This document shows, piece by piece, positions 1 through 33,305 of a DNA stretch of 33,305 nt (the first letter of the stretch is position 1; each line of letters starts with the position of its first letter). The notes under the pieces were generated by a model. The model did not search any database. It had not been told where the DNA came from and worked only from the letters and a program-made list of their open reading frames with translations. Made by a program: the position numbers and the translations under genes. The DNA is from a virus, in IMG/VR virus record IMGVR_UViG_3300025117_000173, positions 1 to 33,305 of that record; one strand, given 5' to 3'.

Positions 1-3000
1 CCGACGGCGCCCCGGCGGAGGAACACCGCGCACCGGCGGCCCACGAGACGCACGGCCACGTCCACAAGGACCCGCGCATCCCGCCGGTCGGGACGCAGCG
101 CACCACGACCTACAAGGGGCAGCAGCACACCGTCACGGTGACCGCCGAGGGCTTCCGCTACGAGGGCAACGGGCGGCAGTACCGATCGCTGTCGCAACTC
201 GCCAACGAGCTCGCCGACTCGCGCCAGAACGGGCTGCGGTTCTTCGGGCTCCACGAGGACTCCGGGGTCGACCGGCGGCGGAAGGAGCCCGCGGAGGGTG
301 AAGCCGACCCGAAGGCCCGCCGGACCGTCGCGCTCTCCCCGGCGGGGCAGCAGTCGGCGCAGGACGCCGCGCAGCGGGAAGCGGCGGGGCCGCCCCCGCG
401 GACCGTGGCGTTGGCGCCGGGGGCTGGGCAGGCACCGGCCGTGACGGAGACTGCGCCGGGGGCCCCGCAGGCCCCCGAGAAGACCCGGGAAGCCCCGCCC
501 GCCGTGGGAGGCACGGCGACTGCGACGGAACCGCCGGCCGCCCCTGAGACACCGGAGAAGGAGACCCCTGAGAAGCCGCCGGCCTCCAGCGCCGCGTCCG
601 ACGATGGCGGCCCGACCACCTACGGCGGCCAGAACCGCCCGCTGGGCTTCGGCTCGGTTCCGAGCGGACACAGCGGGTTCGGGGAGCACCCCAACTTCCG
701 ACACGGGACCGTCACCTACCCGAAGGCGCTCTCCGACGAGGACGCCCGGAGCTACCAGCTCACGCGCATCGCCCCGGAGGGGGAGCACGGCGCGCTCGCC
801 GACAAGGTCGCCGACGGGATGAAGGAGTACGCCTCCGAGTACGTCGAGCTCGGGCAGGACGACCCGAAGGCGTACCAGCAGGGGATCCGGCAGCACGTCG
901 AGCGGCACCTGCACGAGACGAACACGCACGCCGACGTCGAAGCGCTCGCCGGCGAGGTCCAGAAGCGGATCGAGGCGCACGCCGCGGGCGGAGCGAAGAC
1001 GGCTCCCGCCGGAGCGGCCCCACTTTCCGCCGAAGAGCCCGTGACCGTGCGACCGCGCACACCCGCGACCGGGGAGCATCCGATCCCGCCGCCGCCGGAG
1101 TCCGAGAAGCCCGCGGCTGCAACCGGCGAGTGGGCCGCCGACAAGCCCGGGGACCGGGAGCGACGCGACTTCGCGAAGCTCATTGAGCGGCACACCGCGC
1201 CGCACTCGCTGCGCCGGGTCGACGCTGCGGCGCTGCAAGAGGCGCTGGCCTCCGGGGACACCGCGAAGCTCGCAGAGGCCATGCGGGCGCTGCCGGAGAC
1301 GGCCGCCGTGGGGCCGCTGTCGCAGGCGCTGCGGTCCATCCAGTCGTCCGAACGCATCGCCGAAGGCGCCAGGCGCGCCGCGGGCGGACCGGGGGCACCG
1401 ACAGCGGCACCCGAGCAGCCCGCCCGGACGAACCCCGACGAAGTCACGGGCGACGAGCAGGCGCAGCGGCAGGCCGCGGCCGAGGAGTCGGCGCGGCGCC
1501 GGCGCAAGCCCGGGGAGCCCGAGGGCCCCGGGCGGGAGCCGGCCGCCGAGGAAGCGCCGGCCGCCCCTGCCCCGCCGGCGGCGGAGACCGGGTCGCAGGC
1601 GCCCACGGTGCAGGAACCGCCCCCGGCGGAGGCCCCGAAGCCGTCCGCGCCGGCACCGCAGGCCGAATCGCCGACGGTGCAGCAGCCGCAGAAGGAGCAG
1701 GCGTCGCCGTCGTCGCAGGAACAGAAGGCGCCCGAGGCCCTGCCGGAGCCCGCCCCCGCCCGTCGCACCGGCAACGAAGAGGAGCGCCAGGGCAACCTCG
1801 CGCCGCAGCGCGTCTCCGACCTGGAGGCCGCCCTGAAGCCCCACGCCGCGCGCGTGGAAGCCGCGAAGGACCCGGGCGAGCGCCTGAAGGCCCTCACGGC
1901 GGAGTACACCGCCCGTTCCGAGCACGGCCGCCAACTCGCCGGGATGGAAGGCCCGGAGGCCCGCCAGGCCGTGGAGCGCAACCGCGGCGCGATGGGTCAG
2001 CTCAACGCCGAGATCGGGAAGCTGCGCGGCCAGGGCGCCGGGGAGAAGCCGGCGCCGCCCGCCGCCCCCGCCGAATCGCAGGCGGAGCTGACGGAGTCCC
2101 GCGGCCGGCTCTCGGCACCGGGCCCGGAGCGCAAGCCCAAGACGGTCGTCACGCTGCAGGGCGCACAGAACGCGCTCGAAGGCGCGCGGCGGCGGACGGA
2201 TCTCACCCCCGCCGCCCACAAGGCCGCGAGCGCCGCCCTGGAGAAGGGCGATTTCACCGCGGCGCGGGAGGCCCTCGCGAAGGGGTCGACGGAGCGCTAC
2301 CGCAAGACCGCGCTCGAATACGTCGACCGCCTGGAGGATGCGGCGACCGGCAAGTCCGGCGTGGAACGGGCCGCCGACCGCGAGCTCGCCGGGACGGCGC
2401 CGCCGCCGACCCCGGACCGTCGGCTGCCGGTCGCGGAGGCCGCGGCCCTCGCCGGGCTCGCCCCGGCGAAGAAGCCGGCCCCCGCCGCGGAATCCCCGAA
2501 GGCGGCGCCCCCCTCACCCCAGGAGGCCGCGGCGAAGGCGACCCCCGGGGAGTACAACAAGGCCATCGCCGACCACGCCGCCGCTCACCTGAGCGCCGCG
2601 GAGGAGCAGGCGAAGGCCCACGTCGAGCGCATCCTGGAGAAGGTCGGCGGCGCCGCGGCGCTCGGCGAGGGGCTGGTGTCGGACCCCGAGCGGCGGGCGC
2701 GGTCTCTCGGGAAGTGGGCCGCCCACGTCTACGACAAGATGGGGCCGGACCTCGAGGCGGCGGGTCTCGAACCCCACGCCGCCCGCGGCATCATCCGGCA
2801 CACCCTGGAGCGCTCGACCTGGCACCCCGAGGCCCGCGCCGCCCTGTTGGCGCACATCTCCGGGAAGCGCGGGAAGAAGCTGGCGCCGGCCGCGGCAACC
2901 ATCGGCGACGGTGCCGAGAACCTCGCCGGCGGCGACGAGACCCGGGCCGGCCACGTCCAGCAGTCCGTCGACATCTACGACAGCGACTGGAAGGCCCTCG

Positions 3001-4733
3001 CTCAGAAGGGCGAGGTGGCGACCGCCCGGGTCGTCGACCTCGTCAGCAAGGCCGCCCAGGCGAACACCCCGGAGGCCCGGCAGCAGGCGCAGCGGGCGCT
3101 CGCCGAAGCGCTCGGGCCGCTGATGGATCTCGCGCGCGTCCAGGACGCCTACCCGGGCTTCCAGGACCGCGCCGTCCAGCCCGCCCGCGATGCCCTCGCC
3201 GCGGTGTCGACCTTGGGCCGCACGGAGCCGACCCGGGACGGCGCCGCGACCCCGCTGTTCCTGCAGGGCGAGAACGGTCGCGCGCAGCGGATGCAGGCCC
3301 GCTACCGGCTCGTCGAGGCCGGGGACGTCACACCCTCGCACGACCCGTTCTCCTTCGCGAAGAATGCCGCCTACCCCGAAGGCGTCCAGGAGCGCGAGTA
3401 CCACAGCGACGAGTCCGACCGCGCCAAGGTGATCAAGCAGGCCCAGGGCCTGACGCCGGAGTTCATGGTCAACACGAACCCCGACGCCGTGAACGGCCCG
3501 CCGATGGTGCTACCGAACGGGGTCGTGTTGGGCGGCAACTCCCGGGCGATGAGCCTGCACCGGGCCTACGAGAACCACCCCGAGGTGGCCGCAGCCTACC
3601 GGGCGCACCTGTCCGACACGGCGGCCCACTTCGGGTTCACCGCGGCCGACGTCGGGGCGCTGAAGCGGCCGATGCTGGTGCGGACCGTCGAGACCGCCGA
3701 CCAGAGCAACGAAGCGTTGGCCCGGCTCGGCCACCAGATGAACGCCGGGTTCACGCAGGCGATGAACCCCGCCGCGGAACAGGTCTCCCTCGGGAAGCAA
3801 CTCCGACAACCGACCCTGGATCTGCTCGCTACGGCGATGCAGCCCGACGACTCGCTGCCGGACTTCCTGGACAGCGCGGGATCGCAGGGCTTCGTGGACG
3901 CGCTCAAGAAGGACGGGGCTTTCACGGAACGTAACGAGAACCAGTATTTCGACCGCAACAAGAAGCTGAACGAAGACGGCAAGGCGCGGGTCGCCCGCAT
4001 TCTCATGGGGCGGGTCGTCGGCGATCCCGACGCGATCCGGAACGCCCCGCCGTCGTTGGTGGAGTCCGTGGCGCGGATCGTCCCGACCCTGATGCAGGCC
4101 GACGCCGCGGGCGAGCGCTACTCGCTCGGGAAGGCGCTGAAGACGGCGCTGGACGGGCACACCGAAATACGTCGCTTCGCGAAGGGGGACGCGACCTACG
4201 ACGGGCGGGGTACGAAGGGCGCGCTGTCGGGCAAGTCAGACGAGAAGCACTGGCAGCGGGCCTGGGACCACCTGCAGGGCGGGCTCGAGGCCCGCATGGG
4301 CGCCGCCCACCCCGCGGCGACCGACCCCGCCGCCCGCGAGCTCGTCCAAGTGCTGGTGAAGCGCAGCGGCCCGCGGCAGATCGTGCCGGTCTTCGAGGAG
4401 TACGCCCGGCTGGCGAAGGAGAAGGGGTCGGCGGGACAGGCCGACTTCCTCGGGGGCTCCCCGGAGGGCGCCGGCGAACTGCTCCAGCGGGCGGTCCGCA
4501 ACGTCGAGGCCCGCGAGGGCGAGCAGAAGGAGACGAAGGCGGCGACGAAGGCCGAGAAGGAGGCCGCCGCTCGGGCGAAGGTCATCGAGGAGCACGAGCG
4601 GGCGAAGGCCGCCGCCGCGGCCCCGACTCCCGAGCCGGCCCCGGCGCCCCCGCCGGACCCGGAGCAGGCCGCCGCGGAGCAGGATGCCCGCGACCGGGCC
4701 GAGGCGACGCGCAACCAGACGTCGTTCCTCTAA
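1..4733 (+). CDS. Polyvalent-type giant protein, 5' partial (DUF2924-like + DdrB/ParB-like domain)
   Basis: The reading frame is open from base 3 to the TAA at 4731-4733, so the start lies off the left edge; a GTG at 138 sits inside a domain and is not the start. About 1576 residues are visible. At 75-251 lies a DUF2924-like module (IPPVGT...YKG..HTVTV...YRSLS...NGLRFFGL). Long Pro/Ala/Glu-rich linkers follow, with PRTVAL-type motifs near 322 and 399 and helical segments. Nucleotides about 3240-3760 encode a DdrB-like ParB-superfamily domain (TPSHDPFSF, NPDAVNGPP, VVLGGNSRAM). The C-terminal part is helical and Lys/Glu/Ala-rich and ends QTSFL. Such fusions are typical of 'polyvalent' proteins of phages and conjugative elements, thought to enter the host with the DNA. 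That role is inferred from family knowledge; no catalytic activity is evident here. Confidence 0.75.
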   Translation, partial: DGAPAEEHRAPAAHETHGHVHKDPRIPPVGTQRTTTYKGQQHTVTVTAEGFRYEGNGRQYRSLSQLANELADSRQNGLRFFGLHEDSGVDRRRKEPAEGEADPKARRTVALSPAGQQSAQDAAQREAAGPPPRTVALAPGAGQAPAVTETAPGAPQAPEKTREAPPAVGGTATATEPPAAPETPEKETPEKPPASSAASDDGGPTTYGGQNRPLGFGSVPSGHSGFGEHPNFRHGTVTYPKALSDEDARSYQLTRIAPEGEHGALADKVADGMKEYASEYVELGQDDPKAYQQGIRQHVERHLHETNTHADVEALAGEVQKRIEAHAAGGAKTAPAGAAPLSAEEPVTVRPRTPATGEHPIPPPPESEKPAAATGEWAADKPGDRERRDFAKLIERHTAPHSLRRVDAAALQEALASGDTAKLAEAMRALPETAAVGPLSQALRSIQSSERIAEGARRAAGGPGAPTAAPEQPARTNPDEVTGDEQAQRQAAAEESARRRRKPGEPEGPGREPAAEEAPAAPAPPAAETGSQAPTVQEPPPAEAPKPSAPAPQAESPTVQQPQKEQASPSSQEQKAPEALPEPAPARRTGNEEERQGNLAPQRVSDLEAALKPHAARVEAAKDPGERLKALTAEYTARSEHGRQLAGMEGPEARQAVERNRGAMGQLNAEIGKLRGQGAGEKPAPPAAPAESQAELTESRGRLSAPGPERKPKTVVTLQGAQNALEGARRRTDLTPAAHKAASAALEKGDFTAAREALAKGSTERYRKTALEYVDRLEDAATGKSGVERAADRELAGTAPPPTPDRRLPVAEAAALAGLAPAKKPAPAAESPKAAPPSPQEAAAKATPGEYNKAIADHAAAHLSAAEEQAKAHVERILEKVGGAAALGEGLVSDPERRARSLGKWAAHVYDKMGPDLEAAGLEPHAARGIIRHTLERSTWHPEARAALLAHISGKRGKKLAPAAATIGDGAENLAGGDETRAGHVQQSVDIYDSDWKALAQKGEVATARVVDLVSKAAQANTPEARQQAQRALAEALGPLMDLARVQDAYPGFQDRAVQPARDALAAVSTLGRTEPTRDGAATPLFLQGENGRAQRMQARYRLVEAGDVTPSHDPFSFAKNAAYPEGVQEREYHSDESDRAKVIKQAQGLTPEFMVNTNPDAVNGPPMVLPNGVVLGGNSRAMSLHRAYENHPEVAAAYRAHLSDTAAHFGFTAADVGALKRPMLVRTVETADQSNEALARLGHQMNAGFTQAMNPAAEQVSLGKQLRQPTLDLLATAMQPDDSLPDFLDSAGSQGFVDALKKDGAFTERNENQYFDRNKKLNEDGKARVARILMGRVVGDPDAIRNAPPSLVESVARIVPTLMQADAAGERYSLGKALKTALDGHTEIRRFAKGDATYDGRGTKGALSGKSDEKHWQRAWDHLQGGLEARMGAAHPAATDPAARELVQVLVKRSGPRQIVPVFEEYARLAKEKGSAGQADFLGGSPEGAGELLQRAVRNVEAREGEQKETKAATKAEKEAAARAKVIEEHERAKAAAAAPTPEPAPAPPPDPEQAAAEQDARDRAEATRNQTSFL

Positions 4734-4790
4734 CCCCGGACCCCGCTCTCTCGCTCTCTGGCCCTCTCGCGCCGCCCCGCCGTGCCGGTG

Positions 4791-4841
4791 TAGACTCGCA
4801 CCCGTAGACGATATGGCGGCCGTGGGCCGCGGGAGGTAACG
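4791..4841 (+). promoter_or_regulatory. Possible promoter -10 and ribosome binding site before the 4842 gene
   Basis: The 108-bp gap after the giant gene contains TAGACT at 4791-4796, the same -10-like hexamer found upstream of the tail sheath gene. No good -35 lies 16-18 bp upstream. A strong GGGAGGT ribosome binding site precedes the ATG at 4842. The pyrimidine-rich CTCTCTCGCTCTCT stretch just upstream is unexplained. Confidence 0.35.
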
Positions 4842-5228
4842 ATGGCAGCGAAGAAGTGGCATTCGGCGGTCGAACAGCCGAAGCCGACCGAGGCGGACCC
4901 GAAGGCGCTCGCCGCGGGGATCTGGGCGGCGCTCGTTCCGAACACCCCGCTCGCGGTGGCGCTCGCCGCGGCCCTGGGGTTCCTGCCGGGCGGGGCGTCG
5001 CTCGCGACGGCGGTACTGGAACTGGCCCCGGCCTGGTCCAAGGACGGCCGGCCGCGGGCGCAGCAGTTCAAGCAGCCGTTCATCTTCCAGGACATCGTGA
5101 AGGGGCCGGACTTCGTCGGCGTCCGGGTGCTCTGCGAGGACGCCCGGAGCTTCGACGGGCTGCGGCCGAAGCGCGCCGACGCCGTCGCCGAGGCGCTGCG
5201 GCTGGCCCGCGAGGCCGGCGCGATCTGA
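4842..5228 (+). CDS. Small protein with hydrophobic segment, unknown function
   Basis: This 128-aa protein starts at ATG 4842 behind GGGAGGT. I do not recognise the family. Residues about 24-64 are strongly hydrophobic (IWAALVPNTPLAVALAAALGF and on), compatible with one or two membrane helices or a buried hairpin. The C-terminal half is soluble and ends with an Ala/Arg/Glu helix. It is the first of a compact run of genes, with the next start 18 bp downstream, so it is probably co-transcribed with them. Membrane association is only a suggestion from composition. The clear ribosome binding site and phage-like codon use support a real gene. Confidence 0.6.
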   Translation: MAAKKWHSAVEQPKPTEADPKALAAGIWAALVPNTPLAVALAAALGFLPGGASLATAVLELAPAWSKDGRPRAQQFKQPFIFQDIVKGPDFVGVRVLCEDARSFDGLRPKRADAVAEALRLAREAGAI

Positions 5229-5245
5229 GGCAACCCGGAGGCGTC

Positions 5246-5452
5246 GTGAGCGAGCCGCGCGTCACCGTCCGCACCCTGGAGATCCCCGACGACGAGCTGC
5301 CCGAGGGCTGCGTCCCTGGGGACCCCAACTCGCCGGGCTGGCGCGCCCTCATCGAACGGCTGGCGCAGGGCGGTCCGATCCGGGTCATCACGACGACGGA
5401 CGACGGCGCCGAGGTAGCGGTGGACCTCCCACCGCCCTCGGCGCGGCAGTAG
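5246..5452 (+). CDS. Small hypothetical protein (68 aa)
   Basis: The GTG start at 5246 is chosen because GGAGG at 5237-5241 sits four bases upstream and no ATG fits the frame. The protein reads MSEPRVTVRTLEIPDDEL and so on, acidic at the start, with a central helix (WRALIERLAQGG) and two strands (IRVITTT, AEVAVDLP). It has no recognisable domain. It lies between two other small genes on the same strand, with 17- and 33-bp gaps, so an operon is likely. Translation is supported by the ribosome binding site; the function is unknown. Confidence 0.55.
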   Translation: MSEPRVTVRTLEIPDDELPEGCVPGDPNSPGWRALIERLAQGGPIRVITTTDDGAEVAVDLPPPSARQ

Positions 5453-5485
5453 CAGCAGGGAGACCTGCGAGGGGAGCAAGGACCC

Positions 5486-5962
5486 ATGAGCGACGAGAGG
5501 AACCAGGGGTTGGAGTCCGACAGCATCATCGAGTTCACCATCCTCGTCGGGCTGACCGAGGACGGCTGGGCGTGGGAGCGGCGCTTCGCGCGGCTCTCGG
5601 CGATCGTCTCAATCGACCGCGACGAGTCGACCGGCGGCGCCGTGCTGCGCGTCCGGGGCGACGGCGGCGACGAGTTCTTCGTCCTGACGGAGACCGTCCC
5701 GGCGTTCAAGGCGCGGGTGGCGGACCTGAAGCGGGGCGTCGCGCGGAACCCGATGGGCGCGGCGCTGTTCGGCGAGACGTCGGCCCCCCCGCCCATGGCC
5801 CTCGCCCGGTCGCTGGCGGAGACGATGCACCGCCAGGGGATGCACGCGGGCGGCGACGACCTGCAGCGGATCCAGGCGCAGCGGACCGCCCTCGACGGGC
5901 TGCTGGCGCTCGCCCGCGAGGAGCGCGCCGAGCGCGCCAACGAGCGACCCTCGAAGGAGTAG
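5486..5962 (+). CDS. Hypothetical phage protein (158 aa)
   Basis: ATG 5486 follows a GGGAGCAAGGA ribosome binding site. The N-terminal half (IEFTILVGLTEDGWAWERRF...LRVRGDGGDEFFVLTETV) predicts a small beta-rich domain. The C-terminal half is helical and charged (LQRIQAQRTALDGLLALAREERAER), possibly a coiled coil. The family is not recognised. Its stop at 5960-5962 is three bases before the next ATG, so translation of the peptidase gene downstream is probably coupled to it. No metal-binding or catalytic motif is visible. Confidence 0.6.
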   Translation: MSDERNQGLESDSIIEFTILVGLTEDGWAWERRFARLSAIVSIDRDESTGGAVLRVRGDGGDEFFVLTETVPAFKARVADLKRGVARNPMGAALFGETSAPPPMALARSLAETMHRQGMHAGGDDLQRIQAQRTALDGLLALAREERAERANERPSKE

Positions 5963-5965
5963 TCG

Positions 5966-6862
5966 ATGCGCCAGCGCGTCATCCGTCTGGGCCCTCGCGG
6001 GGGCCGCGTCGTCCGCGAGCACTTGGGACCGGACGGACGGATGCGCTACGAGTACGACCGGCCCGGCGGACCGGCCCCGACGCGCCAGGCGGCGCCCGAG
6101 CCGCTCCGGCCCGGCGGCAGACCGCCGGCCGGGCCGGGAGCCCCGCACGCCCCGGCCGACTTCCTGCGTCAGATCGAGGACGCCGCCCGCCCCCACGGCT
6201 ACCTGCTACACCGGCTCACCGCTCCGAACGGTCCCCCGATCGCCGTCCTGACCCGCGACGAGGGCAACCGTGGCCCGCGCGTGCTGGTGGCCGCGGGCGT
6301 CCACGGCGACGACCGCGCCGGCCCGCAGACCCTGCTGGCGCTCTTCCAGGGCACCCGGCCGCGGCTCCCCGGGCACGGCGTCTTCCTCCCGCTCGTGAAC
6401 GCCCACGGCTTCGAGCGGGGTACTCACGGCGGCGCCGACGGCGACCCGAACCGCGGCAACCTGGCGGCCGTGCCGAGTTCCGCCGAAGGGCGGACGTTGC
6501 GCGCCCACTTCCCGACGCTGCTGCAGGCCGCCCGGGACGGCTTCCTAGACCTCCACGAGGACGTCGAAGCGAACGGGGTCTACGTGCAGACCTGGGAGCC
6601 CGGGACCCGCCCGGGGATCCGCTCCGCCCGCGTGCTGGGCGCCGCGGCCCGAGTGGCGCCGCTCTACACCGGGGCGAACCGCTACAAGGAGCGGGTCGAG
6701 CTCGGCGTGCTGCTGCGTGGGGAGTCCGAGGGGTCGCTGGCCGAGACGTTCTACCGGCGGGGTGCGGTGCCCGCCATCCAGTTCGAGGCGCCCGGGAAAG
6801 CCCCGCTGGCGCTGCGGGTCGCGTGCGGGCTCGCCGCGGTGCGGGCGTTCCTAGTGGGGTGA
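5966..6862 (+). CDS. M14-like zinc peptidase with N-terminal IGPRGG module
   Basis: This is a 298-aa protein. Residues 5-33 carry the LGPRGGRVV...YEY module shared with four other proteins in the window. After a Pro-rich linker, residues about 75-298 look like the M14 carboxypeptidase / succinylglutamate desuccinylase fold. H113-G-D-D116 stands at the usual HxxE zinc-ligand position, followed by a DPNRGN element, H197 in DLHED, and E274 in QFEAPG as the likely general acid/base. Asp instead of Glu at the second ligand is a noted variant. Substrate is unknown: M14 relatives trim peptides, peptidoglycan stem peptides or N-acyl amino acids. In a phage head cluster it could act on cell wall during entry or on virion proteins; both are guesses. 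ATG 5966 has AAGGAG six bases upstream. Confidence 0.7.
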   Translation: MRQRVIRLGPRGGRVVREHLGPDGRMRYEYDRPGGPAPTRQAAPEPLRPGGRPPAGPGAPHAPADFLRQIEDAARPHGYLLHRLTAPNGPPIAVLTRDEGNRGPRVLVAAGVHGDDRAGPQTLLALFQGTRPRLPGHGVFLPLVNAHGFERGTHGGADGDPNRGNLAAVPSSAEGRTLRAHFPTLLQAARDGFLDLHEDVEANGVYVQTWEPGTRPGIRSARVLGAAARVAPLYTGANRYKERVELGVLLRGESEGSLAETFYRRGAVPAIQFEAPGKAPLALRVACGLAAVRAFLVG

Positions 6863-6864
6863 AC

Positions 6865-7470
6865 ATGGCGCAGCAGGTCATCCGGATCGGTCCCCGGGGC
6901 GGCCATATCGTCGCCGAGGGGACGGGCGGGAAGGGCCCGCAGTACGAGGGGCACGGGGAGGAGCACGTCGGGGCCGCCCGGCGGCCGGCGCTGGACCGGC
7001 CGGTGCAGGGCTCGCTGTTCGATGCCCCCCGGACGCTGGCGCTCAAGCCGTCGGAGGAACCCCGGGCGCCCCGGGCGACGGCGGGAGAGCAGGGAGACCT
7101 GTTCGGTGGGCCACCCCGGACAGTGGCGCTCGCCGGCGCGGGCCGCGCGGCGCCGGAGCGGACGGCCGCGGCGCCGGCGCCCGCGAAGGACCAGCGCAAG
7201 CCGTGGTCCGACAGCAGCGACCGCCACGTCCTCGACTACGCCAAGAATCGGGAGGCAGATCCCGCCTACGTCGAATCCGCCAAGCGCGAAGCCGCCGCGC
7301 GCCAAACCGAGCACGGGAAGCGGCTCGCGGCTCTGAGCGACGATGACCTGGGTCACCTGGAGCACCTCTGGAAGAACGGCGTCAAGACCCCGCTCGACGA
7401 GGTAGTGGGTCACTTTGATCCGGGCGGCGGCTTGCGCGGGTCTGCGGCCGCTGGCAAGCTGTCCCCATGA
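6865..7470 (+). CDS. IGPRGG-module protein with QxxLF/PRTxAL motifs, probably truncated
   Basis: This 201-aa protein opens with VIRIGPRGGHIV at residues 5-16. It then carries two linear motifs in Pro/Ala-rich sequence: QGSLFDAPRTLAL (7006-) and QGDLFGGPPRTVAL (7090-), the same order as in the proteins starting at 10936 and 14936. A short charged helical region follows (about residues 112-175). The last 22 residues are encoded from the 20-bp sequence at 7401-7420 onward, which recurs inverted at 10674-10693. The natural C-terminus may therefore have been lost to an insertion and replaced by junction sequence. The stop overlaps the next start (ATGA). No enzymatic domain is visible. The start lacks a strong ribosome binding site and may rely on coupling to the peptidase gene two bases upstream. 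Confidence 0.65.
   Translation: MAQQVIRIGPRGGHIVAEGTGGKGPQYEGHGEEHVGAARRPALDRPVQGSLFDAPRTLALKPSEEPRAPRATAGEQGDLFGGPPRTVALAGAGRAAPERTAAAPAPAKDQRKPWSDSSDRHVLDYAKNREADPAYVESAKREAAARQTEHGKRLAALSDDDLGHLEHLWKNGVKTPLDEVVGHFDPGGGLRGSAAAGKLSP
7401..7420 (+). repeat. Left copy of 20-bp inverted repeat
   Basis: These 20 bases (containing GTGGGTCACTTTGATC) are the exact reverse complement of 10674-10693. The match stops at both edges. Together the copies bracket about 3.25 kb whose genes do not look like phage structural genes. They resemble in style the repeated GTGGGTCA-type motifs I associate with IS21-family ends, but that resemblance is from memory and weak. Confidence 0.8.
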
Positions 7471-7736
7471 GCAACGCGAACCCCAGACGCCCGCGCGACC
7501 CGAGCCAGCTCGCCAAGATGATCGTGGAGCTGGCGACCGGCGAGAAGGACGAGAAGCGTCGCACGCCAGACGACCCCTCCCCTGCACCCGAGACCCCCGA
7601 GAAGAACCCCGCCGCCGTCGTCCTGGGGCGCCTGGGCGGGCTGAAAGGCGGCAAGGCCCGCGCTGCGAAGCTCAGCGCGGAGGAACGCACGGCGATCGCA
7701 AGAAAGGCGTCCAGCGTCCGCTGGACTAAGACGTAG
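7467..7736 (+). CDS. Small basic conserved bacterial protein (RPRDPxQLAK ... GGLKGGKARA family)
   Basis: This 89-aa protein carries an RPRDPSQLAKMIVELATGE N-terminus, a Pro-rich middle, then GRLGGLKGGKARAAKLSAEER and a C-terminal IARKASSVRW. This pattern belongs to a widespread family of small, Lys/Arg-rich bacterial proteins of unknown function, usually chromosomal. The basic C-terminal half could bind nucleic acid, but that is inference. No Shine-Dalgarno is seen; a TTGCGC at 7432-7437 and CAAGCT at 7455-7460, 17 bp apart, could be a promoter giving an almost leaderless message. It overlaps the preceding stop by four bases. Its family and position inside the repeat-bounded island suggest it came from a bacterial chromosome. 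Confidence 0.7.
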   Translation: MSNANPRRPRDPSQLAKMIVELATGEKDEKRRTPDDPSPAPETPEKNPAAVVLGRLGGLKGGKARAAKLSAEERTAIARKASSVRWTKT

Positions 7737-8076
7737 CAGGTCAGCCGCAGCCGCCAACAGAGCCACCGAATCACGATCGACGCGGTCTCGCATTTCTTGA
7801 CCCCGCCGATGCGACGTCAGCGCCCTTCGGCCAGTGTATGGATAGTGATACGGTCCATTCCGGGACCCCGTTGTAGATTCCGCAATGCCCATCGCGGCCT
7901 TGTCCCTGGCGCCTCTGCGGCATCTCGCCGACTCGTTCGGGCCCGGCCCCACGCGATCCGCCGCCAGATGATTGCGGGCGGCGGATCGGCGGATCGGCTG
8001 GGCTTCCCGGGAGAACATTGCGGGCCGCGATCGGATCGTGTATCAGATGTTCTTGGATGCCGGATTTGGAGGCTGC
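7737..8076. other. Noncoding stretch between 7467 gene and 8077 gene
   Basis: These 340 bp are visibly less GC-biased than the phage genes (for example the stretch 7837-7885). I find no convincing gene. A TTGACC at 7797-7802 and several short dyads are present but do not make a clear promoter or terminator. A tandem GCGGATCG repeat lies near 7980-7998. Open frames in this stretch have shadow-like composition. Confidence 0.4.
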
Positions 8077-8622
8077 GTGAACACTACGATTTCCGCCGTC
8101 GGGCGGCGCCGCGATGACGGGCGGTACGAGATTACGGAGACGGTCATCGTCGAACGGCACGTCCTTTCGGATGCCATCGACGGCTATGCGTCCCGGGGCG
8201 TGACGGTGATGTTCCCACCCGAGCGGGCGGAGACGCCGGCCGCGCTTCCGGCGCCCCACGCCACCGCCACCAAGGAAGGCGACGACCGGCCATCCGATAC
8301 CGAGCCGCCCGGCGATTCGGCCGGCGACTCGGCGGCCGAATCGCCGGCCGTGAGCCTTAAGAAGTTCGCTGACACGAACCCGACCGAGACATTCGCCCTT
8401 GCGGACCTCACCCAGAAGTGCATGGAACTTGGGTGGAACTACGGAGACAAGGACGAGCCGAGGCGCCGGAACGCAGTGAGCGAGCACATCCGGCAGCTCA
8501 GGGCGAAGGGCGAGGGCCGGATCTTCAAGATCGGTAACGGGCGGTTGACGACGTACCTCGTGGGGGACGCCGCGGAGCGCGCGCACGCCGCTGCCCGCAA
8601 GGTCGAGCGAGACAGCGGATGA
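8077..8622 (+). CDS. Hypothetical protein, possible winged-helix C-terminal domain
   Basis: The GTG at 8077 is chosen because GGAGG at 8068-8072 is well spaced; upstream in-frame starts (TTG 7972, GTG 8038, ATG 8047) lack one. The protein is 181 aa. The N-terminal part (TTISAVGRRRDDGRYEITETVIVERHV) is strand-rich. A Pro/Ala/Asp-rich linker separates it from about residues 90-165 (KKFADTNPTETFALADLTQKCMELGW...VSEHIRQLRAKGEGRIFKIGNGRLTTYLV), whose helix-helix-helix-hairpin pattern resembles a winged helix, so DNA binding is possible. I do not recognise the family. It is intact, lies in the repeat-bounded island and is followed by a structured noncoding region it might regulate. Confidence 0.55.
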   Translation: MNTTISAVGRRRDDGRYEITETVIVERHVLSDAIDGYASRGVTVMFPPERAETPAALPAPHATATKEGDDRPSDTEPPGDSAGDSAAESPAVSLKKFADTNPTETFALADLTQKCMELGWNYGDKDEPRRRNAVSEHIRQLRAKGEGRIFKIGNGRLTTYLVGDAAERAHAAARKVERDSG

Positions 8623-8636
8623 TGGCGGAGGTGTTG

Positions 8637-8696
8637 ATGAACCGGAAAGACGGATGCCCCGCAGCTGTAAATATCCGGTGCTGTAGGGGCAATTAA
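8637..8696 (+). CDS. Putative 19-aa Cys-containing peptide (possible leader peptide)
   Basis: An ATG at 8637 sits five bases after GGAGG and 14 bp after the previous stop. It opens a 19-codon frame (MNRKDGCPAAVNIRCCRGN) ending in TAA. Its own sequence can fold: TGCCCC 8655-8660 pairs with GGGGCA 8686-8691, and CAGC 8662-8665 with GCTG 8680-8683. A larger hairpin follows at 8703-8755. This looks like a leader-peptide arrangement, but coincidence cannot be excluded. Confidence 0.25.
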   Translation: MNRKDGCPAAVNIRCCRGN

Positions 8697-8702
8697 CAAG
8701 GT

Positions 8703-8755
8703 GGCCGTCCTCCCCGACGCGCCCGCAAGGGTTGCCGGAGCGTCGGGGGAGGACG
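8703..8755 (+). terminator. Large GC-rich hairpin, terminator-like without T-run
   Basis: CCGTCCTCCCCGACGC in the left arm pairs with GCGTCGGGGGAGGACGG in the right arm with one bulged base. The loop of about 20 nt includes CCCGCAAGGG. The stem is very stable but no T-tract follows, so it may be an attenuator, processing or transcript-stability element rather than an intrinsic terminator. Confidence 0.45.
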
Positions 8756-8938
8756 GGAGGCCGTTGGGTCTCGGGACGGGTCTTGGTTCCGAACGGTGTG
8801 GGTAGCACCGGTCGGGACGGGTCCCCATCGCCAACTGCCGGCAGAACCACCGCGGAGCGGCGCAACACGATGTGGATTCTATCCACATGCCCGCCCCGCG
8901 GTCAAGACCCTGCCGGCATGAACGGAAAGGTTCGTGCC
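8756..8938. promoter_or_regulatory. Control-region-like DNA: 12-bp direct repeat and operator-like palindrome
   Basis: TCGGGACGGGTC occurs at 8771-8782 and 8812-8823, with a small CGGTG/CACCG hairpin between the copies. A perfect dyad ATGTGGAT-TCT-ATCCACAT spans 8870-8888, the size of a dimeric repressor site, about 50 bp before the ATG at 8939. No cognate regulator can be named; the 8077 protein is a candidate only by proximity. Confidence 0.4.
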
Positions 8939-9076
8939 ATGCCTCGGTACAGCGGTATCGTCGCGAGGCCGGGCTACCACCTGATCTTCCGGCCGGTCAT
9001 CCGGCTCCGGAACGGCCGGGTGCTCTACGCCCAGAGCTACGGGTTGGCCGCGTTCCCGATCTGGGTCCGCGACTAG
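8939..9076 (+). CDS. Small hypothetical protein (45 aa)
   Basis: ATG 8939 is preceded by GGAAAGG eight bases upstream; an in-frame ATG at 8918 has none. The peptide MPRYSGIVARPGYHLIFRPV followed by IRLRNGRVLYAQSYGLAAFPIWVRD has the look of a compact beta-rich domain: alternating hydrophobic strands and a conserved-looking G-R-x-x-Y-A-x-x-Y-G-L-x-A-F core. I recall similar RNGK/RxLYAxxYGLKAF peptides in phage and mobile DNA but cannot name a family. A clear hairpin follows the stop at 9092-9124. A short gene with a good start, its own control-like region and a terminator-like end is plausible. Confidence 0.5.
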   Translation: MPRYSGIVARPGYHLIFRPVIRLRNGRVLYAQSYGLAAFPIWVRD

Positions 9077-9091
9077 TCGGCGCTCTTCGCG

Positions 9092-9124
9092 GTGGGCCCT
9101 GTTGGCGTTGAATCGGCAGGGCCC
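9092..9124 (+). terminator. Hairpin after the 8939 gene, terminator-like
   Basis: GGTGGGCCCTG and CAGGGCCCACC form an 11-bp perfect stem around a 15-nt loop just downstream of the TAG at 9074-9076. Only a weak pyrimidine-rich run (CTTCCAATTT) follows. It would separate the small gene from the transposase transcription unit. Confidence 0.55.
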
Positions 9125-9168
9125 ACCCTTCCAATTTCGCCGGGACGAAACAAACTGACCGATAATGC

Positions 9169-9197
9169 TTGACCGCGTCCGCGCGTTCTGGTACCTT
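9169..9197 (+). promoter_or_regulatory. Promoter for the transposase gene
   Basis: TTGACC at 9169-9174 and TACCTT at 9192-9197 are separated by 17 bp, close to a sigma70-type consensus. The ATG lies at 9205, so the transcript would be almost leaderless, which fits the absence of a Shine-Dalgarno. Confidence 0.5.
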
Positions 9198-9204
9198 TCT
9201 GAAC

Positions 9205-10119
9205 ATGAACCGCCTCGACAACAAGACCCGCGTCCTCATCACCAAGCTCCTCGTCGAGGGGAACTCGGTACGGGCCACCGCTCGCATCGCGGACGTCTCC
9301 AAGAACACCGTCACCAAGCTCCTCGTGGCGCTGGGCGAGGTCTGCTCGGAGTACCAGGACAAGGCCCTGCGGAACCTCCCCTGCCAGCAGATCGAGGTCG
9401 ACGAGATCTGGTCCTTCTGCTACTCCAAGCAGAAGAACGTTCCCGTCAGCATGAAGGGTCAGTTTGGCGTCGGCGACGTCTGGACCTGGACCGCCATCGA
9501 CGCTGAGACGAAGCTCGTCCCGAGCTGGCTGGTCGGGGACCGCGACGGGTACACCGCGGGCGCGTTCATCAAGGACCTGGCGAGCCGTCTGGCGAGCCGC
9601 GTGCAGCTCACCAGCGACGGCCTCAAGCTCTACGTGCAGGCCGTTGAAGACGCCTTCGGCTGCGACATCGACTTCGCGCAGCTCATCAAGCAGTACGGCG
9701 GCGAGGGCAGCAACCGGAACCCAGAAACCCGCTACAGCCCAGCGGTCTGCACCGGCGTCGAGAAGATCGCCGTCACGGGACGCCCGGATGAGGCGCTGGT
9801 CTCCACGTCCTACGTCGAGCGCCAGAACCTCACGATGCGCATGAGCATGCGCCGGTTCACGCGCCTGACCAACGCCTTCTCGAAGAAGGTGCAGAACCAC
9901 GCGGCCGCCATCGCGCTGCACTTTTTCCACTACAACTTCTGCCGGATCCACTCCTCGCTGCGGGTCACCCCGGCGATGGCCGCCAAGGTCACGGACCGCC
10001 TCTGGGAAGTCTCCGACCTGGTCGCGATGCTCGTGGCGCGCGAAGACGCCGAAGAGGCGGAGAAGGGGCCGCGCCGCACGCGCAACAAGCCGAAGACGAA
10101 CGAAGGCGCCGAGGGCTGA
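9205..10119 (+). CDS. IS1-like DDE transposase
   Basis: This is a 304-aa protein. An N-terminal helix-turn-helix (NSVRATARIADVSKNTVTKLL, about residues 17-38) precedes an IS1/InsB-type catalytic domain. D66 lies in EVDEIWSF, D138 in TSDGLKLY and E205 in SYVERQN, followed by the family hallmark NLTMRMSMRRFTRLTNAFSKK and a basic tail. All three acidic residues are present and the frame is uninterrupted, so it may be active. I found no terminal inverted repeats or target duplication tightly around it, so it is either a solo or domesticated copy, or part of the larger repeat-bounded island. The start at ATG 9205 is preferred over TTG 9169, which lies in the -35 element. Such full-length single-ORF IS1-like transposases are common in environmental bacteria. 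Confidence 0.85.
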   Translation: MNRLDNKTRVLITKLLVEGNSVRATARIADVSKNTVTKLLVALGEVCSEYQDKALRNLPCQQIEVDEIWSFCYSKQKNVPVSMKGQFGVGDVWTWTAIDAETKLVPSWLVGDRDGYTAGAFIKDLASRLASRVQLTSDGLKLYVQAVEDAFGCDIDFAQLIKQYGGEGSNRNPETRYSPAVCTGVEKIAVTGRPDEALVSTSYVERQNLTMRMSMRRFTRLTNAFSKKVQNHAAAIALHFFHYNFCRIHSSLRVTPAMAAKVTDRLWEVSDLVAMLVAREDAEEAEKGPRRTRNKPKTNEGAEG

Positions 10120-10131
10120 GCGCCGGAGCAG

Positions 10132-10188
10132 TTACCGAGCCGGCCAGTCCGCGGTAGGGTGTCCCCTCAACCACACCATGGAGGGGAC
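10132..10188 (+). promoter_or_regulatory. Possible promoter and hairpin sequestering the ribosome binding site of the 10191 gene
   Basis: TTACCG at 10132-10137 and TAGGGT at 10155-10160 are 17 bp apart. Directly after, GTCCCCTC at 10161-10168 is a perfect complement of GAGGGGAC at 10181-10188, with a 12-nt loop. The right arm includes the GGAGGGG Shine-Dalgarno for the GTG at 10191, so the folded form would hide it. Confidence 0.45.
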
Positions 10189-10190
10189 CC

Positions 10191-10412
10191 GTGGATAGCC
10201 GACTCGACGTTGATGCGGCCCTGTTCAGCGCCGCCGTCACCATCTTCTTCGCGACCGATCCAAGTCGCACGGCGCGCGACCTTCTGTTCAACCAGGATGC
10301 TCTCGACGCCGCCAGCAAGGCTGCCGTCGAAGCGTTCGGAGCTACGCGGTCTGTGATCCGGGAAGCGCGGTTCCAGAATCGGGCCCTTTTCCAGCAGAAG
10401 TCCGAGGGCTGA
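10191..10412 (+). CDS. Small hypothetical protein (73 aa)
   Basis: The GTG start at 10191 has GGAGGGG about five bases upstream. The protein MDSRLDVDAALFSAAVTIFF and on is helical (FSAAVTIFFATDPSRTARDLLF; AASKAAVEAFGATRSVIREARFQNRALF). No family is recognised. Its last 70 bp overlap, tail to tail, the minus-strand gene at 10342-10596. Its start region can form the sequestering hairpin described above, so translation may be conditional. Composition is compatible with a real short protein; antitoxin-like or regulatory roles would be guesses. Confidence 0.45.
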   Translation: MDSRLDVDAALFSAAVTIFFATDPSRTARDLLFNQDALDAASKAAVEAFGATRSVIREARFQNRALFQQKSEG

Positions 10413-10596
10413 GGCTGTCTGCTAACTCCAGCACACGCCGCCGGTGTTCCTCGGCTTCGGCCGCAGACAGCGGCGGCGGGGCTTCCTCCTGCTCTCGGCG
10501 GCGGCGGTCCTGCGTCTTCTCGTCCCGGATCAGCCCCACCCACCAGCGCACCGCTCGGCGCACGGCGCCGTCGAACAACCCGAACAGCCTTCCCAT
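10342..10596 (-). CDS. Small hypothetical protein with hydrophobic/basic N-terminus (84 aa)
   Basis: Read on the minus strand, the ATG at 10596-10594 follows a GGGAGGG ribosome binding site and the frame stops at 10342. The N-terminus MGRLFGLFDGAVRRAVRWWV looks amphipathic and could lie on a membrane. The middle is highly charged and helical (RDEKTQDRRRREQEEA; AAEAEEHRRRVLELADSL). No family is recognised. A promoter-like TTGCCG / TACGAT pair on the same strand lies 35-65 bp upstream. It is one of only two minus-strand features in the window, the other being the tRNA, and overlaps the 10191 gene by 71 bp at its 3' end. Confidence 0.45.
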   Translation of the reverse strand: MGRLFGLFDGAVRRAVRWWVGLIRDEKTQDRRRREQEEAPPPLSAAEAEEHRRRVLELADSLSPRTSAGKGPDSGTALPGSQTA

Positions 10597-10630
10597 GTCG
10601 CCCTCCCGTCCTCCTCTGTCTCACGAGCGG

Positions 10631-10660
10631 ATCGTATCCGAAGAGGTACGATGCCGGCAA
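10631..10660 (-). promoter_or_regulatory. Minus-strand promoter-like pair
   Basis: On the minus strand TTGCCG (10660-10655) and TACGAT (10636-10631) are 18 bp apart, ahead of the ribosome binding site and ATG of the 10596-10342 gene. ATCGTA and TACGAT also form a 6-bp dyad across the spacer (10631-10652), which could be an operator. Confidence 0.4.
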
Positions 10661-10673
10661 CACGCGGGCGAAA

Positions 10674-10693
10674 GATCAAAGTGACCCACTACC
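10674..10693 (-). repeat. Right copy of 20-bp inverted repeat
   Basis: This is the exact reverse complement of 7401-7420 with no extension on either side. It lies just before three CCCGGG palindromes (10700-10740) and the tRNA gene. It marks the probable right edge of the foreign-looking island. Confidence 0.8.
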
Positions 10694-10746
10694 CGGTTTC
10701 CCGGGCGGGCGTCGGTCCCGGGATGCTCTCCCGGGAGGGGCACGAG

Positions 10747-10818
10747 TAGGAGGGGCAGGGCTCGAACCTGCGACCTGCGGCTTATCGGGCCGCTGCTCTA
10801 CCGCTGAGCCACCCTCCC
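10747..10818 (-). tRNA. tRNA-Ile (anticodon GAT)
   Basis: The minus strand folds as a complete cloverleaf: 7-bp acceptor stem starting GGGAGGG (with a G-T pair at 1:72), 4-bp D stem GCTC/GAGC, 5-bp anticodon stem GCGGC/GCCGC, five-base variable loop, and T arm GCAGG-TTCGAGC-CCTGC, with A as discriminator. CCA is not encoded. The anticodon loop reads CCGATAA, giving anticodon GAT (Ile). Position 33 is C rather than the near-universal T, which is unusual. It faces opposite to all phage structural genes. Confidence 0.85.
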
Positions 10819-10825
10819 ACGGAAA

Positions 10826-10856
10826 GGGCCCGGCCGGATGGCGTCCGACCGGGCCC
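10826..10856. terminator. Strong hairpin between tRNA and the 10936 gene
   Basis: GGGCCCGG (10826-10833) pairs with CCGGGCCC (10849-10856), and an inner GGA/TCC pair extends the stem. It lies immediately 5' of the minus-strand tRNA and upstream of the plus-strand gene, and could insulate the two. No T-run is present on either strand. Confidence 0.4.
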
Positions 10857-10935
10857 AACACCGGGAGGAGAACGACGACGTCTCCCGTGGTAGCATCGGG
10901 CCGGGAGCGCGTCAAGTTCCTCTCTGGAGGTCCCG

Positions 10936-13900
10936 ATGGCCGACTACTCGCCGCCCGCCGCCCACCCCATCGTCCGAATCGGCCCCCGTGGCGGGAAGAT
11001 CATCGCGGAACGGTTCGGCAAGGACGGGAAGCCGGAGTTCGAGTACCAGCGGCAGGAGCACCAGCACCTGGGCGCCGGGCCGCACCGGGAAGCGCCCTAC
11101 CAGCGCCCGGTGCAGCAGTCGCTCTTCGACGCCCCGCGCACCCTCGCGCTGAAGCCCCCGGAGGAGCCCCGCCGGCGCGCCACCGATGCACCGCAGGGCG
11201 ACCTGTTCGGGGCGCCGCGGACGGTCGCCGTCGCCCACCCCGAACCGCCGTCCGGGAGCCGGGTCGCGAAGTTGGCGAAGCCGCTCCCCTGGGCGGCGGT
11301 GCAGCACCATGAGCCGGAACCGGCCGCGGCGCCGGCCCCGAAGGCGGAGTGGAAGGCGCCGGAGCCGACGCCGGCAGCGGCGAAGTTGGAGGGGCAGTCG
11401 CGGGAGCGGAAGCCGGACGTGGCAGTGAGAGCGGTAGACGATCCGAAGTCGCCCGGGTGGGCCCCCACTCGTGGCCCGGATCCCGAGTCGTTCGACATCG
11501 CGGAGACGTCCAACGAGACCGGCTCGCGGATGATCGACGTCTGGCGCCACTTGGTGAAGTTCCCCACCAAGAAGGAGGCCGCAGCGGCGGCCAGAGAGAT
11601 CGGCTGGAGCGCCAACGACGCGGTGAAGGTGGCAACCCGTTTCCAGGAGTTGTGGGGACTCCACAACATGGGCGGCTACGTCACGAAGCGCGGCTACGAC
11701 CGGATGCGGCAGGCGCGCGGCGTGGTCGTACCCGAGAAGCCGGTCGAACCTTCGAGCGACGTTCGGCTCCAATGGTCCGCGGCCGAGCTGAGCCAGCCGG
11801 GCGAGTACATGCGCTTGAAGGCGGAGTGGGACGCGCTTCCCGTGGACGAGAAGAACCGCAGGAACGCCGCCGGATCGGAGACGCTGGCGACCCCCGCCCG
11901 CGTGAACCCCGACGAGGTCACCGCAGCGGAGCAGCGCCAGCGGCAGGAAGCCGCCGAGGAGAGCGCCCGCCGCCGGCGGAAGCCGGACGAGCCGGAGGCC
12001 CCGGAGCCGGCGGAGAAGCTCGAGCGGCAGGTCGAGGCCCACGCCGTCGAGCGGGAGGAAGCCGCCGCCGCCGAAGCCGAGAACGAAGGCGACGGCGGCA
12101 AGGGCGGGCCGAAGACGGCCATCATCCAGACGCAGCACCTGAAGCGCTTCGAGAAGGAGATCGAGGCGCTCAACAAGCGGGCGCGCCGGCTCCACGTCCC
12201 GGAGTTGAAGTGGGAGGAGGTCCCCGGCTCCCGTCGGGTCGAGACCGAGACCCACGAAATGCAGATGCACCACCAGACCTACAAGACGGTTGTCACCCGT
12301 CAGGTCTGCGAGGTCCGTCTCATCGGCGACCCGCCGCAGCTCGCGGGCTGGAAGTTCATCGCCAAGGCGAAGGAGACCCCGAACGGCGGCTGGATCTTCA
12401 AGACCGCCGCCGGAGAAGAGGTCCCGCTCAAGCTCCGCACGCGGGAGCACCACCGGGACTGCGACCACTGCCAGATGAAGCGCGACCGCAAGGGCGCCTA
12501 CATCGTCAAGAGCGAGAAGAGCGGCGAGCACAAGACGATCGGGACGTCCTGCGTCAAGGACTTCCTGGGCGGCCATGATCCCGAGGGGGCGATGAACGCC
12601 CTCACGATCTGGGCCGACGCGAACCGCATCCTCGCCGGCATGGCCGCCGACGACGGCGAGGGCAGCGACGGCTTCGGCGGTGGCGGAAAGCCCGAGGGCG
12701 CCGGTCTCCACCGCTTTCTGTCGCACGTCGCCTGGGCGATCCGGGAGACCGGCTGGGTCTCGAAAGCGGCGGCGCAGGCCTCCGACGAGTTCCACCCGAA
12801 GACGGCGACGGTGGACGACGCGCTGCGGACCCTGTTCATGCCGGTCGAAGAGGCCCGCAAGGTTCTGGGGGCGGGCGGGAGCATCAACCCCGAGGCCGCC
12901 GACGAAGAGCTGGCGCGCAAGACGATCGCCTGGGCGAAGAAGAAGTACGTCGAGGTCCCCGTCGAGTCCCTGGACACCTTCGGCCACAACCTGCGGACGG
13001 TCATCACGGAGGACTACGTCCACAAGGACGTGTTCGGGATGGCGGCGTACCTCGTCCGCGGCTACCAGCGGGAGCAGGGCGAGATCCTGTCGAAGAAGCG
13101 GGCGGCGGAGGCCGGGCACTTCGGCAAGCCCGGCGAGAAGGCGGAGACCGACGTCACGGTCATCGCCACCCGCGAAATGGAACCAGGGCAGTGGGGGGAG
13201 TCGACCCTGGTCACCATGGAGACCCCGGACGGCCACACCCTGAAGTGGTTCGCGTCGAACCTGCCGCGCAGCTTCGAGCAGGGCGTGAAGATGCGGGTGA
13301 AGTTCACCGTGAAGAAGCACGACCAGTACCGCGGGCGTCCCGAGACGACGGTGTCCCGCGTCAACCTCGTCGGCCCGGCCGAGGGGAGCGGCCACAAGGC
13401 GTTCATGCCGAAGGGGATGAAGCAGCCGATCCTGCTGCCGAGCTTCAAGGAGGGGACGGGGCTGCACGACCTGTTGGAAGAGGGGCGCCAGCGCGAGGAA
13501 ACGTTCGAGCAGCGGGTGGAGTCCGCGACCGACGCGAAGTACCGGGAGGAGCTGAAGAGCCCGATCTACTCCGGGAAGTACGCGAAAGTGACGGACGAGG
13601 AGCGGGAAGGCCTGCGTCGGAACGTCCGCGACAGCGCGCGCTCGGCGGTCTACCACGAGGACTGGAAGGCGGCCATGATGGCCGCGAACGAGTCCGGCGC
13701 GCGGCTCTTCGAGCCCCACGCGCAGCCGGGCGTCCACTTCGTGAACCTCGACCCGCCGGACGAGCCCGGGAAGGCCATCGAGACCTACGAGATCGAGGGG
13801 TACTACACGGTCGGCCGCCTCCAGGAACACCCCTACGTCCGGGCGTTCCGGGTCTCCGACCCCGACGGGAAGATGAAGGAGTTCGAGCTGCAGCGCCATG

Positions 13901-14037
13901 CCCTGGTGGTCGTCGGCGGCGAGGAAGACCCGCCGCCCGAGAAGAAGAAGCGCCCCCGCACCGTGAAGCTCGCCCGCCTCCCCGGCGAGAGCGACTTCGC
14001 CCACAGCGAGCGCCAGGCGCGAGAGAACGGCGAGTAG
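10936..14037 (+). CDS. Large multidomain phage protein: IGPRGG module, QxxLF motifs, CxxC domain
   Basis: This is a 1033-aa protein; ATG 10936 has GGAGG five bases upstream. Order: IVRIGPRGGKII (residues 14-25); QQSLFDAPRTLAL and QGDLFGAPRTVAV (about 60-100); a KPLPWAA...AAAKLE linker; a helical, possibly winged-helix part (about 180-260); an NPDEVT...QRQ...SARRRRKP segment (324-354) also found in the left-edge giant protein. The core (about 395-810) has C509-x-x-C512 and C539 in DCDHC...TIGTSC, a pattern I recall from uncharacterised large phage proteins and suggestive of zinc binding. A beta-rich region (TDVTVIATREMEPGQWG...VSRVNLVGP) follows. The C-terminal part (about 845-1033) ends with another PRTVKLA motif. 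The role is unknown; a virion-delivered accessory protein is plausible. Confidence 0.7.
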   Translation: MADYSPPAAHPIVRIGPRGGKIIAERFGKDGKPEFEYQRQEHQHLGAGPHREAPYQRPVQQSLFDAPRTLALKPPEEPRRRATDAPQGDLFGAPRTVAVAHPEPPSGSRVAKLAKPLPWAAVQHHEPEPAAAPAPKAEWKAPEPTPAAAKLEGQSRERKPDVAVRAVDDPKSPGWAPTRGPDPESFDIAETSNETGSRMIDVWRHLVKFPTKKEAAAAAREIGWSANDAVKVATRFQELWGLHNMGGYVTKRGYDRMRQARGVVVPEKPVEPSSDVRLQWSAAELSQPGEYMRLKAEWDALPVDEKNRRNAAGSETLATPARVNPDEVTAAEQRQRQEAAEESARRRRKPDEPEAPEPAEKLERQVEAHAVEREEAAAAEAENEGDGGKGGPKTAIIQTQHLKRFEKEIEALNKRARRLHVPELKWEEVPGSRRVETETHEMQMHHQTYKTVVTRQVCEVRLIGDPPQLAGWKFIAKAKETPNGGWIFKTAAGEEVPLKLRTREHHRDCDHCQMKRDRKGAYIVKSEKSGEHKTIGTSCVKDFLGGHDPEGAMNALTIWADANRILAGMAADDGEGSDGFGGGGKPEGAGLHRFLSHVAWAIRETGWVSKAAAQASDEFHPKTATVDDALRTLFMPVEEARKVLGAGGSINPEAADEELARKTIAWAKKKYVEVPVESLDTFGHNLRTVITEDYVHKDVFGMAAYLVRGYQREQGEILSKKRAAEAGHFGKPGEKAETDVTVIATREMEPGQWGESTLVTMETPDGHTLKWFASNLPRSFEQGVKMRVKFTVKKHDQYRGRPETTVSRVNLVGPAEGSGHKAFMPKGMKQPILLPSFKEGTGLHDLLEEGRQREETFEQRVESATDAKYREELKSPIYSGKYAKVTDEEREGLRRNVRDSARSAVYHEDWKAAMMAANESGARLFEPHAQPGVHFVNLDPPDEPGKAIETYEIEGYYTVGRLQEHPYVRAFRVSDPDGKMKEFELQRHALVVVGGEEDPPPEKKKRPRTVKLARLPGESDFAHSERQARENGE

Positions 14038-14057
14038 GCCGGAGACCTCCTGCGCCG

Positions 14058-14087
14058 TTGCGCACTCCCTCTCTGCGGCGCTACGAT
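14058..14087 (+). promoter_or_regulatory. Promoter before the 14127 gene
   Basis: TTGCGC (14058-14063) and TACGAT (14082-14087) are 18 bp apart in the 89-bp gap after the 1033-aa gene. The architecture resembles those upstream of the protease (20729) and sheath (28521) genes. Confidence 0.5.
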
Positions 14088-14126
14088 AGGCGCGCACACA
14101 GGGGACGTCGTCCGGGGAGACCGCCA

Positions 14127-14774
14127 ATGGATCCGCTGCGCCGCCTGGCCCGCCAGATCGCCCGGAAGTCCGAGGACGAGGATCCCGACTACCGGGAGCC
14201 CGACGACCCCGCCGAGGGCGACGATGAAGGCGACGACGACGGCTCCGCCGAGGACGAGCGCTCCGAGCGGGACGACCTCACCGACAAGGGCCTCAACCAG
14301 ACCCCCGAGGACACCTTCGCCGACACCGTCCTGGTGCCGCTCTACAAGACCTGGAAGGCGCGCGCGGGCGACCCCCAGGCGCCCTGGCCGGCTCGCTTCC
14401 CGGTCCAGCTCCACCCGCTCGCCCACGAAGCGCCGGGGAAGTTCGCGGCCCGGGTCGCCGCCTACTACCGCCGCCGGCCGGAGGCCGCCGAGGCCTTCCA
14501 CGCCGTCGGCGAGGAGCCGGAGTGGACCGACTGGGTGACCGGCGCGATGCGGCTCGCGAAGGGCGCCGGCTCGAGCCCGAAGCCGAAGCCCGCGGCCAAG
14601 CAAGGAGGCCCCGATGCGTCCCCGAATCGTCGCCCTGGGCCCGCAGGCGCCCCGCGTCCTGCGGCTGGCGCCCCGCCCCGCCGTCCCGCTGCGGCTCCCC
14701 GACCTGCTCCGAACCTGGGATCTCGGGGTGGAGGCGGTCCCGGAGGGGTTCGCGGTGTCGGGCCCCGGGGATGA
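14127..14774 (+). CDS. Acidic hypothetical protein (215 aa), long 3' overlap with the next gene
   Basis: ATG 14127 opens a protein with a basic start (MDPLRRLARQIARKSED). A very acidic stretch follows (about residues 16-50, DEDPDYREPDDPAEGDDEGD and on), then a compact region (about 58-150: TPEDTFADTVLVPLYKTWKARAG...FAARVAAYYRRRPEAAEAF...PEWTDWVTGAMRLA). After about residue 160 it becomes low-complexity Pro/Arg/Gly because it overlaps the next gene, which starts at 14614 in another frame. The functional part probably ends near there. No family is recognised. The 161-bp overlap is unusually long and could reflect a missing stop or a frameshift in this copy. Confidence 0.55.
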   Translation: MDPLRRLARQIARKSEDEDPDYREPDDPAEGDDEGDDDGSAEDERSERDDLTDKGLNQTPEDTFADTVLVPLYKTWKARAGDPQAPWPARFPVQLHPLAHEAPGKFAARVAAYYRRRPEAAEAFHAVGEEPEWTDWVTGAMRLAKGAGSSPKPKPAAKQGGPDASPNRRPGPAGAPRPAAGAPPRRPAAAPRPAPNLGSRGGGGPGGVRGVGPRG

Positions 14775-14943
14775 GGTCGTGAAGGCCCTGGACGCCCTCA
14801 ACCTGCCGCTCGAGGGGCTCCACCCGCACCCCGACGACGACGCCGTGTTCGTCGCCACGGTGCCAACCACGGGCGAGCTGCGCGAGGCCGGCTCGGCCGA
14901 CGTCGCGGCGCTGCGCCGGGCCCTCGGAGGCGCCGATGGCTGA
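14614..14943 (+). CDS. Small hypothetical protein (109 aa)
   Basis: ATG 14614 has a strong AAGGAGG ribosome binding site six bases upstream, inside the 3' end of the previous gene. The N-terminus MRPRIVALGPQAPRVLRLAP loosely recalls the IGPRGG module but lacks the RGG. A beta/alpha domain follows (LRLPDLLRTWDLGVEAVPEGFAV...VKALDALNLPLEGLHPHPDDDAVFVATV). It has no recognised family. Its stop overlaps the next start (ATG 14936), so translation is probably coupled to the IGPRGG protein that follows. Confidence 0.6.
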   Translation: MRPRIVALGPQAPRVLRLAPRPAVPLRLPDLLRTWDLGVEAVPEGFAVSGPGDEVVKALDALNLPLEGLHPHPDDDAVFVATVPTTGELREAGSADVAALRRALGGADG

Positions 14944-15880
14944 CCGACCTGTCATCGAGATCGGACCGCGTGGCGGTCGCATCGTCGGGCACCACGCTGG
15001 GCACGGCGGGAAGCCCGTGGCGGAGTACGAAGGGCATGTCGGCGGGGCGCTGCGCCCGTCGCAGCAGCGGCTGTTCGACAGCCCGCGGACGCTGACCCTG
15101 AAGCCTCCCGAGGAGCGGGAACGGCGGTCGGCAGCCGGGGAGGCGCAGACGGACCTGTTCGGCCCGCCCCGGACGATCGCCCTGCGGCCCCGCGAGGCCG
15201 CCATGGAACGGCGGGTGACAAAGCCCACAAAGCCGCTACCGTGGGCGGCGGAGAAACCGTCTGCGGCGGCGAAGCTCGAAGCGCAGACCGCCGCCCGATC
15301 CGCCGAGAAGCCGGCGGCGAAGGACTATGCTCTGCCCGCTGGCGAGTCCCGCTGGCACGGCGGTATCAAGGCCACCCGCGACGGGCGCAGCGTCAACCTC
15401 ACCGGGGCCACATACCCCGTTAAGGACAGCCTGGCAGCCCTGGGCGCGAAGTGGAACGGCGAACACCGGGCCTGGCGGCTGTCGCACGACAAGTACACGG
15501 CGGCCCACGATCGGATCCAGCGGCTCGGCGAGAAGGCCCATGACGCCTCCGCGGCCGAGAAGCGGGGCGAGACGACTCCGCAGCGCTCGGCACCGTCCGG
15601 CGGGGGAGGCGCGCGCCCGAGTGGCGGCGGGCCGTCCGAGAAGCAGCTTCACTACGCGCGGAGTCTCATCCGCCGCATGACGCCGTCGCACTGGCACGAT
15701 TCCGACTACGGCCAGGGAACGAGCCACGTGCCGACTTCCGACGAGCTTCAAAGGTGGTCGGCCCGGGACTTGTCGGCGCTCATCGACGACATGCGCGACT
15801 CCCTTGGGATCGGCAGCGCTTACAAGGACCTGAGCGGCGCGGAGCGTCTCGCCGCCCAGGTCGCCGAACGAGCGGCGTAG
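14936..15880 (+). CDS. IGPRGG-module protein with QxxLF motifs and DUF5710-like small domains
   Basis: This is a 314-aa protein. Residues 6-19 carry VIEIGPRGGRIVGH. QQRLFDSPRTLTL (15062-) and QTDLFGPPRTIAL (15146-) follow, then the KPLPWAA...AAAKLEAQ linker also present in the 1033-aa protein. Residues about 152-200 (VNLTGATYPVKDSLAALGAKWN...RAWRLS) match the style of small LxALGxxWD...W domains (DUF5710-like) frequent in polyvalent proteins. Residues about 232-290 (PSEKQLHYARSLIRRM...WSARDLSALIDDMR) resemble short EKQxxYARxL...ALID modules of the same protein class. No catalytic residues are visible. It sits directly upstream of the portal gene (9-bp gap), so it is expressed with the head genes. 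Confidence 0.7.
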   Translation: MADRPVIEIGPRGGRIVGHHAGHGGKPVAEYEGHVGGALRPSQQRLFDSPRTLTLKPPEERERRSAAGEAQTDLFGPPRTIALRPREAAMERRVTKPTKPLPWAAEKPSAAAKLEAQTAARSAEKPAAKDYALPAGESRWHGGIKATRDGRSVNLTGATYPVKDSLAALGAKWNGEHRAWRLSHDKYTAAHDRIQRLGEKAHDASAAEKRGETTPQRSAPSGGGGARPSGGGPSEKQLHYARSLIRRMTPSHWHDSDYGQGTSHVPTSDELQRWSARDLSALIDDMRDSLGIGSAYKDLSGAERLAAQVAERAA

Positions 15881-15889
15881 GAGAACCCG

Positions 15890-17575
15890 ATGGCTGAGCA
15901 GTCGCAGGCGCTCGTCCCGGTCGGCTCCCGGCCGCTCGGGCGTCTCCCGCGGGGCGCCCGGCAGATGTCGCGGCCCGGGGACCTGGATTCCCGGCTGGAC
16001 GTCGACCGCCAGCAGGGCGAGGGCTTCTCCTACCAGTACGACCCCGAAGAGCTGCAGGTCGCGCAGGACTTCATGGAGGGTATGCGGACGCACAGCCGCT
16101 ACTCCACCTACGCCCTGCGGCAGATGGCGCTCTCCCCCTGGGCGAGCTGCATCCTGTCGACCCGCTGCAACCAGATCGCGAGCTTCAGCCTGGCCCGAGA
16201 GGACCCCTACGGGCTCGGCCACCAGATCGCGATCCGGGGCCGCTCGAACCACAGCCCGACCCCGGCGGAGCGCAAGGAGATCGAGCGCGTCGAGTCCTTG
16301 CTGCAGACGTCGGGGACCATCAAGGAGCCGCACGAGGTCTTCACCCGGCCCAGCTTCGACGACTTCCTGCGGGCGCTGGCCTACGACTCGCTCGTGCTGG
16401 ACGCGGGCGTCTTCGAGGTCGTCCCGGACGAGAAGGGGGTCCCGCACCGCTGGCACCCCGCCGACGCCGGCCTCATCTACCGGGTACGGCCGCAAAACCC
16501 CTTCGGCGACTACGACAAGGCCGACGCGCAGTTCTGCCAGATCCACCACGACACCCCGACGCAATACTTCGCCCCGGGCGAGCTGTGCTTCGGGATCCGG
16601 CGCCCGCGGACCGACGTCCGCAGCAACGGCTATGGTCATCCAGAGCTGACCGAAATGTTGGAGGTGATGTCGGGCCTGCTCTTCGGGTTCACGCACAACC
16701 TCAACTGGTTCCGGCAGGGCGGGCCGCGCGGGATGCTGGCCGTGATGGGCCCGATGCACCCGCAGAAGTTCCGGGCTCTCCAGCGCTCGCTGATGTTTAT
16801 GGCCCGCGGCGTCCAGAACGCCTGGCGGATGGTCGTCGCGAACCCCCAGGGCGAGGGTGCCGACGTGAAGTGGGTTCCCTTCGGCGTCTCCAACAAAGAG
16901 ATGGAGTTCGCGGAGTGGATCAACGCCTGCTTCCGCCTCATGTGTAGTCTGTGGCAGATCGATGCCACGGAGGTAGGTTTCTACTACGCTTCAGAGGGGA
17001 ACCGCGGGGCGATGTTCGAGTCCTCCCCGGAGGCCAAGCTGAAGGCCGGCAAGGATAAGGGTCTCCGCCCGCTGGCGACCGCCATCAGCTCGTGGATCAA
17101 CAAGTTCATCGTCCATCGGCTGAACCCGGACCTGGAACTGGAGTTCCTGGGCCTCGGCGCGATGACCGAGAAGGAGCGCGCCGAGCTCTCCAAGACGCTC
17201 GTCGAGTCGTCCCGCACGGTCGACGAGGTCCGGGCGCTCGACAACATGGGCAAGGACCCGAACGGGTTGGGGAACCTCATCCTGAACCCGCAGTACATCA
17301 CGGCCTACAACGCGCAGCAGGCGCAGAAGCAGCAGGCCGCGATGATGGCGCAGCAGGGCCAGGGCGGGCCGGGCGGTCCCGAAGGTGCGGACGGTCCCGG
17401 TGGGGCGGGGCAGCCCGGGGCAGAGGCCCAGGGCGAGGGTGCCGGGGCGCCCGGGGGCGACGACTGGGCGAACGACCCGCTGCCCGATGGGGGCGATGTC
17501 AGCGGTGGGTTCGCCGACGAGCAGGCCGGCGAGGCGGCGAAGAGCCTCGTCCGGGCGTACTCCTGGGTCCTTTAG
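15890..17575 (+). CDS. Phage portal protein
   Basis: This 561-aa protein forms the ring at the capsid vertex through which DNA is packaged and ejected. Recognisable features are the early helical segment with LRQMALSPWASCILSTRCNQI, the wing/stem region (FDDFLRALAYDSLVLDAGVFEVV; HPADAGLIYRV), the conserved RRPRTDVRSNGYGHPELTEM stretch, and the FAEWINACFRLMCSLWQID...EVGF segment typical of portals of myo- and siphoviruses. The C-terminal tail after about residue 470 is Gln/Gly/Pro-rich and probably disordered. ATG 15890 follows GGAGAA. Length fits the family. Terminase, normally just upstream, is not in the window; accessory genes occupy that position. Confidence 0.9.
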   Translation: MAEQSQALVPVGSRPLGRLPRGARQMSRPGDLDSRLDVDRQQGEGFSYQYDPEELQVAQDFMEGMRTHSRYSTYALRQMALSPWASCILSTRCNQIASFSLAREDPYGLGHQIAIRGRSNHSPTPAERKEIERVESLLQTSGTIKEPHEVFTRPSFDDFLRALAYDSLVLDAGVFEVVPDEKGVPHRWHPADAGLIYRVRPQNPFGDYDKADAQFCQIHHDTPTQYFAPGELCFGIRRPRTDVRSNGYGHPELTEMLEVMSGLLFGFTHNLNWFRQGGPRGMLAVMGPMHPQKFRALQRSLMFMARGVQNAWRMVVANPQGEGADVKWVPFGVSNKEMEFAEWINACFRLMCSLWQIDATEVGFYYASEGNRGAMFESSPEAKLKAGKDKGLRPLATAISSWINKFIVHRLNPDLELEFLGLGAMTEKERAELSKTLVESSRTVDEVRALDNMGKDPNGLGNLILNPQYITAYNAQQAQKQQAAMMAQQGQGGPGGPEGADGPGGAGQPGAEAQGEGAGAPGGDDWANDPLPDGGDVSGGFADEQAGEAAKSLVRAYSWVL

Positions 17576-17589
17576 CGGTGAGGTGACGC

Positions 17590-19326
17590 ATGGGCGGTGA
17601 GCGGCGAGTGTTGGCGTTGCGGCGGGCGGACATCGGGGGGAGCCCGGAGTACCGGGATGCGGACCTCGCGGTGAAGGGCGACGTCATCGAGATCGGGCCC
17701 CGCGGGGGGAAGATCGTCGGCCACACCTTCCACAACGGGAAACGGGTCCCGGTCTATGAGGGGTCCGGCGGCGGCGGGGAGCCGACGCTCGGGAGCGCTG
17801 TGCAGGACGACGCCCACCGGCGCGGCTGGTCGTTCCCCAGCGCGAGCGGCTGGTCGGTGAACCGCCAGGCCGGCGGGCACAGCTACGAGATCCAGCACCG
17901 GCGCGAGTACGGCGACGACCAACACCTGTCGAGCTACGAGGTCTCCCACGTCGACCCCGACAACAAGCGGACCACGATCGGCAAGTTCCACGAGGCCGAC
18001 GACGCGAAGCGGGCGGCGCTGCGGCACGACGTCGAGCGCCGCGGGCCCGGCGGAGGTACGCCGGCGCCCTCCCCCGCCGCGGCGAAGCTCTCCGAGCAGA
18101 CCGCCGGTTCCAAGGTCGTCAGCCTGGCGGACCGGCGGCCCCCGGCGGAGCCGAGCGAGCCCCCGAAGCGCCCCGCCCACCCCGACACGACGGAGCGCCA
18201 CCTGGGCGCGAAGTACGACGCCGGCCGGGACACCGCCGAGGTCGCCCGCCTGTTCCGCGAGGACGTCAAGCGGGCCATCGCCTCGGGCGACCTGCCGAAG
18301 GGGCTGAAGCTCTCGGTCAACACCCGCAAGTACAGCGGCGGCTCGTCCATCCACGTCGAGGTCCAGGCGGCCCCGGGCGTCCAGGTCGGCAACCCGGAGC
18401 GGCACGCCCACGACGCGAAGTACGGCCCCCTCGGGAACCCCGGGGAGCGCCCGCCGGCGCTGCTCCACGCGGACGGGGCGGCCCTCCAGGAGAAGCTCCG
18501 GGGGCTGCTGCGGGCCTACGAGAAGTCGGCCCACGACTCGGGGAACGACTACTACTCGAGCAACTTCCACCCCAGCGTGGAGTTCGCGAGCGAGCTGCGG
18601 AAGGCGCCCGGGGCCGCAGCGCCCGGCTCGTCTTCGTCGAAGGCCGATGCGCTGCGCGAGCAGATCCGGGCGCGCACCGGCGGAGTGACCGCGCCGGCGG
18701 CCCCGCCCTCCCCGGCGCTCGCCAAGCTGGCGCAGCAGGCCGCCGCCGGCGCGAGCCCGAACGTCTCCAGCGCGGCCCCGCCCCCCCGACCGGCCGCGGC
18801 GCCGCCGAAGCCGGTGGTCTCGCAGACCCTTGCCCGCCAAATCGCGGAGCGGCGGCCAACCCTGGAGATGGGCGCCCAGCAGACCGACCTCGCCGGCCCG
18901 CCGTCGCGCAAGACCCACGTCTCGGCGGCCATCCAGCAGTCCGCCGACGAGATCGACCGGCGGCTCGGGAGCCTCGAGCGCATCAACGGGCGCACCGGGG
19001 AGTGGTCGAGCCGCGAGCACCTGGCGCGCTACATCAACGCCGCGGAGCGCGGGCTGGTCGAGCTGAAGGGCCTGATGCGCCGAGCGGAATCCGAGGGCGC
19101 CTCGGGCGGCAACCTCGGGACCCGGCTGCTCGCCCTGCAGACGAACCTGCGGCGCGCCCAGGGCCACCTGAAGGACCGGAACTACCGCACCGACAAGCCG
19201 GCCTCGGAGTCGCTGCCGCTCTTCCGCGGAGAGCCGGCGCCGAACCGGGCGAAGCCGGCCGGCGGACAGGGGAGCCTCTTCGGCGGGCAGGGCGGGACCG
19301 ACCCGCGCCAGCGGACCCTGTTCTGA
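17590..19326 (+). CDS. IGPRGG-module protein with LPD29-like domain and QxxLF C-terminus
   Basis: This is a 578-aa protein. After a 31-residue lead-in comes VIEIGPRGGKIVGHTF...VPVYEG (about residues 33-58). Residues about 210-335 (DTAEVARLFREDVKRAI...GLKLSVNTRKYSGGSSIHVEV...LLRAYEKSAHDSGNDYY) resemble LPD29, a 'large polyvalent protein-associated' domain, with its K-S-V-x-x-x-K-Y-S-G-G-x-S-I signature. Pro/Ala linkers with PAAAKLSEQT and a degenerate QQTDLAGPP follow. A helical region (about 435-535) precedes QGSLFGG (19267-) and the terminal RQRTLF (19309-19323). The role is unknown. Lying between portal and MuF-like genes, it is a candidate virion or injected protein. Confidence 0.7.
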   Translation: MGGERRVLALRRADIGGSPEYRDADLAVKGDVIEIGPRGGKIVGHTFHNGKRVPVYEGSGGGGEPTLGSAVQDDAHRRGWSFPSASGWSVNRQAGGHSYEIQHRREYGDDQHLSSYEVSHVDPDNKRTTIGKFHEADDAKRAALRHDVERRGPGGGTPAPSPAAAKLSEQTAGSKVVSLADRRPPAEPSEPPKRPAHPDTTERHLGAKYDAGRDTAEVARLFREDVKRAIASGDLPKGLKLSVNTRKYSGGSSIHVEVQAAPGVQVGNPERHAHDAKYGPLGNPGERPPALLHADGAALQEKLRGLLRAYEKSAHDSGNDYYSSNFHPSVEFASELRKAPGAAAPGSSSSKADALREQIRARTGGVTAPAAPPSPALAKLAQQAAAGASPNVSSAAPPPRPAAAPPKPVVSQTLARQIAERRPTLEMGAQQTDLAGPPSRKTHVSAAIQQSADEIDRRLGSLERINGRTGEWSSREHLARYINAAERGLVELKGLMRRAESEGASGGNLGTRLLALQTNLRRAQGHLKDRNYRTDKPASESLPLFRGEPAPNRAKPAGGQGSLFGGQGGTDPRQRTLF

Positions 19327-19336
19327 CGGAGGCGGG

Positions 19337-19591
19337 ATGCGCTTCACCATCGAGGAGACCTACCCGGGCGAGCTCGTCGAGCGCGAGGAGGAGACCCGCA
19401 AGAGCCTCGACGACGTGCTCGCCCGAGCGGTCGCCAAGGCCCACGCCGGGGCGGGCCAGCCGTCGCCCACGCGCGACCCGATGCGGCCGTCGCGCGACCT
19501 CGTCGACCGCATGGGGGCGCTGTTCGCCGCCCGCCTGCCGCGTATCCTGGACGACGTCGCGACCTTCCTGCAGGCGGAGCGGCCGCGATGA
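19337..19591 (+). CDS. Small hypothetical protein (84 aa)
   Basis: ATG 19337 follows GGAGGCGGG. The protein MRFTIEETYPGELVEREEET and on is charged and mostly helical, with an N-terminal strand and a C-terminal amphipathic helix (VDRMGALFAARLPRILDDVATFL). I do not recognise it. Its stop overlaps the start of the MuF-like gene (ATGATG at 19588), so it is probably translated in coupling with it and may be a small head-assembly factor; that is inferred from position only. Confidence 0.6.
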   Translation: MRFTIEETYPGELVEREEETRKSLDDVLARAVAKAHAGAGQPSPTRDPMRPSRDLVDRMGALFAARLPRILDDVATFLQAERPR

Positions 19592-20472
19592 TGCCGCTCG
19601 GCCCCAAGGAGTTGAAGGAGCTGCGCGCGCTCGTCGCGAACCACTGGACGGGGTTCCTGGCGGAGCTGTTCGGGGCCGGGGCGCTCGGCCTCGACGACGA
19701 CGAGATCGGCCGGCTGGTCGCTGGGGGCTACCTCGACCCGGCGGCGGCGCTCGCCGTCGACCCCGTGCAGGACGCCTACCTGCTCGGCTTCTACCGGGAC
19801 CGGCTGACGCAGGCCGGGCTGGACGTCACAGCGGCGCCGTGGTCGGCGGTGAAGGCCGAGATCGCCACGATGCCGGCGCCGCTCACCCGCGGGGAGCTCG
19901 CCGCCGTCGACCACGCCCGGCAGTGGGCCGGCGACCACTGCAAGGCGCTCGGGAACCGCATGGAGGACCAGATCCTCTCCGCCGTGAACCCCGAGGATGC
20001 CGCGCTGCGGGAGCGGCTGCTCGGCGTCATCAAGGACGAGACCGCCCAGGCGCTGGCCCGCCGGGAGACCGTGGCGCACCTGCGGAGCCGGCTCGGCGAG
20101 CTGTCCGGCGACTGGTCCCGGGACTGGCTCCGGATCGCCACGACGGAAATGACGACAGCACAGGAGTACGGCACCGCGGACGCCTACGAGTCGCAACACG
20201 GCCCCGACGTGCTGTACTCGAAGATTCCGAACCCGGACGCCTGTCCGAAGTGCCGGTCCGCCTATCTCGACGACGACGGACGCCCCAAGGTGTTCCGGCT
20301 GGCCGACCTGCGCGCCAACGGTACGAACGTCGGCCGCAAGCAGGCGGAGTGGCTGCCGGTCGTTGGGTCTCATCACCCCTGGTGTATGTGCCGAGGGGTC
20401 CGTGTACCTAACGGATGGTCTTGGAATGACCGGATGGAACTGCGGCCCCCGCCGCGCGGAGCGACGGCTTGA
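19588..20472 (+). CDS. MuF-like phage head morphogenesis protein
   Basis: This is a 294-aa protein. The C-terminal domain (about residues 180-285) shows the MuF/phage head morphogenesis pattern: IATTEMTTAQEYGTADAYE, then C219-x-x-C222 (DACPKC), FRLADLRANGTNVG, and H263-P-W-C266-M-C268. These Cys and His residues probably bind a metal. The N-terminal 170 residues are helical. MuF proteins are minor capsid proteins, often next to the portal and carried in small copy number inside the head, which fits the position here two genes after the portal. The start ATG 19588 overlaps the preceding stop; the 3' end overlaps a zinc-ribbon gene by four bases. Confidence 0.8.
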   Translation: MMPLGPKELKELRALVANHWTGFLAELFGAGALGLDDDEIGRLVAGGYLDPAAALAVDPVQDAYLLGFYRDRLTQAGLDVTAAPWSAVKAEIATMPAPLTRGELAAVDHARQWAGDHCKALGNRMEDQILSAVNPEDAALRERLLGVIKDETAQALARRETVAHLRSRLGELSGDWSRDWLRIATTEMTTAQEYGTADAYESQHGPDVLYSKIPNPDACPKCRSAYLDDDGRPKVFRLADLRANGTNVGRKQAEWLPVVGSHHPWCMCRGVRVPNGWSWNDRMELRPPPRGATA

Positions 20473-20732
20473 GCACGGTCATTCGCCGAGTCGCCGGGGC
20501 GCCGCGCCCCGCCCGTCGCGTGCTGACCTGCCAGCACTGCGGCGCCGTGCTCTCCCACGAGGAGGGCGGCGTGCTCAAGATGCGGGTGCCATCGCGGCTC
20601 ATCGCGTTCAAGTCGTTCGACGACGGCGACCTCGTCGCGGAGATCCCCTGCCCGCGCTGCCGGCGCGACACCCCGCTCTATCCGATCCGGCTTCAGCGGA
20701 TCGTCGCGCTGAAGTCTCCGCCCGGCGCTTGA
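20469..20732 (+). CDS. Small zinc-ribbon protein (87 aa)
   Basis: A TTG start at 20469 overlaps the stop of the MuF-like gene (TTGA), implying translational coupling. The protein has C21-x-x-C24 (TCQHCG) and C61-x-x-C64 (PCPRC), a classic two-knuckle zinc ribbon with 36 residues between pairs, and a basic N-terminus (VIRRVAGAPRPARRVL). Similar small zinc ribbons in phages can bind nucleic acid (Mu Com is one example of a small zinc-binding regulator), but identity with any of them is not shown. Its position at the end of the portal-MuF block and just before a new promoter is notable. Confidence 0.65.
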   Translation: MSTVIRRVAGAPRPARRVLTCQHCGAVLSHEEGGVLKMRVPSRLIAFKSFDDGDLVAEIPCPRCRRDTPLYPIRLQRIVALKSPPGA

Positions 20733-20758
20733 CAGCGCGTCTCCGGCGCCCGTAGTCT
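20729..20758 (+). promoter_or_regulatory. Promoter for the capsid module
   Basis: A perfect TTGACA (20729-20734) is followed by an 18-bp spacer and TAGTCT (20753-20758). Transcription would start near 20765, giving a leader of about 155 nt before the protease-scaffold ATG. It is the best sigma70-like match in the window. Confidence 0.6.
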
Positions 20759-20800
20759 TGGGGCTGCCGAGAGGCCCGTTGTTCGTCTGCCGCGTGGTCG

Positions 20801-20895
20801 CGGTTCGGCGGACCGGAGTCCGGCGGCGTTCCAACGCCGCCGCAGGCTCCTGCGAGGGGCGGTTGGTCCAGGATTCCTGGGCTGGCCGCCCTTCT
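20801..20895 (+). ncRNA. Structured 5' leader of the protease-scaffold mRNA (four hairpins)
   Basis: Four consecutive stems are visible: CGGAC/GTCCG with a CGGA tetraloop (20809-20822); CGGCGGCGTT/AACGCCGCCG (20821-20842), which shares two bases with the first; CGCAGG/CCTGCG (20841-20854); and GGGCGG..CCAGG/CCTGG..CCGCCC (20857-20891). The last ends about 30 nt before the ATG at 20921. No known riboswitch is recognised. It may stabilise or control translation of the capsid operon mRNA. Confidence 0.4.
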
Positions 20896-20920
20896 CGCGT
20901 TCTCGGGCCTGGAGTCGCCG

Positions 20921-22369
20921 ATGGTCTTCGCCCCGCAGCACCGGACCGATGCGCCGCCGCCGGAGTTCCTCCCCGGAGAGAACGTCTGCGGCAAGGCGTC
21001 GTTCTGGTTCGAGGCGGAGGCTCTGGCGGACGACGCGGAGAAGGATCTCGACGCGAGCCGTCAGAGCGCCGCGACGCTGCCGAAGATGCGGATCCGCGGC
21101 GTCGCGACGACGGACCACAAGGATATGCAGGGCGAGACCGCCCTGCAGGACGGCGTCGACTGGGCCTACTTCAAGAAGTGGGGCTGGTTCAACGACATCC
21201 ACAACAAGGCGGCGAACGCCGGGCTGGGCGAGCCGACGGCGGTCTATCCGGTCGACCTGCCGGACGGGCACAAGGGCTGGGTCGTCGAGGGCTTCCTCTA
21301 CGACACCCCGGACAACCGGAAGCTCTGGGACCTGCTCGTCGCGCTCAAGCGCGACCCCTTCGCGACCCGCAAGATCGGGTTCTCCGTGCAGGGCCCGATC
21401 CTGCTCCGGCTGGACGAGTCGGGCCACCCCGCGAAGGACGGGAAGACGCTGGCGCGCATCCTCGTGATGGACGTCAGCATCACCCGGCACCCCATCAACA
21501 AGCACGCCCCGCTCGAGGCCGCCCTGAAGAGCCTCGACTGGGCGCTGAAGTCCTTGGAGGCCGGGCACCCGACCCCCACCTACTCGGGCGGCGGGAGCGG
21601 CGCTCCGCTTCTGACGCAGAGTCACGACGCGCGGCCGGTGCGCCGCATCATCGGGAGGAAGACCATGGAGAAGGCGGAGTTCGCCCGGCGCTTCGGCAAG
21701 TGCGACCCGGACACCCAGCAGCTCGCCGCGAAGGCCCACGGCGTCGAGTGGACGCAGCAGGACGCCGACGGCTACGGCCACGGCGAGCCCGACGGCGACG
21801 AGGCCACCAAGAGCTTCGACGAGCAGGGCCGCGAGCTGTACGCGAACGTCGAGACGGCGCTCAAGGACATCGGCGCCCACCTGCGCGAGGGCGGCCAGGT
21901 CGTCATGAGCTGGCCCGGCCAGGCCACGGGCGGCGACGAGGTGGTCAAGGCGTTCGAGGTCGTCTCCGGCGGCATCGGCGTGCTGGGCGAGCGCTTCGAC
22001 AAGATCATGGAGCACCAGGGCGCGCTCTACGACCTGCTCAGGTTCCAGGAGGAGGCCCGCAAGGCGCTCGACGACCGGATCGACGGCCTCGCCGGCCAGC
22101 TCGCCGCGCTCGGGGCCCGCCCGCTGCCGCGCAAGACGATCGTCCCGGGGGCCCCGATCGAGCGGCCCGCCGACCAGGTCGCGGCCGACGCGCCGCTGCC
22201 CTACGGCGTCGCCCGCAAGAGCCTCGAGGCCGCGCTCAACAACGCCGTCACCGCGGGCGAGCCGCAGGAGCGGATCGACCAGATCAGCAACGCCCGGTCG
22301 AACCTGGACGCCGAGCGGCGCTTCCGGGCGGCCGACCTCGCGGCGATGAACGTGCCCCTGATCCAGTAA
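20921..22369 (+). CDS. Prohead protease-scaffold fusion protein
   Basis: This is a 482-aa protein. Residues about 25-205 resemble a phage prohead serine protease: H66 in TTDHKDMQGE and S155 in KIGFSVQG are the likely catalytic pair, followed by VMDVSITRHPINKHAPL. From about residue 205 the protein becomes scaffold-like, with helical and coiled-coil stretches (VETALKDIGAHLREGG; LRFQEEARKALDDRIDGLAGQL) and a C-terminal helical region. Residues 210-234 (KSLEAGHPTPTYSGGG and on) closely match residues 34-58 of the major capsid protein and may be the cleavage site at which the protease releases the scaffold and trims the capsid protein. ATG 20921 has GGAG seven bases upstream. It acts in prohead assembly. 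Confidence 0.8.
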   Translation: MVFAPQHRTDAPPPEFLPGENVCGKASFWFEAEALADDAEKDLDASRQSAATLPKMRIRGVATTDHKDMQGETALQDGVDWAYFKKWGWFNDIHNKAANAGLGEPTAVYPVDLPDGHKGWVVEGFLYDTPDNRKLWDLLVALKRDPFATRKIGFSVQGPILLRLDESGHPAKDGKTLARILVMDVSITRHPINKHAPLEAALKSLDWALKSLEAGHPTPTYSGGGSGAPLLTQSHDARPVRRIIGRKTMEKAEFARRFGKCDPDTQQLAAKAHGVEWTQQDADGYGHGEPDGDEATKSFDEQGRELYANVETALKDIGAHLREGGQVVMSWPGQATGGDEVVKAFEVVSGGIGVLGERFDKIMEHQGALYDLLRFQEEARKALDDRIDGLAGQLAALGARPLPRKTIVPGAPIERPADQVAADAPLPYGVARKSLEAALNNAVTAGEPQERIDQISNARSNLDAERRFRAADLAAMNVPLIQ

Positions 22370-22430
22370 GCCGGCCCGGCTGACCGGCAAGGCGGGGTAG
22401 GCCCCGCAGGAACGCCGGGCAACGCCCGGA
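22370..22430 (+). promoter_or_regulatory. Three hairpins upstream of the major capsid gene
   Basis: GCCGG/CCGGC (22370-22388), GCGGGG-TAGG-CCCCGC (22392-22407) and CCGGGC-AAC-GCCCGG (22415-22429) lie in the 83-bp gap. They end just before the GGATGGGAAG ribosome binding site of the capsid gene at 22453. They could protect or process the capsid mRNA; no T-tract marks a terminator. Confidence 0.45.
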
Positions 22431-22452
22431 CCAGCGAAAGGATGGGAAGACG

Positions 22453-23895
22453 ATGGCTTACGACGGCGGCAGCGACTTCGGCGGCGGCTGGGCGGGCGAC
22501 TTCGGGCAGGCGGACGTGCAGGAGTACATGCAGGTCTACCGGCAGATCCAGAAGTCCCTGGAGGCGGGCTACCCGGAGCCGACCTACGCGGGCGGCGGTT
22601 CGGGCGGCGCGCTGATGACGCAGAGCATCGAGGGCACGCTCAAGTGGGCGACCTTCAAGCAGGACCACCTGCGGTTCTGGCCGAAGTTCCCGAAGAGCGA
22701 CCAGAAGCTCTCCAACACGGTCCACGAGTACACCCGGCAGACCGACCTCGGCGCCCGGGTCGACCTGTGGGCGGCGGAGGGGGCGGTCGGGCCCGAGATC
22801 GACTCGAACTTCGAGCGCCTGCTCGCGAAGGTGAAGTACGTCTCGCTGAAGAAGCGCGTCAGCCACCCGATCACGCTGCTCAGCAACATGATCGGCGGGG
22901 CGGCGCTCGACAAGGCGAACAAGGACGCGAGCCTCTACATCAAGGAGTTCATGGATCGCCAGCTCTTCTTCGGCGACTCCACGATGAACGCCGCGGCCTT
23001 CGACGGCCTCAAGCGCACCTGCGAGGCGACGCACACCGCGGCGAACCCGAAGGTCCACGATCTCCGCGGCGCCGCCCTCGACTCCTCGCGGATGCGCGAC
23101 GAGTCCGTCCGGCTCGTCAACCCGCCGAACTACGGCAACCCGGGCGTCGTCTGGATGTCGTTCGAGACCCTGGAGGACCAGGGCAAGCTCATGGGCACGT
23201 ACCTCCGCTACGACATGGCGGACGTCGTCGCCCGCAACGCCGTCGGCGACCGCCGCACGACGCTGCAGGCGACGGGCTTCAACGGCCCCTACGGTCCCGT
23301 CAACTTCGAGGCCTCGATCCAGCTCGGCAGCCGCGGCGCGCCGGCGGCGACGGCCATCGGCGAGGTCCAGCCGGCGCAGCCGAACCCGTCGCTCGCGACG
23401 GCGGACGACGCCGCGACGCTGTTCGTCGCCGCCGACTACGGCGTCTACCAGTACCAGTTCGTGGCGGTCGGGGCGAAGGGCAAGTCCCTGCACTCGGTCT
23501 CCGACGCGGCGACCATCGACGCGACGCACCGCAAGGTCACGGCGACCATCGCCGCCCCGGGGACGGACAACGTCCTCTACTACGAGGTCTTCCGCAGCAA
23601 GGTCGGCGAGACCGGCGTCTGGAAGATCGCCGACGTCGTCCAGGCGCGGGCGGGCGGCGTGCCGGACACCACGACCTTCGTGGACATGAACGAGAACCTG
23701 CCGGACACGGCCTTCGCGTTCATGCTGGAGATGTCGTCCGAGGTCATGGAGTGGAAGCAGCTCCTCGACTTCGCCCGGGTCCCGCTGGCGCGGACGGACC
23801 TGTACTTCCCGTTCACGTACATCATCTACGGGACCCCGATCTTCTACCTCCCGCTCAAGATGTGCATGTTCAAGAACGTCGGGCGGGCGAGCTGA
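22453..23895 (+). CDS. Major capsid protein with probable Ig/FnIII-like insertion
   Basis: This is a 480-aa protein. The N-terminal arm (1-58) is probably removed on maturation: residues 34-58 match a segment in the protease-scaffold. A capsid-type core follows (SIEGTLKWATFKQDHLRFW, KLSNTVHEYTR, LAKVKYVSLKKRVSHPITL, LYIKEFMDRQLFFGD). Residues about 300-415 read like an immunoglobulin/fibronectin-III-type domain (YQYQFVAVGAKGKSLHSVSD, YYEVFRSKVGETGVWKIADV, TTFVDMNENLPDT) that would project from the capsid surface. The chain ends with strand-rich SSEVMEWKQLLDFARVPLARTDLYFPF. The neighbourhood (protease upstream, neck genes downstream) and length support the call. The fold is HK97-like by inference. 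Confidence 0.85.
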   Translation: MAYDGGSDFGGGWAGDFGQADVQEYMQVYRQIQKSLEAGYPEPTYAGGGSGGALMTQSIEGTLKWATFKQDHLRFWPKFPKSDQKLSNTVHEYTRQTDLGARVDLWAAEGAVGPEIDSNFERLLAKVKYVSLKKRVSHPITLLSNMIGGAALDKANKDASLYIKEFMDRQLFFGDSTMNAAAFDGLKRTCEATHTAANPKVHDLRGAALDSSRMRDESVRLVNPPNYGNPGVVWMSFETLEDQGKLMGTYLRYDMADVVARNAVGDRRTTLQATGFNGPYGPVNFEASIQLGSRGAPAATAIGEVQPAQPNPSLATADDAATLFVAADYGVYQYQFVAVGAKGKSLHSVSDAATIDATHRKVTATIAAPGTDNVLYYEVFRSKVGETGVWKIADVVQARAGGVPDTTTFVDMNENLPDTAFAFMLEMSSEVMEWKQLLDFARVPLARTDLYFPFTYIIYGTPIFYLPLKMCMFKNVGRAS

Positions 23896-23984
23896 TCGGG
23901 CTGACGCGCGACCCCACCGCGTAGCACAGGCCGGCCCGTGGGGAGTCCGAGGCCCGGTCCGAGGCACCCACGGAGGCCACCCCC

Positions 23985-24821
23985 ATGATCGAGTCCACCC
24001 GCGCCCTGAAGATGACGTCGGGACGCAGCCAGTACCTCGCCGACGGCGGCACGCAGTACGTCGTCGATGCCCGAGGCATCGTCTGGGGGCTCCCCCCGGA
24101 GCGGGCCGAATCCCTCGCCGCCCTCAAGGGCTTCGAGGTCGTCGACCTGCCGCCCGGGGCGGAGCCCACCCCGCCGCTGCCGCTGGCCCGGCGCGGCGTC
24201 CAGGCCCCGGCGTCGTCCGTGACGCCCGTCCCGGCCGTGGCGCCGCCCCCGGCGAACGTCAGCCTGCAGCAGGCCCTGGCGCTCATCTCCCCGGGCGCCC
24301 GGCTCGAAGGGGTCGGTAAGGGGCTCCTCCAGGCGACGCTCAAGGCCAAGGGCTACGACGTCCCGCCGGACGTGCTCAACGAGGCCGTGCTCGAAACCTG
24401 GGCGCGGCTCATCGCGACGGAGCGCAACTTCGAGAAGATCCAGGCCGTCGAGCGGCAGACGAAGACGGCGGAGCCCGAGCCGGCGGCGGCGCCCGAGCCG
24501 GACCCGGTCTCCGTCGCCGAGGCGCCGAAGGACGCCCCGCCGGAGCCGACCCCGTCTCCGTCGGTCGCCGCGCCGGCCCCGGTCGCCCCGCCGGCGGAAG
24601 CCGAGGCGGACGCCGAGGGCGAGGGCGAAGACGGGGACGACGGCGTCGCGGCCTGGATCGCGGAGCGGAGCGCGGAGCTCGCCGCGAAGTCGTGGCCGGA
24701 GCTCAAGGACGAGTTCCGGGCGGCGACCGGGCGGGGCGTCAAGCACGAGACGAAGCCCGACGTCATCGCGGCCATCGCGACGGCGCAGGCCCGCGAGGCG
24801 GGGCTGCTGCCCCAGGAGTGA
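23985..24821 (+). CDS. Hypothetical head-module protein with SAP/HeH-like C-terminus
   Basis: ATG 23985 has GGAGG nine bases upstream. It is a 278-aa protein. The N-terminal 50 residues form a small domain (SGRSQYLADGGTQYVVDARGIVWGL). A helical part (about 88-155) and a long Pro/Ala/Glu acidic linker follow. The last 45 residues (WPELKDEFRAATGRGVKHETKPDVIAAIATAQA) resemble short SAP or HeH/Rho-N-type helix-extension-helix motifs that bind DNA or act as protein contacts and are common in small capsid-adjacent phage proteins. Function is unknown; placement right after the capsid gene suggests a head decoration, completion or internal role. Confidence 0.6.
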   Translation: MIESTRALKMTSGRSQYLADGGTQYVVDARGIVWGLPPERAESLAALKGFEVVDLPPGAEPTPPLPLARRGVQAPASSVTPVPAVAPPPANVSLQQALALISPGARLEGVGKGLLQATLKAKGYDVPPDVLNEAVLETWARLIATERNFEKIQAVERQTKTAEPEPAAAPEPDPVSVAEAPKDAPPEPTPSPSVAAPAPVAPPAEAEADAEGEGEDGDDGVAAWIAERSAELAAKSWPELKDEFRAATGRGVKHETKPDVIAAIATAQAREAGLLPQE

Positions 24822-24824
24822 CCG

Positions 24825-25271
24825 ATGCGGCACCGCAAGACGAACCCGCGCACCGACCCGCGGGACAAGGCTCGGATCTACGACCAGGACGCCGCGGCGG
24901 ACTGGAACCTCAACGCCAACCGGGCCCCGATCCGCTACGACCCCGCGTGGTCCCGGACCGGCCTCGTCGTGGTCGACTCGAGCCCGAACGTCGCGGAGCC
25001 GGCGCCGAACCTCGTCATCCCGGCGTCGGAGCCGCTCGGGGCGATCGGCTTCTTCGTGGTCATCACGGCGGCGGCGACGTTCAACGTCTGGCGGAAGACG
25101 GGGCTCACGACGGCTGGCCTCGGGTGGGTGCGGATCCACCAGGTCGTCCTCGGTGCCTCGGATTCCAACGTCGAGCAGTACGTCGAGACCGGGTTCGGCG
25201 ACGTCTTCGTGCAGGTCGCCGCTGGCGCCGCCGGCGGGACGCCCGTCGCGCTTCACGTCGGGGCGGCCTGA
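24825..25271 (+). CDS. Hypothetical beta-rich head protein (148 aa)
   Basis: ATG 24825 comes three bases after the previous stop, within GAGTGACCG. The first 40 residues are polar and probably extended (RKTNPRTDPRDKARIYDQDAAADWNLNANRAP). The rest alternates hydrophobic strands (LGAIGFFVVITAAATFNVWRK, WVRIHQVVLG, VEQYVETGFGDVFVQVAAGA, PVALHVGAA), suggesting a beta sandwich like those of capsid decoration or head-fibre proteins. The family is not recognised. Its position between capsid and connector genes supports a virion role; decoration is a guess from predicted fold. Confidence 0.55.
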   Translation: MRHRKTNPRTDPRDKARIYDQDAAADWNLNANRAPIRYDPAWSRTGLVVVDSSPNVAEPAPNLVIPASEPLGAIGFFVVITAAATFNVWRKTGLTTAGLGWVRIHQVVLGASDSNVEQYVETGFGDVFVQVAAGAAGGTPVALHVGAA

Positions 25272-25285
25272 CCAGGGGGTGATCC

Positions 25286-26077
25286 GTGGCCTACTCGCAG
25301 CAGCCCCTGACGGTCGACTGGCTGAAGGCAACCTACCTCTTCGGCTGCGATCTGACCGACGACGACGGCCACGCGATGCCGGACGAGGTCTGGGAACTGT
25401 GCCTGGAGGCCGCGAAGGAGTGGATCAAGACCGAGCTCGCCATCGGCTTCCCGAAGCGCACCCGGACGCAGCGCCACGACTTCACCCGCGCGAACCTGGA
25501 GGCCTGGAGCTTCATCAGCCTGGACTACCGGCCGGTGCGGTCGGTGACCGAGGTGAAGCTGCAGTACGGCGAGTTCCCGATCTTCACGGTGCCGACGTCC
25601 TGGATCCTTCAGGAGGACGAGGGCAACCAGCTCCAGATCATCCCGGCTGGCGGGGTCCCGGCGGTGGCGCCGCTCGAGGCGCTGTCGTTCATGTCGTACT
25701 GGATGGCGACCGCCCACCGCGACGTGCCGGGGATGTACCTCATCACCTACACGTCGGGCTACGATCTGCCGCTGGCGGACGACGACCCCGAGGTCGAGGT
25801 GCCGACGGACTACGAGCCGATTCCGGGGGACATTCTCGATGTCATGGGGATGCACGCTGCCATGCATCCTTTGAACATAATCGGGGACCTCGTCGCGGGG
25901 CGCGCCGTCGCCAATTTCTCGGTGTCGCTGTCGGGTCTGTCGTTCTCCAAGGGGACGACCGCAAGTGCAACAAACTCCGGATACGGCGCAAGAATTTTGA
26001 TTTACAAGCGACAGATCAAGGAAGCGCTGAGCCGGATCCGGATGCGCTACCAGGGGATGCAGATCGCGGTCTGCTGA
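25286..26077 (+). CDS. Head-tail connector (neck) protein
   Basis: The GTG start at 25286 follows GGGGGTGAT. This 263-aa protein has N-terminal helices (VDWLKATYLFG; DEVWELCLEAAKEWIKTEL), then strand-rich RPVRSVTEVKLQYGEFPIFTVP. The C-terminal half includes IPGDILDVMGMHAAMHPLNI, a Ser/Gly/Ala-rich SLSGLSFSKGTTASATNSGYG stretch and YKRQIKEALSRIRMRYQGM. This pattern is one I associate with neck or connector proteins of large myophages downstream of the capsid gene. It probably binds under the portal. The DNA at about 25855-26020 is less GC-biased, with ATA, AGA and ATT codons unusual for this genome. Confidence 0.6.
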   Translation: MAYSQQPLTVDWLKATYLFGCDLTDDDGHAMPDEVWELCLEAAKEWIKTELAIGFPKRTRTQRHDFTRANLEAWSFISLDYRPVRSVTEVKLQYGEFPIFTVPTSWILQEDEGNQLQIIPAGGVPAVAPLEALSFMSYWMATAHRDVPGMYLITYTSGYDLPLADDDPEVEVPTDYEPIPGDILDVMGMHAAMHPLNIIGDLVAGRAVANFSVSLSGLSFSKGTTASATNSGYGARILIYKRQIKEALSRIRMRYQGMQIAVC

Positions 26078-26087
26078 GAGGTGAGTC

Positions 26088-26960
26088 GTGCCCTACCCGG
26101 AGCCCCATATCGCCCGCATCTACGACGACGGCTGGCTGCCGCTCGTCTGGGGGGTGAAGGACGTCTTCGGGCTCCCGGAGTTCGACGAAGCCAAGTTCCG
26201 CAGCGCCTTCGGCGGGATGGGGACTCGGGTCCAGTGGGACGCCGTGGGGAACTGCCCCTGCGGCACCGCGCAGAGCCCGAACCTTTCGTGTGCGACCTGC
26301 GGCGGCGACGGCTACTACGTCCACCACACCCAGATCGTCCGGGCGGTCTGCTCGGAGCTATCGAAGGAGTCCGACCCCCTCCAGCGGCTGCAGCCCATCG
26401 AGCCTGGGACGGCCATCATCGGCCTGCGTGGGGAGCACGTCCCGGCGGTCAACGACCGGCTGACGTTCCTGGAGGGCTTCGTTCGGATCTCGGGCATGTT
26501 CCAGCGCCGAGCCACCCTGGCGGCGCACCTGGAGCGGTTGCGCTACCCCGTCGCCCCCTGGACGATCGCGACCATGGCCGAGGGTGACGTCTCGCAGATG
26601 GGGACGACCGTCAACCAGGTCTGGGACGTCGTCGACCTGCGGGTGGCGAAGGCCGGGGTCGTCGGGCCGGCGCTCGTCAAGGGCTCCGACTTCACGGTCA
26701 CGGCCGCGGGGCTCATCGACTGGGCGCTCGGCGACGTGAAGACGCCGCGTACCTCCCCGGAGCCGCCCGGGACGGGGCAGGCCGTCGGGGAGTGGTTCTC
26801 GGTCTACTACCACGCCCACCCCGTCTACCGTGTCACGGAGCACAGCCAGGCGCTGCGGCCGACGCGCCACCGGCTCAAGACCGGTGACACCGTCCAGCAC
26901 CTGCCGGTCGCCGTGAAGGCCCGCCTGGACTGGCTCATCCAGCCGAGCGAGGCCCAATGA
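26088..26960 (+). CDS. Neck-region protein with Cys4 cluster
   Basis: The GTG at 26088 follows GAGAGGTGA; the protein is 290 aa. C56-x-C58 and C68-x-x-C71 (NCPCGTAQSPNLSCATCGGDG) form a likely zinc-binding knuckle resembling half a DnaJ-type zinc finger. Beta-rich stretches surround it (IEPGTAIIGLRGEHVPAVNDRLTFLEGFVRI; GEWFSVYYHAHPVYRVTEHSQALR). Such proteins occur between connector and tail-completion genes in myophages and are thought to be structural in the neck. The exact position is not known. It overlaps the following gene by four bases (ATGA), implying coupled translation. Confidence 0.55.
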   Translation: MPYPEPHIARIYDDGWLPLVWGVKDVFGLPEFDEAKFRSAFGGMGTRVQWDAVGNCPCGTAQSPNLSCATCGGDGYYVHHTQIVRAVCSELSKESDPLQRLQPIEPGTAIIGLRGEHVPAVNDRLTFLEGFVRISGMFQRRATLAAHLERLRYPVAPWTIATMAEGDVSQMGTTVNQVWDVVDLRVAKAGVVGPALVKGSDFTVTAAGLIDWALGDVKTPRTSPEPPGTGQAVGEWFSVYYHAHPVYRVTEHSQALRPTRHRLKTGDTVQHLPVAVKARLDWLIQPSEAQ

Positions 26961-27796
26961 CCCCGCTGCCGCTCACCGGGTTCCACGGTCTGGAGGTGGC
27001 GCTGGGGCTCGACGACGAGTCAGTGCTCGAGAACCTCTCCGACCTCGCCGATGCGGCGCGCGCGAAGTGGATCGCCATCGCCGGGGAGCAGTTGCACTCG
27101 ACGGCCCGCGGCTACCAGTCCTGTATCCTGCCCGTCGAGTTCCCGGCCTTCGGGCAGGGCTACGTGGCCTGGATCGTGCTGGAGAACGAGTCGCCCGCGG
27201 GGCGGCTCGCCAACATGCTCGAGCAGGGCGCCCCGGGCTTCGATCTCCGCGAGACGCTGCTCAAGGGCGGCGCCCACGTCCGGCACTCGAAGGCCGGGCA
27301 CGCCTACGCCTTCATCCCGTTCCAACTCCACATGCAGGGGGCGAGCGGCCGCAACGCGGAGGTCATCGGCGACCCCTACGCGGCGGCCGGGCTGATGGCG
27401 GGCGACGAAGCGGTCTCTCTCGGTCGGGCGCTCGTGAAGACCCTGCAGCGCGCCGTGCGGGCCAAAGAGAGCAACGGGCGCGCCGGTTACACCACGTCGA
27501 GCCCCGGGGGCGGGACGACGTGGGGCGCGCGGCTCCCCGGGGCCAAGGCCGGGGGGCTGCTGCGCGCACGCCACGCCGCGCCCATCTACGCCGGCATGTA
27601 CCGCTTCGGGAAGGGCTACGAGCGGGCCTACCAGTCGACCCACGGGACCTTCCGGGCGATCTCGACGAACCCCAACAGCTACCGCTCCGACGCCGGCGGG
27701 ATGAACTGGTGGCACCCCGGCTTTGAGGCCCGGAACTTGGTGCGCGACGTCGAAAGCTACGTGCAGTCGATCGCCCCGACCGTGCTCGGGACGTGA
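26957..27796 (+). CDS. Neck / tail-completion protein (gp10-like placement)
   Basis: This is a 279-aa protein starting at ATG 26957 inside the previous stop. Helical N-terminus LSDLADAARAKWIAIAGEQL, strands YVAWIVLENESPAGRLANMLE with GAPGFDLRETLL, and a C-terminal FRAISTNPNSYRSDAGGMNW...HPGFEARNLVRDVESYV. The combination of a trypsin-resistant-looking beta core and the closing 'R-x-I-S...W-x-H-P-G-x-x-A-R-N' motif is typical of phage tail-completion or minor head proteins of the HK97-gp10 kind. It would join the neck to the tail tube. Direct evidence for the exact role is lacking. Confidence 0.55.
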   Translation: MTPLPLTGFHGLEVALGLDDESVLENLSDLADAARAKWIAIAGEQLHSTARGYQSCILPVEFPAFGQGYVAWIVLENESPAGRLANMLEQGAPGFDLRETLLKGGAHVRHSKAGHAYAFIPFQLHMQGASGRNAEVIGDPYAAAGLMAGDEAVSLGRALVKTLQRAVRAKESNGRAGYTTSSPGGGTTWGARLPGAKAGGLLRARHAAPIYAGMYRFGKGYERAYQSTHGTFRAISTNPNSYRSDAGGMNWWHPGFEARNLVRDVESYVQSIAPTVLGT

Positions 27797-27806
27797 CGGA
27801 GGCCCC

Positions 27807-28490
27807 ATGTACCTGACCGCCGATCTCGCCGTCGAAGCCATCCTGAACGCGGGCGTCTCCCTGCTCCTGACGGACGACCGGGCCTGGGACCTCGTGCTCC
27901 ACGACATCCCGGCCGCCGAGCGCGTCGCGGCCCGCACGCGGTTCCGGCAGGGCGCCAACCGTACCCCGACCGTGCTGCTGGGCTACCCGCGCGGGACGAG
28001 CCCGTGGCCGATCTGGTCCGTCTACCTGGCGATGGAAGCCGCCGACCAGGAGTTCCTGGGCAAGGGCACCGACGGGCCGACGCGCTACGACGTCGAGGAC
28101 GACACCGGCGTCGAGGAAGAGGTGGAGGCCGTCGCCCGGCGGCTGATGACGAAGCCGATGGTCGGGATCATCGTGGCGACGATCAACGCCAAGGAGACCG
28201 CGATCCAGTCCGTCCTGGCCGGGCGTCTCCTCCTGACCGCCTTCGACCAGCTCGTGACCTGGGGCTACACCGACCTGTCGTTCGTGAACCGCGGCGACCT
28301 GGTCCCCGACCCGACCTGGATGACGGAGAACGTCTGGGCGCGCGAACAGCGGTGGACGGTGCAGCAGCAGGAGAGCGCCGCCGCCGAGCTGGGCGACGGT
28401 ATCGCGCTCATCGCACCGGCGCGGGTCGCGGCGCCGGATGTCGAGTTCCCGGACGGCGACGTCGGGCGGGCGACGCCGCAGCGGCTGTGA
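27807..28490 (+). CDS. Probable tail terminator-like protein
   Basis: ATG 27807 has GGAGG at 27798-27802. The 227-aa protein starts MYLTADLAVEAILNAGVSLL and has a central strand-rich part (TPTVLLGYPRGTSPWPIWSVYLA) and VGIIVATINAKETAIQSVLAGRLLLTAFDQL, then WGYTDLSFVNRGDLVP. It is the last gene before the tail sheath, where tail terminator or tail completion proteins usually lie. The sequence alone does not identify the family. A new promoter follows the stop, so it closes the head-neck transcription unit. Confidence 0.5.
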   Translation: MYLTADLAVEAILNAGVSLLLTDDRAWDLVLHDIPAAERVAARTRFRQGANRTPTVLLGYPRGTSPWPIWSVYLAMEAADQEFLGKGTDGPTRYDVEDDTGVEEEVEAVARRLMTKPMVGIIVATINAKETAIQSVLAGRLLLTAFDQLVTWGYTDLSFVNRGDLVPDPTWMTENVWAREQRWTVQQQESAAAELGDGIALIAPARVAAPDVEFPDGDVGRATPQRL

Positions 28491-28520
28491 TCCGGGCCGT
28501 CGGAGACGGTCTGCGGCACG

Positions 28521-28549
28521 TTGGCACTTCCTCTCCGCCGCGGTAGACT
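28521..28549 (+). promoter_or_regulatory. Promoter for the tail module
   Basis: TTGGCA (28521-28526) and TAGACT (28544-28549) are separated by 17 bp, 31 bp before the ATG of the sheath gene, which has its own GGAGG. The -10 matches the hexamer at 4791. Confidence 0.6.
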
Positions 28550-28579
28550 ACCGCGCAGAGAGCCGGTACGGAGGACGTC

Positions 28580-30634
28580 ATGTCGGACTACATCGTGGTC
28601 GATGGGCGGCGCCAGTTCGCGCCGGGGGTCATCACCAAGGCGGACGCCTCCTCCGTGGGCGGGCGCGGGCCGGTGTCGCGGGGCACCATCGCCATCCTGC
28701 ACGAGGCCGGGAGGGGCGGGGAGCCGGCGGTGCCGCAGCTCTGCTCCAACCCCAACTACCTGCGCCAGCTCCTGCCGCCGCGCGAGGGCTACCTGTTCGG
28801 GAAGTACGCCTTCCGGCCCTCCTCGAACACGGAGCGCATCCCCGGGGGAGCGGAGAAGGTGTACCTCGTCCGCACCACCCCGGCGACGCAGGCGAGCCTG
28901 ACGGTGCCCGACGGCGCCGCGGTCTCCGCCGCCGTCTTCGCCGCCCTGGACTGGGGCCTCTACGGCAACGAGATCCAGATCACGATCGCGGCCGGCACAA
29001 GCTCCGGCAAGAAGGTGACCGTCGGCTACGACGGCGAGGACGAGGTCTTCGACAACATCGGCGACTTCGACGTCTTCACCCTGAAGTACAACCCGACCGC
29101 CGGGCAGACCGTGACGTCGATGGCCGCGACGGTGACGCCGCTTGCCACCGAGGGCGGGACGCCGGTCCTGTCCGTCGCCTACAGCTTCGCCCGGACGGGC
29201 GGCGCGGTCGCGTTCAACCCCGCTACCTGGATGGCCTTCGACGGAACGATTACGGCGACGTCGGCGGGAGTCGGGGACATCGTAATCACGGGCGTCGACA
29301 AGGCGACGGGCGTCGTGACGACCGAGACGATCGACCCCAACGGCGCGAGCGACACGACGGCGACCGCGTTCTCGTCGGTGACGTCGATCGACGCCTCGGC
29401 GCACGCCGCGGTCTCGGTCACCTACACCGGCAACGCCTTCGCGCTGGACATCGGCACCTACGACACCGCGCAGAAGGTGGTCGACCGCGTCAACCTCATC
29501 GGCGCGGGGCTCACCGGCCCGGTGGACCCGCTCGTCGGGTTCGTCGCGGCGATGCTCACCCCGACGACGATGGCCTGCACCGACCTGGACTACGCGGCCG
29601 CGGTGGACGTCAACAACGCGCTCGGGACCTTCGCCGCCGACCTCTACGAGTTCATCGAGGGGGTCGACTCCGAGGTGGTCTCCTGCACCCGCGCGACGGG
29701 GGCAAAGAACCTCGCCGCGAGCCTCTCGATCACGGCGCTCGCCGGCGGCGCCAACGGCGTCGCGACGACGGCCAGCGTGCAAGCCGCGCTGGACGCCATC
29801 CGCGACCTGGACACGCGGCACGTCGTGCTCATGGCGACGGCGGCGGGGACCGCCGATTCCTTCGCCGAGCTGCTCGAGGCCCACGTCAAGGAGCGCGCGG
29901 GCAAGTACGAGCGGGTCGGCTACTTCGGGACGACCACCTACGCGACGAAGAAGACGGACCCGGGCGTCGACCCGGGCGGGCTGTTCCAGCGCACCGCGCG
30001 CCGGAACTACCGCGGGATGGTCTTCACCCCGCAGGAGGTCCGCGACTACGACGAGACCGGCACCCCGGTCTGGCTGCCGCCCTACTACACCGCGCTCCTC
30101 GCCGCGGGCTGCCAGGCCGGCAGACTCAACGAGGCCTCGGTGATCTGGGCCACGGTCGACGTGCTCGACGTGCGCGACTACCCCGGGGCCGTCAGCGGCA
30201 CCAACTGGACGGTCGCGAACGACAAGGAGGAGCTGCTGGAGTACGGGTGCCACATCCTGGAGAAGCTCCCCGGGACGGGCCTCATCCGCTGGGCGGCCGA
30301 CCAGACCTGCCACCTGAGTGACAACAACCCGATCTACTCCTCGCAGGTCGCCAACGAGTCCAGCGACCTCTCGATCCAGAACGTGCGGCGGGTCGTCGAG
30401 GATCTCATCGGGTTCACGAACGTCGTCGTCACCGAGGGGCGGGTCAAGGACGCCGTCGACCGCGAGCTCGGTCGGCAGGTCGAGGCGAAGGAGATCAAGG
30501 CCTACGAGCGGCAGACGATCGCCGTCATCCCGGGCGGCAACTACTTCGACGTCAGCTACAACTTCCAGCCCGCCGAGGCCACGAAGTGGATCGTGCAGCG
30601 GGCCCACATTCGCCGGCTGAGCGCCGCGGCGTAA
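28580..30634 (+). CDS. Contractile tail sheath protein
   Basis: This 684-aa protein contracts to drive the tail tube into the host. The N-terminus (FAPGVITKADASSVGGRGPVSRGTIAIL) is typical for sheath proteins. The C-terminal region (about 480-684) carries the conserved sheath core: a strand/helix block with VFTPQEVRDYDETGTPVWLPPY, WAADQTCHLSDNNPIYSSQV, SIQNVRRVVEDLIGFTNVVV and the closing strand AEATKWIVQRAHIRRL. Residues about 170-300 are a beta-rich, Thr/Ala-rich insertion (VTSMAATVTPLATEGG...IVITGVDKATGVVTTETID) that probably lies on the outer surface. Presence of a sheath makes the phage a myovirus. Tail tube follows 24 bp downstream. Confidence 0.9.
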   Translation: MSDYIVVDGRRQFAPGVITKADASSVGGRGPVSRGTIAILHEAGRGGEPAVPQLCSNPNYLRQLLPPREGYLFGKYAFRPSSNTERIPGGAEKVYLVRTTPATQASLTVPDGAAVSAAVFAALDWGLYGNEIQITIAAGTSSGKKVTVGYDGEDEVFDNIGDFDVFTLKYNPTAGQTVTSMAATVTPLATEGGTPVLSVAYSFARTGGAVAFNPATWMAFDGTITATSAGVGDIVITGVDKATGVVTTETIDPNGASDTTATAFSSVTSIDASAHAAVSVTYTGNAFALDIGTYDTAQKVVDRVNLIGAGLTGPVDPLVGFVAAMLTPTTMACTDLDYAAAVDVNNALGTFAADLYEFIEGVDSEVVSCTRATGAKNLAASLSITALAGGANGVATTASVQAALDAIRDLDTRHVVLMATAAGTADSFAELLEAHVKERAGKYERVGYFGTTTYATKKTDPGVDPGGLFQRTARRNYRGMVFTPQEVRDYDETGTPVWLPPYYTALLAAGCQAGRLNEASVIWATVDVLDVRDYPGAVSGTNWTVANDKEELLEYGCHILEKLPGTGLIRWAADQTCHLSDNNPIYSSQVANESSDLSIQNVRRVVEDLIGFTNVVVTEGRVKDAVDRELGRQVEAKEIKAYERQTIAVIPGGNYFDVSYNFQPAEATKWIVQRAHIRRLSAAA

Positions 30635-30658
30635 GCCGGGCGAGAGAGGGGGTCCACC

Positions 30659-31096
30659 ATGGCCGACACGCTGCGCAAGGACGTCCTCACGGGCGCCCGC
30701 ATCGGGCTCACGATCGACGGCCGCGACGTCGGGCACATGACCGAGGTCACGGTCTCGGTCCAGTTCCAGCTCGTGAACCTGGAGGAGTGCGGGACGCCGA
30801 TCCCGACGGCGATCCTGATCGTGGGCACGCAGGTCATGGCGACCGCGGCCTACGCCAAGATCCGCACCACCGACCCGGTCCGCGACCTGCTCGTGCCGAA
30901 GATGGACGCGGCGTCGCTCATCAACTGGCCCGAAATGGTCGGGACGCTCGTCGACCGCCACAACGGCGACGCGCCGGTCTGCCAGATCGGAAACATCACG
31001 CCCGAGTCCTACGACATCCGCGGCGGCGCCCGGATGATCGTGATGCAGAACCTGCGCTTCCGGGGGCGGGTCATCCGCCACCCTTCGGAGGGGTAA
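30659..31096 (+). CDS. Tail tube protein
   Basis: This 145-aa protein starts at ATG 30659 behind GAGAGGGGG. It has the strand-rich pattern of myophage tube proteins: ARIGLTIDGRDVGHMTEVTVSVQFQLVNL, PTAILIVGTQVMATAAYAKI, SLINWPEMVGTLVDRH, YDIRGGARMIVMQNLRFRGRVI. It stacks as hexameric rings inside the sheath and carries DNA. The position between sheath and chaperone genes is the canonical one, and the size is normal for the family. The sequence shows nothing unusual. Confidence 0.85.
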   Translation: MADTLRKDVLTGARIGLTIDGRDVGHMTEVTVSVQFQLVNLEECGTPIPTAILIVGTQVMATAAYAKIRTTDPVRDLLVPKMDAASLINWPEMVGTLVDRHNGDAPVCQIGNITPESYDIRGGARMIVMQNLRFRGRVIRHPSEG

Positions 31097-31102
31097 GCCA
31101 TC

Positions 31103-31621
31103 ATGGAGACCACGCAGCAGCCGGGGCCGACGCTGGCCCAGCTCGCGGAGGGCGGAGCCGCGCCCAAGACCGACCCGACCGAGGACGACCGCTACTTCCG
31201 CGTCAAGGTCACGAACGTCTACCTGACCGACGGCAAGGGGCCGCAGTCCGGGCTGTTCATCCTGCGCGGTCGGACCGGGGACGACGCGCGTCTCGTCGGC
31301 CAGCGCTGTGCGCAGATGACGGGCGGGTTGCCGTGGTCCACCATCCCGCCCTTCGCGCAGGACGCGATCTTCTACGCGGCCTCGCTCTACGTGCTCGGCA
31401 CACCGACCGCGGCGTCCCCGGGGTCGAGTCTGCCGGCCTGGTTCAGCGCGGCACCCTTCGAGCAGATCCCCGATGGGCTCTGCAACCAGATCATGGCGGA
31501 GTACGAGGCCTGGCGCGCCGAGTCCTTTCGCGCGGGTGAGGGAGCGGGCGCGGCGGCGTCGCGTCGACCCGTGGTGGAACGCCTGCGTCCGGTGGGCGGG
31601 GCGGCTGGGGCTGCGGCCTGA
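31103..31621 (+). CDS. Tail assembly chaperone, short form
   Basis: ATG 31103 follows GGAGGGGTAAG. Read in one frame it gives 172 aa: N-terminal linker, beta-rich RYFRVKVTNVYLTDGKGPQSG, then helical YAASLYVLGTPTAA and IMAEYEAWRAESF. The last about 30 residues (AGEGAGAAASRRPVVERL...) are of low complexity. At 31523-31531 lies TCC TTT CGC, a plausible +1 slip site. Tail assembly chaperones coat the tape measure and usually come as a short and a frameshifted long form; this gene lies exactly between tube and tape measure. No sequence family is otherwise evident. Confidence 0.7.
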   Translation: METTQQPGPTLAQLAEGGAAPKTDPTEDDRYFRVKVTNVYLTDGKGPQSGLFILRGRTGDDARLVGQRCAQMTGGLPWSTIPPFAQDAIFYAASLYVLGTPTAASPGSSLPAWFSAAPFEQIPDGLCNQIMAEYEAWRAESFRAGEGAGAAASRRPVVERLRPVGGAAGAAA

Positions 31622-31799
31622 CGAGGTCGACCCGATCGAGGCCTACGCCTGCGAGCTGGCGCTGCTGTCCGAGGAGGCGTGGGACGTGCAGACGAAGCCG
31701 CAGTTCCTGGCCGATGCCGAGAACCCGGTCCTGACCGGGGATCCCTGGCTGGACGCCCGCGAGCTCGCCATTCACGCCGCCGCCGACGAGGAGGGCTGA
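31530..31799 (+). CDS. Tail assembly chaperone, frameshift extension
   Basis: This is the second part of the chaperone, in the +1 frame. If ribosomes slip at TTT (31526-31528) to TTC, the product is 142 residues of the short form joined to 89 residues beginning ARVRERARRRRVDPWWNACVRW and ending LAIHAAADEEG, 231 aa in all. The region DEVDPIEAYACELALLSEEAWD is well-behaved protein sequence, unlike the tail of the short form in the other frame. An independent ATG at 31473 exists but lacks a ribosome binding site. The extension ends three bases before the tape-measure start. The frameshift is inferred from gene architecture. Confidence 0.65.
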   Translation, partial: ARVRERARRRRVDPWWNACVRWAGRLGLRPDEVDPIEAYACELALLSEEAWDVQTKPQFLADAENPVLTGDPWLDARELAIHAAADEEG

Positions 31800-31802
31800 G
31801 CC

Positions 31803-33305
31803 GTGTCGACGCAGCCGACCACCCTCGAACTCCGGGCCGACACGAGCGGGCTTCAGTCGGTTCGCACCCTGCTGGGCGTCATCGCGGACGAGTCACAGCG
31901 GGCCGAAGCATCGGTCCGTCGCATCGTCGAGACGTGGTCGCAGCCCAACGCGCTCGGTTCGATCCGATCGTGGAGCGAGGCGCAGGGGACGGCCTTCTCC
32001 CGGATGGGGGCTGTGTCCTATCCCGGAGGAAGCACTGGTTCACCGCCCAGTCCCTTCGCCTCGTCTGGTCTGATGCCGCGGACGGGCACGCCGGACCTTA
32101 GTTGGGACCAGATCCACATGGGCGCCTGGCAGGAGCGTCTCTCCTCCATGGCGACCGAGCGGATGCTGAACCCCGGCTACCAGGCGAACGTCGAGCGCGC
32201 CCACGACCGCGAGATGCAGATGATGGGCCTGCCGCAGTGGCGGCAGGATCTGGCGCGCACGATGGGCGGCCCGCTCGGGCGGATGGGGCTCATCGCCGGC
32301 GGCGGCTACCTCGCCCACCAGCAGCTCCAGAACTGGTCCGGGGCCGCGGGGACCTACTGGCAGCAGGAGGCCGTCGCGGCGGCTGGCATGGGCTCCGGCG
32401 ACCTCGGGCAGGCGATGGGCGCCAGCGTCCAGGCAGGCTACGGGCGCGAGCGGGCGCTGACGGGGGCCGCCTGGGGGGCGGCCTCCGGGGCCGGCATGGG
32501 GATGATGGGGGCCGGCGCCATGCTCGCCGCGACGCCCGTGGGCCTGCCGCTGATGATCGCCGGCGCCCTCATCAGCGCCGCCACGGAGTTCGGGTCGAAG
32601 GCCGCCGACGCGATGCTCGCGAAGGCCCAGGCGCAGGAACAGGCGGCGGTGACGTCCCTGACCCGCTTCATCGGGGACTACCGGGGCATCGCGACGTCCG
32701 GGGCGCGTGCCGCGGCTCTCGGACGCGGAGTCGCCGGCCCCGGGGCCTACGTGCGGCAGGCCGACGGCAGCGACGGTCTCGCGGACCGCTACGGCTACAG
32801 CGTCTCCGAGGGCGCGCAGCAGGAGGCAGCCTTCGCCGGGGCCGGCGGGCAGGGCCTCGGGACCAACTTCCTGTTGGCCGCCAGCCGCGGCTGGGGGCTC
32901 GACGCCGGCACGCTCGGGGGGTTCACCAAGAGCTTCTCTCCGGGGCAGGGCGGCGGTGTCCTGCGCGGGCAGTCCACGGAGCAGTTCACGCGTGCCGTCA
33001 TCGCCGACGCCATCGCGCTCGGGGTCGACCGGGCGCGCATCCCGGAGTACCTGCAGCGGTCCGCGGCGCTGAACGCGCAGTTCGCCGAGAAGGGGATCCC
33101 GGTCGACGCCCGCGCGCTGGCCGCCGTGGTCGGCGGGATGCAGGTCGGGGGGCTGTCTCACCCCGCCGCGTTCGCCGCCGCGCAGTCGATGCAGGGCTAC
33201 GGCGGCGGCATGCTGCAGCGCATGGCCGGGATGCGGGTCCCGCAGGGCGCCACCGACGCGATCATGATGCGCGCCGCGATGCAGAAGTTCGGCGGCTTCG
33301 ACGAG
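31803..33305 (+). CDS. Tape measure protein, 3' partial
   Basis: The frame opens at GTG 31803 (three bases after the chaperone stop) and stays open to the right edge, 501 codons. It starts MSTQPTTLELRADTSGLQSV, a typical tape-measure N-terminus with the 'LxxDTSGL' strand. Gly/Ala/Met-rich helical sequence follows, with hydrophobic stretches (AASGAGMGMMGAGAMLAATP; LPLMIAGALISA at about 246-264) that resemble membrane-active segments used during DNA delivery. The rest is helical (IPEYLQRSAALNAQFAEKGI; FAAAQSMQGYGGGML). Tape measures set tail length and help pass DNA through the inner membrane. The true C-terminus is outside the window, so lytic or peptidase domains cannot be judged. Confidence 0.8.
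   Translation, partial: MSTQPTTLELRADTSGLQSVRTLLGVIADESQRAEASVRRIVETWSQPNALGSIRSWSEAQGTAFSRMGAVSYPGGSTGSPPSPFASSGLMPRTGTPDLSWDQIHMGAWQERLSSMATERMLNPGYQANVERAHDREMQMMGLPQWRQDLARTMGGPLGRMGLIAGGGYLAHQQLQNWSGAAGTYWQQEAVAAAGMGSGDLGQAMGASVQAGYGRERALTGAAWGAASGAGMGMMGAGAMLAATPVGLPLMIAGALISAATEFGSKAADAMLAKAQAQEQAAVTSLTRFIGDYRGIATSGARAAALGRGVAGPGAYVRQADGSDGLADRYGYSVSEGAQQEAAFAGAGGQGLGTNFLLAASRGWGLDAGTLGGFTKSFSPGQGGGVLRGQSTEQFTRAVIADAIALGVDRARIPEYLQRSAALNAQFAEKGIPVDARALAAVVGGMQVGGLSHPAAFAAAQSMQGYGGGMLQRMAGMRVPQGATDAIMMRAAMQKFGGFDE

Follow-up and report, generated by a model that had tools for sequence, protein, structure and literature searches.

Why would a phage place one short segment on several different proteins encoded among its head genes? 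The question is raised by a viral contig of 33,305 nucleotides (the window, meaning the whole stretch analysed), five proteins of which share a module built around GPRGG. The first-pass annotation took the segment to be a small fold that tags a set of head cargo proteins, and our analysis supports that proposal in part. Judging from sequence comparison, we give a probability of roughly 0.55 to the reading that the module would be a transferable domain through which cargo docks into the prohead, like the capsid-targeting sequences of phages T4 and P1.

The module in the window

The five-copy module was confirmed as real, all five proteins (starts at 5966, 6865, 10936, 14936 and 17590) being present and carrying it. 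Leave-one-out HMMs recovered each of the five withheld copies at E values of 4e-7 or better (25-40 bits), whereas the runners-up among the 430 ORFs of the window had E values above 1 and the top score across 200 sets of shuffled ORFs was 13.4 bits. The 10936 copy used as a single query retrieved the other four within the window (E 3.6e-8 to 9e-4). The consensus in the window and its relatives is V-I-x-I-G-P-[RKH]-G-G-[KRQ]-I-V-G...P-[IV]-Y, and the earlier statement that the codons differ between copies was borne out, as any two copies differ at 3 to 5 of the five codons for GPRGG. That all five proteins begin with the module holds as far as its presence is concerned, but in the 17590 product it is found from about residue 28-32 unless the in-frame GTG at 17671 is the start codon, which would place copy 5 at the extreme N-terminus. 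For each of the five copies a start codon, annotated or possible, lies no more than about 32 residues away, which is the N-terminal location of the T4 and P1 signals.

The window is part of the genome of a contractile-tailed phage, as given by the phrog_279 match of its tail sheath protein, and the five proteins had rightly been placed among head genes, with portal, MuF-like, head maturation protease and major head protein genes at 15890-23895 by Pfam and PHROG matches. The polyvalent-type protein at the left edge has two RTVAL motifs and lacks the module by the A4 HMM; its frame is open upstream to the contig edge and thus its true N-terminus may lie outside the window.

Table 1 Features of the window
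Feature	Position	Strand	Basis and remarks
Polyvalent-type protein	138..4733	+	ddrB-ParB 1.5e-18; DUF2924-like 8.3e-7, below cut-off
Module copy 1	5966..6070	+	N-terminus of 5966-6862 protein (AstE/AspA-like, M14-type); leave-one-out E 4.5e-10; A4 HMM E 3.4e-18 (copy among A4 rows)
Module copy 2	6865..6966	+	N-terminus of 6865-7470 protein (201 aa); leave-one-out E 3.5e-8; A4 HMM E 5.1e-16 (copy among A4 rows)
Double Q-x-x-LF-x(2,3)-PRT-[LV]-A-L motif	7006..7131	+	behind module copy 2; sequence
Module copy 3	10957..11064	+	near N-terminus of 10936-14037 protein (1033 aa); leave-one-out E 3.5e-10; A4 HMM E 2.6e-18 (copy among A4 rows)
Double Q-x-x-LF-x(2,3)-PRT-[LV]-A-L motif	11113..11232	+	behind module copy 3; sequence
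Module copy 4	14936..15046	+	N-terminus of 14936-15880 protein (314 aa); leave-one-out E 5.3e-12; A4 HMM E 2.1e-15 (copy among A4 rows)
Double Q-x-x-LF-x(2,3)-PRT-[LV]-A-L motif	15062..15184	+	behind module copy 4; sequence
Portal protein	15890..17575	+	PF04860 6.2e-12; phrog_12 3e-32
Module copy 5	17671..17778	+	within 17590-19326 protein (578 aa); leave-one-out E 3.6e-7; A4 HMM E 7.1e-17 (copy among A4 rows)
MuF-like minor head protein	19588..20472	+	PF04233 0.0025, below cut-off; phrog_115 6.2e-5; 33-37% identity to syntenic G020, G023 genes
Head maturation protease	20921..22369	+	phrog_1028 2.2e-25
Major head protein	22453..23895	+	phrog_752 4.3e-61
Tail sheath protein (contractile tail)	28580..30634	+	phrog_279 9.8e-32

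The description of the five proteins as otherwise unrelated was too strong for three of them, since the 6865, 10936 and 14936 proteins have about 90-110 N-terminal residues in common at 50-58% identity. The DNAs encoding the first two are still 67% identical across about 260 bp, and hence duplication or recombination produced part of the set. Downstream of module copies 2, 3 and 4 is a second shared linear motif, a paired Q-x-x-LF-x(2,3)-PRT-[LV]-A-L, which we take to resemble host-clamp-binding peptides. The labels proposed for the attached domains fared less well. The 6865, 14936 and 17590 proteins gave no Pfam match at E <= 1 (the first also lacked a PHROG match), and thus the DUF5710-like and LPD29-like labels are unconfirmed. 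The M14-like peptidase label of the 5966 protein corresponds to a sub-threshold match to AstE_AspA_cat (2.8e-5, 24.2 bits, just below the cut-off of 25), and the body of the 10936 protein matches phrog_2319, a family of unknown function (9.1e-60). Among the five window proteins Pfam recognised no enzyme domain in four and a single sub-threshold one in the fifth.

Relatives, neighbourhood and fold

The HMM search of related viruses that the first-pass annotation had proposed found the module to recur, computation giving 27 copies of the window form across 14 non-redundant viral contigs with the window counted in, G018 and G023 being taken as one phage on equal scores and spacing. First scans in which the queries were the five window copies and the window portal had returned only two near-identical contigs. 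Outside the 27 are weak second copies in G829 (E 8.0e-5) and G831 (E 3.3e-5) and one further weak copy in G825 (E 0.002). Four of 12 candidate stretches (L028, L029, L035 and L039) were dropped as one tail- or connector-like family with an incidental IGPRGGRV, and a fifth (L032) as an artefact. Four of 18 other stretches (L170, L172, L178 and L179) had no module at E <= 0.01; their contigs gave weak matches in G832-G834 (E 5e-4 to 1.1e-3) and none in G835, and these are also uncounted.

Portal, MuF, protease or capsid genes lie near the module in all 14 contigs. For 13 copies on five contigs of 79-110 kb the mean distance to portal or MuF was 3.2 kb versus 19.7 kb for random placement, and 0 of 20,000 random placements were as close (per contig, 5/5), a figure that overstates significance because copies on the same contig are not independent. 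In this test, which included the weak G829 copy and excluded that of G825, the copies came from whole-contig searches, and for G824, G825, G828 and G829 portal and MuF were located only in the stretches around modules.

Module and MuF share a polypeptide in 4/14 contigs (Pfam shows three of these and tblastn the fourth), one of them also containing portal. These are a portal-module-MuF polypeptide in L159 (portal 2.1e-31, MuF 3e-17, the module match being weak at 2.4e-5), a module-ADP-ribosyltransferase-MuF polypeptide in L175 (7.9e-16 and 8.3e-17), a module-MuF polypeptide in G022 (2.3e-14) and a MuF-like-pyrophosphatase-module-PolyA_pol polypeptide in L163, the MuF part of which has no Pfam match and was recognised through its tblastn identity to the genes of the window (37%) and of G020 (57%). 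Zeta toxin is joined to the module in L158 (5.5e-30), where the gene order is portal, module-Zeta, MuF, and in L159 (1.5e-30), and a PolyA_pol-type nucleotidyltransferase is joined to it in G023 (1.2e-5). Giant module frames of 1937-2468 residues directly precede the protease and capsid genes in L160, L169, L173 and L176; the L160 giant had no PHROG match. Pfam was run on 19 of the 27 module proteins (the other eight being the giants of L160, L169, L173, L174 and L176, two proteins of L161 and one of L163), and five of these had an enzyme domain above cut-off, two had portal or MuF only and 12 had no domain above cut-off. Read by eye, the giants and other module proteins contain kinase-like or metallopeptidase-like motifs that have no significant Pfam match.

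The module is rare in bacteria. A single marginal match was found in 398 Pseudomonadota genomes (G395, E 4.4e-4), which was set aside because it reads as an incidental GPRGGRVVGE string within a frame of 688 residues, and none was found in 396 Actinomycetota genomes in a search that lacked a positive control. A scan of 257 Gb of genomes yielded eight stretches, six with the motif (L061 and L064 were without it), none of which on visual inspection had the remainder of the module, and among 45 candidate stretches from a further scan none was confirmed as the module. Upon tblastn of annotated phages (50,697 records) the 10936 and L176 copies gave nothing at E <= 10, and ten matches to a G022-type query (E 8-9) were judged to be due to chance.

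AlphaFold2 given 25 modules modelled a confident small domain (pLDDT 88.2 and pTM 0.62 for the L176 module); given 11 rows with a window copy as the query, the model was poor (pLDDT 55). The module is predicted to be a domain of about 25-30 residues composed of a strand, the GPRGG turn and two further strands, with a helix next in several relatives. No solved structure contained the module (best E 4.2 and 0.47), and its model had no structural neighbours in PDB or BFVD at Foldseek E <= 0.001 or at Z >= 2, which is weak evidence owing to the very small size of the domain.

Proposed head docking, its alternatives and known systems

We infer packaging, a binding partner, ejection and early action of the tagged proteins, as follows. 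Contractile-tailed phages would shuttle the module between genes as a docking tag for head cargo. During prohead assembly it would bind a common partner, most likely the portal/MuF/protease-scaffold assembly, and through this proposed binding each tagged protein would be loaded into the capsid, the tagged enzymes later being ejected with the DNA and acting early in infection. The head-gene setting, the MuF polypeptides, the enzyme partners of some copies, the rarity in bacteria and the confident fold argue for such a tag. A strictly N-terminal tag is not what was found, as only 16/27 copies start within the first 61 residues of their open frame and the other 11 start farther in (the 6865 copy being placed by its ATG). 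Given a recognisable module, head cargo would become predictable from sequence, metagenomes included, and the module would allow the loading of folded enzymes next to the portal to be tested directly.

Unlikely, in our judgement, is that the module serves the portal-MuF region as a structural joint or an oligomerisation element that aids assembly of neighbouring proteins on the inner portal face, with no role in delivery and with accessory head proteins as its partners. Such an element would explain the module inside portal-MuF and MuF polypeptides (and a looser form in a protease), the clustering of module genes around portal and MuF, and the lack of an assigned domain in most Pfam-scanned partners. 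However, the partner domains above cut-off other than portal and MuF are all enzymes (Zeta kinase, ADP-ribosyltransferase, pyrophosphatase and nucleotidyltransferase) for which no structural use is evident, and copies are found near the start of the giant frames. Portal and MuF, being structural, do not require a tag for cargo and yet bear the module, an observation that fits a structural role equally.

The basic character of the 26-residue core (mean net charge +2.2, n=25 modules) suggests another role, binding of packaged DNA by a basic GPRGG hairpin that carries proteins into the head or holds them on the genome after entry, as proposed for basic virion proteins of the chlorella virus PBCV-1. 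Among the basic DNA-associated virion proteins reported in PMC3281028 are A278L and A282L, two carriers of the 'PBCV-1 specific basic adaptor domain' (PF08789). Two GPRGGxY tails of contig G004 match this family sub-threshold (E 0.024 and 0.065), the best intermediate sequence scoring 15.2 bits against a curated cut-off of 20.4 bits. Membership of the window copies was rejected, as neither the five segments nor the window record matched PF08789 at E <= 10, and no Pfam family reached its cut-off on the module segments. Individual modules have net charges of 0 to +5 and hence some copies are hardly basic, and plain DNA binding does not predict proximity to portal and MuF. We judge this role improbable. 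Most doubtful is action in the infected cell, for example as a host-protein adaptor, the head-gene setting reflecting only late co-expression of effectors; dispersal of the looser form over two large viral contigs, GPRGGxY tails in bacterial proteins and the apparent likeness of the second linear motif of the window to host-clamp-binding peptides would fit, but the module is also in portal and MuF polypeptides, and portal and MuF remain in the virion as head proteins.

Docking of head cargo, the reading we prefer, has precedents. In T4 several proteins packaged in the head (IPI-IPIII and Alt) carry a short capsid-targeting sequence at the N-terminus, and the ejected cargo includes an ADP-ribosyltransferase; the first 10 residues of IPIII are sufficient and the propeptide is cut off by protease gp21 (PMC9026906). 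A T4 signal of about ten residues is presumably too short for confident searching. As in T4, a short segment is present on several proteins (here putative cargo) of one phage, but the module is a domain of some 30 residues whose copies show strong sequence identity, and it is also found internally and in portal or MuF polypeptides. Phage P1 packs six known Dar-system proteins, DdrB being among its head proteins, and a DarB segment comprising its first 30 residues is enough to route a reporter to the capsid; a common signal was suspected, although BLAST of the Dar N-termini gave no consensus (PMC9024508). The window likewise encodes a ddrB-ParB protein, in which no module was found, its frame being open to the contig edge, but unlike the Dar N-termini the common module sequence is plain.

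The partner domains ddrB-ParB, InPase and ART and the virion-gene setting overlap those of the polyvalent proteins (Iyer et al. 2017, PMC5512222), and the tagged proteins are likewise encoded among virion genes; the main text of that paper lacks the string 'RGG'. Several effector domains in one polypeptide are seen in one relative, L163, and are plausible for the 138-4733 protein. MuF-ART joins and MuF polymorphic toxins have been described (PMC9503650 and PMC5576092, respectively), and similarly L175 and L163 join MuF to an effector, L175 having a toxin domain (ADP-ribosyltransferase) with MuF in one protein, an arrangement that Pfam and PHROG did not show in the five window proteins. Unlike MuF-effector proteins, the module is also on separate proteins that lack MuF, and thus MuF is not its sole carrier.

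A looser GPRGG-YY form

We advance only tentatively the broader view that contractile-tailed phages have in common one mobile head-docking domain, a cargo signal readable from sequence even between distant phages, by gain of which any effector could enter the virion, and that a looser version reaches archaeal viruses and perhaps algal giant viruses. A looser GPRGG-YY form is more widespread. The first-pass annotation had put as a question whether the motif is confined to genes near portal and capsid; the window form lies near head genes on all 14 contigs, but the looser form is dispersed along two viral contigs of 165-172 kb (G003 and G014). In G010 the looser form shares a polypeptide with a head maturation protease (2.7e-7).

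YY-type queries of the annotated phages found haloviruses plus two matches at E 5-9; a Bacteroides phage match lacked the motif and was rejected. In HVTV-1 the looser form is N-terminal in a zeta-toxin protein encoded between the portal and protease genes, and toward the end of that protein is a weak Alt-like ART match. In HCTV-5 one copy neighbours a ribonucleotide reductase gene, well away from the head genes. By motif reading two G011 proteins have the look of ARTs, with no significant Pfam match. In bacteria the YY form was matched in 7 of 398 genomes, and in each of the five matches read (all but L149 and L153) it forms the C-terminal tail of a small protein that contains Cys, a related-looking ending of the 'GPRGGRYC' type.

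Comparison of the YY and window forms by hhalign gave probabilities of 90% and 85%, spanning only 11 columns. The A3 profile matched none of G018, G022 and G023 at E <= 0.1 and the A2 profile none of the 14 YY contigs searched; the A4 profile gave a single weak match in G003 (E 0.02) and none in G011, G014, W01 or W02 at E <= 1. One contig, G020, encodes a window-form copy together with two YIGPRGGKW copies.

Occurrence of the module

The first-pass annotation had placed one short V-I-x-[IL]-G-P-R-G-G domain, the module, on five proteins encoded by genes starting at 5966, 6865, 10936, 14936 and 17590, and leave-one-out searches bore this out. Each withheld copy was recovered at E values of 5.3e-12 to 3.6e-7, and no other match among the 430 window ORFs came near the module copies, which scored 25-40 bits vs a maximum of 13.4 bits in 200 shuffled ORF sets. 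The codons of the copies do differ, those of GPRGG being unlike at 3-5 of 5 positions in every pair. The description of the five proteins as otherwise unrelated had to be narrowed, as it fails for the 6865, 10936 and 14936 products: these also have in common the stretch after the module (~90-110 residues, 50-58% identity), in which a Q-x-x-LF-x(2,3)-PRT motif occurs twice. This common N-terminal stretch argues that the set arose partly by duplication or recombination of N-termini.

We searched 2.9 million viral contigs with patterns derived from the module and from successively larger alignments. Upon removal of incidental matches the window's form was present in 27 copies on 14 non-redundant viral contigs (G-numbers denote contigs other than the window): five in the window, four each in G023 and G825, two each in G823, G826 and G828, and one each in G020, G022, G822, G824, G827, G829, G830 and G831. 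The consensus is V-I-A-I-G-P-R-G-G-K-I-V-G-Y-x(n)-G-K-P-I-Y-x-G. The module is not common in bacteria, where matches were at chance level: one marginal match in 398 Pseudomonadota genomes and none in 396 Actinomycetota genomes, the latter search having no positive control in that phylum. The full module was absent from all 8 pattern matches in 257 Gb of genomes.

A looser form, GPRGG[KR]YY, was found on further viral contigs and in haloviruses such as HVTV-1, HCTV-1 and HCTV-5, often preceded by VYx...PxG. The product of HVTV-1 gene 115, annotated as a zeta toxin, begins with a GDRGG variant of this form and matches an ATPase and, weakly (8.3e-4), an Alt-like ART; gene 115 is located between the portal/head-assembly and protease genes. 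In contig G010 the looser form and a head maturation protease (2.7e-7) share one protein. Because the looser form is dispersed along 165-172 kb in G003 (7 matches, E<=0.1) and G014 (9), because bacterial proteins carry a GPRGGRYC tail, and because the profiles of the two forms aligned over 11 columns only, we base the argument on the form seen in the window and consider that the YY form may be a relative of common origin. Small Pseudomonadota proteins (fetched stretches L148, L150, L151, L152 and L154) end in C-x-GPRGG-x-YC...G-x-K-x-Y, a Cys-bearing tail that would be related to the YY hairpin.

Head-gene neighbourhood and partner domains

The window, 33,305 bases long, is a single linear IMG/VR virus record, and two other contigs are 99.99% identical to it over 26.0 and 18.2 kb. 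Its head genes follow the order portal, MuF-like, head maturation protease and major head, and a tail sheath gene is also present; this gene content therefore indicates part of a contractile-tailed phage. Compared with the top-ranking portals of annotated phages (SPO1-like, staphylococcal and others; best 30 of 621 records), the window's portal shows 27-31% identity.

The module lies near head genes in 14 of 14 contigs, the window included, all having portal, MuF, protease or capsid genes nearby. Gene order was kept among contigs with head proteins 27-46% identical to those of the window. The window has four modules, portal, module, MuF, protease and capsid; G023 has two modules, portal, MuF, two modules, protease and capsid; and G825 has two modules, portal, two modules, MuF, protease and capsid. 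Contigs G824 and G831 have portal, MuF, a module giant (a very long module-bearing open frame), protease and capsid, with a further weak module copy before the G831 portal. On five contigs of 79-110 kb, 13 copies lay on average 3.2 kb from portal or MuF vs 19.7 kb expected, and none of 20,000 random placements was as close, although copies on the same contig are not independent; by contig, 5 of 5 had all counted copies no farther than 6.6 kb from portal or MuF. These copies came from whole-contig searches and hence their closeness is not an artefact of fetching.

Several module proteins join the module to head or enzyme domains. Stretch L159 encodes portal (2.1e-31), module (weak, 2.4e-5) and MuF (3e-17) in one polypeptide, and the adjoining gene encodes module plus Zeta toxin (1.5e-30). 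The L158 order is portal, module-Zeta (5.5e-30) and MuF. The L175 protein combines module, ADP-ribosyltransferase (7.9e-16) and MuF (8.3e-17). The L163 protein has a MuF-like part (from tblastn; Pfam gives no MuF match), pyrophosphatase (1.7e-33), module and PolyA_pol (7.4e-14). Module-MuF (2.3e-14) and module-PolyA_pol (1.2e-5) proteins occur in G022 and G023, respectively. Contig G020 bears the window's form on an open frame of 2160 residues, along with two YIGPRGGKW variants, of which one is attached to a Zeta toxin (7.1e-27). Upon Pfam analysis of 19 of the 27 module proteins, five had an enzyme domain above cut-off (one of these also MuF), two had portal/MuF only and 12 had nothing above cut-off. 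The domains for which head packaging and injection have been proposed include ART and InPase (PMC5512222, PMC9503650).

A proposed docking role and its rivals

A 10-residue sequence of T4 IPIII loads cargo in heads (PMC9026906). In P1 the N-terminal 30 residues of DarB serve as a head-loading signal, and comparison with other Dar proteins yielded no consensus (PMC9024508). The module has the features expected of a signal of this kind: it is short and transferable, several proteins of one phage carry it, it lies next to the portal, and it is found on some enzymes of effector type and within portal- and MuF-containing polypeptides. We propose that the module would dock cargo to a partner in the prohead; packaging, the prohead partner and ejection of the tagged proteins are what we infer. 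Three rivals stand beside docking: that the module binds DNA, is purely structural, or acts in the infected cell. In literature mostly outside subscription journals, none of the papers listed as containing the string GPRGG (20 of 22) deals with the module, judged by titles, and the string 'RGG' is absent from the main text of PMC5512222, PMC7824862 and PMC9503650. No Pfam family matched the module segments at cut-off, the lowest E among the window copies being 0.094.

The fold model built from 11 aligned rows, the query being a window copy, was poor (pLDDT 55). The model from 25 rows and an L176 query reached pLDDT 88.2 and pTM 0.62; it has strands at 8-9, 15-19 and 25-27 and a helix at 31-45. 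The helix may be absent from the window copies because their sequence after the Tyr differs. Structure comparison of the L176-query model found no relatives at Foldseek E<=0.001 in PDB or BFVD and none at Z>=2, which is weak evidence for so small a domain.

Other shared segments

A second linear motif, Q-[GQT]-[SDR]-LF-[DG]-x(1,2)-PRT-[LVI]-x-[LV], is paired behind three modules, and presumably resembles the bacterial beta-clamp-binding QLxLF peptide. The 10936 protein and the polyvalent-type 138-4733 protein have a linker of ~60 residues in common (63% identity), a sign of recombination among cargo genes. The latter has a ddrB-ParB domain (1.5e-18), and P1 DdrB is listed as a head protein (Table 1, PMC9024508).

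Positions of shared segments and neighbouring features in the window
Feature	Window position	Location
Second linear motif pair	7006-7131	behind module
Second linear motif pair	11113-11232	behind module
Second linear motif pair	15062-15184	behind module
RTVAL, two copies		residues 62-92 of 138-4733 product (ddrB-ParB protein)
QGSLFGG	19267-19323	near end of 17590 product
Linker	1356-1544	residues 407-469 of 138-4733 product
Linker	11842-12012	residues 303-359 of 10936 product
Protease/major head segment	21548-21760	head maturation protease
Protease/major head segment	22438-22626	major head gene start
Transposase-like ORF	9169-10119	between module genes 2 and 3
tRNA-Ile, minus strand	10746-10818	between module genes 2 and 3
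20-base exact inverted match	7401-7420 / 10674-10693	flanks transposase-like ORF

The transposase-like ORF has a weak phrog_720 match (6.5e-5), and no empty site was seen, both near-identical contigs carrying the same stretch. The segment common to protease and major head gene (~63-73 residues, 41-43% identity) centres on P-x-PTYxGGGSG and is possibly a processing or scaffold segment. By eye, L158, L036 and L175 have a similar N-terminal segment in the ~100-120 residues ahead of the module, whereas the bodies that follow differ (Zeta toxin, MuF, ART-MuF). In another phage, a module protein (L161:12826-14397) has a DUF2924-like region (5.7e-6, below cut-off), and such a region also begins the ddrB-ParB protein of the window.
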